NCBI RefSeq assembly: GCF_039545095.1
Contig: NZ_BAABRS010000001.1
Span: 1,178,001-1,242,000 of the forward strand
From: Fodinibius salicampi
GTDB taxonomy: Bacteria > Bacteroidota > Rhodothermia > Balneolales > Balneolaceae
DNA: 64,000 bases
Direction of reading: 5' to 3'
The translations under genes were made by a program, and so were the position numbers. Of this stretch, positions 1-64,000 are shown piece by piece; the stretch's first letter is position 1; every line of letters begins with the position of its first letter. The notes beneath the pieces were generated by a model that had not been told where the DNA came from, made no database searches, and saw nothing but the letters and a program-made list of their open reading frames with translations.

Positions 1-185
1 AGTATAACATAGCTTAAAAAAGAAAGCAGCAAAGATATTAAAATATAGTGATTCGGAATATCCGAGAGCTGTGCCGTAATTTCTGCCAGTTCATATTGCT
101 GTAGTTCCTGATCAAGAAACCACAATGCAAAGCCGAAAAAGATAATACTTATAAAAGGAGTTAGCTTTTTTAAGGCTTTCTTCAT
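1..185 (-). CDS. N-terminus of a membrane protein, probably MprF/LPG-synthase TM family (partial)
   Basis: The first 61 codons of a gene that runs off the left edge. It begins ATG AAG AAA at 185 and reads MKKALKKLTPFISIIFFG, with a hydrophobic segment at residues 10-25, a polar stretch containing ELQQYELAEI, and a second hydrophobic segment ending LLSFLSYVIL. This layout (short basic start, TM helix, amphipathic 'E-L/I-x-x-x-L' stretch, then a TM ending near a Tyr) is typical of the lysylphosphatidylglycerol synthase transmembrane family (MprF N-terminal flippase domain). The family call is by resemblance only, as most of the protein is missing. It sits 15 bp downstream of the Ig-like lipoprotein gene and on the same strand, so the two may be co-transcribed. 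Confidence 0.5.
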   Translation of the reverse strand, partial: MKKALKKLTPFISIIFFGFALWFLDQELQQYELAEITAQLSDIPNHYILISLLLSFLSYVI

Positions 186-200
186 TTTAGATTTGTACTA

Positions 201-1844
201 CTACTGTTGGAATGAGATCGTCAAATCGCCTGTAAATCCTTCTTTGACAGGTACCTGACCCTGAATAAAATAGGGTTCCGGTTCCTCAAAAGGCTCAACG
301 CTTCCATAATCCCACTGGCCATTATTATTCACATCATGATATGCTCGTACCCGATAGCTAAGCGGCGGAAGTGCTTCTATTTCAACCTGCTGGCTGAAAA
401 CGGTATCCCGCTGAATACCTGCTTCTTCATTTGATATCCTGAGTCGGATATCCGACAGGGTTGAATCTTCAGCTATAATATTTAATTGGCCCATTTGGGA
501 CTGGTACCAAACCTCCGGTTGTAATTTCCTGTAATCCTCAATAATAGGATCCCAAATTCTCAGCTCATAATCCACACCATCCTCCCATACGGAGTCGGGG
601 GAGATCCGAAGCATGTTGAGTTGTATATCTACATTAGGCCAGGAATCATGCATCTCCGTACCTTCTACCACTTTCAGCGAATCTCTGATTTCCGGCTCAT
701 CAATCGGTTTGGCATAGGTTACTTCCACCGGATCCGATGGATAATAGCCCGATAAATTATTCCGGGTAATAATCCGCTGCTGAGTAGTATCTTCCTGGGC
801 TGAACCACTGAATGTCTGCGATATTTCTGTCAATTCATTCCCTGACTGATCTGTTATTCCATTAATACTTAACGAATAGGTATCTGATTCAGCCAAAGGT
901 TCTTCTGCCTGTGCAAAAAGTACATATTTTTCTCCCGGAGGGATGTAAAGCGGATTCGCATCCAGAAGTACATTCCCGGTAGAATCGGTTACATTGATCT
1001 CAGAATTATTAGTGATTTCAATATTTTCACTAAAGCGCATTCTCATACGCTGCGAAGAGAATAATCCTACCCCCTGTAATACAGGCCGGGTCGTATCCGA
1101 GAGAGTAACGAAGACGGTACCGATGGTATCTTCGGCCGCCTTTTCGAGCGTTACAAACTCTTTCTGAAAAGGCTGTGCCCGCTCCTGTTCCCGATCCCAA
1201 ATCTTATTACGATTGCGATCAGCCATCCAAAACACCTTATACTTGCCATCACTGAGATATGAAAACTGAAAAACACCCCCGGTATCGGGTGATGCTACAT
1301 AATCAGCCTTTGCGCTCAGATCAATGGGTTCACGATATAATAACAAGCGACCTTCTTCGGAGCCCTCCCCGGTCCGGGCATCGACAATACGTCCAAAGAG
1401 CTTTCCTTCATCAATTTCATCGCCGGTTGATACTGCAACTTTATACGGAGAAGACATCTCGTTGCCATTGGTATCCCTGAGCTCAGTATCAATAGTTACT
1501 ATAAGCGTGGTGGAATCAGGAATGGCGCTGCTAAATTCTATTTCAACCGATTTACGCCCCCAATCCAATTCATAATCTATCCCAATATCAGGCTCCACCA
1601 CTATAGCCTGAGTCAGTGACGAGCGTTCCACAAATTCCGAAAAATGAAGCGTGATACTCCTCTCTCCAAAATTTGTAGTTCCTGTTTCTGGTTCAGTTCG
1701 AATAATCGAGGGGCCTTCTTCGTCGCGGGGCCCACCGGTTGGTGAGGATGGTGTAGCACAACTTGCCGCAATGAGTATTACACATAAAATTGTGTTGAAA
1801 TAGATATAATTTTTTATCAAACCAGATCGCCTTCCATATTTCAT
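201..1844 (-). CDS. Ig-like (SbsA/Big_5) domain lipoprotein
   Basis: A lipoprotein of 547 residues. The start at 1844 is preferred over a TTG at 1898 because it gives a compact signal peptide (MKYGRRSGLIKNYIYFN...) ending in a lipobox AASC, and because AGGAA lies directly upstream. The mature protein opens with the conserved stretch CATPSSPTGGPRDEEGP and then IIRTEPETGTTNFGERSITLHFSEFV, the signature of the SbsA-type Ig-like domain (Big_5) found near the N-terminus of a widespread Bacteroidota lipoprotein. A carboxypeptidase-regulatory-like or Cna-B-like segment follows (GKLFGRIVDARTGEGSEEG), and the C-terminus has a calcium-loop-like DVNNNGQWDYG. The protein is probably anchored in the outer membrane with the Ig domains exposed; its role is not known. 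It is divergent from the pncB gene. Confidence 0.8.
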   Translation of the reverse strand: MKYGRRSGLIKNYIYFNTILCVILIAASCATPSSPTGGPRDEEGPSIIRTEPETGTTNFGERSITLHFSEFVERSSLTQAIVVEPDIGIDYELDWGRKSVEIEFSSAIPDSTTLIVTIDTELRDTNGNEMSSPYKVAVSTGDEIDEGKLFGRIVDARTGEGSEEGRLLLYREPIDLSAKADYVASPDTGGVFQFSYLSDGKYKVFWMADRNRNKIWDREQERAQPFQKEFVTLEKAAEDTIGTVFVTLSDTTRPVLQGVGLFSSQRMRMRFSENIEITNNSEINVTDSTGNVLLDANPLYIPPGEKYVLFAQAEEPLAESDTYSLSINGITDQSGNELTEISQTFSGSAQEDTTQQRIITRNNLSGYYPSDPVEVTYAKPIDEPEIRDSLKVVEGTEMHDSWPNVDIQLNMLRISPDSVWEDGVDYELRIWDPIIEDYRKLQPEVWYQSQMGQLNIIAEDSTLSDIRLRISNEEAGIQRDTVFSQQVEIEALPPLSYRVRAYHDVNNNGQWDYGSVEPFEEPEPYFIQGQVPVKEGFTGDLTISFQQ

Positions 1845-2009
1845 TTCCTGACAAAGATACAAATTTTTAAAGGCCTTTATACCCGAATTTTGGAACAACT
1901 CCTATTTTAAAGCTAAGTCTGTAAACAGCCTGGGAATGGTTACAGCTTATCCATTGTATTATGTATCTTAAGTCTGCAGTATATACCATATACGAACTAA
2001 TTCTTACTT

Positions 2010-3446
2010 ATGAGCCTTGTTCAAACCAAAAAGCAGACTTCTCTGCTACGTCATCCTGCTATTTATACGGATTATTATGAATTAACTATGGCCCAGGGCT
2101 ATTATTTGGCCGGTCGTAAAGATGAGCGCGCCTGTTTTGACTACTTTTTCCGGGATAATCCCTTTGATGGGGGCTATGTAGTATTTGCCGGACTTGCGGA
2201 TCTCCTTGAGTTAATTGATGACTTTCAATTTCATGAAGATGAGATTCAGTATCTTGCAGAACAAGGATTCCGGAAAGAATTCCTGAATTATCTTCGCGAC
2301 TTCAGGCTCCAGGTAGACATTGACGCTGCTAAAGAGGGGGAGATTGTTTTTCCCAGCACTCCCCTATTACGCGTGGAAGGATCAATTATAGAGACGCAAA
2401 TCCTGGAAACCCTGATCCTCAATATCCTCAACTTCGAATCCCTTATCGCAACGAAGGCTTCCCGGATGAAATATGCGGCCGGTGATAAAAAAGTACTGGA
2501 CTTCGGACTTCGGCGTGCCCAGGGTTATGGTGGCATCCAGGCCAGTAAGGCAGCCATTATAGGAGGCGTCGAGGCTACTTCAAATACCTATTCTTCGTTT
2601 GTGCACGATATCCCTGCCAGCGGTACCATGGCCCATTCTTGGATACAATCTTTTGATGATGAACTTACCGCTTTTAGGAAATATGCCGAATTTTATCCCG
2701 ACGACTGCATTTTACTGGTAGATACCTATAGTACTCTGAAGAGCGGCGTACCCAATGCTATTAAAGTAGCCAAAGAGCTGGAAGAAAAGGGACATCGTCT
2801 CAAAGGCATTCGTCTGGATAGCGGAGACTTAGCGTACTTTGCTCGCAAATCGCGCCAACAGCTCGATGAAGCAGGACTTGATTACGTTAAAATCGCCGTT
2901 TCCAATCAATTGGATGAGCATCTTATAAAAAGTTTATTAACACAAAACGCTCCTATTGATCTCTTTGGCGTGGGTACCCGCCTGGCAACCGGCAATGACA
3001 GTCCGGCCCTCGATGGTGTGTATAAGCTAGCCTCTGTAAACAATGAGCCAAAGCTTAAACTTTCGGAAAATGTTGAAAAAATTACTCTCCCCGGTCGTAA
3101 AAAAGTAATGCGCTACAGCGATAGCCAAGGTCGGTTCTATGGCGACGGTATTCTCCTAATGGAAAATGACCCCGGCAACGTCATTCATCATCCCCACTAT
3201 CCCGCTAAACACGTAAATATTAGCTCCTACCAGGCCGAACCACTGTTATCAACAGTCGTAAAGAATGGAAAAGTTCAGATCGATATTCCCACTCCGATTG
3301 AAAGCGCCCAGTATGCCAAGCAGCGACTAAGTAAATTAAATGAAGAGCATAAACGTTTTGATAATCCTCACATTTACAAAGTGGGTATCAGCGAAAAGCT
3401 AATGGATTTACGCGATACACTCACTCAAAAGTTGAAGGAAAATTAA
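2010..3446 (+). CDS. pncB: Nicotinate phosphoribosyltransferase
   Basis: Converts nicotinate, PRPP and ATP to nicotinate mononucleotide in the Preiss-Handler branch of NAD salvage; cytosolic. Family landmarks are all present: YTDYYELTMAQGY at the N-terminus, the GYGGIQASKAA loop, SGTMAHSW with the histidine that is phosphorylated in this family, LLVDTYSTLKSG and GIRLDSGDL for the phosphoribosyl site, and VGTRLATGNDSPALDGVYKL near the C-terminus. The length of 478 residues is normal for the bacterial/archaeal PncB type. The nicotinamidase gene follows after 11 bp on the same strand, so the pair forms a deamidation-plus-phosphoribosylation salvage operon. Confidence 0.95.
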   Translation: MSLVQTKKQTSLLRHPAIYTDYYELTMAQGYYLAGRKDERACFDYFFRDNPFDGGYVVFAGLADLLELIDDFQFHEDEIQYLAEQGFRKEFLNYLRDFRLQVDIDAAKEGEIVFPSTPLLRVEGSIIETQILETLILNILNFESLIATKASRMKYAAGDKKVLDFGLRRAQGYGGIQASKAAIIGGVEATSNTYSSFVHDIPASGTMAHSWIQSFDDELTAFRKYAEFYPDDCILLVDTYSTLKSGVPNAIKVAKELEEKGHRLKGIRLDSGDLAYFARKSRQQLDEAGLDYVKIAVSNQLDEHLIKSLLTQNAPIDLFGVGTRLATGNDSPALDGVYKLASVNNEPKLKLSENVEKITLPGRKKVMRYSDSQGRFYGDGILLMENDPGNVIHHPHYPAKHVNISSYQAEPLLSTVVKNGKVQIDIPTPIESAQYAKQRLSKLNEEHKRFDNPHIYKVGISEKLMDLRDTLTQKLKEN

Positions 3447-3457
3447 TTCTTAGCATC

Positions 3458-4072
3458 ATGAAAGCACTATTAATTGTTGACGTTCAAAATGATTTTTGTC
3501 CAGGAGGAGCACTGGAAGTACCCGATGGAGATCAGATCATACCTGTTATCAATGCTCTTTCTGATACTTTTGATGTTGTAATCCAAACGCAGGACTGGCA
3601 CCCCAAGGGACATTCTTCTTTTGCTTCCTCCCACAGCGGCAAAGAACCTTTTGAAACGATAGAAATGCCCTATGGCAACCAGGTTCTATGGCCCGATCAC
3701 TGCGTGCAAGGCTCTGAAGGAGCCGATTTTCATCCCGAACTGGAGACCAATCGCTGTCAGCTTATTGTCCGCAAGGGCTTTCGAAAAGAGATTGACTCTT
3801 ATTCCGCCTTTTATGAAAACGACGAAACCACCACAACGGGACTTACGGGTTATCTTCTTGAGCGAGAGATTGACACTCTTTATGCCGTCGGACTCGCTAC
3901 CGATTTTTGTGTGAAATGGTCTGTAATTGACGGGATCAAAGAGGGTTTTGATGTTTTTGTGGTAGAAGACGCTGTAAAAGGCATTGATATTGAAGGTTCG
4001 GTCAATCAGGCCTGGGAAGAAATGCTGGATGCCGGTGCAGAAAAAGTATCTTCCGAAGCATTGCTTTCATAA
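3458..4072 (+). CDS. pncA: Nicotinamidase
   Basis: Hydrolyses nicotinamide to nicotinate, the substrate of the upstream pncB product. It is a 204-residue isochorismatase-fold hydrolase. The catalytic triad can be assigned to Asp8 (IVDVQNDF), Lys106 (IVRKGF) and Cys151 (LATDFCVKWS). Metal-site residues are Asp46 and His48 (TQDWHP) and His81 (WPDHCVQGS). The start is ATG at 3458, 11 bp after pncB. All catalytic residues are intact. A 208-bp gap with no clear gene follows before the FAD oxidoreductase. Confidence 0.95.
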   Translation: MKALLIVDVQNDFCPGGALEVPDGDQIIPVINALSDTFDVVIQTQDWHPKGHSSFASSHSGKEPFETIEMPYGNQVLWPDHCVQGSEGADFHPELETNRCQLIVRKGFRKEIDSYSAFYENDETTTTGLTGYLLEREIDTLYAVGLATDFCVKWSVIDGIKEGFDVFVVEDAVKGIDIEGSVNQAWEEMLDAGAEKVSSEALLS

Positions 4073-4280
4073 CGCTTAATGCAGGATACCAGATTCCGGA
4101 TTACAAATACTGGCTATTCGGTTGTTAATCTATAGCTGTCATAGAACCTAAAGATAGAATCTTCCCATAACCTTACAGCCTTTTCTGAGCCGTAATCGTC
4201 CGTTTGCAGCGAAAGTATATATTCTAGAATATTGACCTATAAATGCCTTAACAGTTAGATTTTAATTAGTTACAACTTAA

Positions 4281-5375
4281 ATGCACCATCAAACAGACTA
4301 TTGTATTCTCGGGGCTGGACTGGCCGGACTTTCCCTGGCCGATGCCTTCCAAAAAGCCGATTTTGAATCCATTGTTATAGAGAAAAACAGCATTGCGGCC
4401 GGTGCCTCCGGCACTCCCGGTGGACTTGTTAACCTTGCTACCGGACGTCGCGCTACGAAGGCATGGAAAGCGGAACAGTGCTACGAAGCCATCGCCCAGA
4501 ATCTTGAAAAGGTACAGAGCCGAACTCATGAGTCTTTTTACCAAAAAAACGGCCTGCTGCGTCCTGCACTGCTCGAAAAGATGGCTCGCAAGATGAAGGC
4601 CCAGCATGAAAAGACGAGCTGGCCCGAAGGCTGGTGCCAGTGGAAAAGCAAGGCTGAAATACAGGAGATCCATCCCGGTATTCAATGTGTGGACGGGGGA
4701 TTATGGCTACCCATCGGTCTTACGGTGGATGTAGGAAGCTATCTGCAGGCTTATGCCCGATATCTATCGGAGAAAGGCATACCTATCCAGACTGGTATAG
4801 ATGCGGAGATAGCTCAATCAGAACAAGGATGGAACATTTCTTTTGATAATACAACCATCCAGGCCCGAAATATCGTCTTTGCCATTGGCCCCGCTACGGC
4901 TCAGTCCAAATACTGGGACTGGCTTCCCCTTAACCTCATTAAAGGTCAGGTTGCCACCTTTTCTACCGGTGAAGAACCACTAAACTTTTCCCACTCCATC
5001 TCAAGCTTAGGATATATCGCCCGGATGGGGACTCGTAATACCTTTGTACAGGGAAGCACTTACGAACACGATTTCACTCATGTAAATCCGGATCAGGAAG
5101 GCGAAGAATACCTTCGGAAACGATTACGGCGCACCCTTCCGCAACTGGAAGAGAAGGTCAGTACTGTTGATCAGTGGGCGGGTGTTCGGACTTCCACGCC
5201 CAACTATAAACCCATCTTAGGGAGGCATCCACGGAATTCTACCATGCATGTATTCACCGGACTGGGCTCCAAAGGACTACTCCTCAGTAAATTTCTGGCT
5301 GATCACTATGTGGATCATCTGACCAATGGCACTGCGCTCTATCCGGAAATAAGCATAGAACGAGTGGAAGAGTAG
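4281..5375 (+). CDS. FAD-dependent oxidoreductase, DAO/MnmC-like
   Basis: A 364-residue flavoprotein of the D-amino-acid-oxidase (DAO) superfamily. The N-terminus has the Rossmann dinucleotide motif LGAGLAGLSLADAF followed by the acidic strand end IVIEKN; an ASGTPGGLVN loop follows, as in glycine-oxidase-like enzymes. The C-terminus reads WAGVRTSTPNYKPILGRHP ... FTGLGSKGLLLS, which matches the FAD-binding C-terminal block of the MnmC oxidase domain and related enzymes. The MnmC methyltransferase half is absent, so a tRNA role is possible but not shown; an amine or amino-acid oxidase is equally likely. It is the last plus-strand gene before the long minus-strand array and converges on the first propeller gene. 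Confidence 0.75.
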   Translation: MHHQTDYCILGAGLAGLSLADAFQKADFESIVIEKNSIAAGASGTPGGLVNLATGRRATKAWKAEQCYEAIAQNLEKVQSRTHESFYQKNGLLRPALLEKMARKMKAQHEKTSWPEGWCQWKSKAEIQEIHPGIQCVDGGLWLPIGLTVDVGSYLQAYARYLSEKGIPIQTGIDAEIAQSEQGWNISFDNTTIQARNIVFAIGPATAQSKYWDWLPLNLIKGQVATFSTGEEPLNFSHSISSLGYIARMGTRNTFVQGSTYEHDFTHVNPDQEGEEYLRKRLRRTLPQLEEKVSTVDQWAGVRTSTPNYKPILGRHPRNSTMHVFTGLGSKGLLLSKFLADHYVDHLTNGTALYPEISIERVEE

Positions 5376-5537
5376 GATTTGCGTATAAAACCTAGTTCAA
5401 TATAGCCTTTGTTGCCAAAAGAATACTTTAAAAAAAGAGCTCGCTTTCTTTGATTCTTCGAGACTGTTATAAAATCTACAATGTCATGCTAACTTTGTTT
5501 CAGCATCTGCTAAATAGACTCTCTCAGATATTAACAA

Positions 5538-6623
5538 CTAATCAACAGGTTTAAAGACCGCAAAGGTAACGTCGTCCAACCGCACTCCCAGATGGTCAGG
5601 TGAAATATGAGTCAACATTCCTCCCTTGGGCAGATGGACAATTTTAAGCGGCTCTCCTTCCGGATCCAGAACCAACCATTTCTGAGTCGTGCCCCGATAG
5701 TTTAACCTCAGCCAAAACCGATTCCGGTGATCTACTTTAAATTCTTCAACCGGTGTTTTAATCTCGGGTAATTTTTCCTCTAAGGATTTCTCATATCTTG
5801 GTCCGCTATCTTCTTTCAGTGAGTCACGCTCCTCGGGGCTGAGTTCCTGCGAAGGCAAGTTAAGATAAATTGTTTGCAAGGTGTCAAAATCAGATGTTAT
5901 TTCCGTTATTCGCGATGTTTCTGTATCATGTAAAAAAAGAGTCTCGCTCTTTGGGCTGTAGTGCACTAAATCGATAGGAGTATAGGGTATCGTGCGGCCA
6001 CCTGCTCTGCTTTCCGACATAGCAATTAATCTGTCTTTCAAGACAATTTTTTTGCCGTATGTATTCGTCTCCATATTAAACTGAGCCAAATAACGTTCCG
6101 GTTCCCGACTCCTGTCCATATAATAGGCGTAAGAAGACAATTCAATAATAAACTCATTCTCTTTATCAGAAGGTAAAGCTGAAGAAATCGTATTTTGGTC
6201 ATCCGGTTTCACATTAAACTCTTCCGAGTACTTCAGCTGATCATTAAATTGTATTATCTTTTGATTCCGTTGATCGTATACTAAAATTCCTTCTTCAGCG
6301 GTCTTGATAAGTGATAAGATATCCTGCATTTCGCCGGGCCCTCTTCCTGAACGCGCAACCACCTGCTTAATTCCCCCATTGGAACTGATCCTTAATATCA
6401 CCTGTCCTTGTCTATCATAAAGTACTATACCCCCATCCAATGGGACCGTCTGGTATCCCAAATGACCAAAATAGATAGAATCGGCCTCCTGGAAGCGATT
6501 CATTTCTTCGGGAAATTCCTGTGGTAATTTCTCTACATAATCAGATGGATTCTCCGGCTCGTTATCACTACTGCATGAAAAGAGAAATAATCCCATCACA
6601 ACAACACTTAAAAGTTCTCTCAT
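5538..6623 (-). CDS. Six-bladed beta-propeller lipoprotein, array member 1
   Basis: First of 26 related genes. The family is the Bacteroidota six-bladed beta-propeller group (BF3874/NHL-like), whose members are mostly lipoproteins of unknown ligand. This one has 361 residues, a lipobox LFSC (Cys17) and the family motif GRGPGEM at 93-99; propeller strands of the type 'IVLYDRQGQVILRIS' recur through the protein. The start has GGGAG about 9 nt upstream. It is a divergent member (C-terminus FAVFKPVD) and stands alone: 640 bp of repeat-rich DNA separates it from the RND gene upstream. Blade number is inferred from the family. Confidence 0.8.
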   Translation of the reverse strand: MRELLSVVVMGLFLFSCSSDNEPENPSDYVEKLPQEFPEEMNRFQEADSIYFGHLGYQTVPLDGGIVLYDRQGQVILRISSNGGIKQVVARSGRGPGEMQDILSLIKTAEEGILVYDQRNQKIIQFNDQLKYSEEFNVKPDDQNTISSALPSDKENEFIIELSSYAYYMDRSREPERYLAQFNMETNTYGKKIVLKDRLIAMSESRAGGRTIPYTPIDLVHYSPKSETLFLHDTETSRITEITSDFDTLQTIYLNLPSQELSPEERDSLKEDSGPRYEKSLEEKLPEIKTPVEEFKVDHRNRFWLRLNYRGTTQKWLVLDPEGEPLKIVHLPKGGMLTHISPDHLGVRLDDVTFAVFKPVD

Positions 6624-6769
6624 ACCTACTCCCTCTTTATTTATATGTTACGTAATACCTTAGGCGGTGAGGCTGTTTTAGCTTTAGATAAAAATAATTG
6701 GTCATTTCCCACTCCTCCCCTTCAGTTATCTTCAAAAACTTAACTTTTCAAAAGGTGTTCCACAAGTTG

Positions 6770-7070
6770 ATTTTTCATTCGCCTATCCTGCTAAGGCCGG
6801 TGGAGTGATTTTCCTTACCACTTTCTCGTTATATAGAAATGGACCGTGGTCTGGCTCTGTCGCTTTCAGAATAGCCTATCCGGCCTTTGAATATGTTGCT
6901 GATAAAAGTGCAGGGGCCGTAGTGGCAAAAAATCATTTTTATCTGACGACCAGCGGGAGGAGTTTAAATGATTTTAACGAAGGCCCCTAAACGGCAGCAA
7001 CATTTTCATCGCCGGCGACTTTTTTGGGGTTCCGTTTTTTCGTCGCTGAAAAAATGGAACAAAAGCGTTT
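6770..7070 (+). repeat. Dispersed hairpin-ended repeat, copy 1
   Basis: Copy 1 of a roughly 300-bp repeat also found at 42572-42898 (inverted) and 54340-54795. Shared blocks include CTCTGTCGCTTTCA, GCCTTTGAATATGTTGCTG, AAAATCATTTTT, AAATGATTTTAACGAAGGC, CAGCAACATTTTCATCGCC and an end hairpin with GTTCC / GGAAC arms around a T-run and A-run (7029-7055). It fills most of the 640-bp gap 6624-7262, in which I see no convincing gene. It is degenerate relative to the other two copies. Confidence 0.75.
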
Positions 7071-7262
7071 AAAAGCCCCCAAGAATAAAGGAGGCAAACA
7101 CACCCCGAGCTTCCGCAAACCCACGGAAGCCCATCCTTCTCAAGAGGAGACTTTGTCAGAGCCAGCCTTAAAACATCCAACCTGCAACAGCTAACGTTCA
7201 TCCTGCAACTTAAAACTTTCTACTTAATACTTAACACTTCCTACCATTCAACTTATCAGTAA

Positions 7263-10200
7263 TCATCCGGAGCTCTTTTCCCTCAAACGAACAGATTTTA
7301 CCGGTTTCTCCCATAGTCCCATCAGCAATAAAATAAGCACGGTACTGGTTCCCAGTCCCCAGACAACCACTGTAGCCAACAGCTCCCAGAATTCACTCCC
7401 CTCCATCAGAATAAGCGGCAGCAATCCCCCGATGGTAGTTAAGGTCGTAATGAGCACCGCCCGCATTTTATTCTTATAAACGTACAGCCAGCTGCGAAGC
7501 CCATGGATTCCGCGCTCCCTGCAGTACTGCTTTTCATGCATTAATAAAATTGAATTATTCACTACCACCCCCACGCATAGCAGCGTACCGGCAATAGCTC
7601 CGCGATCAAAAGCCAGATCGTGGTAAAGCGTTCCAGCCATCACGCCCAACAGGCTCAGCGGCACGGCCAAGATAACCACGAGAGGGTCAGCCCAGGACTC
7701 CAGCAAAGCCGAAACAATCATCCAAACGCTGAGAATGGTCAGTCCCAGCAGCAGTAATAAGTTGCGCGTGTTTTGATCGCTTCCAAAGCCAAAAATACCC
7801 CCCGACCCGAATTCGACATTCATGCCTACAGGCACGGGCGTCTGCTCCAGCACTTCTTCTATATAATCACTCCCCAGCCGATAGGGTCCCAAAAAATCCA
7901 CTGTCACAATACGCTGATAGGATTGATCCTCACGGCGGATACTCGACTGGCTTTTATCTCTTCCCAGCTGCGCTACCTCTTCCAGCGAAAACAGGGTACT
8001 GTCGGTAGGCGAAAGCCGCTTCTCCCGCATCAATTCTGCACTTCGGTTTTGACGGGTTTTATTACGCCCGATGAGATGCATCTGCTCACCCGCCAGCTCT
8101 ACCTTGCCAAAGCTGTTAGTGGGATTTACATCCAGCGAAATAGCTGAAAAAACATCTCTCCTATTCAGTCCGTGCAGGGCCAGCTGCTGATCATTCAGTT
8201 CCAAATAATACTGGTACAAATCCTCCCGGTCCTGCCAGCTACCTGTGCCATGGATATCCACCTCCTGCACCCGCTTATTCTGCATCAGGCGATTACGCAA
8301 ATTACGGGCAAGAGCTAACAGCTCATCATAGGAATAGCCGGTCAATGAAATGCGAAGACCTGATGTACTACTCCCCAAAGCGGTGCTCACCCCCTCTCCC
8401 AATCCGCTGCTTACAGATATCCCCGAGTTGCCTATCTGAGACGCCAGGTACCTCGTTTCATGAAAAAATATATATGGATCCGGGATGCTCAAATACTCAT
8501 CTTTGATATAGAAGATCAGCCGCGCTCCACTATATTCCGAAATCTGCGTTTCATAAAACGAAAATACCTCTTCATAGGGCTCGGCGATTCTTTCATACTC
8601 CCGAGCCATTTTATCAATCTCTTCCAGCGGCGTCCCCTGCGGGGTCCTGATATTAACATAAACACGCTGCTGCTGATCCCGGCCTCCCCATGGACTGCCA
8701 AAATAGGTGTCATTAAAAAAGCGATACGTAATGCCGCCGATCCAGGGATCAATGTCATTTCTATTATCGAAATAGACCTGCGTAAATTCCGGCCATGCTG
8801 TATTCTCCTCCCATTCTGGGGTTTCAATGGCAAAGAGGGGAATCCCAATGGCTGCAATAAGTGCTGCATACCATAACCAACGCACCTTGTATCGCCAGAC
8901 AAACAGCTGCATCATAAAACGACGAATAGTTGAAAACAGTCCGTTTTTAAGCTTGTAAAGAACCGATTTGCTGGAATGAGAAGTGTGTGGCACCAGCCAG
9001 ATAAGCGCATAAGGGATCCAGCTAAGTGATATCAATACCGAAGAAATGAGGGTCAGGGAAAGCGCTACTGCCAGTGGCACCAAAAAGAGCTGTAATTCCT
9101 CCATTGCGAAATAGAGCGGAATAAAAATCCCAACCGTTGTAAAAGTACTGCCCAGCACCGGCACGAGAGCACGCGGAAGCTGCTCCTGAATATGGATAAT
9201 TCGCTGCTCCAGTTCCTCCGGCAGGCCGGGATTCACCTGCTCAAAGACCACCACCGCATTATCGATAATCATCCCCAACGATACCGTAAGTCCCGCCAGG
9301 GTGATAATATTCAGGGAATAGCCGATAAAGTAGAGAATACCTACGCTCATTAGCAGTGAAAACAAGATACTTCCCAATATCACAAAAGGGGCACGCAGGC
9401 GGCGGATAAAAAAGAGCAAGACACAAAAGACCACCAACAGGCTAAGCACGGCCTGGTACTGAAGGTTGCCAAACTGCTCGCGCAGTTCCTCGGTCGCATC
9501 CTGCTCAAGTTGTATGGTCATGTCTGACGGAATGGCCTGCGATATCTGATCGATTTCCGCCCGGATACGCTCGGCCAATCCTATAGCATCAGCCCCGCTT
9601 TCTTTCACAAACTCCACGCTTAGCGCCGGACTCCCATTAATACGCTTCATGCTTTTGGCAGGAAAATCCTGAATACTCACCTCCGCCACATCAGCCAGCT
9701 GGATGATCCGCCGGCTTCCCGGCAGCGGAAGCGGTAGCTCCCTGATCGCTTTCAGCCCTGAAAACTGGGGCTCCACCAGCATGCTGATACGCTGACCCGA
9801 GGACTCTACATAGCCGGACGATCGCCACTCCAGGTTTTCCTGTATCGTAGCCAGTACCTGTTGCGGACTGATATCGTATCGCTCCAGCAGATCCGTATCA
9901 AACTCCACCGTAAGAGCCGGATCGCGTGCCCCGTTGATTTCCACCTCGGCTACGCCCTCAAGTCCCAGCAGCGGCAGTTCAATATTCCGGCGGGCATACT
10001 CCAGCAGCTCTCGCACGGGTCGTTCGCCGCTAATCGAATAGACCACAAAGGTTTGCATATCCTGCAGCTCTTCGGGTACCCGCCGGCTGATATTAGGCTG
10101 GCGCACATCAGTAGGCAAGTCCTCCTGCAACGAGAACAGATACTCCTGCAGCTCCACCTTGCGATATTCAACGGGGGCCTCGCGGTTGAAGGTAATGGTG

Positions 10201-10466
10201 ACCGTGGCCTGACCTTCCCGTGAAATAGATTCTATGCGCTCAACATCCCGCAGGCGATTGGCGGCCTGCTCCACGCGGCGGGTCACCTCCTGTTCCATTA
10301 CTTCCGGCGATGTGCTGCCCCAGCCATAGCTGACGGTAATAGACGGCAGGCTCAGATCGGGTGACATCTCCAAAGAGATGTTCTGCCACGCTACAATGCC
10401 GATCACCACAACCAGCACGTAGCTTAACGAAATGAAATAGCGTCTATGAAAAAGTCTTGATAGCAT
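7263..10466 (-). CDS. RND efflux transporter permease, AcrB-like
   Basis: A 1067-residue inner-membrane permease of the resistance-nodulation-division superfamily. Hallmarks: N-terminal TM with the following periplasmic entry ISLEMSPDLSLPSITVSY, the 'SPEVMEQEVTRRVEQAANRL' type porter subdomain start, TM4 block LAGLTVSLGMIIDNAVVVFEQV carrying the proton-relay Asp, and a C-terminal TM block GTLLCVGVVVNNSILL. Asp is followed by Asn (IDN) rather than the Asp-Asp of AcrB, as in many Bacteroidota RND pumps. It needs a periplasmic adaptor and a TolC-like outer-membrane channel; the only adaptor in the window is 29 kb upstream (39931-41079). The substrate cannot be told. The next gene upstream is a propeller, 48 bp away. 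Confidence 0.92.
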   Translation of the reverse strand: MLSRLFHRRYFISLSYVLVVVIGIVAWQNISLEMSPDLSLPSITVSYGWGSTSPEVMEQEVTRRVEQAANRLRDVERIESISREGQATVTITFNREAPVEYRKVELQEYLFSLQEDLPTDVRQPNISRRVPEELQDMQTFVVYSISGERPVRELLEYARRNIELPLLGLEGVAEVEINGARDPALTVEFDTDLLERYDISPQQVLATIQENLEWRSSGYVESSGQRISMLVEPQFSGLKAIRELPLPLPGSRRIIQLADVAEVSIQDFPAKSMKRINGSPALSVEFVKESGADAIGLAERIRAEIDQISQAIPSDMTIQLEQDATEELREQFGNLQYQAVLSLLVVFCVLLFFIRRLRAPFVILGSILFSLLMSVGILYFIGYSLNIITLAGLTVSLGMIIDNAVVVFEQVNPGLPEELEQRIIHIQEQLPRALVPVLGSTFTTVGIFIPLYFAMEELQLFLVPLAVALSLTLISSVLISLSWIPYALIWLVPHTSHSSKSVLYKLKNGLFSTIRRFMMQLFVWRYKVRWLWYAALIAAIGIPLFAIETPEWEENTAWPEFTQVYFDNRNDIDPWIGGITYRFFNDTYFGSPWGGRDQQQRVYVNIRTPQGTPLEEIDKMAREYERIAEPYEEVFSFYETQISEYSGARLIFYIKDEYLSIPDPYIFFHETRYLASQIGNSGISVSSGLGEGVSTALGSSTSGLRISLTGYSYDELLALARNLRNRLMQNKRVQEVDIHGTGSWQDREDLYQYYLELNDQQLALHGLNRRDVFSAISLDVNPTNSFGKVELAGEQMHLIGRNKTRQNRSAELMREKRLSPTDSTLFSLEEVAQLGRDKSQSSIRREDQSYQRIVTVDFLGPYRLGSDYIEEVLEQTPVPVGMNVEFGSGGIFGFGSDQNTRNLLLLLGLTILSVWMIVSALLESWADPLVVILAVPLSLLGVMAGTLYHDLAFDRGAIAGTLLCVGVVVNNSILLMHEKQYCRERGIHGLRSWLYVYKNKMRAVLITTLTTIGGLLPLILMEGSEFWELLATVVVWGLGTSTVLILLLMGLWEKPVKSVRLREKSSG

Positions 10467-10514
10467 ATTGATAAGTTAAGCGCATAAAGGAAAATTTCAA
10501 GCAGTAAACTTCAT

Positions 10515-11696
10515 CTATAAATCTATACTGTAAACCATGATGCTGTGTCCCCTTTCCGGATTTTTGTACAGGGTATAAATCCGGTTACCTCTAAAATATC
10601 TGATGTCGTCAAATTCGGACAGATAAAATTTGCCAATAGGTTCTGGTTCTCCTTTCATTGTAAGTACCACCATTTCTTTCCCATTCCTGCTGTTGTCTGT
10701 ATGTAATAGAATGTGGTTTTCTGAAACCCAAATATTCAGGAATGGAGGTTTTAATTCGGGCACATACCTTTTCAACCTCTGGCGGACATCTCTGGGTTCA
10801 TCACGGAAATGATAATCCAAATCAGTTTTTTGTACGCTTCGGCTCTCTACATTCAGAGGTATTTGCCTGACAAGTTCGTGATTCTTGTTATAGATAAATA
10901 GAGCCGTACTGTCGGGCCGTGCTATTAGATATTGACCGTCATCCATCAATCTAAAACGATCCTGATAACGATAGGGTGGCATACCCACCGGAGTTTTCCC
11001 ACCAAAGGTGATATTTGTGGAGTATTTCGTTGGGTCTGCATATACATAATTGGGTCTCTTCAGCATGTGAAGAGAATCCCGGATAATATGCTGGAATCCA
11101 TCCAACATAACTATGGAATCCATTTTGTATTCCGGGAGGTCAGTGTCAACCTCCGTTTTGCTTCTGATAGCATAATAGTAACTTGATCCGGAAGGTGAAC
11201 CGACGAAAAATAACGGATGATAATTCTCCCTATAATCTGTTTTACTTGACCTTGCGTGGGTATATATCCCACCGGAGTCTCGTCCAAAAAAGTCAACCTG
11301 TGTTGATGAGCTATGCTGAACGATAAGCGTATCGTTTCCCCCACCCGCAAGAGTAAATATAAAAGGCAACTCACCCGGACCTCGTCCTTCGCGGGCTATA
11401 GTTCCCATGTGTTTGCCCTCGGTATTAAACTGCTCGATCGTTTTTTTCTGCACATCTGAAACCAGCAGGGTTCCATCCGACATCAGGATCAGATCACTGA
11501 GTCGGCCGGGTAGATATCCTTGTTCATCCCCGATCTCTTTATCGATATCTGCTTGTATAACCGGAAGTTCTTCATATTCTACAGGATCCCCTTCCTGCGC
11601 TAATAAAATGGCACTGTTTCCCATCCACAGTAAAAAAATAAGCATTCCAATAAGAATAGATATTTCTCTTGTTGGAACAGATCTCCTAGATTCCAT
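10515..11696 (-). CDS. Beta-propeller protein with Sec signal, array member 2
   Basis: 393 residues, family motif GRGPGEL at 104-110. Unlike most members it has no lipobox: the signal peptide ends SAILLAQEG, suggesting signal peptidase I cleavage and a free periplasmic or secreted protein. An early blade reads GTLLVSDVQKKTIEQFNTEGKH, and the C-terminus ends IRYFRGNRIYTLYKNPERGHSIMVYSIDL. A fragment with this same type of C-terminus survives at 48402-48600. It lies 11 bp after the stop of member 3, which points to an operon of members 4, 3 and 2 reading toward the RND permease. Confidence 0.8.
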   Translation of the reverse strand: MESRRSVPTREISILIGMLIFLLWMGNSAILLAQEGDPVEYEELPVIQADIDKEIGDEQGYLPGRLSDLILMSDGTLLVSDVQKKTIEQFNTEGKHMGTIAREGRGPGELPFIFTLAGGGNDTLIVQHSSSTQVDFFGRDSGGIYTHARSSKTDYRENYHPLFFVGSPSGSSYYYAIRSKTEVDTDLPEYKMDSIVMLDGFQHIIRDSLHMLKRPNYVYADPTKYSTNITFGGKTPVGMPPYRYQDRFRLMDDGQYLIARPDSTALFIYNKNHELVRQIPLNVESRSVQKTDLDYHFRDEPRDVRQRLKRYVPELKPPFLNIWVSENHILLHTDNSRNGKEMVVLTMKGEPEPIGKFYLSEFDDIRYFRGNRIYTLYKNPERGHSIMVYSIDL

Positions 11697-11707
11697 AATC
11701 TAAACTT

Positions 11708-12742
11708 TTACCTCATCTTATATTTTATGATAGAATATCTTTTATCCCCGTATGACAATGTATATAAGCTGTTACCATGCACGAATATCCTTTTAGACAT
11801 AACGGGCAGGTCAAGACTACCTATATACTTTTTTGATTTCTTATCGATTACCAGAACTTCTCTGGTATTATCTGATTTCTCAATCTCTTCGGCCAGTTTA
11901 CCTGTAATTCCATTTACCAGCTGCCGAAAAGGTCCAACATCAAATTTTTTACCCGAAAATAAAATGTAAATATGATCATCATCTGTACTTATATCCAAGG
12001 TAGCCTCTGGTGACTTTCCATGGTCCGGAGCCATATATCCCTTGTCATAATCAACAATAGGGAAAGGCAAATTATAAGGAGTAGATATCGTATCTACTTT
12101 TCCTTCTGCAGAAAGAGCCAGAACGGTAGAACCGAAATAGAATCCCATATAAGCAGCATCCCGATCAGCAAACATGGGTCCCTGATTAAGCAAAGGATTC
12201 TCTGTAATAGGAAGCAGGCTTTTAAAATCCCCGGAGTTTATACTAAATAATGCTTTACCCCCAATACGATTCCCTTCAAGTGGGTATAGTGCTACGACAT
12301 TATCTCCATCAAAAGCCTTCTTGGCAATAACCGTTGTATCATTCACTATTAATGCCGTACCGATCCCATGATCTTTTGCCACTACATCAGTCAAATAGTT
12401 TAGCTTATCGTCAAAAATCATTCCTTTTTGCTGTCCCTCATCCCAGACCCAAATAGAATCCTTCCCCATCTTAGAAATATATTTCAGACCATTTTGGGAC
12501 AGTTCCCCCGGTCCCCGACCCCCGCGTCGGGTGGCAATTACCTGTTTATTCTTAATATCATGCAAGCTTAAAACTGCGTCTCGGTTACCCAGTTCGACAG
12601 TTAATATAGTATCTTCACCAAGCACGTAAAATGCGGAGGGAGTATAGATATTCTCATGATAGCTATATACTTCTTTAAGTTCCTGGCAAATACCGGACTT
12701 AATAGTTATACCGACAAATAAAAAAATTCCAAATAATCTCAT
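11708..12742 (-). CDS. Beta-propeller protein, array member 3
   Basis: 344 residues with motif GRGPGEL at 75-81, closer to the N-terminus than in other members because the pre-blade segment is short. The hydrophobic N-terminus MRLFGIFLFVGITI ends KSGICQELKEV; the residue before Cys19 is Ile, which does not fit a lipobox, so either type-I cleavage or an atypical lipobox is possible. Later strands such as DSIWVWDEGQQKGMIFDDKLNYL are typical blade sequence. It is 33 bp after member 4 and 11 bp before member 2, most likely in one transcript. Confidence 0.75.
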   Translation of the reverse strand: MRLFGIFLFVGITIKSGICQELKEVYSYHENIYTPSAFYVLGEDTILTVELGNRDAVLSLHDIKNKQVIATRRGGRGPGELSQNGLKYISKMGKDSIWVWDEGQQKGMIFDDKLNYLTDVVAKDHGIGTALIVNDTTVIAKKAFDGDNVVALYPLEGNRIGGKALFSINSGDFKSLLPITENPLLNQGPMFADRDAAYMGFYFGSTVLALSAEGKVDTISTPYNLPFPIVDYDKGYMAPDHGKSPEATLDISTDDDHIYILFSGKKFDVGPFRQLVNGITGKLAEEIEKSDNTREVLVIDKKSKKYIGSLDLPVMSKRIFVHGNSLYTLSYGDKRYSIIKYKMR

Positions 12743-12775
12743 AACAGGCAGCAGGTATTTACTTTATATTTTAAA

Positions 12776-13930
12776 TTACTCACCAAATCCATACGCCCTG
12801 ATCTCAGCCTCTTCTGTTACCGTAAACATTTGCTGGTTGGCAAAATCGATATCAAAGATAGCCGCTAAGTTGACATCTTCTAATATTAGTCGAAACCTTC
12901 GTCTGAGCTCTCCGTTATTTGTAAACTCATGTATCCACAAATCGTTGGACGCTTCCTCAAAGCCATACTTCCCTAAAACCAGATATAACAGACCATTTTC
13001 ACTACTCACACCCGACATATAGGTGTTAAGTGCTACCGTTCCTCCCTCACGCAGTCCTTCGGATTTCTCATAAAAAAGAGTATAAACAGAATCCAGTTCG
13101 ATCGTTTCAGGAACAGCCTGCTCCCAAAGCTTTTTTCCGGATGTATTGTATTTCACAATTTTCGGAAAAGCAGTATAGATGAAATATAACTCATCGTTAT
13201 TGGCCTGATCATTGACCGGAAACACTCTGGGTTTGTAATACCCCGGAACTTCCCGTTCGTTTATCGCATCCCGGTACTGTTCCCCATCCAGTACAAAAAC
13301 ACTTCCCTCGGGAATATCCCCTATCTTCGTCAATTCCTTTCCTTCCCAATCGACTAAGGTATATAGGCTGCTGACTTCCTCCTTTTGCCGGATAGCTGGC
13401 AGCAATACATCTCCGCTAGCAGTCACAAAGGGTTCATTCGTAATATTTTTAGCTCGAGAGATTAATGACTGCGGGGGCGGAGGAGGCATTGACTGGGAAC
13501 CTTTCTGTCCATAATCCAGCGAACCCTCTACCTCACCGTCAAGGCTATATTTTATAATGCGGAATTGTACCGGATCGACGATATAAAAATAATCATCATT
13601 CAAATAGATATTATTAAACCATATAACCTCTCCCGGGCCTCGACCTTCTCCGCCGAATTCACGTGTAGTTTCACCGTTTTTATTCAGTGCCAATACCTGC
13701 TTATGCTCAAAATCATAGATATAAAGCAGCGAATCCCCGTCATACTTCATAGCCGCCGGATTGGCCAGGATGCCGTCTTTGTAAGAAACAACTGTTTTGT
13801 AGTCTTTCAGCTCGACCACTTCCCCGCCTGATGAAGTACTGTCCGAAGCCGATTCGCTTTGACATCCTATTATTGATATTACCATATATACTAAAACAAA
13901 AAATATCTCCTGACGAATATTGCTATACAT
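12776..13930 (-). CDS. Beta-propeller lipoprotein, array member 4
   Basis: 384 residues, lipobox SIIGC (Cys23), motif GRGPGEV at 96-102. It belongs with member 7 (16594-17721) and 44666-45745 to a subgroup that has a KLWEQ-type strand (here KYNTSGKKLWEQAVPET) late in the protein and, in two of the three, a proline run between blades (SMPPPPPQS here). A Ser/Thr-rich linker follows the lipid anchor. It heads a tight run with members 3 and 2. A 129-bp spacer separates it from member 5 upstream. Confidence 0.82.
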   Translation of the reverse strand: MYSNIRQEIFFVLVYMVISIIGCQSESASDSTSSGGEVVELKDYKTVVSYKDGILANPAAMKYDGDSLLYIYDFEHKQVLALNKNGETTREFGGEGRGPGEVIWFNNIYLNDDYFYIVDPVQFRIIKYSLDGEVEGSLDYGQKGSQSMPPPPPQSLISRAKNITNEPFVTASGDVLLPAIRQKEEVSSLYTLVDWEGKELTKIGDIPEGSVFVLDGEQYRDAINEREVPGYYKPRVFPVNDQANNDELYFIYTAFPKIVKYNTSGKKLWEQAVPETIELDSVYTLFYEKSEGLREGGTVALNTYMSGVSSENGLLYLVLGKYGFEEASNDLWIHEFTNNGELRRRFRLILEDVNLAAIFDIDFANQQMFTVTEEAEIRAYGFGE

Positions 13931-14059
13931 CTTATATATCCCTCTAATCCCTTTTTAGAATTTAATAATATCTATATTGGCTATTTTTGTACATATAATC
14001 AAGAATGCTCTAGATGAGGAAGTTATGATAACCTATGAGTAATTCCGGACCATGCACCA

Positions 14060-15304
14060 TCATGATTCTATCCTGATATTGTATCTTGCTATTCTGGCTA
14101 CCCCATCCTCATCCCTTTCTTTCGCATAAAGTTTTCCATCTTTGATTTGCTGAATGTCTTGATTTCGCGGCCACCTGAACCGAGCCAGTAATTGTCCGTC
14201 AGCAGCATCCAATACCCACCACTGGTACACTTCCTGATCATCTACAATGGTCGAAATCCACAGGCGGTTTTCATCATCCACCAACATGGAATGTAGCGCC
14301 GGCCAGGTTTCCGGTAGATCCCGGGTCCGCGCAGCCTGTAATCCAGGAGAATTAGATCCATGGTCATATCGCTGTACCAGGTCATCCCGGTCCAACGGAC
14401 TGTTTTCATAGGGATAGTAAAAAGACTGCTCATAATTGCCATTTTCATCGTATGCTTTGACCAAAAACTCTCCCGATTGGGCCGCATAAATTCTTCCCTC
14501 CCTCGATACTGCTATTAATGGTCTTTCATAAACCGGTAAAGAAATTTCAAGCGACAATCCCCTGAAATTCTCAGTAATACCTCTTTGACTTTTAAGACTT
14601 AAGATTACATCCGAAATGATTTCCCCATTTTCATTCATCCAGTTGTAAATACCCTGTTCTTTTTTTTGCGTTTCAGAACCGCTACCAGCTTCTACCTCAT
14701 CTGGAAAGATTGACATAGCTTCTAATAATAGGTTCCCATCATTTGTAACTAAAAAACTGGTGGTTGGTATCACCGTTGATAACCTCTCGTTTTGACTATC
14801 CTCTTGAGGTTCACGGTTAAGACTGATAGAATGGGTGAAAATGAGGGAATCAAGCGAGAATACATTGATCTTTCTTAGTTTATCATCAGAAACATATAAT
14901 TGGTCTTGACTAATGCTAATCGAGCCAATAATAAGAAATTCTCCCGGCCCTTTGCCTTCCCGGCCTATATGGGTTACATAACGACCATCCGGTGCAAATA
15001 CGTGAATGGTATTCTGTTGGCGATCAGGGATAAATACCCTGCCGTTATCATCTACCCGCGCTAAGTTACGGGAAGAGCCACCCACCAAAACAAGAGTATC
15101 ATCGGTACTGCCAAAGCTCTCTTCGCGCTCAAGATACAGGCTGTCCACCGGTTGATTCGCAGAAAGGATCGTAAGATTATCCGTTTTCTTTATATCAACG
15201 GGAATCTCAACCTCTTCCTGTGAGGTACAGCTACATAATAAGAAAAGTGCGGCATAGCATAATATCCAACTTTTTATGATTGCCTTTGCTTTTTCCATCA
15301 CCAT
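14060..15304 (-). CDS. Beta-propeller lipoprotein, array member 5 (major subgroup)
   Basis: 414 residues, lipobox LLCSC (Cys26), motif GKGPGEF at 117-123. It is the first member of the major subgroup (11 genes in the window), recognised by an N-terminal block 'EIPxxIKxxDNLTVxS', then 'GRVFIPDRQQNTIHVFAPDGRYVTHIG', and a C-terminal block 'DDENRLWISTIVDDQEVYQWWVLD ... LLARFRWPRN ... DGKLYAKE'. Member 6 lies 27 bp upstream, so the two are probably co-transcribed. Confidence 0.85.
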   Translation of the reverse strand: MVMEKAKAIIKSWILCYAALFLLCSCTSQEEVEIPVDIKKTDNLTILSANQPVDSLYLEREESFGSTDDTLVLVGGSSRNLARVDDNGRVFIPDRQQNTIHVFAPDGRYVTHIGREGKGPGEFLIIGSISISQDQLYVSDDKLRKINVFSLDSLIFTHSISLNREPQEDSQNERLSTVIPTTSFLVTNDGNLLLEAMSIFPDEVEAGSGSETQKKEQGIYNWMNENGEIISDVILSLKSQRGITENFRGLSLEISLPVYERPLIAVSREGRIYAAQSGEFLVKAYDENGNYEQSFYYPYENSPLDRDDLVQRYDHGSNSPGLQAARTRDLPETWPALHSMLVDDENRLWISTIVDDQEVYQWWVLDAADGQLLARFRWPRNQDIQQIKDGKLYAKERDEDGVARIARYNIRIES

Positions 15305-15331
15305 TAATCCCTGTTTTAATTTTTCTTGTTA

Positions 15332-16525
15332 TTAAAGGCCTGCAATGCGACCTATTCGTACGGCTGGTGTACCTCGCTCATCAATAATATAAAATCGATC
15401 CGCTTTATCTTTCCAGATATCCGCTATCAATGGTTCTTGTACTGTTTTCTCAAACGTAAACTTTTCCAGCTGTCCAACACCTTTTAATGTTCCCTCATCA
15501 TCAAAAACTTCTGCTATCGTCTTTCTCTGTCCATCCTGTAGCTGCGAACTCAAATGGATCAAGCCACCGTCCTTCATTTCAAAAATCCCCAGACTTACAC
15601 TTTTCATATAAGCAGAGCCTGATTCCATGCCCTCATCCGTATAGATAACTATTGCCATAGTCCCTTGCATGTCGGAATCAAGCTCTAACGGTTTCTCAGG
15701 AAGAAGCTGTCCCCGTAGTGTTTGAGCTAACGTCCAACCGTTCTCTTCTTTCCGGAACTTATATAAACGACCCGCATAAATGGGAGGAGCATACCATACT
15801 GCTCCCTCTTCGGACGACCAAAAATTACCTGCATTGGTTGTACTGGTATATATTTTAGTAAAATCGCTCGGTGAATCCATCAAGCTATCAATGTGTCCAA
15901 ATGAAGCAAGATGAGTAAAGGTACTATCATAGAGATGCAGCATCGTGGATTGTATATGAAGGTCCTCCGGGTCCTCTATACCCGGTATTTCCCTTTTCTT
16001 TTGAAGTATTAGAAAGTTGCCTTTATCCATCTGACGAAAATATTGAGGCCATATCACCGACCCTTCTGCTGAATTATAATTTGACAATACTTCGCCGGTT
16101 TTTGAAAAATGTGTAATGCGCTTGTTGCTGGCATCAATGGTCATCAATGCCTGTTTATTATTTATTTCGATAGCATTGATAGCGCCAAACTCTCCGGGTC
16201 CACCACCCGCTCCGCCTATAGAACGCAGGAAGTTTCCATCTGCATCAAACACCTGTACTGCAGACAGTTTAGTATCTGCAATGTAAATGTTTCCCTCCCT
16301 GTCCGTCCTTATTTCTGAAGGCGACGCCAGCACAGGCTCTTGCGAGATACCTCCATCATCACCGATAAGCAACTCCTGCTCGAAGTGCAGGGATAAGGAA
16401 TCAGGCTCTGCCGACTGTACTTGTCCCTGTTCCTTTTCTGTACATCCCCATGCCAAGCATGAAAAACAAACATACAATAACAAAAAGCTTTTATATAAGA
16501 GCGGAGTTATCTTATTTTTTTGCAT
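15332..16525 (-). CDS. Beta-propeller lipoprotein, array member 6
   Basis: 397 residues. The signal peptide ends CFSCLAWGC, with Cys28 the likely lipidated residue; Trp at -2 makes the lipobox unusual. The family motif is GGGPGEF at 107-113, within the blade EIRTDREGNIYIADTKLSAVQVFDADGNF. The closest relative in the window by blade wording appears to be 41241-42437 (IADT/VADT-type strand, 'VRIGRI' or 'VIRYNYNI' ends). It is followed after 27 bp by member 5. Confidence 0.82.
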   Translation of the reverse strand: MQKNKITPLLYKSFLLLYVCFSCLAWGCTEKEQGQVQSAEPDSLSLHFEQELLIGDDGGISQEPVLASPSEIRTDREGNIYIADTKLSAVQVFDADGNFLRSIGGAGGGPGEFGAINAIEINNKQALMTIDASNKRITHFSKTGEVLSNYNSAEGSVIWPQYFRQMDKGNFLILQKKREIPGIEDPEDLHIQSTMLHLYDSTFTHLASFGHIDSLMDSPSDFTKIYTSTTNAGNFWSSEEGAVWYAPPIYAGRLYKFRKEENGWTLAQTLRGQLLPEKPLELDSDMQGTMAIVIYTDEGMESGSAYMKSVSLGIFEMKDGGLIHLSSQLQDGQRKTIAEVFDDEGTLKGVGQLEKFTFEKTVQEPLIADIWKDKADRFYIIDERGTPAVRIGRIAGL

Positions 16526-16593
16526 TTCAGATACCTTCGAATTTAAAGTTATTATGAACTTTTATAACTAATGCATAATCAAACATTTGATAT

Positions 16594-17721
16594 TTAAAAT
16601 TTATATAGCCGAATTCCGGTCCCATCTAACAAGGGCACAAAAATTTGGCTGCTATTAAAATCAATCGCTAAGTGGTAAGAAAGGTTAGTATTAGATGTTA
16701 TCTTATACCTTTGTATTAGTTTACCTTTTGGATCAAATTGATGAATCCAGAGAGGCCGGGCAGGAACAGAAGTAAAAATATTATTATAAGTTGCCAAAAA
16801 TAGATAACCTTCTTTACTGGTTGCTCCCCATACATATTTTCTCACTGCCGGCAGGTAATCAGATCAGTTTTTGGTTATTTGGGCCAAATCAACTGTAAGA
16901 GAATCGACTTCCGGAGTTACCGGAATCTTGCGTTCCCATATTTTTTCACCTGAAATACTATATTTGGCAATCTTCGGAATTGTACCATAGATCAGAAATA
17001 CTTCATCAGGTGCAGAGCGATCAGTTACGATAAAAGTTTTATGTAAATCTACGGAAGGAACTTTTCGAGCTGCGAGAGTCTCTCGTATTGTCTCTTTATC
17101 AATTTGCGGGACGTAGTTTTCAGGAATTTCTCCCAAATCTGCCAAATGCTTTCCTTCCCAGTCGAATAATTTATAAAGCGACTTGCCCTGGGTATGGGCT
17201 GGAAGTAATACATTGCCATCTATTGTAATATAGGGTTCATTATAATTATCATAAAGCGCAGGGGGAGGCGGGTGAAAAGAGTTATTCGCTTTTTCTAAAA
17301 GCAACTCTCCATAATCCAAGGCAGAAATAAACTCTCCATTCCGGTTGTACTTATTTATCAAAAAACTTGAACGGTCTACAATAAAAAGGTAATCTCCCCT
17401 TACATAAAAGTCCTCAACTCCCTGTAGCTCACCTGGCCCCCGCCCTTTTTTCCCGTATGCACAAATGATTTCGCTGTCTTTGTTTATTTCGAGTATTTTT
17501 TGAAAAGCAAGATCAAAGGCCAAGATATGATCAGTTCTTTCATCATATTTAATTCTTGCTGGAAGTCCCAAATGTTCCTTAATCTGGAAATCTTGAAATG
17601 TATCAATAGTCTGAACATTTACTTTAATATTTGCCGATTGATCATTTACCTCTCTTTGACAACTTATCGATATACAAAACAAAGTAAGGACAAGGAGCTG
17701 GCAAGGTCGCTTCAAATTCAT
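16594..17721 (-). pseudogene. Beta-propeller lipoprotein, array member 7, broken by one in-frame TGA
   Basis: The reading frame runs 376 codons from ATG at 17721 to the stop at 16594 with a single TGA at 16864-16866 (codon 286: ...ITKN-TGA-SDYLPAV...). There is no indel: the sequence on both sides is in the same frame and continues the match to member 4 (EKIWER before the stop; LWIHQFDPKGKLIQRYKI after it, versus KLWEQ and LWIHEFTNNGELRRRFRL). Lipobox SISC (Cys21), motif GRGPGEL at 93-99, proline run HPPPPALY. It is most simply a recent nonsense mutation; a sequencing error or readthrough cannot be excluded. A GTG at 16845 could restart translation but would make only the last blade. Confidence 0.85.
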
Positions 17722-17759
17722 ATATCAAAGATTTGATTAAAGGTCATTATGATTAAAAG

Positions 17760-17918
17760 AATTAGTATAGGGTGCGACATCCCTTCTCGGTTGATGCCAC
17801 TCCGAACCCTGCCGGGTCTCCATCTTATAGCTCCTCCCGTGGTGCCTAACATCATGTTCAGACATTTTACACTGCAGCCTAAGGTGTCATATTGACGGTA
17901 TATTTTAAATGTGCCCAT
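17760..17918 (-). pseudogene. Fragment of a C39 peptidase / ABC exporter gene
   Basis: From ATG at 17918 it reads MGTFKIYRQYDTLGCSVKCLNMM, matching the start of the intact exporter at 22563-24767 (MNSFKLYLQHDQMDCGPTCLRMV), and further on SGINREG is identical. Between these blocks a frameshift changes HHGRSYTMETLR into TTGGAIRWRPGR. The catalytic-Cys position is kept but the context DCGPT has become GCSVK. Nothing of the transporter domains remains. It lies 73 bp after the start-side neighbour, propeller member 8, the same order (propeller then C39) as at the intact exporter. Confidence 0.8.
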
Positions 17919-17991
17919 TAAATTGAATCTTTATATACTTCTGATATGAGCCTCTTTGAGTGCTTACATATCCACTAGAAACTACATTTCA

Positions 17992-19029
17992 TTACAGACG
18001 CTCATCTTCATACATAAGCAAACTTTTCCCCATCATATCATTAACAATGATTTTATGATCGTCGGTTACTGCCAACGCAGAACCATACATAAGCTTATCC
18101 TGATCAGAACGAAATAATTTAAAGGTCTGCTCGTGGGTGACACCACCGCCAGTGTTCAGCTTGTATTTAAACAGAAATGTAAAATTTGTATCGTAAGCCT
18201 TCGTATTTTCGTTGGGGTGTTTAGCCACTAATAAGTATATATTATTGTTATGTATAGCTGCATCAAAAAATAGAAGGGAAAAACCTCTCGCGTCAGGGTC
18301 CTCGTTTTCCTCTCTTACATACGCTATTAGTTCATGAATTTCAGGAGGGTCGATCCTGGTAGTACTGAGGAAGGTGCCTTCCAAACTATAGACTTCCAGC
18401 ACTGGTTCGGACCTTCCAATGGCAATTAATCGGTCATTATAAATAAACAACATACGCGAATTTCTACGATAGTGCCTGCTATCTTCACCGATCGTATTAC
18501 GACCAAACGTCGTGATTTGTTGCCCTTCTGCGGAAAACTTGGTTATAGGATCACTGCGACTTGGTGTTGATAAAAAAAAATGGCTGCGTTCATCCACGGC
18601 CATGTGTGAAGCGGAAGCCTCTGATATCTTCGTTTCCCGGATAAATTTTTTGTTATGGTCAAATACTAGAATTTTTGCCTGAGTCTCGTTATACACATAC
18701 AAACTGTCATTAATAATACTCATATCCGTTACTGAAGTAAACTCCCCCGGGCCCTTCCCATTTCGTTGAATGATCCCACGTAGATCCAGGTCGGGCCCAA
18801 GTTGTAGAATCTGAGACGAGCCACCACCGAGATATAAAGAAAGAAAAAATTGATTATGGATAGATTCTATTGAACTAACATTGGCAATAAACGTAGAATC
18901 ATTAAGTCCCGACACGTTCTTCACTGGTTCCAAACTAATGGGTTTTTGCGTCTTTTTTTTATTACTACAACCTGTTAAAAGAAGCATTAGAAACCAAAGC
19001 AATAGAAAAATGTTATTCAATCTTGGCAT
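17992..19029 (-). CDS. Beta-propeller lipoprotein, array member 8
   Basis: 345 residues, lipobox LLTGC (Cys21) followed by a Lys-rich SNKKKTQK, motif GKGPGEF at 91-97. It is a short divergent member with strands such as SLYVYNETQAKILVFDHNKKFI and EPVLEVYSLEGTFL; the C-terminus HKIIVNDMMGKSLLMYEDERL lacks the WP block of the major subgroup. It is directly followed by a C39 exporter fragment, so it may be the propeller of a former exporter cassette. A 199-bp gap separates it from member 9. Confidence 0.8.
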   Translation of the reverse strand: MPRLNNIFLLLWFLMLLLTGCSNKKKTQKPISLEPVKNVSGLNDSTFIANVSSIESIHNQFFLSLYLGGGSSQILQLGPDLDLRGIIQRNGKGPGEFTSVTDMSIINDSLYVYNETQAKILVFDHNKKFIRETKISEASASHMAVDERSHFFLSTPSRSDPITKFSAEGQQITTFGRNTIGEDSRHYRRNSRMLFIYNDRLIAIGRSEPVLEVYSLEGTFLSTTRIDPPEIHELIAYVREENEDPDARGFSLLFFDAAIHNNNIYLLVAKHPNENTKAYDTNFTFLFKYKLNTGGGVTHEQTFKLFRSDQDKLMYGSALAVTDDHKIIVNDMMGKSLLMYEDERL

Positions 19030-19228
19030 ATTGATGATTAAATATATTGAGGCAACACCTCGGTACTATGTCCTCATTAGAATTAATAATTGAAAATAAT
19101 GCTACCAAAATTTTCTTTACTTATTGAGATTCCTATGAACCTCTGCTTTGTAGTTAAAATTAAGCCACTTATCATGAAAATTAGGTCTCAAGCTATATAC
19201 CCATTTCCTGAAAAATTGTTCTGAATTT

Positions 19229-20464
19229 TTACCTCTGTTCGGTCATGACAATATCATACCGCACAATTTTCTCAAGTCCGGTCTCGTCCTCTGTTTCGCG
19301 GGCGTAGAGCTTGTCGTTTCTGACTTCCTCAATGGGATGGTCCCGGGGCCACTCAAATTTAGTAATCACTTCTCCGGTATCTTCGAGTATCCACCACTCA
19401 TATACCTCGTTATCCTCAACAATAGTTGAAACCCACAGACGGTTTTCGTCATAAAAAAACATAGTCTCCAGAGCCGGCCAGTCTTCGGGAAGCTCATGCT
19501 GATTGATCATCTTCCGTCTCACTTTATTTTCGGTATTTACTACTAGTTCACTTTGATTGAGTTCTGTTTGGTTGAAAGGATGTTGGATTTCCCGCAGATA
19601 TTTTCCATTCCGGTTATATACTTTTATCAGAAATTCTTTGCTCCGTGCAGAATACAGCAATCCATCTTTCGATATGGCAAACAAGGATTTTTCTAAAAAA
19701 GGAAACGTATAAGCAACTGTGTATCCATCTGGATACTTGTATACCAGATATCTGAGATCTTTCTGCTCAAATATTTTATCAGAAATGATTTCTCCATTTT
19801 CATCTTGCATATAATAATGGAGAAAGCTTTCCTCATCCAGATAATCAGTTCCCGGTCTTGAGTAGCTTACAAGGAACGATTCGTCATCTCTTGGATAGAA
19901 CTGACTTGGGTACTTTCCGTTGAGTTCTTCAAACGCTCCTCGGTTATTTGACCAAAGCGGTATAGTATGAGAAAACTCCCACGAATCCAGTGAATAGGCA
20001 TGAACTCTGAGGGGAAAGGGACTCCTATCGGCTGCATATAACATACCCGCATGAATCTTAATCGAACCTATGCCACTAAACTCACCCGGACCTTTTCCCT
20101 CCCGCCCGAGAGAAGTGTTATAACTGCCATCTGGGTTATAAACATGAATGGTTGTTTGATCCCGGTCCGCAATAAAGACCCGGCCGCTGTCATCGACCGT
20201 AAATGTTTCGATCGTCCCGACCACCACTTCATCGGTGGAACCAAAACGCTGCTCCCGCTCAAACTGAATCTCAGGGGTTAGTTTTGAATCGGCTGCGGGC
20301 TTGCTTGAATCTTCCGTAGCAACTGGTTCCCGTACCTGACTTGTATCTTCGGCGGTGGTTGATGCTTCCCTTTGATTGGTGGATGGACTACGTTCCCCAG
20401 ACTTCTCTCCCGAACAGCTCAAAAAGAACACGGAAAGCAGCAGTATAAGCGTTGATGATCTCAT
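19229..20464 (-). CDS. Beta-propeller lipoprotein, array member 9 (major subgroup)
   Basis: 411 residues, lipobox FLSC (Cys17) and an unusually long Ser/Thr/Glu-rich linker (residues 18-60) that would lift the propeller off the membrane. Motif GKGPGEF at 123-129 in the block GRVFIADRDQTTIHVYNPDGSYNTSLGR. The C-terminal block ENRLWVSTIVEDNEVYEWWILEDTGEV ... FEWPRDHP ... DKLYARE is of the major subgroup. A TCTACTATA element lies 35 nt upstream of the start, as in front of three other genes in the window. Confidence 0.85.
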   Translation of the reverse strand: MRSSTLILLLSVFFLSCSGEKSGERSPSTNQREASTTAEDTSQVREPVATEDSSKPAADSKLTPEIQFEREQRFGSTDEVVVGTIETFTVDDSGRVFIADRDQTTIHVYNPDGSYNTSLGREGKGPGEFSGIGSIKIHAGMLYAADRSPFPLRVHAYSLDSWEFSHTIPLWSNNRGAFEELNGKYPSQFYPRDDESFLVSYSRPGTDYLDEESFLHYYMQDENGEIISDKIFEQKDLRYLVYKYPDGYTVAYTFPFLEKSLFAISKDGLLYSARSKEFLIKVYNRNGKYLREIQHPFNQTELNQSELVVNTENKVRRKMINQHELPEDWPALETMFFYDENRLWVSTIVEDNEVYEWWILEDTGEVITKFEWPRDHPIEEVRNDKLYARETEDETGLEKIVRYDIVMTEQR

Positions 20465-20498
20465 GATAAAATATTCCCATTCCCATATAATATTACCT

Positions 20499-20507
20499 AT
20501 ATAGTAG
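20499..20507 (-). promoter_or_regulatory. TCTACTATA promoter-like element before member 9
   Basis: On the minus strand TCTACTATA begins 43 nt before the ATG at 20464. The same nine bases stand at nearly the same distance from the starts of the genes at 53702, 58008 and 60429, which suggests a -10-like core or operator shared by these four genes. Confidence 0.45.
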
Positions 20508-20928
20508 AAAAATATAATGTAGACCGCAAGTTTTTGGCTTTTTGGAATGATAAGGTTGCTTTCCGGCAGGCTAACTTAACTCCCTATTATCCCAGTTATT
20601 CCATCTCGATGCGGGAGTGTACAATCTCCTCCCGCCCGACAGTAAAAAAATCATGATACTAAATAAAATAGGTCTAACTCCTTATGTAGCTAAAAATGGG
20701 AGATAATGTCCTGTAAACAGATGATCAATCTCCCTAAATCCCTCTTCTCCAAGAGGGACCTCCGGAAATTGCTTCTCAAAATAATTTATAATAAAACCTG
20801 TTGAGCAACGGACTCCTTCTTGGAGAATAGCCTGTCCGCCTACTGCCGGAAGTACAAGAGGACTGACCTAACTTTAATAGAACCAATCAGTTCATTTAAA
20901 TAGATATCCAACCCTCAATGAGTTAGGT

Positions 20929-21030
20929 TTATTCAATTTCTTCCACTTCGTTCCAATACCTTACAATCTTCTGAATTTCTGTCACTTTATTCCTCTCACC
21001 AGAGTATACGTATCCATTTTTTGGCCTCAA
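20929..21030 (-). pseudogene. 3' remnant of a major-subgroup propeller gene
   Basis: The minus strand reads PKNGYVYSGERNKVTEIQKI followed by VRYWNEVEEIE and a TAA at 20929-20931. This is the C-terminal end typical of the major propeller subgroup (compare DGKLYTRE, ETGLEEIVRY at 45805-47019). The upstream part is lost. The rest of the 670-bp gap 20465-21134 shows no gene; it contains small inverted repeats such as CCCTCTT/AAGAGGG near 20740 and the TTAACA-box site at its right end. Confidence 0.75.
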
Positions 21031-21084
21031 TACCATCTAACACTGGCGCATATTCTGTTAAAATGGGGACCAAACAGATTAACT

Positions 21085-21129
21085 GCTATATACTATTGAT
21101 CTCCACTCGCTTAACAAATCACCTTAACA
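21085..21129 (-). promoter_or_regulatory. Decayed TTAACA-box promoter
   Basis: Two TTAACA boxes (21111-21116, 21124-21129) lie 20 nt from a TATAGC -10-like hexamer on the minus strand (21085-21090). The third box present at the other three sites (28.3, 30.5, 32.6 kb) has been lost. It would read into the propeller remnant at 20929-21030, so it probably served a gene that has decayed. Confidence 0.5.
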
Positions 21130-21134
21130 TTTTG

Positions 21135-22475
21135 TTATTGTAATTGTTTTGAGATATTGTTATAAAAGCGTTCCAATAATCGCATATCCTGGGTGATAAT
21201 TTCTGCTTGACCCATCATCGCGTCTCTGGGCGGCAGTTCCTGACCATAATTTGTAGTGAGTCCCTGGGGGAAATTAACCTTTCCAATAAAGACACTGTCT
21301 CTGACCGGTATATCCGATAAATAGTTTATTTCTCCCGTAACGGTCCCAAATTCCTGGTCCGGATACCCGCTAAATCGAACCAATACCTGCTGTCCCTCTT
21401 TAATCTTACCAAATGAACGTTGAGAGACCCTCAATTGACCAAAGAACTGAGTATTCTCGGGCTGTATATAAAACAGCTCCTGCCCTGTTTGGAGCGTTTG
21501 TTTTTCCTGGAGAATACTTGCATATATTATTTTTCCACTAAGCGGCGCTGAAATCAAATAATTGGATTTCCATTCATCTATGGCACTCTTCAAAGCATTC
21601 AATTCCTGCAAGAAGACAGATTTTTGCTCGCTAATCTGTCGATCAAGCTCCATCAGCTCTTGCTCTTTAGCCGCTTGAGTAATATGATTATTGATAATGG
21701 CCGATTCCGTTTGCTGCAGAGGCAGTCTTTGATTCAACAGTTTACTTTCATGCTGTGCAAGCTCCATGGGAGCGACCAACTCTTTCTCTGAAAGTCGCTT
21801 CTTCATTGCATACTCCTGTTGGGAAAGCTTAAAATCTTTTGTTTGTATCTCCTTTTGCTGTCTCAGCTTATCCAGCAGTTGTTGATTGTATTCCATCTCC
21901 TCCTCCAAAATACGACGTTTCTTATGATAAAAACCATCCGGAAGAAATGACTTAAACTCACGCCAGGCTTGATCAAAAGCCTGGAATTGTGTCTGCAAGC
22001 CGCCCAGATCAGAAAAACGGCTCAACTTTACGTTGCGAAACTTATTCAGATGGTCATTTATCAGCCAATGATACATGCTATCAACCCGGGCAGAAAGTTC
22101 TATCACTTCTTCATGGCTGGCGGTCGTCTCAAGCCATGCTAGTATCTCTCCCTCTTCAACCACAGTATCATTTTCGGATATTAAGTTAACCAGCTTCCCG
22201 TTAACCTTGCTTTCCAGCATTTTAGGAGCATTAACTGCCGTTAGTTTCAGAGGAACTTTGATGGTCTCGGGATATTCAACAAACCATGCACTCAGTAATA
22301 CCAATAGTAAAATGATCATAAAAGCCGCTATCCCTCCGCGTACCAACCAGTGTGGCGGACGGCCAATGATTTCCTGGACTTCCGCACTGCGGACATTCAG
22401 CTCCGGCAAATCACTGCCTTCAGGAGTCTCCCGATTGGGAGCTCCGTTATCGATCAGGTTATTTGTTACTTCCAT
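21135..22475 (-). CDS. HlyD-family secretion adaptor of the peptide exporter
   Basis: A 446-residue membrane-fusion protein that should bridge the C39 ABC exporter to the outer membrane. It has a cytoplasmic N-terminus, one TM helix near residues 48-67 (AAFMIILLLVLLSAWFV), a short lipoyl-like half (SKVNGKLVNLISENDTVVEEGEILAWLE), a long helical hairpin with repeated Gln/Glu/Lys heptads (about 160-300), and the second half (APLSGKIIYASILQEKQTLQTGQELFYI) followed by the beta-barrel segment. It follows the exporter gene by 87 bp on the same strand. The start region is rich in acidic and polar residues. Confidence 0.92.
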   Translation of the reverse strand: MEVTNNLIDNGAPNRETPEGSDLPELNVRSAEVQEIIGRPPHWLVRGGIAAFMIILLLVLLSAWFVEYPETIKVPLKLTAVNAPKMLESKVNGKLVNLISENDTVVEEGEILAWLETTASHEEVIELSARVDSMYHWLINDHLNKFRNVKLSRFSDLGGLQTQFQAFDQAWREFKSFLPDGFYHKKRRILEEEMEYNQQLLDKLRQQKEIQTKDFKLSQQEYAMKKRLSEKELVAPMELAQHESKLLNQRLPLQQTESAIINNHITQAAKEQELMELDRQISEQKSVFLQELNALKSAIDEWKSNYLISAPLSGKIIYASILQEKQTLQTGQELFYIQPENTQFFGQLRVSQRSFGKIKEGQQVLVRFSGYPDQEFGTVTGEINYLSDIPVRDSVFIGKVNFPQGLTTNYGQELPPRDAMMGQAEIITQDMRLLERFYNNISKQLQ

Positions 22476-22562
22476 TAATTTTAAAAGTTAAAGGTTCAAT
22501 GTTACCGGTTGCATATTACCAGCTTCTTACTCTTACCGTTCAAGCTGTAACCTTTAATCCAT

Positions 22563-24767
22563 CTAAGCATCCAGCTCCAATTGATTCTCCACCAGATCAA
22601 AATAAGCCCCCTCCGAATGAATCAATTCACGATGCGTCCCCTGCTCTATCAGACGCCCTTCATCCAGAACCACGATATTATCAGCATTTTTGACCGTACT
22701 TAACCGGTGCGCTACAACAATAACCGTGCGATTCTGGAAGAACTCCTCCAGGCTTTCCATAATGGTACGCTCATTATTTGCATCTAATGCATTGGTTGCC
22801 TCATCAAAGAAAATAAAGGCCGGGTCCTTATAGACCGCACGGGCAATTAATATACGTTGTTGTTGTCCCTGGCTAATACCATTACCTTCATCACCGATAT
22901 TTGTATTAAAGCCCAGTGGTAGCGATTCAATAAAGGATCGGATATTTGCAACTTCTACCGCATGCTCTAGCTTCTCCAGATCCGGATGGTCTTCCCCCAC
23001 CGCGATATTTCCAGCGATCGTATCAGAAAAAATAAAACCGTCCTGCATTACCACCCCACAGTGCTTCCGCCAGGTCCGGGGACTTAAGGTTTTAAAGCTT
23101 CGCTTTCCCAGACGTATGTTTCCTTTATCAGGCTGGTAAAACTTTAGCAATAGCTTGAGCAATGTAGTCTTTCCACTTCCACTCATTCCAACTATAGCCG
23201 TTGTTTTACCTTCGGGAATTTGTAAATCGATCTCCTTCAGAACAGGTTCGTTACCTGCTCCGGGATAGCTAAACCATAAATCTTCAATTGCCAGATCCTT
23301 TTTCTCGGGCAGACGATGTACAAACATCTGTTCCTCAGGCTCTTCATCTTCTTTGGTATGAATCTCATTAAGGCGTTCCAGGCTGATGTGGGCATCCTGG
23401 GCGGACTGAACAAAGCCGATGAGTTGTTCAATAGGGCTATTCAGTTGCCCGATAATGTACTGAATCGCCATCATTGCGCCCAGCGTTAGCTGACCGTTAA
23501 CCACTGCTACTGCCGCAATAAAGGTGATACCAATATTTTTTCCCTCATTAATAAAAAAGGCGCCCCCCTGCTGATACTGATTCAGGGTAAGATTCTTAAT
23601 TCTATACTGAAACAAACGGGCCTGCAGACGTTCCCACTCCCACCGTTTTTGGGTTTCGCACCCGTTAAGCTTAATCTCCTGCATGCCCTGAATCAGCTGA
23701 ATGACCTTACTCTGGTCGCTGGATGAAATACTAAACCGCCGGTGATCTAACTCTCTTCTCTTTTTCAAGAACAGGAACACCCAAATAATATAGAGCGCAC
23801 TGCTGACTAAAAACACCGAGAAAATCAGCATATTATAATAGGCTAAGACAGCAGAAAACACCAGCAGATTCATGAATGAAAAGAGCGTGCCAAGCATCTG
23901 GCTGGTCAAAAAGTTTTGAATACGGGCATGATCCTCCATCCGCTGCATAATATCCCCCACCATTTTCGTATCAAAAAATGACATTGGCAGTCTCATTAAC
24001 TTGATCAGGAAATCGGAAAGGATGGAGATATTAATGCGGGTGCTCATATGCAACAGAATCCATGATCGGATAAACTCTACCGCCGTGCGCCCCATAAAAA
24101 GCATTACCTGGGCAATAAGTATCAGGTAAATAAAATTCAGATCACGGGTCTGAATTCCAATGTCCACCACCGCCTGAGTGAGAAAGGGGAAAATAAGCTG
24201 CAGGATACTGCCGGCCAGCAGCCCCAGCGCCAGCTGTACAATTAAATTCTTATAGGGAAGGACGTATCGAACCAGCATACCAAAATCCAGCCCCTCCCGT
24301 TCTTCATCTTCGAGCTCATAAAATTTCGGGGAGGTATAAAGGAGCAAACAAATTCCTGTACTCCGACCATTTTGTTTGGCATTGAGCCAGGCCTCTAAAA
24401 ATTCCTCCTTCTGATATATCACTTTCCCTTTGGCAGGGTCCGCAATATATACCTTATTTCCTTTAATGCGGTAGACCACCACGAAATGGAATTGATTCCA
24501 ATAGACAATACACGGCAACTGCGCCTCTTTTTTTAGCTGCTCCCAACTTAGTTTTGCCCCAACGGTTCGCAATCCTATGCTTTCTGCGGCCTCGCTAATG
24601 CCCAGCAGTGATACCCCTTCCCGGTTGATCCCACTTTTTTCACGCAGGGTTTCCATTGTATAACTTCGGCCGTGATGTTTGGCTACCATCCGAAGACAGG
24701 TCGGACCGCAATCCATTTGGTCGTGTTGAAGATAAAGCTTAAAGCTATTCATCTTAAGTTCGTTCAA
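22563..24767 (-). CDS. C39-peptidase-containing ABC exporter for double-glycine peptides
   Basis: A 734-residue bacteriocin-type exporter that cuts the leader behind a double-glycine-like site and pumps the core peptide. Peptidase domain: catalytic Cys20 (DQMDCGPTCL), His94 (NQFHFVVVY) and Asp110 (YIADPAKG). Six-TM permease domain about 165-450. Nucleotide-binding domain: Walker A GMSGSGKT at 527-534, signature ISQGQQQ at 631-637 in place of LSGGQ, Walker B FIFFDE at 651-656, H-loop His687. A second possible start is Met6. It begins 9 bp after the stop of propeller 24777-25904 and is followed by HlyD, so propeller, exporter and adaptor form an operon; the two precursors at 26195 and 30090 are likely cargo. 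Confidence 0.95.
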   Translation of the reverse strand: MNELKMNSFKLYLQHDQMDCGPTCLRMVAKHHGRSYTMETLREKSGINREGVSLLGISEAAESIGLRTVGAKLSWEQLKKEAQLPCIVYWNQFHFVVVYRIKGNKVYIADPAKGKVIYQKEEFLEAWLNAKQNGRSTGICLLLYTSPKFYELEDEEREGLDFGMLVRYVLPYKNLIVQLALGLLAGSILQLIFPFLTQAVVDIGIQTRDLNFIYLILIAQVMLFMGRTAVEFIRSWILLHMSTRINISILSDFLIKLMRLPMSFFDTKMVGDIMQRMEDHARIQNFLTSQMLGTLFSFMNLLVFSAVLAYYNMLIFSVFLVSSALYIIWVFLFLKKRRELDHRRFSISSSDQSKVIQLIQGMQEIKLNGCETQKRWEWERLQARLFQYRIKNLTLNQYQQGGAFFINEGKNIGITFIAAVAVVNGQLTLGAMMAIQYIIGQLNSPIEQLIGFVQSAQDAHISLERLNEIHTKEDEEPEEQMFVHRLPEKKDLAIEDLWFSYPGAGNEPVLKEIDLQIPEGKTTAIVGMSGSGKTTLLKLLLKFYQPDKGNIRLGKRSFKTLSPRTWRKHCGVVMQDGFIFSDTIAGNIAVGEDHPDLEKLEHAVEVANIRSFIESLPLGFNTNIGDEGNGISQGQQQRILIARAVYKDPAFIFFDEATNALDANNERTIMESLEEFFQNRTVIVVAHRLSTVKNADNIVVLDEGRLIEQGTHRELIHSEGAYFDLVENQLELDA

Positions 24768-24776
24768 TTATTTATC

Positions 24777-25904
24777 CTATCTTACAGGGAATCGGTAAAT
24801 GTACTCTGTGAACCCAGAAGCAAAATAAATAGTATCACCTTTGACGTACATTGACTTTGAAGGAACACGTATGGAACCAGATCTTCCCGGTACAATCTTC
24901 TCGTTTGTCACAAATTCTATGGCTTCTTTCAAGCGGTAGCTGCCGTTCTCTATTCCAAGTATATAAAAAGCATCTTGGGTCCGAAGATATATACTTCCAT
25001 TATCTGATAGATAAAGATGGAGTATATAATATACTACCCTCCCATTTTCTCTACTGGCATATTCTACCGGTTTAACAGAAGGATTCTCTTTTTTAATTTC
25101 CTCCCATAATGAGGACTCAAGGTAGAGTATCTGATCCACCTGCTGGTTACTATCAAGAATAAACAGATAAGGTAAACCGACAAAGGCCATTGCCACCTGA
25201 TTATCGTTATTTGCAGCAATGACATAGTTATTGTAAGCCAGAGGCTGCCGACCGTAAGGAATAATGGGAGACAAAAATGAACCTATGGTATCAAACGGTG
25301 GAGTAGCTTTCAGTTTTCCAATTAAATTATTCTGTTCCGTGTAGTCCGCCAGCATGTAGATGGCGTGGTCATTAACCACTATCTCTCTGCCACTACTTAT
25401 GGCAGCCCGCTCGAATGAGCTTTTCATATTAAACTGATGATCATATACCTGGATACGGGCATTATTTTTATCAAACGTAAATATATAATCGCTGTTACCG
25501 TCAATTCCTTCCAGTCCACTAAACTCACCGGGGCCATTGCCCGTGCGTCCGATCCTGCGGATCCATTTTCCCTGATTATCCATGACCCATATACACTGCT
25601 GTCCACCATCAGCCACATACAGGCTATCTCCTATTTTGGCGAGGTCCACTGGGCGGTCCAATGTTGCCGGAGAAGTTAGGGAAGGGAGGCGCGTTTTCCC
25701 CATAGTATTCTCTTCCTGGGCAAGCACCGTATCCACTGGAATTTCGTCTAGGTTGATAGTCGTTATTTCAGCACTCTGGAGCAACTTGTTGAGTACTGAA
25801 TTTTCTGTTTGGGGAGTTTTGTCAGATATAAAGCTACATCCCGTGATAAACAATACTAATAAGTAAATTGTCGCTTTTTTTTCTGTGAATAACAATCTGA
25901 ACAT
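24777..25904 (-). CDS. Beta-propeller lipoprotein, array member 10, coupled to the exporter
   Basis: 375 residues, lipobox FITGC (Cys23), motif GNGPGEF at 122-128. It belongs to a small subgroup with 48662-49816, 51248-52402 and the fragment at 44458-44614, marked by 'LNxLLxSA...PVDT' after the anchor, 'IGDSLYVADGGQQCIWVMDNQGKW' and the end 'KGDTIYFASGFTEYIYRFPVR'. The two cysteine-containing neighbours of the motif (QQCIW) are shared in the subgroup. It ends 9 bp before the intact C39 exporter and lies downstream of precursor 1, which makes it the propeller most firmly tied to the peptide system. Confidence 0.87.
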   Translation of the reverse strand: MFRLLFTEKKATIYLLVLFITGCSFISDKTPQTENSVLNKLLQSAEITTINLDEIPVDTVLAQEENTMGKTRLPSLTSPATLDRPVDLAKIGDSLYVADGGQQCIWVMDNQGKWIRRIGRTGNGPGEFSGLEGIDGNSDYIFTFDKNNARIQVYDHQFNMKSSFERAAISSGREIVVNDHAIYMLADYTEQNNLIGKLKATPPFDTIGSFLSPIIPYGRQPLAYNNYVIAANNDNQVAMAFVGLPYLFILDSNQQVDQILYLESSLWEEIKKENPSVKPVEYASRENGRVVYYILHLYLSDNGSIYLRTQDAFYILGIENGSYRLKEAIEFVTNEKIVPGRSGSIRVPSKSMYVKGDTIYFASGFTEYIYRFPVR

Positions 25905-25952
25905 TTTTTTATAAATAGTGCGCGTTGAGGTATTAAAAAATCAAATTCTATA

Positions 25953-25985
25953 AATATAAAAACCATCCCAGACTTGAGCTGGGAT
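25953..25985 (-). terminator. Intrinsic terminator after precursor 1
   Basis: On the minus strand ATCCCAG (25979-25985) pairs with CTGGGAT (25965-25971) across a 7-nt loop, followed by GG and a T-run. It would end transcripts of the precursor 1 gene before propeller 24777-25904, so the exporter operon probably starts afresh or depends on readthrough. Confidence 0.6.
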
Positions 25986-26140
25986 TTCATAGGATTCAGT
26001 AGCATTTATATAGTTTTGAAATAGTTAACAACACTAGTATCCTACGATATTCTATCTTATAGTATAGGATGACAGAGCTTTTAGCTATTATCTACTCCCT
26101 TAGAGATTTAAAATGACTTCCATTAATATGGTCGGAATAT

Positions 26141-26168
26141 CCTGGGTTGAAACATGTTTCAACCCAGG
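26141..26168 (-). promoter_or_regulatory. Perfect 28-bp palindrome downstream of precursor 1
   Basis: Arms CCTGGGTTGAAACA and its exact complement meet with no spacer. It starts 26 nt after the stop of the precursor gene. As RNA it would form a strong hairpin at the mRNA 3' end (mRNA stabiliser or partial terminator, though no T-run follows); as DNA it could be an operator. Confidence 0.5.
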
Positions 26169-26194
26169 ATTGTTTATGATGGCTAAATAAATTT

Positions 26195-26461
26195 TTAATA
26201 AGAACATTCACCTCCACATACTGTTCCATGTTGATTGGAACCAGCATACCAAGAGTCATAAAATCCATCTAAACAACTCACCGTGATTTGTGTACCGAAC
26301 ATACTACCAGAATCCACGGTAACTTGACAATTAGAACTACCACTAGAATAATTACACGTACAATCAGGACTCCCACTACCACTGCCTGCAACAATAGTTT
26401 TCATCTCATTACGACTTAGTACATCGTCTTCTTTTACGTTCATTACATTGAGTGTTTTCAT
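26195..26461 (-). CDS. Cysteine-rich double-glycine peptide precursor 1
   Basis: An 88-residue RiPP or bacteriocin precursor of the Bacteroidota GG-leader type. The leader MKTLNVMNVKEDDVLSRN-EMKTIVAG ends at a double-glycine-like AG (residues 25-26), with SG repeats giving alternative cut sites. The core has six Cys (34, 36, 45, 63, 82, 86), is rich in Ser, Gly and Thr, and contains DSWYAGS, close to TSWYSGS of precursor 2. The start has AGGAG at good spacing. It is the gene after the VKOR-thioredoxin fusion and upstream of the propeller-exporter operon. An even number of Cys with a disulfide-forming enzyme next door suggests three disulfides, or two plus modified Cys. No radical-SAM or LanB/LanM enzyme is nearby. 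Confidence 0.87.
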   Translation of the reverse strand: MKTLNVMNVKEDDVLSRNEMKTIVAGSGSGSPDCTCNYSSGSSNCQVTVDSGSMFGTQITVSCLDGFYDSWYAGSNQHGTVCGGECSY

Positions 26462-26544
26462 AATCTCCTCTATTTAATTAATTATAATGACTTGTTTATT
26501 TGTTTTAGAAGGGGAAGGGACAAGTCGAATTAAACCCTTCTCTC

Positions 26545-26566
26545 ATTTACGGCAGTTGCCGTAAAT
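26545..26566 (-). promoter_or_regulatory. 22-bp palindrome between the VKOR gene and precursor 1
   Basis: ATTTACGGCA and TGCCGTAAAT flank a 2-bp centre, 17 nt after the stop of the VKOR gene and about 85 nt before the precursor start. It has no T-run on the minus strand, so an operator for precursor 1 or a processing hairpin that separates the precursor mRNA from the upstream mRNA are both possible. Confidence 0.45.
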
Positions 26567-26582
26567 ACCAATATATCAATAT

Positions 26583-28217
26583 CTATTTGTAGGTAATATG
26601 ACTATAATTTTGTATACCTTCATCCATTCCAGTTACAGGAATTTCTTCCACTATTCCAGGTATTAGTCCCATCAACTCTTCCATACGATATTCCTTTGGT
26701 ACTTCATATCCATTTATAAAAAAGGTGGGGGTTCGGCTAATGTCTACCTTTTCAAACCACCTTTTCCATCGGTCAATTAGCTCACGACCTTCTTCCTGTC
26801 CGTCTCCATTCAACGTAATCGAATATTCTTTCTTGAAGAGTTCCAAATCCATAAAGTCATACCACGTCTGAAGCAGCTCTTTCGTACGAATTGACTCATC
26901 TCGTTTTCCATATATTCTTTTCTGCCAGTAATGCAGGAGGTACATATCGGGAGTAACAGCACCGTTAGTAGCACCACTCAGTAAAAAACGGATGCGCAAA
27001 CTAATCTTCTGAGGATATGTTCGAACCAATTGTATCGCCTTTTCAAATCCTTCTTTACAGGGACTACAACCAAGACTTCCTACCATCAGGAGTGTTATTG
27101 GGGCATCAGGACTTCCAATCCCTAAATCCTTTTCCTCGGATGTTATATTCACCTGTATTTGCTGGGTAAGGAGATGCATAAATACCGAAGGAGCATTTTT
27201 AATTCGGGTTGCTCTTATCTCACCCTCCGTTGCTCTTTTGGCTTTCTGAAGCTTGTTTTTAAATAGCAAAATTGCTGTCCCGATCGCTATAAAAAGAAAG
27301 CCTGTGTCAACAATTATCCCCGGATGAATATCATTTAGTGGTATCATATTTTCAAAGTACAGGGCACCAAAAAGCACTGATTGAACTATCAGCACTCCAT
27401 CTATCGCCAAACAAAGCCGGCACCATGTTTTTAACTTTACCGACTGATAATAGAGAGAGTATCCAATAATCGGAATGGTCATAGCGCTTAATACCGCTAA
27501 TATTCCCAAAAAAGAAAATGCTGATTCGGCAACTGGAATGAATAGGCTGAGTATAACCAGTTGAAAAATAAAGTAGGTTGCCACTGCATCCGAAAGGGTT
27601 ACCTTTCCAAATAGCTGAGCGGCATCAGGCTGTAATACGGCATCGCAGTTGATCTTTTTCCCTTGCTTACAAAACGATTCCACTAGCTCATAAGTAATAC
27701 CAACCTCCTTTGCTATAAGCAGATATCCGGCCATACTACCAGCTATTGCTGTTACAAGTAATAAAGCATGCATCCACGAGGATACTTGTATGGAGGAAAT
27801 AACAACTATTCCTGCAATAGCAGCTGTTAAAATAATGGCTGTAGCCTTCAAAAACGTTTCTTCCGACCGCTGCTCATTATTTTTTTCATCTGTGATGGTA
27901 TCGGTAGGTTCTACCTGGAGTACTGCTCCATGGGTATAAGTATCGCTATTATCGATTTCAGGAAGATCCTGCCGGTTTTTTATAAGCATTAGCTCCCCTC
28001 TGTCACCATTAATTTGGAGCAGATACGGAAACTCCAGTTTGTCAACGGTTTCCTTTGTAATACGGGCGGCCTGATATCGGATGCCAAGCTGCTCCAACGT
28101 ATCGGCAATACTCAGCAATGATGGATAGTCGGGATGGGACAGAATTAATTTCTTACAATACTTTGATGATACAGGAATATTAAGCTCTTTCAGGTATTCA
28201 ACTACAGTTTCTTCCAT
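26583..28217 (-). CDS. C39-like / VKOR / DsbA-like thioredoxin fusion (disulfide-forming enzyme)
   Basis: A 544-residue membrane protein. Residues 1-100 resemble the C39-like N-terminal domain seen in such fusions (LILSHPDYPSLLSIADTLEQLGI), lacking a peptidase triad. About 125-320 is the vitamin K epoxide reductase fold with several TM helices, loop cysteines Cys183 and Cys191 (KINCDAVL) and the active CRLC at 266-269. The C-terminal domain is thioredoxin/DsbA-like with CSPC at 384-387 and a cis-Pro loop SRTPTFFING. It should oxidise periplasmic thiols and pass electrons to quinone. Lying between two six-Cys precursors, its obvious substrates are the exported peptides. A TTAACA-box promoter stands about 70 nt upstream. 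Confidence 0.9.
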   Translation of the reverse strand: MEETVVEYLKELNIPVSSKYCKKLILSHPDYPSLLSIADTLEQLGIRYQAARITKETVDKLEFPYLLQINGDRGELMLIKNRQDLPEIDNSDTYTHGAVLQVEPTDTITDEKNNEQRSEETFLKATAIILTAAIAGIVVISSIQVSSWMHALLLVTAIAGSMAGYLLIAKEVGITYELVESFCKQGKKINCDAVLQPDAAQLFGKVTLSDAVATYFIFQLVILSLFIPVAESAFSFLGILAVLSAMTIPIIGYSLYYQSVKLKTWCRLCLAIDGVLIVQSVLFGALYFENMIPLNDIHPGIIVDTGFLFIAIGTAILLFKNKLQKAKRATEGEIRATRIKNAPSVFMHLLTQQIQVNITSEEKDLGIGSPDAPITLLMVGSLGCSPCKEGFEKAIQLVRTYPQKISLRIRFLLSGATNGAVTPDMYLLHYWQKRIYGKRDESIRTKELLQTWYDFMDLELFKKEYSITLNGDGQEEGRELIDRWKRWFEKVDISRTPTFFINGYEVPKEYRMEELMGLIPGIVEEIPVTGMDEGIQNYSHITYK

Positions 28218-28291
28218 AGCTCATTTGATGATTATAACAGCATCTTACTTTGTTACTGAAATATGGGGTTCATATTGAATCAACTATTTTC

Positions 28292-28349
28292 ACGATAAAA
28301 ATTTTAACCGCTCCTCGCTTAACAAATCACATTAACATTTCACTTAACA
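28292..28349 (-). promoter_or_regulatory. TTAACA-box promoter of the VKOR gene
   Basis: Three direct TTAACA boxes (28319-28324, 28332-28337, 28344-28349; a fourth at 28353-28358) lie 21 nt from a TATCGT -10-like hexamer on the minus strand (28292-28297). Predicted start of transcription near 28285, giving a leader of about 70 nt. Tandem repeats of this type next to a -10 without a -35 are usual for activators of the OmpR/PhoB class. Confidence 0.55.
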
Positions 28350-28413
28350 TTTTTAACATTGAAGTAGACGCCTCAAGTAAATTTTTACCCTCCCCTTAAT
28401 ACAATATTATATC

Positions 28414-28614
28414 TTATAATCCGCTGATAGTCCAGCTCTCCGCAGCCTCACAAATACCCAGCAGTGATACGCCCTCTCGGTAAATACCGCTCCGGCCCCG
28501 CAGGGTTTCCATTGTATAGCTGCGACCATGATGCCGTGCCACCATGCACAGGCAGGTAGGGCTACGGTTCATTTTATTATGCTGCTTATAAAAACGGAAT
28601 GTATTCATAATCAC
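28414..28614 (-). pseudogene. C39 exporter fragment with internal deletion and lost catalytic Cys
   Basis: It reads MNTFRFYKQHNKMNRSPTCL then ARHHGRSYTMETLRGRSG and EGVSLLGICEAAES, nearly the first 63 residues of the intact exporter; but DCGPT is now NRSPT, so the nucleophile is gone. After AAES the sequence jumps in another frame to ELDYQR, which corresponds to RELDHRRF at residues 338-345 of the exporter: about 820 bp are missing. The same junction occurs in the fragment at 33310-33637. It lies 95 bp after propeller 28710-30023. Confidence 0.85.
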
Positions 28615-28709
28615 ATCAGAAAAGTAGTAGCCCTGTCAACAAACAAAAAGGATTTCAGGAGGCATTATATTGAAGCTATAAGCAGAAAGTTTAATACAAA
28701 ATTAATCAT

Positions 28710-30023
28710 TTAATTCTCAGTTAGCTCAAGACGATATTTAACGACATATTCTGCACCTGTTTCTTCATCCACTTTTTTGCTGTAGAGATACCCGTTTTTG
28801 ATGTCGTAAATCGGTTGATCACGGGGGAGCAATAACTTCGCAAGCAGTTTACCGGAAGAGTTGAGGATCCACCATTCATAGATATTACTTTTTGCACCGA
28901 TAGGTACTGCAACCCATATTCTATTTTCATCATCCACCATTAATTTATCTATCACAGGTGAGGTTTTCGGTAACTCTTCATCTATGTCTTTGAAAGCTTT
29001 TTTCACTTCATCTATCTTTGGAATACTTGGTCCAAATTTTCTCCCAGATTTTAGAAACTCTTCAAAATCCAATGATGAACCCTCTATGGGATAATAAAAA
29101 GCGGATTGATAAATACCGTTTGGGTTATACTTTTTGATTAAAAATTCCTGAGTATTAGCAGCGAATAATTCACCTTCACTTGACATTGCAGTCAGAGTAC
29201 GACCAATAGGAAAAATATTTGGAAAAGGATAATTTTTCTCTGTCACAATTCGAAGATTCCCATAAAAAGTAAAAGGCTTGAAATCCAAACTATTCCCGTC
29301 CAAATCCATCAGTAGATACGTAGATTTACTCCTCGAGGAAACTTCATTTAAACTAGGTTTATAGAATTCTACCAAAATTTTTCCGTCATTTCGGACCTTC
29401 ATTCCTCCTAACCTGAACCCTTGTATATCTTTTTCATTTCTGATGTCCCAACGTTCCTCAGGCGAGGTCTTAAATATCGAATAATCATCTATGTTATACG
29501 CATTTATACGCATGCCAGTAACATCATATAGATACACCCTTCCAACATTTCCTTGCAGAAAAAACGGTTCAAGATACTCACCAGGACCCCTACCCGGTCT
29601 ACCAAGCGGAGTACGGTAGGTGCCATCATCGTTAAATACATGCAATGTTAATGCATAGTTTGACCCACGATCGGCTATAATTACACGACGCTTATCGTCA
29701 ACCGTGAGCCACTCAACTTTTGTTAAATAATATTCTCCCGTTTTACCATACGTTTGTAGCGGAACAAGTTGAGCAGAAAATGGGGCATTTGAATCTCCTC
29801 GGAAAACGGAGAGATTTTCAACCTGCTTAATATGTTTTGGAATTTCCTCAAGTACCCGGTAATATGATGAATGCCTATATTCTTCCAGCTGAAGTTGCCC
29901 TAGCTTATTTAGTTGCTCTGTTACATTTCGCTGATTACCTTTTTTTTGCGAAGAATGTTCAGAACACCCAGCAAAAAAAACACACAAAAAAGAGAGCAAT
30001 ATTATATTTAGAAGAAATTTCAT
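28710..30023 (-). CDS. Beta-propeller lipoprotein, array member 11 (precursor 2 cassette)
   Basis: 437 residues, the longest lipoprotein of the major subgroup, lipobox FAGC (Cys20), motif GRGPGEY at 144-150. The extra length is a charged segment of about 45 residues between the anchor and the 'IPKHIKQVENLSVF' block. The C-terminus has DDENRIWVAVPIGAKSNIYEWWILN and NGYLYSKKVDEETGAEYVVKY. It sits 66 bp after precursor 2 and is followed by a C39 exporter fragment: the same order as precursor 1, member 10, intact exporter. With 33660-34904 it forms the closest pair (both have 'LLMDLDGNSL/LVDTDGNAL' and 'YEWWxL'). Confidence 0.86.
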   Translation of the reverse strand: MKFLLNIILLSFLCVFFAGCSEHSSQKKGNQRNVTEQLNKLGQLQLEEYRHSSYYRVLEEIPKHIKQVENLSVFRGDSNAPFSAQLVPLQTYGKTGEYYLTKVEWLTVDDKRRVIIADRGSNYALTLHVFNDDGTYRTPLGRPGRGPGEYLEPFFLQGNVGRVYLYDVTGMRINAYNIDDYSIFKTSPEERWDIRNEKDIQGFRLGGMKVRNDGKILVEFYKPSLNEVSSRSKSTYLLMDLDGNSLDFKPFTFYGNLRIVTEKNYPFPNIFPIGRTLTAMSSEGELFAANTQEFLIKKYNPNGIYQSAFYYPIEGSSLDFEEFLKSGRKFGPSIPKIDEVKKAFKDIDEELPKTSPVIDKLMVDDENRIWVAVPIGAKSNIYEWWILNSSGKLLAKLLLPRDQPIYDIKNGYLYSKKVDEETGAEYVVKYRLELTEN

Positions 30024-30089
30024 AGTATAAAAACGTATGATTTAAATAAAAGGGTCAGAAAAACCCTTTTATTTAAAATGTCAATCTAC

Positions 30090-30356
30090 CTATAGATAAT
30101 CTTTATTACATAACGCTATCCTGTTCGTCTCCTGTCGACCCACAAGATTTATACAATCAATTGCTTCCTGACTACCTGAATACCAAGAGGTACAATTACC
30201 TCTTTGACAATTATAATATGAACTTATACCTGTACAGCCATCGCTAGGGTATTGACATCCATCAATAGTAATACCACTTCCTGCCATAATAGACTTCATC
30301 TCATCTCGATTCAGTACATCCTCTTCTTTTACGTTCATTACGTTGAGTGTTTTCAT
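30090..30356 (-). CDS. Cysteine-rich double-glycine peptide precursor 2
   Basis: 88 residues, the same length as precursor 1. The leader MKTLNVMNVKEEDVLNRDEM-KSIMAG differs from that of precursor 1 at few positions; the cores differ almost completely except for the six-Cys count (34, 41, 50, 55, 68, 83) and the TSWYSGS motif at 56-62. Conserved leader with diversified core is what one expects for cargo of one exporter. GGAGA precedes the ATG. A TTAACA-box promoter begins about 125 nt upstream. The glycosyltransferase and LanC-like genes lie just upstream, so this peptide is the more likely substrate of modification. Confidence 0.86.
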   Translation of the reverse strand: MKTLNVMNVKEEDVLNRDEMKSIMAGSGITIDGCQYPSDGCTGISSYYNCQRGNCTSWYSGSQEAIDCINLVGRQETNRIALCNKDYL

Positions 30357-30482
30357 AACTTTCTCCGTTTTATTTATATTTTTAATTTTTAATCACACCT
30401 ACATGTGAAAAAGAAAACCTTCTGTTATTAAACCGTCTGCTTATTCCACTAGAAATAAATCAATAGCAGATCAAGTATCTTT

Positions 30483-30540
30483 ACTATAACAATTCTGATC
30501 ACTCCCCGCTTAACAAATCACCTTAACATTTCACTTAACA
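30483..30540 (-). promoter_or_regulatory. TTAACA-box promoter of precursor 2
   Basis: Boxes at 30510-30515, 30523-30528 and 30535-30540 and a TATAGT hexamer at 30483-30488 on the minus strand, 21 nt apart. It lies between the stop of the glycosyltransferase gene and the precursor, giving a leader of about 120 nt. Confidence 0.6.
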
Positions 30541-30573
30541 TTTTCTAAAAGACGAAGAAGACTAAAAAATAAT

Positions 30574-31356
30574 CTATCCTCTCCATGAGTTTACCTCTTC
30601 ACCTAATTCCTTCTTTGACATTGAAGCAATCCGGTATATTTCGGAAATCTTGATATTTTTTTGTTCTTCGGCGTGGAATGTACTGTTCTCCCCCCGGTCA
30701 TGGGTTAGATGAAAAAGAGGTCCGGGAACGCGTTCTACCGTAAAATCCAAAATTTCCCAGCGGTTAAGTCGATCTCCATCCTCTCTCCCCCAGCCATAAT
30801 AATGCTCGTTTTCCATACCAGATTTGATATAGGCTTCTCTTTCCGCTAAAAAACCACCGCCGACCGGATTGGGTGAATAGAGTTCCTTCATTTTTCCCGC
30901 ATGCTCTTTCAATAAGTCAAGGTCCCGGCTCTTAATATACAGCTCCCGCAGAATTGAGCTTGTATCCAAGAACTTATCTTCATAAGGGTATACGAAGTCC
31001 GCTTCTTCATTTCTTAAGAGGTTCACGGACTGGATAAGTTGATCTGGCGAGACGATCACATCGGTATCCCAAACAGCCAGATAGGGTGTAGAGGATCTCT
31101 CAACCAATTGATTGATATACTTCGTACGGTGAAAAACCGGATCGTGATCCTCTACAAATGTAATGTTAACCCCCGAAGGCAGCAGCCTTTCTAATACCTT
31201 ATTGTTATAGGCAGTAGCTTCCAGCAGGTGAATAGAAGTCTCAAAATGAGTCAATAAAAAATCAGTGACCAACATAATATTTTCGAGGCGCACGATAGAA
31301 TCTACTCGCACCGGGATAAGAAAGGTTACATCCTCTATACTTGTTTTTTCACTCAT
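30574..31356 (-). CDS. Glycosyltransferase, GT2-like with galactosyltransferase C-terminal motif
   Basis: A 260-residue soluble glycosyltransferase of the GT-A fold. It begins DVTFLIPVRVDSIVRLENI, has the metal-binding DTD at 97-99 (AVWDTDVIVSP), GGGFLAERE for the acceptor side, and GWGREDGDRLNRW at 188-200, which matches the GWGxED motif of the galactosyltransferase C-terminal (GT7-like) domain. No TM helix or signal peptide is seen, so it acts in the cytoplasm, before export. Its place between the LanC-like gene and precursor 2 suggests that it glycosylates the peptide. Sugar and acceptor residue are unknown; a role in surface polysaccharide is the alternative, but no such genes are near. 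Confidence 0.85.
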   Translation of the reverse strand: MSEKTSIEDVTFLIPVRVDSIVRLENIMLVTDFLLTHFETSIHLLEATAYNNKVLERLLPSGVNITFVEDHDPVFHRTKYINQLVERSSTPYLAVWDTDVIVSPDQLIQSVNLLRNEEADFVYPYEDKFLDTSSILRELYIKSRDLDLLKEHAGKMKELYSPNPVGGGFLAEREAYIKSGMENEHYYGWGREDGDRLNRWEILDFTVERVPGPLFHLTHDRGENSTFHAEEQKNIKISEIYRIASMSKKELGEEVNSWRG

Positions 31357-31429
31357 TGCTTTGCACTTATTTTATGATTTATCCAGAGATGAAAAATAAA
31401 AGCTGTCTCTCCAAACATATGGTTGGTAG

Positions 31430-32530
31430 CTATACACTACGCATACTCACCGGTTCTTTTTGGGATAATTCCAGCAGTTCCATACCAATGCCCGCAAGTC
31501 CGGAAAGCAATCCAAAATTTATTTTTTCCGGTTCTCTCTCTTTTACAAGCTGCCAATACTCAGAAGTATTTATTTTCTTAATCAGGTCATCTCTTTTGAA
31601 CCGTAACCTTTCATCATTGGTTAACGAAAAAAGCTGACGACTGATAAAAGAGATTCCGGCCGCTCCATTTACCAAGCCTATATTTTTATTCGTTAAATCG
31701 TTTCGCAGAATATCAGGTAAGAAAATATCCTTTTTTAGCAACCCGAAGTGTCTATCCCAGTCTTCTATATGGATTTGCTGAAGAACACTTTGCAAACCGA
31801 GCAAAAGATATAACCTGTTGCTCGGCGAACGGGGATAGAGAGAAAGTAATACCGGTGACAAGCACTCCAGTATTCGATCAATTTTGGAATTATAAAAATT
31901 CATGCTCCTGATCTTTGCAAGCAATATGAGAGAAAGAGGAAGGTCCCATGTCAAATCAAATAGCAAGGGCTCCTGTAGCCTAAGCTTCCGTTCTTCCGTC
32001 AGTGTTCCCATGCGGTTGACAAGGCGAATTATTAGCCGTTTATAAATAAAAATATTTGGATCTTCTGCATCAATATTCTTGCCTTTTAAGCGGGATAGAA
32101 TATAAATAAGAAAGCCTATTACTCCCTTTGATATTCCAATCGGAAGCTTTTCAGCAGAACGGAGATACTGATATATTTTTTCATCAACTTTTGATAAAAC
32201 CGCATCCGTATCGGCCTCTAAAAATTTATTTTGCACCAAGTACTCGAGGCCCCAGGCAATTCCGGCCAGACCGTTTTTAAAATCAACGGGTGGCTGTTTG
32301 TTACTTACTTCCTCATATACCTCATCAATTAACTGTTCAGCAACTTCCCGGTAATCAGAATTCTCGGTTTTCCTGACAAGGTGAAAAAAGTAAATACTTA
32401 TACCCATCTTGCCATTAAGTAAGCCGACATTATTTATAGTCGGGATATTCTGAACCAGCAGCTGAGCGATTTCTTGATCTTTTCCTGATAGCGCAGCCGT
32501 ACTATTATTTATATTGATATTGTGGGACAT
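31430..32530 (-). CDS. LanC-like protein lacking zinc ligands
   Basis: 366 residues with the repeated toroid motifs of the lanthionine synthetase C family: GLLNGKMGI (36-44), FKNGLAGIAWGLEYL (84-98), GISKGVIGFLIYI (132-144), NIGLVNGAAGISF (about 290) and NFGLLSGLAGIGMELLELS (about 340). In true cyclases the later motifs carry the zinc ligands (WCYG and CHG); here the corresponding residues are NG and SG, with no Cys or His. No dehydratase (LanB or LanM) is in the window. It is therefore more likely a binding or scaffold protein than a lanthionine cyclase. It is 73 bp upstream of the glycosyltransferase and probably in one transcript with it from the TTAACA promoter at 32.6 kb. Confidence 0.85.
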   Translation of the reverse strand: MSHNININNSTAALSGKDQEIAQLLVQNIPTINNVGLLNGKMGISIYFFHLVRKTENSDYREVAEQLIDEVYEEVSNKQPPVDFKNGLAGIAWGLEYLVQNKFLEADTDAVLSKVDEKIYQYLRSAEKLPIGISKGVIGFLIYILSRLKGKNIDAEDPNIFIYKRLIIRLVNRMGTLTEERKLRLQEPLLFDLTWDLPLSLILLAKIRSMNFYNSKIDRILECLSPVLLSLYPRSPSNRLYLLLGLQSVLQQIHIEDWDRHFGLLKKDIFLPDILRNDLTNKNIGLVNGAAGISFISRQLFSLTNDERLRFKRDDLIKKINTSEYWQLVKEREPEKINFGLLSGLAGIGMELLELSQKEPVSMRSV

Positions 32531-32602
32531 GATAATTTGAGTTACCCAAACCGGGTGGTATATGGAGACCTCAGTCCGGCATTCTGTTTATTAGTTTAAA
32601 TA

Positions 32603-32660
32603 ATTATAATGAGCTGGAGCGATCCCCGCTTAACAAATCACCTTAACATTTCACTTAACA
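32603..32660 (-). promoter_or_regulatory. TTAACA-box promoter of the LanC-like / glycosyltransferase operon
   Basis: Boxes at 32630-32635, 32643-32648 and 32655-32660, and a perfect TATAAT at 32603-32608 on the minus strand with 21 nt between. Predicted transcription start near 32596, about 65 nt before the gene at 32530. The outermost box touches the stop codon of the AraC-type gene. Confidence 0.6.
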
Positions 32661-32663
32661 TTT

Positions 32664-33053
32664 TCAGGACTCGTGGCGAAATTCTGACGGCGTGACTCCT
32701 TTCCGGCGTTTAAACGTCCGGCTGAAAGCAGAGTGGCTGCTAAAACCAACAACAATTGCTACATGCAATATGGGATATTCTGCCGGTACTCTCTTTAACA
32801 GCCTGCATGCAGCGGCTATTCGATATTTTACTATATACTCCTTCGGTGATAACCCTACGTAATATTTAAAGGTGCCGGAAAAATTAGTGCCGTTTGCTGT
32901 ACATTTTTCTTTTAACTGCTGCACCGTCAATGTTGGATCAAACAAATGTTCATGAATACAATGAAGAACACGATGAATCTTATTCGGCCACTCTGGTTTG
33001 GGCTCAGGCAGCTCTTTGCGAAATATTTTTAATTCCAATTCTATTTTGCTCAT
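32664..33053 (-). CDS. Short AraC-family DNA-binding regulator
   Basis: 129 residues from the ATG at 33053, chosen over a TTG 18 nt upstream because AGGAG stands 8 nt before it. The C-terminal two-thirds is an AraC-type double helix-turn-helix: LTVQQLKEKCTANGTNFSGTFKYYVGLSPKEYI then the second helix pair PILHVAIVVGFSSHSAFSRTFKRRKGVTPSEFR with the family's 'GF.....FSR.FK...G.TP..FR' pattern. Only about 40 charged residues precede it, so there is no sensor domain. It heads the peptide locus and could control it, although the TTAACA boxes look more like OmpR/PhoB sites. Confidence 0.85.
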   Translation of the reverse strand: MSKIELELKIFRKELPEPKPEWPNKIHRVLHCIHEHLFDPTLTVQQLKEKCTANGTNFSGTFKYYVGLSPKEYIVKYRIAAACRLLKRVPAEYPILHVAIVVGFSSHSAFSRTFKRRKGVTPSEFRHES

Positions 33054-33309
33054 AGCGCTTACTCCTCTCAAAATTTACTTTCCCCACCGATAGGTCTTTG
33101 ATAAATCTGCAGATTACTTTTCTCTTGGTTATGTATTTTTGATGCACCTCTCTATTTAACAAGAGTAAATAACAGGTAAAATGTTACAAAATATTATGAA
33201 ATATTAGAGTACTTTAATAATAGGTCCTGTATAATAGACTCAAATAATCCGCATAACCTCCCCTCCCTAATGCAAATAATACAAAGGTAGAATCTTAGTC
33301 AGATGTGTA

Positions 33310-33637
33310 ACTTTCAACGTTCTCTTCCGACAGCTGCAGCCGCCCCCATTCCCAGCGTTTTGACGTTCACAGGTGTTGAGCTTAATGGACTGCATTCCCT
33401 GGATGAGCTGAAATACCGAACCGCTGGTAGTCCAGCTCCCTGCTGCCTTGCTGATGGCCAGCAGCGATACCCCTCCCGGTTGATACCGCTCCGGTTGCGA
33501 AGGGTCTCCATGGTATAGCTGCGCCCATGATGCCGAGCCACCATTCGCAGACAGGCCTGCTCTCCATAGTTTTAACGACGAAGGGTGGGGCCGCAGTCCA
33601 TGGCATCGTGTTGGCGATAATAGGGAAACTTAATCAT
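33310..33637 (-). pseudogene. C39 exporter fragment with internal deletion and frameshift
   Basis: Starts MIKFPYYRQHDAMDCGPT with the catalytic Cys intact, then a disrupted stretch of about 30 bp and a frameshift, then CLRMVARHHGRSYTMETLRN and SGINREG. After LLAISKAAG it jumps to ELDYQRFGIS and, in another frame, VFQLIQGMQSIKLNTCERQN, which match residues 338-375 of the intact exporter. The deletion junction is the same as in 28414-28614. It begins 22 bp after the stop of propeller 33660-34904. The adjoining gap 33054-33309 shows nothing recognisable. Confidence 0.85.
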
Positions 33638-33659
33638 ATCGAAACAGACCTTTATGAAG

Positions 33660-34904
33660 TTATCGTTCTGTCAGGTTAATGCTATATTTGACAACTTTGC
33701 TTTCCCAGTTTTCTGTATCATTGCTGTCGCCTGAATCAAAATATTTTGTGTAAAGGTACCCGTTTTGAATATCGCAGATCGTTTCATTATCGGGAATAAT
33801 AATCTTTGCGAGGAGTTCTCCTGACTCTGCGAGCATCCACCACTCGTAGGTCGCTGGGTATTCGACCATAACAGATACCCAAATCCTGTTTTTATCATCC
33901 ACCATTAAATCCTGTATTACAGAGAACGATTCTGGAATCTCAATATTAGCCTCCTCTAATGCATTCTTCAAGGCGTATTGAGACAACATCGGGCCGGATT
34001 TCCTTTCAATAAAGGATTCCATATCGAAGGGAGGACCCATTACCGGGTAATAAAATGCGAATTGGTAGGTGCCCTCGCTGTCATATTTTTTTATCAAAAA
34101 CTCATCGGTCCGGGCCGTATAGAATTCATCATCATTGGTAAGTCCATATAGTATAGAACCCAAAAACGGCAGTGGAATTCTTGCTGAAACCGGAAGCATA
34201 AAATCACCCTGACTGTCATTTGCAATGTAAAATGGAGATGGCAACTCTATCAGCGGCTCAGGGTTTAACGCATTCCCATCCGTGTCAACAAGCATAAATT
34301 TTGTATTCCCGGTTCTGCCGGAACCGGTCGGGTACCCCTTGAATATGGACAACAGGTTGCCGTCACTCCTGGCATAGAAACCGCTCAATTTCATGTTCCG
34401 GACCGCATCAAGGTCTCTGACGTCCCAATCCTCAAGTCTTGTTGCTTTTTCAAATGAGTAATCATCGGTAGTAAACAGACTAAGACGTTTGATTGATTCG
34501 TCATGCAGAAAAATCTTGCCAGTATTGATTTGAAAGTTTGATGATATGAATTCGTATTCACCGGGTCCCCTTCCGATTCGGCCGATTTGCGTACGATACG
34601 TCCCCTCGGGATTATAGACATGAAGCTCGGTTTTGAAATCGTTTTTCAATCCCCTGATAATCACCCGGTCATTGTCATCCACCGCACAACCGGCAATAGC
34701 CATCCAATAGGGCTTGCCAGATCCGCCAAAAGACTGCTCTTGGATAAGATCCACCTCATAGGTCGGCTCCGAGTCGGCCGGGTATACCGTCAGGCTGTCA
34801 AGCTCCTGAATATATTCTGCTTTTTCTGATGTGGAATTATTGGAACATTGAATTAGGAAAAAACATAGTAGTATACTCAATAATAAACTTTGGGAATGTT
34901 TCAT
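33660..34904 (-). CDS. Beta-propeller lipoprotein, array member 12 (major subgroup)
   Basis: 414 residues, Cys20 in FLIQC (Gln before Cys is unusual for a lipobox), motif GRGPGEY at 111-117. Blade text DDNDRVIIRGLKNDFKTELHVYNPEGTYRTQIG and the C-terminal DDKNRIWVSVMVEYPATYEWWML ... NGYLYTKYFDSGDSND are of the major subgroup; the sequence is closest to member 11. A C39 exporter fragment follows directly, so this is one of four propeller-C39 pairs. Confidence 0.85.
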   Translation of the reverse strand: MKHSQSLLLSILLCFFLIQCSNNSTSEKAEYIQELDSLTVYPADSEPTYEVDLIQEQSFGGSGKPYWMAIAGCAVDDNDRVIIRGLKNDFKTELHVYNPEGTYRTQIGRIGRGPGEYEFISSNFQINTGKIFLHDESIKRLSLFTTDDYSFEKATRLEDWDVRDLDAVRNMKLSGFYARSDGNLLSIFKGYPTGSGRTGNTKFMLVDTDGNALNPEPLIELPSPFYIANDSQGDFMLPVSARIPLPFLGSILYGLTNDDEFYTARTDEFLIKKYDSEGTYQFAFYYPVMGPPFDMESFIERKSGPMLSQYALKNALEEANIEIPESFSVIQDLMVDDKNRIWVSVMVEYPATYEWWMLAESGELLAKIIIPDNETICDIQNGYLYTKYFDSGDSNDTENWESKVVKYSINLTER

Positions 34905-35014
34905 GTATTTCTTTAGATAGCTTTAATTTTCCAGTTTATCCATATGCTGAACCTCACAGGCGCCGTGTTGTCGGAAAACTTGAATCTATTCATACAAAAC
35001 AGTCCGTTAAATTT

Positions 35015-36172
35015 TTACCTCATATTGATCTCATACCTTACTACTCTCTCTAAACCTGTCTTTTTGTTTACCTCTATGGTATACACGTATCCATTTTTTA
35101 TTACTTCTATCTCTCTGTTCCTCGGCCAGGTGAACCGGGCCAGCAACTTTCCATTCTCCTCCAATACCCACCATCGGTACACGTCTAAATCTTTGACAAT
35201 AGTCGAAATCCATAACCGATTTTGATCATCAATCAGCATTTCATCCAGAGCAGGCCAGGTTGGTGGCAAGTCCATATCTTTTATCCTGTCGTGCATGCTC
35301 GGTATATCGGTATATTGATCCAGGTAGGTATCCTCATTAAGTGGCGTATTCTCAAATGGATAATAGAACGCTTGCTGGTAGTTTCCTTTTGGACCGTATA
35401 TCTTGATGAGAAAATCCTCGGTCCAAGCGGTAAAAAAACGATCGTCAACTCCGATGGCTACCAGGGGATGCCGGAATACCGAACCCGCCTCGAAAAACTT
35501 GGGAGCATCCAGTTCAAGAATGTTCCCTGATAAAAACTGTGCCTCCTTGTCAACAAGGAAGTAGTATAAGCCTGGATTATCAAAATCAAAGATAGGAGGA
35601 ATAAAAAATGCAACAAGAAATGTGTCACCCGCTCTGACATCATCTATCCCTTGCATAGCCATCTCAATTCCCCGGATATCAATATCATCAAAATTGCGCG
35701 GCACAAGACTGTACGTAGCCGTATTGGAGAAGTTCGCCAGCGAAAACACTGATATTCTTTCTAACTCACTGCCCCAGACATATAAAAGACTGTCCCTTAC
35801 GGTAAACACATTTCTTGAAAACTTGATAAATTCACCGGGTCCTTTCCCCTCCCGCCCGAAACGGGTAATATACCTCCCATCCGCATCAAACACATGAATT
35901 GTGTGCTGGTCGGCATCCGCCAGAAATACGCGATTGCTATCATCAACAGCTACGTCTGCTATGGTTCCGAGCGCCAATGTGTCATTCTCACTGAAGGTCT
36001 GCTTACGTTGCAGAATCATATCGAAAGTTGGTGGTTCATCGGACGAGTATATGGTTAGGCTATCTAGCTTCTTTATATGGTCGGGGATTCCAACTTCCGG
36101 TTGGCTTGAGCAGCCTACATATAGAATTGATACAATTAATAATGATGGAAGGTGTCCCAATAATCGTCTCAT
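35015..36172 (-). CDS. Beta-propeller lipoprotein, array member 13 (major subgroup)
   Basis: 385 residues, lipobox LYVGC (Cys21), motif GKGPGEF at 109-115. N-terminal block VGIPDHIKKLDSLTIYSSDEPPTF; C-terminal DDQNRLWISTIVKDLDVYRWWVLEENGKLLARFTWPRN and NGYVYTIEVNKKTGLERVVRYEI. It is the last of a close-packed run with members 14 and 15 (24 and 32 bp gaps) that begins behind the DUF4837 gene. Confidence 0.86.
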   Translation of the reverse strand: MRRLLGHLPSLLIVSILYVGCSSQPEVGIPDHIKKLDSLTIYSSDEPPTFDMILQRKQTFSENDTLALGTIADVAVDDSNRVFLADADQHTIHVFDADGRYITRFGREGKGPGEFIKFSRNVFTVRDSLLYVWGSELERISVFSLANFSNTATYSLVPRNFDDIDIRGIEMAMQGIDDVRAGDTFLVAFFIPPIFDFDNPGLYYFLVDKEAQFLSGNILELDAPKFFEAGSVFRHPLVAIGVDDRFFTAWTEDFLIKIYGPKGNYQQAFYYPFENTPLNEDTYLDQYTDIPSMHDRIKDMDLPPTWPALDEMLIDDQNRLWISTIVKDLDVYRWWVLEENGKLLARFTWPRNREIEVIKNGYVYTIEVNKKTGLERVVRYEINMR

Positions 36173-36196
36173 ACTCCCAGCTAATTTTTTTAGAAT

Positions 36197-37372
36197 TTAT
36201 CTGGAGCTTATATTTACCCGGTAACGTACCACTTGTTGCTCTTCAGTTTCATCAAGGGTTTCGAGTGCATACAAATACCCGTTTTTGACTACTTTTATTT
36301 CCTTATTTCGCGGCCATTTGAAACGTGCCAATAGCTCCCCATGCTCGCTTAGCACCCACCATTGGTAGATCTCCATATCATCGACAATTGTGGATATCCA
36401 TAAGTGATCTTCATCATCAATTAACATTTGCTCCATTACCGGCCAGGTTTCCGGGAAGTCAACTTTGCTCACTCCCTGCCGAAAAGATCCCTTAGGATAC
36501 CTGCTAATTAATTCCTCCTTATTTAATGGACTTCTTTCATAGGGATAATAAAATGCCTCCTGATAGTCTCCGGCCCGGTCATGAAGCTTTATTAAAAATT
36601 CATCCGTCCTGGCTGAATATAGATTGCCTTCAGAAGAAAAAGCTAGTAAAGGTTTTATCGCGAATGGTAACGTAAAGACAATGGGGGTCTGTCCTTTTAT
36701 CCTTGTTGGGGCTGCTTTTTTTTGTTCAAGTAATTTTTCGGATATCATCTTACCATCCGAATTGATCCAATAATATTTAAGAAACTGGTTTTCAGGATTT
36801 TTAAATTCGTTGATCGCTACAAGAAACCTATCATCGCTTAACGGATAAAAGGTGGAAACTGAGTTTACCCCTGCCGGATCTTCAATATTCTTCCAGTTTC
36901 TGGGATTCAAGTCAATTTGAGCCATATACTCTTGAGACAATAAAGAATAGATGTTGATTATTTGGGATTGTCTTGCATGTGCATATAACTGATCTGATAC
37001 TATATTTATATTTCCAATATTTCGAAACTCACCCGGCCCATCCCCTTCTTTTCCCAATGAAGTCAAATAAGAACCGTCTTGCTGATACGAATGAATTATA
37101 TTTTGATCGCCATCAGCTATGTAAACTTTACCGTTTGTATCAACCGCCACATCAACCATATTCCCCACGACCGTTGTATTGGTTGAGCCAAAAACTTGAT
37201 CTTGCACCAAGGTAACCGTATCTGGATTTTGTGGTATTGAATTTACCGTCAGGTTATCCAGCTTTTTGATGTGGTCAGGGACTTGCTTCTCTGACTGGTT
37301 TGAACAGCCCATGACCATTATAAACAAAGCAATGATTAATGAAATATCTCTTGATTTTAGGGTCATAGGCAT
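36197..37372 (-). CDS. Beta-propeller lipoprotein, array member 14 (major subgroup)
   Basis: 391 residues, lipobox MVMGC (Cys23), motif GDGPGEF at 110-116, where Asp replaces the usual basic or aromatic residue. N-terminal block VPDHIKKLDNLTVNS; C-terminal DDEDHLWISTIVDDMEIYQWWVLSEHGELLARFKWPRN and NGYLYALETLDETEEQQVVRYRVNI. It is 32 bp after member 15 and 24 bp before member 13. Confidence 0.86.
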   Translation of the reverse strand: MPMTLKSRDISLIIALFIMVMGCSNQSEKQVPDHIKKLDNLTVNSIPQNPDTVTLVQDQVFGSTNTTVVGNMVDVAVDTNGKVYIADGDQNIIHSYQQDGSYLTSLGKEGDGPGEFRNIGNINIVSDQLYAHARQSQIINIYSLLSQEYMAQIDLNPRNWKNIEDPAGVNSVSTFYPLSDDRFLVAINEFKNPENQFLKYYWINSDGKMISEKLLEQKKAAPTRIKGQTPIVFTLPFAIKPLLAFSSEGNLYSARTDEFLIKLHDRAGDYQEAFYYPYERSPLNKEELISRYPKGSFRQGVSKVDFPETWPVMEQMLIDDEDHLWISTIVDDMEIYQWWVLSEHGELLARFKWPRNKEIKVVKNGYLYALETLDETEEQQVVRYRVNISSR

Positions 37373-37404
37373 TTGTTTTTATCCAAGCTTAGGATTCCAA
37401 TATT

Positions 37405-38670
37405 TCAATTCATCTCAATGCGATACCGCTTCACTTGCTGCAATTGGGTTTCTTCATGAGTTTCGAGTGCATATGCATAGCCGTTCTTCACCGTCTCGAC
37501 AATGAGGTTATCCGGCCATTGAAACCGGGCAATTAATTCTCCATCAGATTGAAGTACCCACCACTCGTAAACTCCATCTTTGTCTATATTCGTCGATATC
37601 CATAACCGGTTTCTGTCGTCAGCCCTCATTGAATTGATGACAGGCCAGGTTTCTGGTAAGTCTGCATGTTGGACTAAGTCCCAATTCCATCCATCGTCTT
37701 TATTAAACAGAGAGGTAACCTCATCTCTTACTAAAGGTTTATTCTGAAAGGGATAATAAAAAGCATGAAGATAATTGCCGTTCGGATCATAAGCCTTAAT
37801 TAAAAAGTTTTCGGTCCAGTTTGTATACGTATAATCGTCATCAGAAATGGCTATTAAGGGCCGATCGAGAAAGGGAAAAGGCGCCAGATTAAATAGGTGC
37901 TTTCCATCTACATCTGTCACCAGGTCCTCTCTGTCTTTTAATTCAAAGATTTTATCGGAAATAATCTTCTTCTCCTGATTCATAAAGTAATGCTTAATGG
38001 GGCGATCCTGGTTGAGATTATATGTGGGTGCCCCTTTCCTTGCATCCGTCGGGTGCTCCATAAACCCTACAAGCAATGTTCCATCGTGCCGGAGCATTCG
38101 ATAGCTTGAAAACCAGCCCGACAACTCCTCAAATTCATCCAGGTTCACCGGATCGGCTCCAACACCTGCAACCTCAGTGAATTCCAGAGACTCCAACGAA
38201 TACTTAACTATTTTGGATCGCACATAGTCAAAGACAACAAGGGAATCTGTAACGATTTGCATATTACCTATTCCACCGTATTCTCCCGGACCATAACCTT
38301 TGCGCCCCAAACTTCTCAGATAACTCCCATCTATATCAAACACATGAATCCCGTAAGCACGGCTATCTCCCACGAAGATCTTCCCAGACTCAGTGATTTC
38401 AATACCGGTCAGCCACAGACTATGCGGGATATAATTGCCATACCAGTTCCGCGAAATACTATCCGGAACCTCTAAAGTAACTTCGTGAATCAGTTCTATT
38501 GATGAGTCCGGTTCTGTATCTTCGGAATACACCTTCAGGTTATCGAGGTTACGGATGTGTTCCGGAATTTCGACCTCTGCCTCTGCTGAACATCCGAACA
38601 TGAATAAGAGCACAGCATAACAAAAACCGCTTTTAAAAACCGTGTTTATAAGCTTCATTAGCTGTCTCAT
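37405..38670 (-). CDS. Beta-propeller lipoprotein, array member 15 (major subgroup)
   Basis: 421 residues, lipobox MFGC (Cys27), motif GYGPGEY at 125-131. A longer first-blade insertion (SISRNWYGNYIPHSLWLTGIE) distinguishes it. N-terminal block VEIPEHIRNLDNLKVYSED; C-terminal DDRNRLWISTNIDKDGVYEWWVLQSDGELIARFQWPDN and NGYAYALETHEETQLQQVKRYRIEMN. It starts 24 bp after the DUF4837 gene, so the transcript may enter from there. Confidence 0.86.
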   Translation of the reverse strand: MRQLMKLINTVFKSGFCYAVLLFMFGCSAEAEVEIPEHIRNLDNLKVYSEDTEPDSSIELIHEVTLEVPDSISRNWYGNYIPHSLWLTGIEITESGKIFVGDSRAYGIHVFDIDGSYLRSLGRKGYGPGEYGGIGNMQIVTDSLVVFDYVRSKIVKYSLESLEFTEVAGVGADPVNLDEFEELSGWFSSYRMLRHDGTLLVGFMEHPTDARKGAPTYNLNQDRPIKHYFMNQEKKIISDKIFELKDREDLVTDVDGKHLFNLAPFPFLDRPLIAISDDDYTYTNWTENFLIKAYDPNGNYLHAFYYPFQNKPLVRDEVTSLFNKDDGWNWDLVQHADLPETWPVINSMRADDRNRLWISTNIDKDGVYEWWVLQSDGELIARFQWPDNLIVETVKNGYAYALETHEETQLQQVKRYRIEMN

Positions 38671-38694
38671 TAATTTTGATTACAATCAAAACAA

Positions 38695-39825
38695 TTAACG
38701 TTCTGCTGCCACCCCGGTTAGAGTATCAGACCAGGCCGAATCGGCAGAAAACGTACGAAGCATGGTCCTGAACTGGCGTACAAATCGCCGCTTGTCATAT
38801 TTGGGAGCAAATTGTCCGAACTCCAGCAGGAACAGGCGATCATTTTCTTCATCGTAGACGGTCATATTCGCAAAGGGTCCCCCCATTGCATCATGGGTCA
38901 TCTGCCAGGTGCCCAGCGTTTCATATGCCGGGTAGCCATTCAACTGGAAAGATTCGGTTTCAACGGCCCGAGCGTATTCGGTGGTCACATAGGAACTGTC
39001 CCGTGTTCCACGGATCCATTGCCTGGTCAGGGAATCGCGTTTTGCGTTAATCCAGTCACTATCCAGAAAAGAAATATCCTTAACGTCATTTTTCCACCAT
39101 GCCCAAAACCAGCGGTCATTTTCCGGGAGTGGCCGCCGCATTGTCAGGAAGTGTTGCTGCTCTCCGTCTTTGGTGTATGTAGTATCAATCCTCCGTTGCC
39201 AGTCGTGCTGAACCCGGATCTTCCATCCGTGGTTGGCCCATATGCTATCTGCCAGGGCCACCTGTTCACCCTGCCCGTAAATATCTTCTTTCCAGCGCTC
39301 GAACTCTTTTCGGAGTAGGTTATCCGTCAGCGTCTGCTCCGAGTTATGAATTTGCTCGGCCAGGGCCGAATCACTGGAAGCCGTCAAAATCATCGTCCAC
39401 TGATCCTGGTACCATTGGTTCTGCATTGGAAAGGCGAACGACTCGCCATTACGCACCTGTTGTTCCACCTCATCGCTTAGCAAGGCACGTATCCACCGGG
39501 CCGTATTGGTGGAGTCGTCAATAGGTGCCGCTATAATCAAGTTTTTGTTTCTCTTGAGCTGTTCCAGCTGGTCGTCATTATTAAAATCGGTGAACCGCAG
39601 ATCATACAGGGGTTCCGGAGGCCGAGTCGGCAGCGTCGCAATATACCGACCATAGGTTTCCTGAATAGCCTGAACGGTTTGACTCTTTAATTCAGAAGAA
39701 TCCACGACTACCGTTACTTCACCAAAACCGCCCCGGGCATTCGCTCTATAATCTCCCTGACAACCTATCCAGATCGTCACTAAAATCAACAACCCACTCA
39801 CTTTTAATAGTCCTCTCATATCCAT
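38695..39825 (-). CDS. DUF4837 family lipoprotein
   Basis: 376 residues, lipobox WIGC (Cys22) in a signal peptide LLKVSGLLILVTIWIGC. The pattern GGFGEVTVVVDSSELKS at the N-terminus, PPEPLYDLRFTDF, an RNLII-type 'NKNLIIAAPID' strand and the C-terminal LNGYPAYETLGTWQM ... MGGPFANMTVYDEENDRLFLLEFGQFAPKYDKRRFVRQF are those of the DUF4837 family, found as a single conserved gene in many Bacteroidota. Its function is unknown. It is not a propeller; it interrupts the array between the adaptor gene (105 bp upstream) and member 15 and is likely an ancestral gene of the locus. Confidence 0.85.
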   Translation of the reverse strand: MDMRGLLKVSGLLILVTIWIGCQGDYRANARGGFGEVTVVVDSSELKSQTVQAIQETYGRYIATLPTRPPEPLYDLRFTDFNNDDQLEQLKRNKNLIIAAPIDDSTNTARWIRALLSDEVEQQVRNGESFAFPMQNQWYQDQWTMILTASSDSALAEQIHNSEQTLTDNLLRKEFERWKEDIYGQGEQVALADSIWANHGWKIRVQHDWQRRIDTTYTKDGEQQHFLTMRRPLPENDRWFWAWWKNDVKDISFLDSDWINAKRDSLTRQWIRGTRDSSYVTTEYARAVETESFQLNGYPAYETLGTWQMTHDAMGGPFANMTVYDEENDRLFLLEFGQFAPKYDKRRFVRQFRTMLRTFSADSAWSDTLTGVAAER

Positions 39826-39930
39826 AAATCTTTCTTTATAGTTTTATTTATTATTAAAATCCCTCAACAGACTTTCACTAACTATCCAATAATAAATCTG
39901 TCCCTTATCTATGCTGACCTACTACTTAAA

Positions 39931-41079
39931 TTAATTCCCAGTGGCTGATGAGCCTCCGGAATTGCCCAGCTGCAGCCGCGGCTCCACAATTTGCAGGTGA
40001 CTCAATGAAAAATGACGGTCAATGGCAACGGTGTCTCCCGGCGCAACATCCTCGTGATTTACAATAGCCCACTCACTGTTTTGGCTCTCCGGCTCCACAT
40101 ACACCCATTCCACTTCATTATTTTCCGTATTCAGCTTGAACAGGAGTGTTCGTCCCCCATCACGTGAAAGAATGGCTGAACGCGGTACTCGGGTTTTCCC
40201 CTCCTGCCGCAGTGTTTGAATGCGTCCCTCTACCGTCATGCCCGGCCTCAGGAGTCGCTGACGGTTATCCGCCTGTACAATAACGGTACCGGTCTTGGTT
40301 TCGGCATTTACCACCGGCTCAATAGCAACTACTTCCCCTTTCAATTCCTCTCCACCCGGGGCGTATAATCGTACATCCATTCCCCGCTCAATTTTTCCGA
40401 GCTCCGACTCCAGCACATCAAATCGAATGCGTACCGTACGGTCATCCACCAGCGTGCCCGCTTCGGTACCGGCACCGATATAGGTACCCGGTGCTAACCG
40501 TTCCTGAGTGGAAAGTACACCAGAAAAAGGAGCGGTCATCACCGTATAGGACAGATCCAACTGGGCCCTTTCCATCTTTAATTTGGCATTGGCCAGTCCG
40601 GAATAAATGCGGACCAAGCTATCATCTCTTGCAATAACCTGATCGCTACTGCTCAAGCTTTCAATAACACCCTGTGACCGATTCTCTATCTTATACTCAC
40701 TGACTGCTTGTTTGTAATTATTTCGCGCCTCTTTTAGGGCATATTCCCACTCCTTATCTATAAAGGTCAGAAGGGTATCTCCTTTATTCACTGGTTTGCC
40801 TTCAACTATTCTTGACCTTTCAACATATCCGCTTATTTTTGGCTTCAACTCAACGGACTTATTGGCCTCTACCACTCCCTGGCTCTCTACATATTGATAA
40901 ATAGGTTCGTCGTCGGCAATTGCAAAAAGAACTTCGGGATATACTTCAGCGGATTCCTGCTCTTCTTCGGAAACCGGTTCCTCTTCTGTATTGCCTTCCG
41001 TCTGGCAACCTCCAAAAAGCAAACCTCCCAAAAGTATGAATAGCGCTATTTGATGAAATGGTGCTGGTATTATTTTCAT
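39931..41079 (-). CDS. RND efflux periplasmic adaptor lipoprotein
   Basis: 382 residues, lipobox LFGGC, then an acidic linker (TEGNTEEEPVSEEEQESAE). The membrane-fusion architecture is complete: first lipoyl half (VESQGVVEANKSVELKPKISGYVERSRIVEGKPVNKGDTLLTF), a helical hairpin about 105-165, the second half (TVMTAPFSGVLSTQERLAPGTYIGAGTEAGTLVDDRTVRIRF), a beta-barrel domain and the membrane-proximal end with RVPRSAILSRDGGRTLLFKL. It joins an RND permease to the outer-membrane channel. Both permeases of the window (7263-10466 and 54958-58008) are far away on the same strand, which is unusual for this gene type. Confidence 0.9.
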   Translation of the reverse strand: MKIIPAPFHQIALFILLGGLLFGGCQTEGNTEEEPVSEEEQESAEVYPEVLFAIADDEPIYQYVESQGVVEANKSVELKPKISGYVERSRIVEGKPVNKGDTLLTFIDKEWEYALKEARNNYKQAVSEYKIENRSQGVIESLSSSDQVIARDDSLVRIYSGLANAKLKMERAQLDLSYTVMTAPFSGVLSTQERLAPGTYIGAGTEAGTLVDDRTVRIRFDVLESELGKIERGMDVRLYAPGGEELKGEVVAIEPVVNAETKTGTVIVQADNRQRLLRPGMTVEGRIQTLRQEGKTRVPRSAILSRDGGRTLLFKLNTENNEVEWVYVEPESQNSEWAIVNHEDVAPGDTVAIDRHFSLSHLQIVEPRLQLGNSGGSSATGN

Positions 41080-41240
41080 GATGATGTTTTTCTGTTAATA
41101 ACCGTTCTCTGTAGTGTCTTTTATACTTTATAATCCCTTAATTTTTGCACTTAAAGTTTCAATGCTGCTCTCCCTTCAAGTGGAACAAAACTAAAATGCA
41201 ATGTATTGAGAAACATGTTTTAGGGCAAATCATCTATTTA

Positions 41241-42437
41241 CTAAATATTATAATTATAGCGAATAACGGAAGGGAGTCCCTCAGCCGTATCCTGAATACC
41301 GTAGGCCCTTCCCTCCGTTACCTCAAAAAGGGTTACGTCGGCCGGCAGCTCAAATTTCCATTGCGGAGCTCCATTGGAATCCAAAACCTGCCAAACCTGG
41401 ACTTTCTTCCCCGGATGGTGTTGCTGTACCCAGTACCGTCCGGATTCATCTACTGTAAAGCTCTGGAAGGAGGGCCAATAATCCGGCTCTCCCGCTTCAT
41501 TGACGGCTTTTTTAAAAGTCGACATTCTATCGTTAGCCAAACTATCAAGATCAGAAGAAGTAAAGGGAACCGGCCTGCTTATGCCCTTCGGCTCCCCGAT
41601 CAGCTCCCCATCCTGATTGTACTGCTGAAAATTAAGGCTGTCGCTTTTACCGATATATAAATTACCTTCCCTGTCTGAGGCCATTTCAATATCCGGGTAA
41701 AATTCGGTCGTAAAAACAGTCATACTATTTGACTCAAGATAAACAAGTTTTTGATTTGAAGGGTAAAGCTCCGGCAGCTGCAGTATCTTCAAATCGATAA
41801 AGGTACCGTAAGGATTAATTTTAGAAACGGTTATATAATGAGGCTCATCGCCCTCTTCGGGAACCCGGAAGTAGGGGTTGGAAAATGAAACCAGGATATC
41901 ACCGTTTGGAAGCGGAAACATATTTTGAGGACTTCCGATGGATCTATTATCAAGTTCTGCATCCTTAATATTTACCGTGCGGATATGCTGATTTGAATTC
42001 AGATCAAAAAGATCAATTTCACGGGCGTTATTTTGCAGGACATACAACGTATCTGATTTAATTTTGATATTCGAATTAAGCCCTTCGAACTCTTCCGGTC
42101 CTTTTCCTTCACGTCCAATAGACTCCCGGTATCTGCCTTCGGATGAAAATTGGTGGATCTTTTGAAGCCTCGTATCAGCTACATACATATTCCCACTTTT
42201 ATCAACTGATAGTCCTTTGAAATTTCCGATAAGGACATCATCACTCTCGGCCGGTATAACCAAGTCTTCTGTAAGTACTATCGATTCCAGGTTATCTATC
42301 CCGGAAGATCCATCGTTTGAAGTGCAACCAACCATTAAAAGCATCAAAAAATAAGCGGGGAACGATCGTTTTATATTTATAAAGGTAAAAGGAAATGATA
42401 ACCCGGAACTGTTATTCATGATAAAATTTCTGTTCAT
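41241..42437 (-). CDS. Beta-propeller lipoprotein, array member 16
   Basis: 398 residues, lipobox MVGC (Cys38). The long pre-signal (MNRNFIMNNSSGLSFPFTF) suggests that Met7 or a later start may be used. The family motif is altered to GKGPEEF (111-117), the only member with Glu in place of the second Gly. Blade text SGNMYVADTRLQKIHQFSSEGRYRESIGRE; the late part DESGRYWVQQHHPGKKVQVWQVLDSNGAPQWKFELPADV is a variant of the major-subgroup C-terminus. It stands alone, 161 bp upstream of the adaptor gene and downstream of a 730-bp repeat-bearing gap. Confidence 0.83.
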   Translation of the reverse strand: MNRNFIMNNSSGLSFPFTFINIKRSFPAYFLMLLMVGCTSNDGSSGIDNLESIVLTEDLVIPAESDDVLIGNFKGLSVDKSGNMYVADTRLQKIHQFSSEGRYRESIGREGKGPEEFEGLNSNIKIKSDTLYVLQNNAREIDLFDLNSNQHIRTVNIKDAELDNRSIGSPQNMFPLPNGDILVSFSNPYFRVPEEGDEPHYITVSKINPYGTFIDLKILQLPELYPSNQKLVYLESNSMTVFTTEFYPDIEMASDREGNLYIGKSDSLNFQQYNQDGELIGEPKGISRPVPFTSSDLDSLANDRMSTFKKAVNEAGEPDYWPSFQSFTVDESGRYWVQQHHPGKKVQVWQVLDSNGAPQWKFELPADVTLFEVTEGRAYGIQDTAEGLPSVIRYNYNI

Positions 42438-42571
42438 TAATGTTATTTACGCGTTTAGTGTTTATAAACTAGGTCCTTGTCATCCTGTCCAGATGCCTGT
42501 CTTTTTAAGGCCGATTTTATTAGGTTTTTAAAGTTAATAGATCTCTTGTTCATTTTTTTAATCAATAGTAT

Positions 42572-42898
42572 TGTTCCTTTTTGTGTGAACAAAAACGAAC
42601 CCAAAAAACCACCGGCGATGAAAATGTTGCTGTCGTTTAGGGGCCTTCGTTAAAATCATTTAAAACTCCTCCCGTTGGTCGTCAAACAAAAATGATTTTT
42701 TAACACTACGGCCCATGCACTTTTACCAGCAACATATTCAAAGGCCGGATGGGCAATTTTGAAAGCGACACAGCCCACCCCGGACCATTTCTGTGTGACG
42801 AAGGGTGGCCCGGAGCGGGAATCAACGTTTCCGGGCGTTGTCCACCCTGAGGAGTTAAATGGTCCTAGAGCTTTTACGAGCCTTTTGGGGCAATGCCA
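42572..42898 (-). repeat. Dispersed hairpin-ended repeat, copy 2 (inverted)
   Basis: Read on the minus strand it matches copy 3 (54340-54795) from CCGCCTTTTGGCATTG through GGACCATTTAACTCCTC, GAAATGGTCC, GCCTTTGAATATGTTGCTGG, TTAAAAAATCATTTTTGT and CAGCAACATTTTCATCGCCG to the end hairpin (GTTCG ... GGAAC around T and A runs, 42572-42600). It lacks about 100 bp present in copy 3. No transposase is linked. The rest of the gap 42438-43168 shows no gene. Confidence 0.8.
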
Positions 42899-43168
42899 AA
42901 AGGCGGATAAGAATTAAAGAACAATTCATTTGTGAAAACCAATGGTTCGTTTCCATATTGGTAAGGTATGATCAATTAAAATTTTATCCAGAACTAAAAA
43001 AGCTATCCGCGGAACGCTTTATTACTACCAAAATAGTAATATATATGACTTTTCATAAAATCAATTCTCCATTTAGTAATTATTGAGAAAAAATTATCCT
43101 TGTTGGATGGATACCTTATACAACTACTAATGGCAAGGCAAATGCATAAACTTTTAAGATTATCTTCT

Positions 43169-44413
43169 TTACTCCTGCTCTCCCAGTTTAATATCGTACC
43201 GCACAACCTCTTCCAGCCCGGTCTCTTTATCCCTCTCGCGAGTATAGAGCTTGCCACTTTTTATCACTTCGATCTGTTTTTCCTTCGGCCATTCGAATCG
43301 GGTCAGCAATTCTCCATTTTCAGCATCCAGCACCCACCATTCATACATCTCCAGGTCATCGGTATAGACAGAAACCCATAGACGATGCTCATCATCCGGT
43401 TTTATTGTGTTGAAGGCCGGCCAGGTTTCGGGAAGCGTGTCATTTCGTATAGCTTTTACTACGTTTTCGTCTGAATTTTGATACCGGGCTAGCGCATCTT
43501 CCAACTCCAGGGGAATTTCAGGATCCGGATGGAAAAAAGCCCGCTGATATTGTCCCTCTTCATTATATGTCTTGAAATGCAGATCTTCCGTCCATCCATG
43601 TATCAGCTCTTTCCCCGAATAGGCGAATCGAGAACTCCGTTTATAGGGTACCCTAAACATTACAGTTTCTCCCTCTTGATCTATAAGTGTTTGTCCTGTC
43701 CACGCAAAAGAAAGGAGATCATGCTTCAGGTATTTTTTCTCTAAGAAATCATACAGTGATACTTCGTAAGTACGTCCTTCCACATTATCCACCACCGAAC
43801 TGACTGCCTCATCACCAAAAAATATCAAATAATTGCCGTCTGAACGGACATAGAAATCAATGGGTTTGTAAGACAGCTTTTTTTTGCGGGTCTGGTCTAG
43901 CCAAGATGGAGGAGCATCCGTTTCTTCGTTAAGAGAAAGAGATACATCTCGAATATGATCCATCGCTTGAAGGTCAAATACCGACATTTTCTGATACATA
44001 TAATCCAGTACATGCAGGTTGCCATTAGCAACTCTGATCTTCCAAATCATCTGGAACTCTCCCGGTCCCCGGCCTTGCCGCCCAATACTATCGAGATATG
44101 ATCCATCAGCATTATAAGCATGAACGACTTTCGCCTGATAGTCGGGAATATAGACCCTTCCCTGCTCATCTACCTCTACATTTATCAAAATGCTTCCGCG
44201 TATCACTTCTGCGTCCTCATAAGTAACCTCCTCTTCCAATACAATCTCCCGGGTCGGTTCCATATCCGGGGAATGCACCGTCAGGTTATCGAGGTCTTCT
44301 ACATGTTCAGGAATCTCAACGTCTTTTTCCGCCGCACAGCTATATATTACAGCCAGACAAGCAACCCATATCCAAAAACGACTATGTGATATTTCTCTTT
44401 TACATTTTTCCAT
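43169..44413 (-). CDS. Beta-propeller lipoprotein, array member 17 (major subgroup)
   Basis: 414 residues from ATG at 44413, chosen because it places the lipobox VIYSC (Cys26) in a normal signal peptide; a longer open frame to 44596 runs into the remnant of another propeller gene and should not be counted. Motif GRGPGEF at 114-120. N-terminal block VEIPEHVEDLDNLTVHSPD; C-terminal DDEHRLWVSVYTDDLEMYEWWVLDAENGELLTRFEWPKE and SGKLYTRERDKETGLEEVVRYDI. Confidence 0.86.
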   Translation of the reverse strand: MEKCKREISHSRFWIWVACLAVIYSCAAEKDVEIPEHVEDLDNLTVHSPDMEPTREIVLEEEVTYEDAEVIRGSILINVEVDEQGRVYIPDYQAKVVHAYNADGSYLDSIGRQGRGPGEFQMIWKIRVANGNLHVLDYMYQKMSVFDLQAMDHIRDVSLSLNEETDAPPSWLDQTRKKKLSYKPIDFYVRSDGNYLIFFGDEAVSSVVDNVEGRTYEVSLYDFLEKKYLKHDLLSFAWTGQTLIDQEGETVMFRVPYKRSSRFAYSGKELIHGWTEDLHFKTYNEEGQYQRAFFHPDPEIPLELEDALARYQNSDENVVKAIRNDTLPETWPAFNTIKPDDEHRLWVSVYTDDLEMYEWWVLDAENGELLTRFEWPKEKQIEVIKSGKLYTRERDKETGLEEVVRYDIKLGEQE

Positions 44414-44457
44414 CCTTATTTTCCCTTGGTTTAAATTTTGTTGTTCCATTTTATCCC

Positions 44458-44614
44458 TTATTGGTTGATCTTGAAAATTTCCTTTAGAGGAAAGCGGTAA
44501 ATGTACCCTGTAACCCCAGAGGTAACATAAACGGTATCGTCTTTGACAGACATTGCCGTTGGTGGAACTATATTGTTGTCCAATACTGCAAACCATATAT
44601 TTATAAATGTGAGA
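44458..44614 (-). pseudogene. 3' remnant of a propeller gene (member-10 subgroup)
   Basis: The minus strand reads VLDNNIVPPTAMSVKDDT followed by VYVTSGVTGYIYRFPLK and ends at a TAA at 44458-44460. This matches the C-terminus of member 10 (VPSKSMYVKGDTIYFASGFTEYIYRFPVR). Only about 50 codons survive. It overlaps the upstream extension of the member 17 frame and shows that a gene of this subgroup once stood here. Confidence 0.8.
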
Positions 44615-44665
44615 ACATGGCGCTAAATAGATGCGTGAAGCAAATAATCTAAGATTTATTATAAT

Positions 44666-45745
44666 TTATAAAGGCCATTCCGCCCTGTAAATCACACCCT
44701 CAAGTGTACTTGAAAAAAAGATATCGGAATCTTCAGATATCGCAAATCTAAGGGGTACCGGAGAAGGGTTTTCAAGATCCCGAAAAGTAATAACAGTTAA
44801 TTCTTCACCATCATTGGGAACCCAAGCTATAGTTACAGGACGATTTTCTCGAACATTAAGTAAAACACCTACTCCTTTATTGTTTGCCGAAATGCCAAAA
44901 GCATATGCAAACTGCAAAAGGAATTCTCCACTATCTATTCGCGATTTGTTTTCCTCAAATAAATCTTCAAATAACCCATCAATCGCAGGGACTTTTAAAT
45001 TCTTTTGCCATAACAATGCCCCTGAATGAGAATACTTCTCTAATATGGCTGTTGTTTGCTGGAATGAGAAAAACCCTGATTCATTACTGCTTAATAAAAC
45101 ATTATTTTTATATATAGCCGGGATATTACCTGAATATATAGCCTGACGCCTTTCATCTGGAGACTGAGTAACCATATACTTTTCACTCACCGCATCTCCG
45201 ACATACTTTTTGCTTTCGGATTCTATATCTACTAATGTTAAAAGAGAACCATCCTTTCCACCGGAGGGCATAACAAATTGACGTGAATTTATGGCTTCTA
45301 TCCCTGATGGCATACCCGGAAAATCAACGAAGCCCAAGGGTATATCTTTGATTAGATTTCCAGCATAATCATACGTAATTAATTTTTGGCCGTTAATATC
45401 ATATACAAGAAAAATGTTATCGAACTTCCAGAACTCACCTATGCTCTGAAATTCCCCCGGACCTCTGCCCGAGCTACCAAAAGAAAACGACTTTTGTCCG
45501 TAAAGATTAAATTTAGCAATTTCGTCAATTCCCGCATCATAAAGGAGGAAACCGTCAGATACTGATTTTATCCATGCAGGACTGGCAATCTCATTGGTAG
45601 TATCTGCATTTAAAAGAATTGAGACTTCCTCGACTTTTTTTTCGTTAAAAGATATATTTTTCTCCTCCTTCTCAGTAGAGCAATTGACAAGAAAGATCAA
45701 TAAACAAACATTCAAGTATTTAATCATCGTAGTAATAATTTTCAT
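44666..45745 (-). CDS. Beta-propeller lipoprotein, array member 18
   Basis: 359 residues, Cys22 in FLVNC (Asn before Cys is atypical), followed by a charged STEKEEKN. Motif GRGPGEF at 93-99. The strand AILEKYSHSGALLWQKNLKVP places it with members 4 and 7. The C-terminus SEDSDIFFSSTLEGVIYRAEWPL is shorter than in the major subgroup. It lies 59 bp after member 19. Confidence 0.82.
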   Translation of the reverse strand: MKIITTMIKYLNVCLLIFLVNCSTEKEEKNISFNEKKVEEVSILLNADTTNEIASPAWIKSVSDGFLLYDAGIDEIAKFNLYGQKSFSFGSSGRGPGEFQSIGEFWKFDNIFLVYDINGQKLITYDYAGNLIKDIPLGFVDFPGMPSGIEAINSRQFVMPSGGKDGSLLTLVDIESESKKYVGDAVSEKYMVTQSPDERRQAIYSGNIPAIYKNNVLLSSNESGFFSFQQTTAILEKYSHSGALLWQKNLKVPAIDGLFEDLFEENKSRIDSGEFLLQFAYAFGISANNKGVGVLLNVRENRPVTIAWVPNDGEELTVITFRDLENPSPVPLRFAISEDSDIFFSSTLEGVIYRAEWPL

Positions 45746-45804
45746 GAGCTAAGTAAAGCATAACTAATCCACCTTTTTACCATTTTATTTTTCTCCATGA
45801 GAAA

Positions 45805-47019
45805 TCATTTATTTTCTATTATTTCGACGTTATAGCGCACAATCTCCTCCAGGCCGGTCTCTTCTTTGGTTTCCCGGGTGTACAGTTTTCCATCTTTTAC
45901 TGCTTCGATAGGTTTATCCCGAGGCCAAGTAAAACGGGCCAGCAGGCTCCCATCAGTGGCGTCAAGTACCCACCATTCATAAACATTCATATTTTCTACT
46001 GTCGTGGCGATCCAGAGCCGGTCTTGATCATCGATTTTCATTTCCGTAAGAACCGGCCATGTTTGCGGGAGGTCCATTGATTGCATGCTTTTGATATATA
46101 TATCCGGAACTTCAGCTTCAATAGCGGATTTTCGCGTTAAAGATATTTTCTTATGTGGATAATAAAACGCATGCTCATAGACTCCATTCGGGCTATATGC
46201 TTTAATCAAAAAAAGGTCCGGTTCTGCCAAATAAATCCCATTGTCACTTGAAAGGACCGGCAATGCATTTCCAAAAAAGTCTTCCACGTGATAACCTAAT
46301 ATCGCGGACGATGAAGATGTCCCAACATTAGTCCCTGTAGCTACCTTAAGATCAAGTAGCTTCTCTGATGCTATTTTTCCGGTGCTATCCAACAGGTAAA
46401 ACAAGCCTTTAATTTCAAAATTTTGCCATATTTTATTTGTTTTAGAGCTATCCGATTTAAATTTGGCAAGATAGGTATTGTTATTTCTTACATATAATTG
46501 GTCTATACTGGGATAAGCTCGATCCAGTGCCCGATATTTTCCCCTGTTCTGGGCAAGTAAAATTGTTTGATCACCGGCCAGGGTATCGAGCGTAAACACA
46601 CTTACTTTATATTGATTAAAATCATAGACATATAAACGATTCTTACGGATCTGCAAGCTTTTAATAAAACCAAATTCACTGGGTCCCCGACCTTCTCGTC
46701 CAAGTTGAGTTATAAACCGACCATCGGGATGAAAGACATGAATGGACTGGTTTTGTACATCTGCAATAAAAACTCGTCCCGAACTATCAACGGCTATATC
46801 GCCCATCCTTCCAACTAATATTTCCTCTCTACTTCCAAACGTTTGCTCGCGTTCTAATTGAATCTTCCTCGCTGGCTGAGGATCCGTTGAATAAACCGTC
46901 AAATTATCCAAATCCTTGACATGCTCGGGAACCTCAACCTCCGGTTCTGAGGTACAGCCGAATACCAGTAAAAGCGCGGCGCAATAAATCCCCTTTTTTA
47001 TTTTAGAATAGTTTCCCAT
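45805..47019 (-). CDS. Beta-propeller lipoprotein, array member 19 (major subgroup)
   Basis: 404 residues, lipobox LVFGC (Cys22), motif GRGPSEF at 110-116 with Ser for the second Gly. N-terminal VEVPEHVKDLDNLTVYSTDPQPARKIQLEREQTFGSREE; C-terminal DDQDRLWIATTVENMNVYEWWVLDATDGSLLARFTWPRDKP and DGKLYTRETKEETGLEEIVRYNVEI. It can serve as the type sequence for the subgroup because all blocks are well kept. Confidence 0.87.
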   Translation of the reverse strand: MGNYSKIKKGIYCAALLLVFGCTSEPEVEVPEHVKDLDNLTVYSTDPQPARKIQLEREQTFGSREEILVGRMGDIAVDSSGRVFIADVQNQSIHVFHPDGRFITQLGREGRGPSEFGFIKSLQIRKNRLYVYDFNQYKVSVFTLDTLAGDQTILLAQNRGKYRALDRAYPSIDQLYVRNNNTYLAKFKSDSSKTNKIWQNFEIKGLFYLLDSTGKIASEKLLDLKVATGTNVGTSSSSAILGYHVEDFFGNALPVLSSDNGIYLAEPDLFLIKAYSPNGVYEHAFYYPHKKISLTRKSAIEAEVPDIYIKSMQSMDLPQTWPVLTEMKIDDQDRLWIATTVENMNVYEWWVLDATDGSLLARFTWPRDKPIEAVKDGKLYTRETKEETGLEEIVRYNVEIIENK

Positions 47020-47121
47020 GGGTTCTATTTATCAATGGATTCATATCGTAACAGATCAAATCCCAATCCCGCTAATTAACTGTAATTAATTCAAACTTTT
47101 CTCACTTAGCAAGTCGTCCTA

Positions 47122-48381
47122 TTACATTTGGATGCGGTATTTTATCAACTGCTGGACTCCTGTTTCCTCATTCGTTTTGACGGCATACAGATACCCATCT
47201 TTAATAACTTTAATTCTTCTTTCTTCGGTATTCCTGAACAAACGTCTTCCGGGCCACTTGAATATTCCCATTGGCTTTCCATTCTCATCCATAACCCACC
47301 ATCGGTAGTAATCTGAATCGTCTGAAATGGTACACACCCACAGTCGATTTTCATCATCCAGTAGCATGTAGTGTAAGGCAGGCCAGGTTTTTGGAAATTC
47401 GGTATTATGAACGGCTTGCTTCATCCGCCGGGAATAGTTTTTATAGCGGGCAAGAATGTCCTCTTCCCTTAATGCACTTCTGGTATAAGGATAGTAAAAT
47501 GCCTCAAGGTATTTTCCCGCAGGATCGTACTTTTTAATTAGAAATTCCTCCGTCCAGGCCGAAAATATATGACCATCGGTTGAACTCACCATCAATGCAT
47601 TCCGGTGAAATGGCAAAGTAGGTGACTTTGCCAACTGAGGACCGGGCATACCCGTCCCCTGATGTAAATTGACATCTTTTTCCTTAAATATTTGATCAGA
47701 AATAATATTTCCTTCCCAATCCAGAAGATAATATCGACGATATCGGTTGTTTGGATTATCAGGTCGCAGGGGTTCGGCAAATCCAAATAAAAAAGTACTA
47801 TCATTTCTGACAAAATAATGGCCCTGATCTGGGTTGTATCCGCTTAGCTCTTCGATATTATCCCAACTTTGAGGATTCAATTTTACCGTACCAGTGGAAG
47901 AAAGAGATCTGAGCGAAAAAACATTTATCCTTTGTAACTTATAGTCATAGGCGTACAAATGATTTGACTGTATCTGAATGTCAGAAAGTATTTGAAATTC
48001 CCCGGGACCTGCTCCCGCTCTTCCCATAGTCGATATATGGCTGCCGTCAGGTTCAAAAACATGAATTGTTTGCCTGTTACTTTTTATTCCTCCTTCCGCA
48101 ATATAAACCCGGCCTTGTTCATCTACGGCCACAGTCCCCATTGATCCGATACCAACACTATCCGTAAACATGGCCTCCTTTTCAAATCGAATGGTATCTG
48201 TCAACTCCTTATCCAGTGAATATACAGTAAGACTGTCAAGGGCTTGGATATGTTGTGGAATATCCAAACGATCTGCTTTATGCGTCTGCTTTTGTCTATC
48301 TTTTTGATGGGTAGAGCACCCAATGATAACTAATAAGCAACCATAAACGCTGACATATGCTATTATTTTTAGGATTTTCAT
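47122..48381 (-). CDS. Beta-propeller lipoprotein, array member 20 (major subgroup)
   Basis: 419 residues, lipobox VIIGC (Cys22) and a basic, His-containing linker (THQKDRQKQTHKADR) instead of the usual acidic one. Motif GAGPGEF at 123-129. C-terminal DDENRLWVCTISDDSDYYRWWVMDENGKPMGIFKWPGRRLF and DGYLYAVKTNEETGVQQLIKYRIQM. It lies 102 bp upstream of member 19; the 280-bp gap upstream holds a propeller fragment. Confidence 0.86.
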   Translation of the reverse strand: MKILKIIAYVSVYGCLLVIIGCSTHQKDRQKQTHKADRLDIPQHIQALDSLTVYSLDKELTDTIRFEKEAMFTDSVGIGSMGTVAVDEQGRVYIAEGGIKSNRQTIHVFEPDGSHISTMGRAGAGPGEFQILSDIQIQSNHLYAYDYKLQRINVFSLRSLSSTGTVKLNPQSWDNIEELSGYNPDQGHYFVRNDSTFLFGFAEPLRPDNPNNRYRRYYLLDWEGNIISDQIFKEKDVNLHQGTGMPGPQLAKSPTLPFHRNALMVSSTDGHIFSAWTEEFLIKKYDPAGKYLEAFYYPYTRSALREEDILARYKNYSRRMKQAVHNTEFPKTWPALHYMLLDDENRLWVCTISDDSDYYRWWVMDENGKPMGIFKWPGRRLFRNTEERRIKVIKDGYLYAVKTNEETGVQQLIKYRIQM

Positions 48382-48401
48382 CTTCCCTCCTCAAAGCCTG
48401 A

Positions 48402-48600
48402 TTAATGAATAATTAAGTCTATATACATCAACGGGTAGTGACCGTCGTGTTTAAAGTCTATGCCATATATCTTTTCGTCCCACATTGTTAGCTGACTGAG
48501 TTCATGAGGAGCGTTGAAATAACTCACGGCTTCCGAATCCGTTTCCATAAAAATCTAATGCTGCAAACATCCTGAATATGGACTTCATCCGAATCAACTT
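48402..48600 (-). pseudogene. 3' remnant of a propeller gene (member-2 type)
   Basis: From 48548 the minus strand reads METDSEAVSYFNAPHELSQL followed by TMWDEKIYGIDFKHDGHYPL and MYIDLIIH, stop at 48402-48404. The pattern 'DEKIYGIDFKHDGHYPLMYIDLI' parallels 'GNRIYTLYKNPERGHSIMVYSIDL' at the C-terminus of member 2 (10515-11696). No signal or motif remains. It could be mistaken for a 48-residue gene, but it has no Shine-Dalgarno site. Confidence 0.6.
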
Positions 48601-48661
48601 GTGCTCTTTTAAAGGCATATATAAAGCTTAATTACAATGATGATCTGTTATATTTTATATC

Positions 48662-49816
48662 CTATTCTAAATCAAACCGGTAAATGTACTCCTCAAAGAT
48701 GGACCCAAAATAGACCTGGTTTTCATCCTGATCGATAATAAAATTAGAAACATTAATGCCATAAGGCCGTTCTTCACGAATTTTGGGATCATTGTAGGTG
48801 AAGAATTTTACCCATTCCGCTTGATATTCTTTTTCATCACTGTGATAACTCAAATGATAAAGTTTACTGCCATGAGAAAAATATAAATCACCATTCTCTG
48901 TCAGAAAAGATTTCCCGATCAGTCCCTTCACCCCAATAGACTCCGAAGCTGTTCGTGCTGGTTTATCGACCGGCTTCAACGGCGGATTGTCGGGTAAATC
49001 TTTTTCGGGGACCTTCACATAGATCACATGATATAGTTGATGACTATTATCATATAGAAAGATATACGGAAGGCCTGTATATGAAACAGCTACCTCGCCC
49101 CGACTGTTTGTATCCATGCTATAATTATTGTAGGCTCCCGGTTGCATCCCACCGGGAATCAGGCGCGGATGAAAGCTCCCCGAAGAATCAAAGGGCGGTG
49201 CTGCCTGGTAAAAAGAGATCAAATCTTCCGTAGGGTTCATCGCCCCAGTTGAAAGATACAATAAGGAATCTGTAATACTCATTGATTTGGTACCCGTTAG
49301 TGCAGTACCGTAAATTACCCGATTGAACGTTGTTTGAAGATTAAAACTGTAATCAAATATCTGTATGCGGGCATTCGAAATATCGGCGGTAAAAATATGA
49401 TCTGTATTTCTCATCAATCCAATTAGATCGCTGTATTCACCCGGACCCCGGCCACTGCGGCCTATTTTCCGACAGATCGTCCCTTTCTGGTCGATAACCC
49501 AAATACAGTTCTGCTGTCCATCGGCCACATATAAGCTGTCCCCTATTTTTATCAATCCCGCTACTCGTCCCAATCGACCTGATGGAGACAATGAATCTAC
49601 GCTGCTATCGGCCATCACATGTTCTGGTTCGGCGTAAAAGGTATCTATCGGGAGCTCAGCCAGCGGGACAATGGAGTTCGGGGCCGATTCCAGCAGGGCA
49701 TTTAAGGTCTCGCTTTCAGTTTTCGGAATTTGGGGTGCATGTTCTGTGCAGCCCGACAATATCAAAATACAGGCCATCAGAAACCATCCAGCGACAAAGG
49801 GTATGTTATTATTCAT
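48662..49816 (-). CDS. Beta-propeller lipoprotein, array member 21 (member-10 subgroup)
   Basis: 384 residues, lipobox ILSGC (Cys23), motif GRGPGEY at 122-128. It is nearly the same protein as 51248-52402: the two agree over most of their length, including ETLNALLESAPNSIVP, LSPSGRLGRVAGLIKIGDSL and QQNCIWVIDQKGTICRKIGR, and their nucleotide sequences are alike. The region of greatest difference is the blade after the motif (IRIQIFDYSFNLQ versus IQKFDQKINLQ) and the ligand-facing turns near residues 165-185. A tandem duplicate around member 22. Confidence 0.87.
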   Translation of the reverse strand: MNNNIPFVAGWFLMACILILSGCTEHAPQIPKTESETLNALLESAPNSIVPLAELPIDTFYAEPEHVMADSSVDSLSPSGRLGRVAGLIKIGDSLYVADGQQNCIWVIDQKGTICRKIGRSGRGPGEYSDLIGLMRNTDHIFTADISNARIQIFDYSFNLQTTFNRVIYGTALTGTKSMSITDSLLYLSTGAMNPTEDLISFYQAAPPFDSSGSFHPRLIPGGMQPGAYNNYSMDTNSRGEVAVSYTGLPYIFLYDNSHQLYHVIYVKVPEKDLPDNPPLKPVDKPARTASESIGVKGLIGKSFLTENGDLYFSHGSKLYHLSYHSDEKEYQAEWVKFFTYNDPKIREERPYGINVSNFIIDQDENQVYFGSIFEEYIYRFDLE

Positions 49817-49875
49817 GTTTACTGACTTGTTTTGTTAGACTTATCCATCTTCTTTTGATACTCAGAGTAACAAAC

Positions 49876-51237
49876 TTATTCCTGCATACACTGCAATTCT
49901 TCTTTGAATGAAGGTAGCGGAGCCGGCAAGGAGTAAAACTCACTTGTTTTATGATCCGACGATATCCTTGCTGAAATCGAAGTTTCAAAACAATCATCAC
50001 ATCCTTTTTTATAGCTGACTGCTCCCCACAGGTCCCATGCCTTAATATTACCGAGCGTTTGGGCATTAACCTCTTTTGCTCCAAACCAGGAATCGTCTTC
50101 CAGCACTAACTGTATCGGAATATTATTTTCCCGGGCATAGTCGTACCATTTCAACAGTGATTCCTGGCACCGGGTACAGTCCTCTTCAAAAACGCCCTGT
50201 CCAAAATAAAAGGACACCATCTCATCTCTACATGAACCGATATCTGATAATAAGGTTGTTTGTATATCTGTCCCATCCATCGTATAAACGGTATCTCCAT
50301 CAACAGCCAGAAGTTCTCCATTCGACAACGCACCTCGTTCCCGGAAACGATCGGTTTGGATGTTATAGGAAATAAGTACATCCCCTAGTTTATAGGAATG
50401 CACCTGCACGTACAGCATGTGGTCTTCAAGATAAGCCGATGTAATGAGTATATACTCCGGCATGATTTTTTCCTTCCAGAAAATTTTTGCAATCGGCCGT
50501 TCTAAGGAATTGGTATTCTTGGTAATTTCCCTTCCTAACGCTAATTCTTCCACCCCGGGAATACGCCGCTTATACAACGAATCGCCATTGAAAAGAACAA
50601 ATCTGTTTATTCCCTCTCGTGTAATAAGAATAAAATCCCCGGAGGCATATATTGCTTCGGAATCATAAAACGGGTTCATGGGGCTCTCATCCCGGATATT
50701 AAACAATGATGCGCCGGGATCTTCAAGCTTGTCAACGGGACGAAATGCTTCAATCATCACCCCTGTTTCAAAAGGATTTGTTTCTTCAAAATCCATTACG
50801 AATCCATAGGGGATGCCGCTATAATTTATTATATGAGAAGCTGACTTCTTTAGTTTTTTCCGTTCTATGCTCAGAAATGTGGTTTTATCCAGGGTGGTAA
50901 TATGCAATGCCCGGTTATCCAGTACATATAAGGCGGTGTCGATGAGCGCCAAATCTAATCCGTCGGTCAAAAACTCTCCCGGTCCCCTTCCCTTTTGCCC
51001 AAAAGATGCTAAGACGTTCCCGTCCTTATCCAACTTTACCACTTGGTAATGGTCGTCTGCAACGGCGTAGAAATACTCCCCGTCATACTGCACGTTACTG
51101 AATCTCCAATAATCCTGCGCTTGTAATGGATTGATACTTAGCCCCACACATACTATCAGAAGTAGCAGATACTTTGGATATTCCAAACATACCAGCTGTA
51201 GTGTTTTCATTAGTTTCCGGGCTGTAAAGTAGTTCAT
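49876..51237 (-). CDS. Beta-propeller with C-terminal double-CxxC domain, array member 22
   Basis: 453 residues, the longest member. A Sec signal ending LQAQDYW (no lipobox) suggests a soluble periplasmic protein; GAGG precedes the ATG at 51237, while Met10 is another possible start. Motif GRGPGEF at 83-89. After the propeller a tail of about 110 residues carries two CxxC pairs, CTRC at 354-357 (FEEDCTRCQESLLKWYDYARENNIPIQLV) and CDDC at 413-416, and a last Cys near the end. The first pair and the following helix-strand resemble a thioredoxin-like fold. It is flanked by the duplicated members 21 and 23. A redox role toward Cys-rich peptides is a guess. Confidence 0.8.
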   Translation of the reverse strand: MNYFTARKLMKTLQLVCLEYPKYLLLLIVCVGLSINPLQAQDYWRFSNVQYDGEYFYAVADDHYQVVKLDKDGNVLASFGQKGRGPGEFLTDGLDLALIDTALYVLDNRALHITTLDKTTFLSIERKKLKKSASHIINYSGIPYGFVMDFEETNPFETGVMIEAFRPVDKLEDPGASLFNIRDESPMNPFYDSEAIYASGDFILITREGINRFVLFNGDSLYKRRIPGVEELALGREITKNTNSLERPIAKIFWKEKIMPEYILITSAYLEDHMLYVQVHSYKLGDVLISYNIQTDRFRERGALSNGELLAVDGDTVYTMDGTDIQTTLLSDIGSCRDEMVSFYFGQGVFEEDCTRCQESLLKWYDYARENNIPIQLVLEDDSWFGAKEVNAQTLGNIKAWDLWGAVSYKKGCDDCFETSISARISSDHKTSEFYSLPAPLPSFKEELQCMQE

Positions 51238-51247
51238 GTTTATCCTC

Positions 51248-52402
51248 TTATTCTAAATAAAACTGGTAGATATGCTCCTCAAAGATGGACCCGAAGTAGA
51301 CCTGGCTTTCATCCTGATCGATAATAAAACTAGAAACATGAATGCCATAAGGCCGTTCTTCACGAATTTTGGGATCACTATAGGTGAAGAATTTTACCCA
51401 TTCCGCTTGGTATTCATTATCACCACTGTGATAACTCAAATGATAAAGTTTACTGCCATGAGAAAAATATAAATCCCCGTCTCCCGTCAAATTCACTTGG
51501 CCGATCAGCCACTTTACCCCAATAGCCTCCGATGCCGTTCGTGCTGGTTTATCGACGGGCTTCACTGGCGGATTGTCGGGTAGATCCTTTTCGGGGAACC
51601 GTACATAGATCGCATGCTGCAGTTGATGAGCGCTATCATATAGAAAGATATATGGCAGGCCTGTATATGAAACGGCTACCTCGCCCCGACTGTTTGTATC
51701 CATGCTATAATTATTGTAGGCTCCCGGTTGCATCCCACCGGGAATCAGTCGCGGGTGAAAGGTCCCCAGGGAATCAAAGGACGGTGCTGTCTGGTAAAAA
51801 GAGATCAAATCTTCCGTTTGGCTCATCGCTCCGGTTGAAAGATACAGCAGGGAATCCGTTGCACTCATCAATTTATCAGTCGTAAAGGCATTACCGTAAA
51901 CAACATGATTGAATGTTGTTTGAAGATTAATCTTTTGATCAAACTTTTGTATACGGGAATTAGAGATATCAGCGGTGAAGACATGTTTCCTGTTTTTCAT
52001 CAAACCACCTAAATCACCATATTCGCCCGGACCATGACCGCTGCGGCCTATTTTCCGACAGATCGTCCCTTTCTGGTCGATAACCCAGATACAATTTTGC
52101 TGTCCATCGGCCACATATAAGCTGTCCCCTATTTTTATCAATCCTGCTACTCGTCCCAGACGGCCTGATGGAGACAATGAGTCAACACTGCTATCGGCCA
52201 TCACATGATCCGGCTCGGCGTAAAAGGTATCTACCGGGAGTTCAACAACCGGAACAATGGAGTTCGGTGCCGACTCCAGTAGGGCATTTAAGGTCTCGCT
52301 TTCGGTTTTCGGGATATTAGGGGCTTCTTCTGTGCAGCCCGACAATATTAAAATACAGGCCATCAGAAACCATCCAGTGACAAAGGTTATGTTATTATTC
52401 AT
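51248..52402 (-). CDS. Beta-propeller lipoprotein, array member 23 (duplicate of member 21)
   Basis: 384 residues from ATG at 52402 (MNNNITFVTGWFLMACI), chosen because it matches the start of member 21; an open frame continues upstream to 52477 and overlaps the end of member 24 but has no support. Lipobox ILSGC, motif GHGPGEY at 122-128. It is a recent paralogue of 48662-49816, with many identical codons. It lies 10 bp upstream of member 22. Confidence 0.87.
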   Translation of the reverse strand: MNNNITFVTGWFLMACILILSGCTEEAPNIPKTESETLNALLESAPNSIVPVVELPVDTFYAEPDHVMADSSVDSLSPSGRLGRVAGLIKIGDSLYVADGQQNCIWVIDQKGTICRKIGRSGHGPGEYGDLGGLMKNRKHVFTADISNSRIQKFDQKINLQTTFNHVVYGNAFTTDKLMSATDSLLYLSTGAMSQTEDLISFYQTAPSFDSLGTFHPRLIPGGMQPGAYNNYSMDTNSRGEVAVSYTGLPYIFLYDSAHQLQHAIYVRFPEKDLPDNPPVKPVDKPARTASEAIGVKWLIGQVNLTGDGDLYFSHGSKLYHLSYHSGDNEYQAEWVKFFTYSDPKIREERPYGIHVSSFIIDQDESQVYFGSIFEEHIYQFYLE

Positions 52403-52454
52403 GTTTACTGACTTGTTTTGTTGGACTTGACTGCATTTTGGTTCTGGCCTATAA

Positions 52455-53702
52455 CTATTGCCTCTCCTCAAATTCAATGCGGTATTTCACAATACGATCT
52501 ATCCCTGCATCCATATTTTGGTGGTGGCTATACAAATATCCATCTTTGACAATTACCTCATATGAAGAGCCCATAACACTTCTCTGAGACCGTTCGCCCG
52601 GCCAGCTAAATTTGGCTATCAGCTCCCCGTCCTCTTCCAAAACCCAACCCTCGTAAGTACTATCGCTGTCGGTAATGGAAAATACCCACAGCCGGTTTTC
52701 ATCGTCGACCTCTATGGCATGCAGCGCCGGCCAGCTGTCGGGCACTTGACCCTTATTTTCACTGATTAAATCCATTTTCGACTCACTTAATTTTGCCTCA
52801 GACAATGTAAGGGAACTATTATCGTACGGGTAGTAAATAGCTCGCTGATAGTTTCCATCTTCATCATGGACTTTAATTAAAATATCTTCGGTCCAGGCGG
52901 TATAGATTGGTCCGTCATCCGAGATCGCTACCAGGGAACTTCGTCCAAAAGGCATCGTTCTGGGCATCCTTATATACCCCTCTGAACTTCTCTCGGTGTC
53001 AGGGAAATAAAAGCGAAATCGCTCCAGCTCCAGGACTCGTCCGGGCATTAATTCTCCCTCATTAGAAACCCGGCTGTATAACACCGTTGGAATGTCTGCT
53101 TCTTTGTTTAATGCTAAGTTACGTTGTTTTAATAAGAGGTTCCCATCATTTGTTGCATGCAGCTCGTCGCCTTTTAGCCGGTACGCCAGCGTATCTTCAT
53201 GCTGTACTTTATCCCGTTGAATTAATTCTTCATCAAGGAGAGAAAAATCCTCCAATGAAAAGACCGAAAACTTTTGCAGCCTCGGGTCAAAGACAAACAG
53301 CTTTTTATTTCTGATATCCAGTGAACCGATCGCTTCAAACTCTCCCGGTCCCCGGCCAAAGCGGCTGAATGTCGTCAAGTGACTACCGTCTGGATTAAAG
53401 ACATAAATTCCAAGAGTACCCGGTACAGATCCTACAATAAAAATACGACCTTGATTATCTACTGCTGTTTCACCGATATATCCTTTAATAAACACTTCTT
53501 CATTGCTCTCAAGGACCTGTTCTTGTTTAAAGGTGACGGTATCATATTCCTGGGTATCCGGGGAATAGACCTTCAGGCTGTCCAGTTTTTTTATATGATC
53601 AGGGATATCTGCTCCTTCAGCGGCAGATGTTTGGGAAGATTTTTCTTCTGAACAACCTATGAGCAAGGCTATAAAGAGTAGCCCGGTTTTTAACAGTCTC
53701 AC
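52455..53702 (-). CDS. Beta-propeller lipoprotein, array member 24 (major subgroup)
   Basis: 415 residues. The start is taken as GTG at 53702 (VRLLKTGLLFIALLIGC) because it gives a compact signal peptide with lipobox LLIGC (Cys17) and has AAAGGGA upstream; the frame is open further to 53756. Motif GRGPGEF at 116-122. N-terminal ADIPDHIKKLDSLKVYSPD; C-terminal DDENRLWVFSITDSDSTYEGWVLEEDGELIAKFSWPGERS and DGYLYSHHQNMDAGIDRIVKYRIEF. A TCTACTATA element lies 33 nt before the GTG. It is the first gene after a 1.2-kb gene-free stretch. Confidence 0.85.
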   Translation of the reverse strand: MRLLKTGLLFIALLIGCSEEKSSQTSAAEGADIPDHIKKLDSLKVYSPDTQEYDTVTFKQEQVLESNEEVFIKGYIGETAVDNQGRIFIVGSVPGTLGIYVFNPDGSHLTTFSRFGRGPGEFEAIGSLDIRNKKLFVFDPRLQKFSVFSLEDFSLLDEELIQRDKVQHEDTLAYRLKGDELHATNDGNLLLKQRNLALNKEADIPTVLYSRVSNEGELMPGRVLELERFRFYFPDTERSSEGYIRMPRTMPFGRSSLVAISDDGPIYTAWTEDILIKVHDEDGNYQRAIYYPYDNSSLTLSEAKLSESKMDLISENKGQVPDSWPALHAIEVDDENRLWVFSITDSDSTYEGWVLEEDGELIAKFSWPGERSQRSVMGSSYEVIVKDGYLYSHHQNMDAGIDRIVKYRIEFEERQ

Positions 53703-53734
53703 GATGCCATCCCTTTTTATAAATTTACTACTCC

Positions 53735-53743
53735 TATAGTAGA
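53735..53743 (-). promoter_or_regulatory. TCTACTATA promoter-like element before member 24
   Basis: TCTACTATA on the minus strand, 33 nt upstream of the GTG start and inside a small inverted repeat (CTACT / AGTAG). TTGACA stands 12 nt further upstream, too close for a normal -35 and -10 pair. Confidence 0.45.
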
Positions 53744-53945
53744 TAAATATTGTCAATCCCGCAAGTTGCTGCCGGGCATATCAGAACGCCCTATCCTTTT
53801 TTCAAGCCTGGCCTTAAAAAAAGACATATACTGAGAAACCGATTCGGTTTATTCTTATAAAAGTGTGGAATACTATTACTTTATTTGATATTCGGCATCT
53901 TTATTCCTTTCCCTTATTCTTTGTCGTCTTTTGACATTTCACATA

Positions 53946-53970
53946 GCACTTTTGGTCGCCAAAAGTGCTA
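53946..53970. repeat. Hairpin repeat AGCACTTTTGG / CCAAAAGTGCT
   Basis: Perfect 11-bp arms around a 3-nt centre. Similar T-run/A-run hairpins occur at 54279-54310 (ACTTTTTT / AAAAAAGT), 54451-54477 (TTACTTTTCC / GGAAAAGTAA) and at the ends of the dispersed repeat. The gap 53757-54957 contains only such repeats and I see no gene in it. Confidence 0.65.
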
Positions 53971-54339
53971 CAAAAACGACCGGCGAACCGGCTTTGGCGT
54001 TCGGGATCACTCGGTACGGAAATAAATGAAGATATTGTTTGTTAGGTAGCCCCAACAAGGGGATAGCTCGGGAGCGTCCCCTGCTTTTATCCTGGCGTTC
54101 CCCATTTATTTCTCTTTCGTACCTCCCGCTCCCTTTTCACGCCTCACCTGCTAAGGCCGGCGGTTTGAAATAGTACCCCAAAAAATCCCCTCTCGCCTTG
54201 AATAGAGAATGAGTCTGCCCTTGTGAAATCCTTCGATGTCCCCGAGGGCCGCCTATGAGGATTCCAAGGGCAAGCACTTTTTTCGTCTATTTTTTGGTGA
54301 CAAAAAAGTGGACACTATTATTTGATTTATTGAAAGGTC

Positions 54340-54795
54340 TTTCTTCAAATGAAGTTGCACCTTAATTCTTTCCCGCCTTTTGGCATTGTTGAGTCGTTAG
54401 GCGGGAGAACTTTGACAATAAGGGAATAATTTAACCCTTCTTTCCTTATTACTTTTCCCATTGATGGAAAAGTAATCAAAAGATCTAGGACCATTTAACT
54501 CCTCGGTGCTGACTTCATCCCTATACGTTGATCACGGCTACAGCCAGCCCCTCCTCATACAGAAATGGTCCCGGATGGACTCTGTCGCTTTCAGCATGAC
54601 CTATCCTTCCGGCCTTTGAATATGTTGCTGGTAAAAGTGCAGGGGCCGTAGTGTTAAAAAATCATTTTTGTCTGACGACCGGCAGGGAGGAGTTTTAAAT
54701 GATTTTAACGAAGGCTCCTAAACGACAGCAACATTTTCATCGCCGGTGGTTTTTTGGGTTCGTTTTTGTCCACACAAAAAGGAACAATAACCTTT
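54340..54795 (+). repeat. Dispersed hairpin-ended repeat, copy 3
   Basis: The fullest copy, running from CAAATGAAGTTGCACCTTAA past CCGCCTTTTGGCATTG, a hairpin TTACTTTTCC / GGAAAAGTAA, GGACCATTTAACTCCTC and GCCTTTGAATATGTTGCTGG to the terminal hairpin GTTCG ... GGAAC (54757-54785). Copy 2 matches it in inverted orientation with an internal deletion. It carries no open frame of note. Confidence 0.8.
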
Positions 54796-54957
54796 TAGCG
54801 TAGACGCAAGGAACAGCAGCAACAATTTATCCAGTCGGCCTGAAAAGTTAGACAAACGGAGGGGTGAAGCAGTTGCTCAACCGTTTTATTCAACCGCCTT
54901 CCGACCCTTTATAAGGGATGAATTTTCCAGATGTCCCAATTCCCAATTAACCCATTC

Positions 54958-57900
54958 CTAATTCTTAATTTTCTTCCCTTCTACCCATTGGAAAATAATT
55001 GGCACCAAATAAAGCGTCAACAGAGTACTGGTCACCATACCCCCCATCAGGGCCAGGGCCAGCGACTGGCGAAATGCATATCCGTCTCCAAAGGGCAGCA
55101 GCATCGGGATAAGTCCGAAGATAGTAGTGAGACTGGTCATAACAACAGGACGAAACCGGTGCAGCCCCGCCTGCGTAATCGCCTGGTGCAGGTCGCCGGT
55201 ATCGGCGAAGTAGCGTCGCATAAAATCTACTTTCAGGATGGAGTCATTGACGGCGATACCAGTCAGGATCAGGATTCCCATAAAAGATAACGCATTAAGG
55301 CTGATGCCGGTTATCCATAAAATAAAGACCGAGCCTACCCACGCAAAAGGTACCGCGGCCAAAATAATGAGCGGGTGACGTAAGCTCTCGAACTGCACTG
55401 ACAAAATAATATAGATAATCACCACGCTGATGAGCAGCAACAAGCCCATGTCCGACAACAGAGAGGCAATACCCATAACGGCACCCCCCATTTTTACATC
55501 CGTTCCGGTTTCACGGGCAAAATCGGTGAGCGCCCGACGTACGTCATTGCCATACCACCACCAGTCAGTAAACCCGATATCTCCCATATAACTGAGCACG
55601 GGCGTCTGGTTAACCCGTTCCAGCTGCTCTGGTTCGGAGGTACGTTCAATGGAAGCCAGTCTCGTTAGCGGGACCTTCCGGTCGTTCAGATTCAGCACAA
55701 TATTTTCAGGCTCATAGATCTGCCGGTCATACCCTACCAGGCGGATGGGAACGTTTTCATCCTGACGATTCCAGTCGGTAATCCAGCTTCCGCGGGTGAG
55801 TGATTCCAGGTATTGAATTACTTCCCTCTCGTCAATGCCCAGCTGCAGTAGGTTCTGGGTCCTAAACCGAAGCTGATAGGTGTCTAGCTCCTGCTCATAC
55901 TGCTTGGCAAGGGCGATATCCAATCCCGCTGACCGGAGCTTTTCCTGCAGTCGACCCGCAAGTCGTTCGCTCTGCTTCCTGTCCTCATCCACCAACCGAA
56001 AAAGTACCGGCGGTTGACTAGCGGACGGCAATACATCCATAGCGTTCTGTACCGCAAGAGGCTGGGCGGTCCATCCCGGCTGCTGTTGGAAGTAGTCCTC
56101 CATCTCTTCCCGCACCCGATCGGCCATATCGTATCCATCCACCGGAATGCTCATCGTAAATTTATTGAGTCCCTCGTCGGAGAGGTTCGAAAGGTTTGTC
56201 TGATCGGTATAGCCTCCCAATACCCGGATGGACTGCCCCTCCTGCTTTACACTGCTTAATCTGTTGATGAGACTTTCCGCCGATTCCTGCGTGGCGTAAA
56301 GGGAGGTATTGCCCGGCAACCGTACCTGGTAACGCAGCTGTTGGGGTTCGGTCTCGGGCAGCACACTCTTGTGAACCAGCATAAAAAGATAGATCGCTGC
56401 GACTAGTAACACCGACATCACTCCTAAAAACAGGGCTTTACGGCGGAGGGCCCACTGCAGACTTTGCTCGTAACGATCACGCATCCGGTCAAAAAAGCGG
56501 TTAAAGCCAAACATAGCTGATTTTTCCTCTCCCTTTTTCTGAAACTGGGTGATCAGCACCGGCAAAATCATCAGGGCCACACCGAGTGAGGCCAGCAGGC
56601 TAATGGAGAGCGTCCATGCCTGGTCACGAAAAAAGGCCCCTTCGAAGCCGCCTAAGAATATCAGTGGCAGAAAAACGGAAATGGTGGTTAGTGTAGAAGC
56701 GGTCACGGCCAAGGCAATCTCCCGCGTCCCCAGATCTGCGGCTTCAAAAATTGAGTCCGTTCCCGAACGATGCCGGTTGATGTTCTCCAGCACGATAATG
56801 GCATTATCCACTAACAGTCCGATGCCAAGAGTAAGTCCGCTGAGAGATACAATATTAAGCTGAATGTCGGAGATGAACATCACAAAGAAGGTGAGAAAGA
56901 TACTGACCGGAATGGCCACGCCAATAGTAAACGGAGTACGCCAGTTGTCCAGAAAGAGGAAAAGAATGATAAAAGCCAGCAGCGCACCGTACAGCAGGGT
57001 CTGCAACAGGTTGTTAATGGCATTGCGTATAAAGCTGGCATTCTCCTCAAGTACGGTGATGCCGATATTGGTATTTTGGCTCCGTAATTCCTCCAGCAGT
57101 GGAAGCAGGGTATCATAGGCTTCCACGGTGTTGGACCCGTACTCTTTCTTGACCAGCACGCTCAGCACTTCATGGTCATCCACCAGCGAAAAGGAAGTGG
57201 GATCGGCCTCGTCCAGTCGTACCTCTGCTACATCACTGAGCTTCAGGACCCGTCCCGTACCCAGTGTTTTCAGCGGGACATCCTTCACATCTTCTATCGA
57301 CTGTATTCGACTCTGAATTTTCAGGGAATAGCGGTACCAGCCCTCGCGCAGCTCCCCGGTGGCGGTAAAAAGGTTGGCCTGTGAGACCAGGCTTTCTACC
57401 TCGCTAAGGGAAACACCATAAAGGTTCAGGGCCTCGGGACGAAAGCGAATCTGGACCTCCGGTTCTACGGCCCCCACCATCACGGTCTGGGCGATGCCGT
57501 CGGCCTGCTCCAGACGGCGGGAAAGCACCTGCTCGGTCCACCGCTTCAGGTTGAGACGGGTATTAAAATCGGGATTGCTCTCATTCAGACTGGTAATCCC
57601 CAATACGGCAATGGGTTCGTCGGACGCGGTATTCTGTACCAGCTGGGGACGGTCGGCCTGCTCGGGCAGGCTAAATCGAATTTGATCCAGCTTTTCGCGG
57701 ACATTCAGAAAGGACAAATCCATATTTTGTCCCCATTTGAACCGCAGTGAAATAATACTCTGCCCCTGGCGCGCAAAGCCGTGAACGTTTTCAAGTCCCT
57801 TCACTGTACTGAGTACCGCTTCCATCGGCTCGTTGATGCGCTGCTCAATCTCACGCGGAGCCGCGCCGCTCCAGTCCGTACGCACCATGAGTGTAGGCGA

Positions 57901-58008
57901 ATCCACCTCCGGTAACAGATTTACGGATAGCTCGCTCAGGGCGATCGTCCCGAAGATGAGCGTCGCCAGGATGAGCATGAATGCGGTTATGGGGCGTTTT
58001 AGCAGCAA
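54958..58008 (-). CDS. RND efflux transporter permease, HAE1-like
   Basis: 1016 residues with the full RND layout: TM1 MLLKRPITAFMLILATLIF, porter domain start ELSVNLLPEVDSPTLMVRTDWSGAAPREIEQRI, TM4 block LSGLTLGIGLLVDNAIIVLENINRH with the proton-relay Asp, and the second-half TM block GILILTGIAVNDSILKVDFMRRYF. The start is TTG at 58008, since no ATG or GTG lies in frame nearby upstream. The first codons and some 65 bp upstream are duplicated at the 5' end of propeller 59197-60429. The partner adaptor is probably 39931-41079, now 14 kb downstream. Substrate unknown. Confidence 0.92.
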   Translation of the reverse strand: MLLKRPITAFMLILATLIFGTIALSELSVNLLPEVDSPTLMVRTDWSGAAPREIEQRINEPMEAVLSTVKGLENVHGFARQGQSIISLRFKWGQNMDLSFLNVREKLDQIRFSLPEQADRPQLVQNTASDEPIAVLGITSLNESNPDFNTRLNLKRWTEQVLSRRLEQADGIAQTVMVGAVEPEVQIRFRPEALNLYGVSLSEVESLVSQANLFTATGELREGWYRYSLKIQSRIQSIEDVKDVPLKTLGTGRVLKLSDVAEVRLDEADPTSFSLVDDHEVLSVLVKKEYGSNTVEAYDTLLPLLEELRSQNTNIGITVLEENASFIRNAINNLLQTLLYGALLAFIILFLFLDNWRTPFTIGVAIPVSIFLTFFVMFISDIQLNIVSLSGLTLGIGLLVDNAIIVLENINRHRSGTDSIFEAADLGTREIALAVTASTLTTISVFLPLIFLGGFEGAFFRDQAWTLSISLLASLGVALMILPVLITQFQKKGEEKSAMFGFNRFFDRMRDRYEQSLQWALRRKALFLGVMSVLLVAAIYLFMLVHKSVLPETEPQQLRYQVRLPGNTSLYATQESAESLINRLSSVKQEGQSIRVLGGYTDQTNLSNLSDEGLNKFTMSIPVDGYDMADRVREEMEDYFQQQPGWTAQPLAVQNAMDVLPSASQPPVLFRLVDEDRKQSERLAGRLQEKLRSAGLDIALAKQYEQELDTYQLRFRTQNLLQLGIDEREVIQYLESLTRGSWITDWNRQDENVPIRLVGYDRQIYEPENIVLNLNDRKVPLTRLASIERTSEPEQLERVNQTPVLSYMGDIGFTDWWWYGNDVRRALTDFARETGTDVKMGGAVMGIASLLSDMGLLLLISVVIIYIILSVQFESLRHPLIILAAVPFAWVGSVFILWITGISLNALSFMGILILTGIAVNDSILKVDFMRRYFADTGDLHQAITQAGLHRFRPVVMTSLTTIFGLIPMLLPFGDGYAFRQSLALALMGGMVTSTLLTLYLVPIIFQWVEGKKIKN

Positions 58009-58057
58009 AGGTATCTGATGAAGTTTACAGTTACTATACGAGTATTATAGTAGAATG
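57981..58057 (-). repeat. Duplicated 5' region, copy at the RND permease
   Basis: About 75 bp covering the promoter-like TCTACTATA (58046-58054), the leader and the first codons (LLLKR) of the permease. The same stretch, with few differences, stands at 60402-60477 in front of and into the propeller gene 59197-60429, in the same orientation and 2.4 kb away. Confidence 0.8.
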
Positions 58058-58186
58058 GTCGATTATTTGCAATTGGAAGTTATATTCAAATTGGAATCTA
58101 TATATCTACCAAGCAGTAAGCGTCAAAAAATCTCCCTCATAGCCTCATAGGATGATCATTCTTTTAATCGCATAACTATAACTTAA

Positions 58187-58351
58187 CTACTCTTTATTTC
58201 CTTTTCGAAACTGTCGTTCTATCTTCTTCAGACTTTCTGCCATTGACTCATGGGCTATAACAAAACGATAGATAAACCATAGAACCACTCCAACCACAAG
58301 AAGGTAAATGAACGATGAAAGTATAGCTAATCCGGTAAAGTGTTGAATCAT
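58187..58351 (-). CDS. Small single-TM protein
   Basis: 54 residues, ATG at 58349-58351: MIQHFTGLAILSSFIYLLV, one TM helix to about residue 30, then a basic amphipathic tail (ESMAESLKKIERQFRKGNKE). The layout is that of a small inner-membrane protein with a cytoplasmic helical tail. The Shine-Dalgarno site is weak (AGAAAT). I do not recognise a family. It lies between the REP transposase gene and the permease. Confidence 0.5.
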   Translation of the reverse strand: MIQHFTGLAILSSFIYLLVVGVVLWFIYRFVIAHESMAESLKKIERQFRKGNKE

Positions 58352-58415
58352 TTTAAAAATATTTCTGAGTTACGTTTTCGGTGTCGGGAAAATCTTAAAG
58401 CGGATTTCATTATAA

Positions 58416-59054
58416 CTATTTAGCAAATATTAAAAAATATTCCCGGATTATTTCGATCGTTCTCCCATTGGACGGGATTGTTGATAATATAATATCGAAT
58501 TCGTTCCAGTGAATGTATATCACTAATAATACATTCGTAATAATTGCGCTGCCATACCTTCTGGCCAGGGATCTTTTTCTATTGATTTGGGCAGTTACCT
58601 CCGATTTATATCCCCGCACGATCGCCCCCAATGTTTTGGATGGGGAACGAAATTCACCTTGGTGGCTGACATTGTTATTTGATGGGGGCGTATTGCGATC
58701 ATAATGGGGTGCATCCCGCCGCAGGGGCGTATTGCAATACGCCCCTGCGGAATAATACGTACCGGAACCGGTATTTCTATCGGAATGGGTGATCCGTATA
58801 ATTCCGTGTACGTGGTTGGGCATAATCACAAATGCATCCAATGCCACATTATCCCGGATGGATTCCGTTTCCAACCATTGGTTACGGGCGATTTGCCCCC
58901 ATTCATTTAACACCATATTTCCATCGTTGATCTCCCCGAACAGGCACAACCGATTGTGGGTGCACATGGTCACAAAATACCGTCCCAAGGATGAATAGTC
59001 GTATCCCTTCAGCCGTGTCGTACGGCGATTGTATTTTTTGGGATTATACCCCAT
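58416..59054 (-). mobile_element. REP-associated tyrosine transposase (IS200-like, Y1_Tnp) carrying an internal palindrome
   Basis: 212 residues from ATG at 59054 (MGYNPKKYNRRTTRLKGYDY). The family's features are clear: YFVTMCTHNRLCLFGEI, WLETESIRDNVALDAFVIMPNHVHGII with the HVH metal motif, and a C-terminal GAIVRGYKSEVT that holds the nucleophilic Tyr. Such enzymes mobilise REP palindromes. Between HVH and the C-terminal part the gene contains a 32-bp perfect palindrome (58719-58750, GGGGCGTATTGC core) that keeps the frame open and encodes Ala-Tyr-Cys-Asn-Thr-Pro-type residues. The gene looks intact. Confidence 0.85.
58719..58750. repeat. REP-like palindrome inside the transposase gene
   Basis: 32-bp perfect palindrome with core GGGGCGTATTGC, centre at 58734/58735. 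Half-units (GGGGGCGTATTGCGAT) lie at 58684-58699. The second transposase gene has the same unit at 62271-62298. Confidence 0.85.
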
Positions 59055-59196
59055 TACAATCTCTTTCTTAGTTGTCTCCTGATCATCACCCACAGGGTGA
59101 TATGCTACTAGTGCTCGGTCCCATCTTTCTAAAACTGGTTGGGATGACCTTCCCTCTAGCAGCAGGTATCCAAATCGAAGGAACTCAAAGCATTGT

Positions 59197-60429
59197 TCAA
59201 TAAATATTTACCGGCTCATTACCATCGTTTAAAAAATTGTTATTGGAACCATCAAAGGTTTTAATAACCTTGATGTTATCTTTCCATACATAAATATGAC
59301 CGATGTTATTAGAAAATTTAGTCATCTCTCCGGTATCACCATCAATCAAAAACGTATTAATTTGAGGGTGAATTTTTTTCAGATCTTCTTGCAATTTCGA
59401 ACGTTTTTTATTCGGCATTGCAATCCTGTTCTCAATTTGCAGAAAAACATATTTTTTATTTGTAGAGGTAAAATGTGTGATTTCGTTAAATGGTTCCTTA
59501 CTGGACGGGTATCTTATTGAAGCCTTTGCCTTCATACCCTCTTCTATGATGGGCTTATATCTATAATCATCAACGACTGAAGTCCATTTTATCTTTCCAT
59601 CAGGTTGATAGCCGCGCACAAAGGGAAAATTGGTAAAGACACCTACAATAGTATCTGTGCTTTCATTGCAAGCTAATTTGGTATCCGACAATCTCCCAGA
59701 AAAGACCGGCCATTGTGAATTTGACTGATATATCTTCCCGAATGTGTTGAGGGGCTTGCCATTGGTTGAGTTAAATTGATGAATAGGGTTGGATATATTC
59801 AATACACTACCCCCTCTTTCTTCACCACTGGCAGAATCAGGTCTCCTTACGGTATAACCTGACACAAAAATTGACTCCCTGAATGTACACAAATCTACAA
59901 TATGACTTAAGCCATGTTCAAAGGGCCTGGAATACGTAAATTGATTCTCAGAATATTTAAATACATCAATCTCTGTACGGTCCAATACATACAAGTTCCC
60001 TTTTTGATCAGTATCAATTGCCGTTGGATATAAAAATTCTCCAGGTCCCCGACCTTCCTTTCCAATATCAGAGATAAAAGAACCTTTTCTACTAAAAACC
60101 TTTATAGTTTTTTGTTGATACGGTAAAATGAATATATGTCCGTGGGAGTCAATTGCTACATCTTTTATTGAAAATAAGCCCGCTTTATTTCCCTCATCTA
60201 TACTACCAACTGGTTCCCTATCTAAAAGCTCATCAATATCTTTAATTGAGAAGATACTGGTATCATCCGGCAAGTCTTTAAATGAAGGAGCAGAAACAAT
60301 TTCATCTCTCTTGGGGATATTCTCTTCAGTAGGATGGCTCACTCTTACTTTATTATTCTCACATGATATTAAAGTCATTAATAGAAAAACGCTAAGCGTA
60401 AATACCGTTATTAGGCGTTTTAGCAGCAA
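59197..60429 (-). CDS. Beta-propeller lipoprotein, array member 25
   Basis: 410 residues, lipobox TLISC (Cys23), motif GRGPGEF at 126-132. Like the RND permease it begins with TTG, and its first residues (LLKRLITVFTLSV) resemble those of the permease (LLKRPITAFMLIL), because promoter, leader and start codons are a duplicate of that region. The rest is an ordinary divergent propeller (HGHIFILPYQQKTIKVFSRKGSFISDIGKE; late KIKWTSVVDDYRYKP). It lies between the two REP transposase genes. Confidence 0.82.
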   Translation of the reverse strand: MLLKRLITVFTLSVFLLMTLISCENNKVRVSHPTEENIPKRDEIVSAPSFKDLPDDTSIFSIKDIDELLDREPVGSIDEGNKAGLFSIKDVAIDSHGHIFILPYQQKTIKVFSRKGSFISDIGKEGRGPGEFLYPTAIDTDQKGNLYVLDRTEIDVFKYSENQFTYSRPFEHGLSHIVDLCTFRESIFVSGYTVRRPDSASGEERGGSVLNISNPIHQFNSTNGKPLNTFGKIYQSNSQWPVFSGRLSDTKLACNESTDTIVGVFTNFPFVRGYQPDGKIKWTSVVDDYRYKPIIEEGMKAKASIRYPSSKEPFNEITHFTSTNKKYVFLQIENRIAMPNKKRSKLQEDLKKIHPQINTFLIDGDTGEMTKFSNNIGHIYVWKDNIKVIKTFDGSNNNFLNDGNEPVNIY

Positions 60430-60477
60430 AGGTATCTGATGAAGTTTTGGTTACTATACGAGTATTATAGTAGAATG
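60402..60477 (-). repeat. Duplicated 5' region, copy at propeller member 25
   Basis: Matches 57981-58057 including TTAGCAGCAAAGGTATCTG, ATGAAGTTT, TTACTATACGAGTATTATAG and the TCTACTATA element (60466-60474 on the minus strand, 37 nt before the TTG start). Confidence 0.8.
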
Positions 60478-60608
60478 GAGATAAATTAACAACTCCCGGT
60501 TTTATAGCAGATGAAAGGATACAGCTAACAAATTAAAAATATGGGTTCCAAATCTCTTACAGGGCAATTGTTTCCTCTCACTTAAAGGCATAGAAAGTTA
60601 TTATTTCT

Positions 60609-61688
60609 TCATTGTACATCTCCATAATCAAACTTATAAACAGCATCGTTTTCCGTATTATCCCAACCATAAAATCTTTGATCCTCCTCATCTACCATAA
60701 CCATATCTAAACTATATTTCGCTGGTATTTTGAATTCCCGGATCGGATTAGCATCCCAATCTAACACTTGAATACGTGTTTCATGCGAATTATAAAAGTC
60801 TTCCTCTTGTATTCCTGCATATAAGAGGTATAAGTGCCGATCGGTTGAATAGATAGATTTATAATACGTCATAATTTTATCTTCTTTGAAATCCTCCAGA
60901 TCAAAGGTGTGTTTCGGGGGAGCATCTGCCAATAAATAACGAGAAGGGTCAGCAGTAGAATCCAGATGAACAACTTCTAACCCCGGATAATGCACCATAA
61001 GAGAGGCGATCTTATTGCGGTCAGGAGAGATAGTCGTTATTCGGGCGTTTAAATTTGATGCCGGGTTCATTTCATAGGGCTCTATCCTGAGATTATATAA
61101 AGAAAAAGTCTCAAATTCCCCCGATTTCGGATAATAATAGAATCCTCCCCGTTTTTCATCCAGCTGCTTTGAAAAACGATCGTCATACACCCCTGTAATC
61201 ATGGTGCTGTCTACATAAAAGATATCATCAGCCCCTGTTCCTGTTAGCTCTTTTGGTAGCTCATATTTCCTGTTGATGATTACCTTGTTCGAATCTATCG
61301 AAGCCGTTAAATCAATGCTATTCAATGTCAGCGTCGGTCGGTCATAGGCAAATATTGTTAACCCTGACTCCGATTGAATACCATCTACAATCATCGGAGG
61401 CTGGCCGAATTCACCCGGCCCCCGTCCTTCTTTTCCCAAACTACCAATAAAATTCTGATCCTTATCGTAAATTTGGAGATAAGGTTCGTTCATTGTGCTG
61501 ATAACCATCAACGAATCAATCCGCTTGAGGTACATAACCCCCATTTCATTTTCGAATACGCGCGTCCCCTCCAGTTCTATGGCGGGACCAAAATTATTGA
61601 CTACTTCTCCGTTAAATTTGTCTTTTTCATTAAAAGAACAGGCACTTAAAATTAGCAGGAGAATAAAAAAACCTTGATGAAGTTTCAT
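60609..61688 (-). CDS. Beta-propeller lipoprotein, array member 26
   Basis: 359 residues from ATG at 61688, which gives signal peptide MKLHQGFFILLLILSAC with Cys17; a longer frame to 61742 has no support. Motif GRGPGEF at 88-94. Short divergent member with LQIYDKDQNFIGSLGKE and the C-terminus DMVMVDEEDQRFYGWDNTENDAVYKFDYGDVQ, which is the pattern of the wider BF3874-like family. First gene of the minus-strand array in the direction of transcription. Confidence 0.82.
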   Translation of the reverse strand: MKLHQGFFILLLILSACSFNEKDKFNGEVVNNFGPAIELEGTRVFENEMGVMYLKRIDSLMVISTMNEPYLQIYDKDQNFIGSLGKEGRGPGEFGQPPMIVDGIQSESGLTIFAYDRPTLTLNSIDLTASIDSNKVIINRKYELPKELTGTGADDIFYVDSTMITGVYDDRFSKQLDEKRGGFYYYPKSGEFETFSLYNLRIEPYEMNPASNLNARITTISPDRNKIASLMVHYPGLEVVHLDSTADPSRYLLADAPPKHTFDLEDFKEDKIMTYYKSIYSTDRHLYLLYAGIQEEDFYNSHETRIQVLDWDANPIREFKIPAKYSLDMVMVDEEDQRFYGWDNTENDAVYKFDYGDVQ

Positions 61689-61948
61689 TTTAGAAATTAT
61701 TTTTGTAGTGGTAATTTTTTTGCAGTAATTAGTACACCTCACTTATGTCCTGCGACTTACATAAATATTATCTGTGATCTATAATATTTAATATTCAAAT
61801 CCCTCCTTTATTTAGAGATCTCCTGATTTTTATAGGATCCGGACAACTTAAGTACTGGTGACCTGCATTTCACATCACCAATAAATCCTACCTCAGTACT
61901 AATATCCCTATATTTACCTGCAAATTATGAAAATAGCAAGTCCATCAA

Positions 61949-62560
61949 TTATTTTAGTAGTATATTGAAGTCGATAAATAAAGAAATAACCCCTTCCTCT
62001 GGATAATTGGTAATATCATGATGGATTCGTTCCAGGGATTTTTTATCACGGATAATATGATCGTAATAATTGCGCTGCCATACCTTCTGACCGGGGTTGT
62101 TTTGTTTTTTATTAATCCGGGTGGTTACTGCCGATTTATAGCCCCGTACAATGGCCCCCAATGTTTTGAGCGGGGAACAGAATCCGGGTTGATGGTTATG
62201 GGTGTATGATGTAGGTGAGTATTTTGATTTTGTTGGGGCGTATTTCGATTTTGTTGGGGCGAATCGTTTTGTTGGGGCGTATTGCGATACGCCCCAACAT
62301 CATACGGTCCATCATTATCCACCTCAGTATTTCTATTGGAATGGGTGATCTGTATAATGCCATGCACGTGATTGGGCATGATCACAAATGCATCCAATAT
62401 CACATTATCGCGGATGGATTCCGTTTCCAACCATTGTCCGCGTGCAATCCTTCCCCATTCATTTAACACCATATTTCCATCGTTGATCTCCCCGAACAGG
62501 CATACCCGGTTGTGGGTGCACATGGTCACAAAATACCATCCCGGGAAGGAATAGTAGTAT
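61949..62560 (-). pseudogene. REP-associated transposase, truncated and frameshifted
   Basis: Second copy of the IS200-like REP transposase. It begins within YYSFPGWYFVTMCTHNRVCL, having lost the N-terminal 20 residues, keeps NHVHGII (HVH), and then changes frame near 62150: PDSVPRSKHWGPLYGAI in one frame, GAIVRGYKSAVTTRINKKQN in the next. The linker holds REP units that translate as repeated NTPQQN. The match to 58416-59054 is strong outside the linker. It is not expected to give active enzyme. Confidence 0.85.
62227..62298. repeat. REP units inside the broken transposase gene
   Basis: A full palindrome with GTTGGGGCGTAT arms and TGCG centre at 62271-62298, preceded by two partial units (TTGGGGCGTATTTCGATTTT and TTGGGGCGAATCGTTTT). 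The units differ from that in 58416-59054 in the flanking bases (GTT versus CCGCA). Confidence 0.8.
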
Positions 62561-62673
62561 CACAAACAGTGCCTCTCCCCTCCGGTCAGGCTGTCTTTCC
62601 CTTCCAGTAACCGTAGCACCATAACGACTCCCCTATGGTCGTAACCGTACCCTTATGATGAGAACAGCCCTAT

Positions 62674-62849
62674 CACCTGAAGTTAGTACCATTGACACTG
62701 GGAGCCAGTGCTGTTAACACCAGGAGTTAGTGATACTATCACCAGGAGTCATTGCCGTTAACACTGCCAGTCAGTGTCACTGACACCGGGAGTCAGCGTC
62801 ACTGGCACTAGGAGTCGGCACTACTGACATTACGAATCAGTATTACAAC
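62674..62849. repeat. 22-bp tandem repeat, eight imperfect units
   Basis: Eight units of exactly 22 bp with the pattern CACYRGGAGTCAGTG followed by a variable TNACTGA. Unit starts: 62674, 62696, 62718, 62740, 62762, 62784, 62806, 62828. Many units contain the inverted pair CACTG / CAGTG. Units diverge but the period never slips. No open frame spans it. The surrounding stretch 62561-62958 shows nothing else. Confidence 0.85.
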
Positions 62850-62958
62850 TACTGTCGGGAACGGAGTGAGATTGCTAATCAAAAAATACAAACCTAACTA
62901 TTGTACTATTCTGGTCGTGCTAAGTCCTGACGCTTTACTGGACGGGATATACTGTAAA

Positions 62959-62994
62959 CAAAAAAGGCACAATCGGAATGCTCCAATTGTGCCT
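62959..62994 (-). terminator. Terminator of the tRNA-Ser gene
   Basis: GGCACAAT (minus strand, 62986-62993) pairs with ATTGTGCC (62966-62973) across a 12-nt loop and is followed by TTTTTT. It begins 2 nt after the CCA end of the tRNA. Confidence 0.85.
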
Positions 62995-62995
62995 G

Positions 62996-63086
62996 TGGCG
63001 GAGGGAGGGGGATTCGAACCCCCGGTATCCGGTTGGGATACACACGCTTTCCAAGCGTGCGCCTTCGACCGCTCGGCCACCCCTCC
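62996..63086 (-). tRNA. tRNA-Ser (GGA)
   Basis: 91 nt including an encoded CCA. Acceptor stem GGAGGGG / TCCCTCC, discriminator G, D-arm GTGGCCGAGCGGTC, anticodon arm CACGCTTGGAAAGCGTG with anticodon GGA, a long variable arm (TATCCC ... GGATA) typical of class II tRNA-Ser, and T-arm GGGGGTTCGAATCCCCC. Reads UCC/UCU codons. Confidence 0.97.
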
Positions 63087-63152
63087 AAAGAAGATCGCAA
63101 ATATAGGCTATTTTTCAGGGGTTCGCAACGTTTATAGCAGAAAAAAAGCAGA

Positions 63153-63845
63153 TCAAAACCCAAAGGTAAACACCTGTTCAGAATAGGCGCGCACCGGCTC
63201 TCCCCCTTCCCGGGCGGGCTGAAATTTCCACTGCAAGGCGGCTTCACGGGTCTCCTCTTCCAGTCCGTATCCGATGCTGTCCACAATCTTATAGTTCCCG
63301 GAGCCTCCATTTCCATATAAACGGATTTCCAGGATGTTGGCCTCCTCAACATTGCCATCCCGATCCACCAGAAATTGTACCATAATTTCGGCTTTGATAT
63401 TGGCCCTGCGGGCCGATTCTGTGGCGGTGGCTTCTACGATGCGCGTCACCCGGGGTGGTTGCTGTGGATTTCCAGCAACAGGACCTTCTTCCTCCCCCTG
63501 CTCTCCTATCCTGGATTCGGAAAGAGGGTCTGGATTTTCTGAATATTCAATATCATCGAGCTCCGTGAGTTCTTCCTCAATTATTTCATCGGTCGGCTCG
63601 GGAATGGGCGCAGTCGGCTGAGGTGGCGGGGGCGGACTGCTGGACTGTCGCGTAATGATGGCCTCCTCAAATGTAATAGCATCTTCCTGCAGATCGCTGG
63701 CGGAAAACCGATCATCGGGTAACGGCTGGGCGGGCCAAAATTTGATAATCCCAATGATCAATAGCTGGGCCAAGATGATGGACATCATTATACGAAGCCG
63801 GTAATAAAACCGTTCCCTGCTGTTATATTTCGGGTCTTTTGTCAA
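63153..63845 (-). CDS. TonB-family energy transducer
   Basis: 230 residues. Short cytoplasmic N-terminus, one TM helix (MMSIILAQLLIIGIIKFW), a Pro-rich stretch (SSPPPPPQPTAPIPEP) and acidic linker, then the TonB C-terminal domain: KAEIMVQFLVDRDGNVEEANIL and the end EEETREAALQWKFQPAREGGEPVRAYSEQVFTFGF. It passes proton-motive energy to outer-membrane receptors. The start appears to be TTG at 63845 with AGAGAG upstream; an ATG pair near residue 20 would remove the cytoplasmic part. It follows the partial gene at the right edge by 25 bp. Confidence 0.85.
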   Translation of the reverse strand: MTKDPKYNSRERFYYRLRIMMSIILAQLLIIGIIKFWPAQPLPDDRFSASDLQEDAITFEEAIITRQSSSPPPPPQPTAPIPEPTDEIIEEELTELDDIEYSENPDPLSESRIGEQGEEEGPVAGNPQQPPRVTRIVEATATESARRANIKAEIMVQFLVDRDGNVEEANILEIRLYGNGGSGNYKIVDSIGYGLEEETREAALQWKFQPAREGGEPVRAYSEQVFTFGF

Positions 63846-63870
63846 AGATGCTCTCTGTTAAGTATACGTA

Positions 63871-64000
63871 CTATAACGATTTCAGCTCATCATTCATTAA
63901 AGAATAGGCTTCTTGTTTCATATCAGCAACAGAATCGTAATCCCCACTCTTCATAGGGTCCAGAATGGATATCCTGAATTCCTGCTGTGGCGATACCTTC
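63871..64000 (-). CDS. C-terminus of a probable lysophospholipid acyltransferase (partial)
   Basis: The last 42 codons of a gene entering from the right edge: FRISILDPMKSGDYDSVADM then KQEAYSLMNDELKSL and a stop at 63871-63873. The strand 'ISILDPM' followed by a helix with 'VADMKQEAYSLMNDEL' is the usual end of PlsC-type 1-acylglycerol-3-phosphate acyltransferases, but too little is present to be sure. Confidence 0.4.
   Translation of the reverse strand, partial: KVSPQQEFRISILDPMKSGDYDSVADMKQEAYSLMNDELKSL

What the first reader, a model, noticed from the sequence alone, without database searches (positions are those of the whole stretch)
17760..34904. Repeating cassette: a propeller gene directly followed by a C39 exporter gene, four times
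Seen: the intact C39 exporter (22563-24767) begins 9 bp after propeller 24777-25904. Three decayed C39 gene starts lie in the same place behind other propellers: 17760-17918 behind 17992-19029, 28414-28614 behind 28710-30023, and 33310-33637 behind 33660-34904. In two cases a GG-leader precursor stands in front (26195 and 30090). Inference: the ancestral unit was precursor, propeller, C39 exporter; duplication followed by exporter decay left orphan propellers. This ties a widespread lipoprotein family of unknown function to peptide export, as receptor, immunity protein or surface partner.
Basis: partly seen in the sequence, partly recalled or inferred. Interest (0 to 1): 0.9.

Follow-up and report, generated by a model that had tools for sequence, protein, structure and literature searches.

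The report
Peptide-and-propeller cassettes with exporter remnants
A bacterium related to Fodinibius carries a long row of genes for propeller-shaped lipoproteins whose relatives in other genomes often sit right behind a gene for a small cysteine-rich secreted peptide and sometimes before its exporter; the propeller is probably the matching protection or binding partner of the peptide, and the unpaired propellers with scraps of exporter look like leftovers of past peptide weapons.

Summary
One intact C39 exporter and three C39 5' remnants each lie 9-86 bp behind a propeller gene; they are the only matches to this peptidase domain in the genome.

The pattern is general. In 28 Balneolales loci propeller->C39 adjacency occurs 28 times against 11.3 expected (0 of 2000 shuffles): 9 of 13 full-length exporters, 3 of 3 long partial ones, 16 of 18 short remnants. 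None of 33 distant C39 control loci shows it.

The stronger unit is the pair GG-leader Cys-rich peptide -> propeller: 54 of 61 precursors are followed by one. Peptide cores covary with the downstream propeller (r 0.37; 0 of 2000), not the upstream one (r -0.05); the exporter does not detectably covary (r 0.03, low power).

Modular gain with displacement and erosion fits better, like orphan immunity arrays.

Most likely the propellers are cognate immunity lipoproteins. This is inferred, not shown. Of 29 propeller loci from a phylum-wide search only one had such a peptide, itself in a C39 cluster, so the link concerns these clusters, not the whole family.

The parts
17718..17918 (-). C39 exporter 5' remnant (codons ~6-53), frameshifted, behind propeller 17992
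   Evidence: 42% aa; 75% nt over 142
17992..19029 (-). propeller gene (divergent member) directly in front of a C39 remnant
   Evidence: PF17170 8.6e-10
19229..20464 (-). propeller gene downstream of HlyD, no precursor
21111..21129 (-). TGTTAA direct-repeat element (copy 4)
21135..22475 (-). HlyD-type periplasmic adaptor
   Evidence: PF13437 2.5e-11
22563..24767 (-). intact C39-peptidase ABC exporter, the only intact one with this peptidase domain in the genome
24777..25904 (-). propeller lipoprotein, paired with precursor 26195, 9 bp before exporter
26195..26461 (-). GG-leader Cys-rich precursor A
26583..28217 (-). VKOR-thioredoxin (DsbA-like) oxidoreductase
   Evidence: PF07884, PF13462
28309..28358 (-). 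TGTTAA direct-repeat element (copy 1), upstream of VKOR
28414..28623 (-). C39 5' remnant with codon 62/338 scar
28710..30023 (-). propeller lipoprotein, paired with precursor 30090; AlphaFold model mean pLDDT 83.5
30090..30356 (-). GG-leader Cys-rich precursor B
30503..30545 (-). TGTTAA direct-repeat element (copy 2), upstream of precursor B
30574..31356 (-). glycosyltransferase (Glyco_transf_7C)
31430..32530 (-). LanC-like protein
   Evidence: PF05147 8.4e-17
32620..32664 (-). TGTTAA direct-repeat element (copy 3), upstream of LanC
32664..33071 (-). AraC-type regulator (label from reading the translation)
   Evidence: sequence; no family search run
33310..33637 (-). composite C39 remnant: codons ~6-62 joined to ~338-380
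33660..34904 (-). propeller lipoprotein in front of composite remnant; nearest kin in another genus is also followed by a C39 remnant and has a precursor
   Evidence: 72% to L074:13343
35015..53756 (-). run of propeller genes without precursors (35015, 36197, 37405, 41241, 43169, 44666, 45805, 47122, 48662, 49876, 51248, 52455), interrupted by two other genes (38695, 39931)
10515..17721 (-). second run of propeller genes without precursors (10515, 11708, 12776, 14060, 15332, 16864)

Best explanation
The locus is a peptide-secretion island built from exchangeable cassettes. Each cassette is a Cys-rich peptide with a double-glycine leader followed by its own propeller lipoprotein; a shared C39-HlyD exporter removes the leader and exports the peptide, and a VKOR-DsbA protein probably forms its disulfides. 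The propeller is most likely the cognate immunity protein: anchored by lipid in the envelope, it binds its peptide and keeps it from its target. New cassettes arrive by recombination, often together with exporter sequence. The older exporter copy then erodes by deletion, leaving C39 5' (and sometimes HlyD 3') scraps, and older peptide genes disappear, but the propellers are kept because they protect against neighbours that still make those peptides. Shown here: the gene order, the cognate covariation, no detectable covariation with the exporter, the erosion scars, and purifying selection on unpaired propellers. Inferred: antibacterial activity, binding, immunity, lipid anchoring and the route of gain.
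For: Precursor->propeller: 54 of 61 precursors by profile, plus one by Pfam; in the 28 Balneolales loci 50 of 58 adjacent against 18.4 +- 3.1 in within-locus shuffles, 0 of 2000. Propeller->C39: 28 against 11.3 +- 2.5, 0 of 2000; 0 of 33 distant-C39 control loci, one of which (L077) ends ~160 bp upstream. Core vs downstream propeller r 0.37 over 1211 between-genome comparisons of 51 pairs, 0 of 2000; in the 24 precursors with propellers on both sides r 0.53 downstream, -0.05 upstream. For cores with a match of 0.25 or more, 25 of 31 have the matching propeller in the top 5 of ~48, null mean 3.3, max 12. 67 of 115 propellers carry no precursor by the pairing; three of the 67 follow a precursor with a truncated core, so 64. 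dN/dS 0.14-0.36 in the 8 comparisons that involve a window propeller, all unpaired. Genomes G006, G012, G017, G061 (98-99% complete) keep propellers beside a broken exporter that is their only match of this clade; in G015 it is broken near codon 379. VKOR->precursor 14 vs 3.2. Draconibacterium shows 4 precursor-propeller pairs, one precursor read by eye.
Against: No activity, binding or protection is known. Clusters L080 and L081 have 1 and 3 precursors without any propeller in ~20 kb, and of 76 loci of this exporter clade from other Bacteroidota only 3 show a propeller within 10 kb, with a profile that may miss distant ones, so a propeller is not obligatory. Covariation could reflect co-transfer of a linked pair without binding. 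Some pairs break it: L085:6294 and L093:5563 share a core (0.48) but their propellers are unrelated (rank 37 of 45). Spearman over all comparisons is about zero (-0.04). Unpaired window propellers are not enriched for paired nearest kin: 10 of 24, against about half of the other propellers (46 of 89). The exporter test has low power (14 loci, null sd 0.20). Bacteroidetocin producers seem to lack immunity proteins (PMC6671954, passages). A lipobox-like motif was recognised in only 81 of 115 propellers, with starts possibly mis-called.
Confidence: 0.5

Rival explanations
1. The propeller is a surface or periplasmic receptor for the peptide (a signal or kin-recognition system); unpaired propellers listen to peptides of others.
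For: The same cognate pairing and many unpaired propellers; beta-propellers are common binding scaffolds (established knowledge; fold matches); an AraC-type gene and a shared TGTTAA element lie in the cluster.
Against: For the four C39-adjacent propellers Pfam shows no other domain and the model of 28710 shows no further domain beyond N-terminal helices. Among the 36 loci scanned the TGTTAA element lies in the window and in two loci of the same genus only.
Confidence: 0.2
2. The propeller is a maturation or display partner: it folds, modifies, or holds the exported peptide on the cell surface.
For: Operon position between precursor and exporter; a peptidyl-hydroxyglycine lyase of the same fold is among structural matches (3fvz, Z 15.1).
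Against: In the alignment of 24 window propellers only G144, G146, P147 and E149 (numbering of 28710) are invariant, and I see no catalytic pattern. More than half of the propellers stand without a precursor. Some clusters have peptides without one.
Confidence: 0.15
3. Local tandem duplication of one precursor-propeller-exporter unit followed by decay.
For: Four propeller-C39 junctions within 17 kb; two remnants share one deletion scar and their propellers fall in one 14-row clade; two other window propellers, 48662 and 51248, are local duplicates at 85% aa.
Against: Within that clade 28710 and 33660 join different genomes, and 17992 and 24777 lie elsewhere; C39 adjacency is random on the tree.
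Confidence: 0.08
4. Propellers and peptides are co-located only because both sit in a hot spot; no functional tie.
For: Gene gain and loss is intense here, and dispersed repeats are present in the window.
Against: Specific direction and order, covariation with the downstream but not the upstream propeller, and recurrence in Draconibacterium.
Confidence: 0.07

Closest known systems
Bacteroidetocins (PMC6671954; passages read)
   Same: GG leader of 15-16 aa, Cys-containing peptide with disulfides, C39 ABC exporter, thiol oxidoreductase, in Bacteroidota
   Different: Bacteroidetocin regions carry a five-TM protein and no obvious immunity protein, and producers inhibit themselves; here most peptides are followed by a propeller lipoprotein, HlyD is present, and cassettes are many and polymorphic
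Orphan immunity gene arrays of Vibrio cholerae T6SS (PMC5361080; passages read), and Rhs/CDI orphan modules (mentioned in the same passages)
   Same: Arrays of diverse unpaired partner genes, with kin sitting in pairs in other strains; displacement leaves gene ends; local duplication rejected
   Different: Here small exported peptides and a lipoprotein partner, and the remnants are exporter 5' ends, not effector 3' ends; immunity is not demonstrated
TIGR04149 (rSAM-modified RiPP, GG_sam_targ_CFB) and NF047798/NF047792 bacteriocin-like leaders
   Same: Leader region matches weakly, E 0.087 to 1.6e-4 and below cut-off in 5 of the 8 precursors given; the L180 precursor is above the TIGR04149 cut-off (45 bits)
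   Different: Window precursor 26195 is below all cut-offs and 30090 has no match; cores unrelated
DUF5128/PF17170 6-bladed propellers; solved folds 3s9j (DUF4221) and NHL domains
   Same: Fold: Z 19.3, 4.2 A over 309 residues to 3s9j; PF17170 above cut-off for all four C39-adjacent propellers
   Different: Described in Pfam only as a 6-bladed propeller; none of the 50 listed solved entries is titled as a peptide-immunity protein
LanC-containing lanthipeptide clusters
   Same: LanC-like gene 31430
   Different: No LanB or LanM-type dehydratase match in the genome, but the control also rang nowhere, so absence is not shown

Membership tests
Bacteroidetocin-type peptide clusters | GG-leader peptide with at least two Cys | tested here: met
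   leader profile and translations of both window precursors
Bacteroidetocin-type peptide clusters | C39 ABC exporter and thiol oxidoreductase | tested here: met
Bacteroidetocin-type peptide clusters | five-TM accessory protein | tested here: inconclusive
   none noticed on reading the translations of 17.7-33.6 kb; no TM prediction run
Bacteroidetocin-type peptide clusters | antimicrobial activity | not testable with these tools
   needs bench work
Orphan immunity array | unpaired members have kin paired with an effector in other strains | tested here: met
   10 of 24 unpaired window propellers have a paired nearest kin elsewhere; not enriched over background
Orphan immunity array | members not products of local duplication | tested here: met
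   clear exception 48662/51248
Orphan immunity array | partner specificity between effector and immunity protein | tested here: inconclusive
   sequence covariation of peptide and propeller is present; binding untested
Orphan immunity array | orphan gene gives protection | not testable with these tools
   needs bench work
DUF5128 propeller family (PF17170) | score over Pfam cut-off | tested here: met
   all four C39-adjacent propellers 38.7-41.4 bits vs 22.9; 20 of 23 window matches over cut-off, 3 below
Lanthipeptide (class I or II) | LanB or LanM dehydratase | tested here: inconclusive
   no match in own genome, but controls empty

The most novel reading that the evidence does not exclude
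Six-bladed propeller lipoproteins are a new class of immunity protein for disulfide-rich GG-leader peptide toxins in Gram-negative Bacteroidota, specific to one peptide type each. Balneolales keep libraries of them (23 propeller genes in 43 kb here), accreted by cassette displacement in front of a shared exporter; the exporter's discarded 5' ends act as recombination patches, as the shared scar beside two different propellers hints.
Probability: 0.35. Interest if true: 0.78.

Novelty: new variant of a known kind. Interest (0 to 1): 0.62.

Why it matters
It gives a subset of an uncharacterised lipoprotein family a testable role: a one-to-one partner of a secreted peptide. The predictions can be tested pair by pair. 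If immunity is confirmed, it would show a form of self-protection for bacteroidetocin-like peptides, for which none is described in the passages read, and propeller arrays could be read as a record of the peptides a lineage has met.

Tried and rejected
Site-specific integration at the C39 5' end: 15 of the 17 short remnants not cut by a contig end stop between codons ~53 and ~107, without a common end sequence; L082 and L089 stop near 156-158, and the long partial copies L087 and L092 near 379. The crowding at codons 53-107 and the repeated break near codon 62 (two window remnants, L069, L068:15589) stay unexplained. Local duplication. A link between NVEALA peptides (PF14055) and propellers, recalled and from no call: only 2 weak matches in 148 genomes. 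TIGR04149 as a general handle: 9 of 148 genomes. Propellers like the Draconibacterium one: 1 of 394 genomes at E <= 1e-10, no GG leader beside it. Remnant precursors elsewhere in the window: none below E 0.26 with the two window precursors as queries, and the leader profile finds only the two. A decayed precursor between 20464 and 21135: none seen. The first shuffle test wrongly merged neighbouring propellers; one search replaces it. The propeller profile was built from 26 window propellers and may miss distant ones outside Balneolales. The 28 loci were chosen by C39 matches, so they are rich in propellers; the shuffles allow for that, but propeller arrays without any C39 piece were not sampled. 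In one search, 10 of 61 precursors were dropped: 3 for short cores, 7 without a profile propeller. L076, a distant C39, is left out of the exporter counts drawn (it is in the shuffles). One structure model only, from 24 window sequences.
Full report
OBSERVATION. The window lies in a 3.94-Mb genome of 11 contigs. By kinship it is from a genus that seems to include Fodinibius halophilus: locus L137 carries that name and agrees with G010:C23 (same genus) in contig length and exporter position. I call the order Balneolales from such record names; the searched genomes themselves are unnamed. PF17170 (DUF5128, 6-bladed propeller) matches 28 places at E <= 0.01, 23 of them in this window. With divergent members I count 26 propeller genes here, all on the minus strand. 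The C39 exporter at 22563-24767 is intact. N-terminal C39 pieces at 17775-17918, 28435-28623 and 33470-33637 are the only other matches to its peptidase domain in the genome. All four start right behind a propeller (9, 73, 86 and 22 bp). The remnants at 28.4k and 33.5k share one deletion scar joining codon ~62 to codon ~338, though their propellers are only 39% identical.

IS IT GENERAL? Searches of 92 family genomes and 244 class genomes with the C39 N-terminus found one close clade and distant C39 exporters (26-32% identity over the full length, three at 51%). I read the neighbourhoods of 28 Balneolales loci (the window and 27 fetched ones; 27 of the 28 hold clade members and one, L076, a distant C39) and of 33 loci of distant exporters. 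Excluding L076, 28 of 34 clade members have a propeller as the next gene upstream: 9 of 13 full-length, 3 of 3 long partial copies (L073 cut by a contig end, L087 and L092 ending near codon 379 inside their contigs), and 16 of 18 short remnants, one of the other two lying at a contig end. None of the 33 distant loci has one directly upstream, L077 ending ~160 bp upstream; one (L096) has a weak propeller match about 6 kb away. Label shuffles within loci, strands kept, give 11.3 +- 2.5 for propeller->C39 (0 of 2000 reach 28). Short remnants occur in G091, G011, G058, G068, G055, G012, G017, G006 and G061 as well as in the window. L082 and L083 join a C39 5' end to an HlyD 3' end, and L093:6977 and L084:4385 are HlyD 3' pieces behind propellers. 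Erosion of C39-HlyD behind a standing propeller is thus a repeated event.

THE CLOSER UNIT. A leader profile found 61 Cys-rich GG-leader precursors in 30 loci scanned (the 28 Balneolales loci, L213 and L180); in 33 control loci it found one weak match. 54 of 61 precursors are followed on the same strand within 500 bp by a propeller, and one more by a DUF4934 propeller. The six without are L080 (1), L081 (3), L086:5412 and L115:8154. Shuffles give 18.4 +- 3.1 against 50 observed in the Balneolales loci. Draconibacterium mangrovi (L213), from the genome scan, repeats the design with four precursor-propeller pairs around C39 and HlyD (one precursor read by eye), and Parabacteroides chinchillae (L180) has one pair, its propeller a weak profile match. 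The scan keeps the best 80 of 568 loci. Four of them (L134-L137) are records of genomes already in my set, three with a propeller directly before C39; of the other 76 only L213 has one there and L161, L180 and L213 have any within 10 kb (profile made from window propellers).

COGNATE PAIRS. Core similarity and downstream-propeller similarity correlate across genomes (r 0.37, 51 pairs, 1211 comparisons, 0 of 2000 permutations). In the 24 precursors with propellers on both sides, r is 0.53 for the downstream and -0.05 for the upstream propeller. The leader correlates less (r 0.19, 11 of 2000 reach it). Exporter and adjacent propeller, 14 loci, do not correlate (r 0.03, null sd 0.20, so only a strong tie is excluded). 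The effect remains when comparisons with propeller similarity of 0.4 or more are left out (r 0.22, 0 of 1000). Spearman over all comparisons is about zero: most cores are too unlike to compare, and the signal is in the recognisable ones. For the 31 precursors with a core match of 0.25 or more, 13 have the matching propeller as best of ~48 and 25 in the top five (null means 0.6 and 3.3); for the 20 below 0.25 it is 3 and 8. Exceptions exist (L085:6294 with L093:5563).

HISTORY. On a tree of 152 propellers (FastTree, 51 of 148 inner branches weak) 33660 joins a propeller of G068 that is also followed by a C39 remnant, 28710 joins propellers of G058 and G047, both within one 14-row clade, and 24777 and 17992 lie elsewhere. 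C39 adjacency needs 22 changes for 25 carriers, as for shuffled labels (22.8 +- 1.3, 300 shuffles); having a precursor needs 34 for 48 (37.2 +- 2.7). Exporter and precursor are therefore gained and lost readily around propellers. One local duplication is clear: 48662/51248. Unpaired propellers stay under purifying selection (dN/dS 0.14-0.36 in 8 comparisons involving a window propeller; some dS values are near saturation). Ten of 24 unpaired window propellers have a paired nearest kin elsewhere, no more than background (46 of 89). This resembles the Vibrio T6SS orphan immunity arrays (PMC5361080, passages): diverse unpaired partners, kin paired elsewhere, gene ends left by displacement, duplication rejected.

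MECHANISM. By established knowledge C39 domains cut at GG motifs during export, and VKOR-DsbA proteins make disulfides. A lipobox-like motif was found in 81 of 115 propellers. The model of 28710 (mean pLDDT 83.5) is a propeller close to 3s9j and NHL domains, with four invariant residues in the alignment of 24, which suits a binding protein better than an enzyme. A cognate protein retained without its peptide, and in G006, G012, G017 and G061 beside a broken exporter with no other match of the clade (G015 likewise, broken near codon 379), points to protection, with reception as the main rival; note that G012 and G017 still hold precursors. Bacteroidetocins are the nearest peptide system, with GG leader, disulfides, C39 exporter and thiol oxidoreductase but no obvious immunity protein (PMC6671954, passages).

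LIMITS. PF17170 rings in 31 of 148 phylum genomes at E <= 1e-8, but of 29 loci fetched there only L254 has a GG leader, and it belongs to the C39 cluster of G004. So the finding concerns a sub-group of the family defined by context. No paper tying these propellers to peptides appeared in searches (titles and starts of abstracts; 25 of 68 and 12 of 1,929 papers listed; open-licence PMC papers only).

Noticed in passing
28309-28358, 30503-30545, 32620-32664, 21108-21132: A conserved TGTTAA direct-repeat element (AATGTTAAGGTGATTTGTTAAGCG, up to 3 mismatches) occurs four times in the whole genome, all here: upstream of VKOR, precursor B and LanC, and 647 bp upstream of propeller 19229. Similar repeats in L083 and before a precursor in L087. 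Probably a dedicated regulatory site.
   Followed up: partly
54478-54789, 42569-42875 (inverted), 6825-7070: Dispersed ~310-bp repeat, 24 matches genome-wide, three in the window around and within the propeller array; nature unknown.
   Followed up: partly
57974-58058 and 60395-60478: 85-bp block (89% identical) duplicated at the starts of two unrelated genes (an efflux pump by reading, and a propeller).
   Followed up: no
30574-32530; L086, L074, L210, L205, L180:5678-6628: LanC-like gene next to a Glyco_transf_7C-type gene recurs beside this exporter clade; in Parabacteroides L180 one ORF appears to hold parts of both. A LanC-glycosyltransferase peptide modification is possible.
   Followed up: partly
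28414-28623 and 33310-33637; L069:778, L068:15589: C39 remnants break repeatedly near codon 62, and two share the same 62/338 junction beside different propellers; recombination through remnants or a deletion hot spot. L087 and L092 both end near codon 379.
   Followed up: partly
L081:8723-9650: Three Cys-rich GG precursors between VKOR and the C39 exporter with no propeller in ~20 kb: a natural comparison for what the propeller adds.
   Followed up: no
48662-49816 and 51248-52477: Local duplicate propellers (86% nt) flanking an unlike propeller gene with a Cys-containing C-terminal extension (49876-51237).
   Followed up: no
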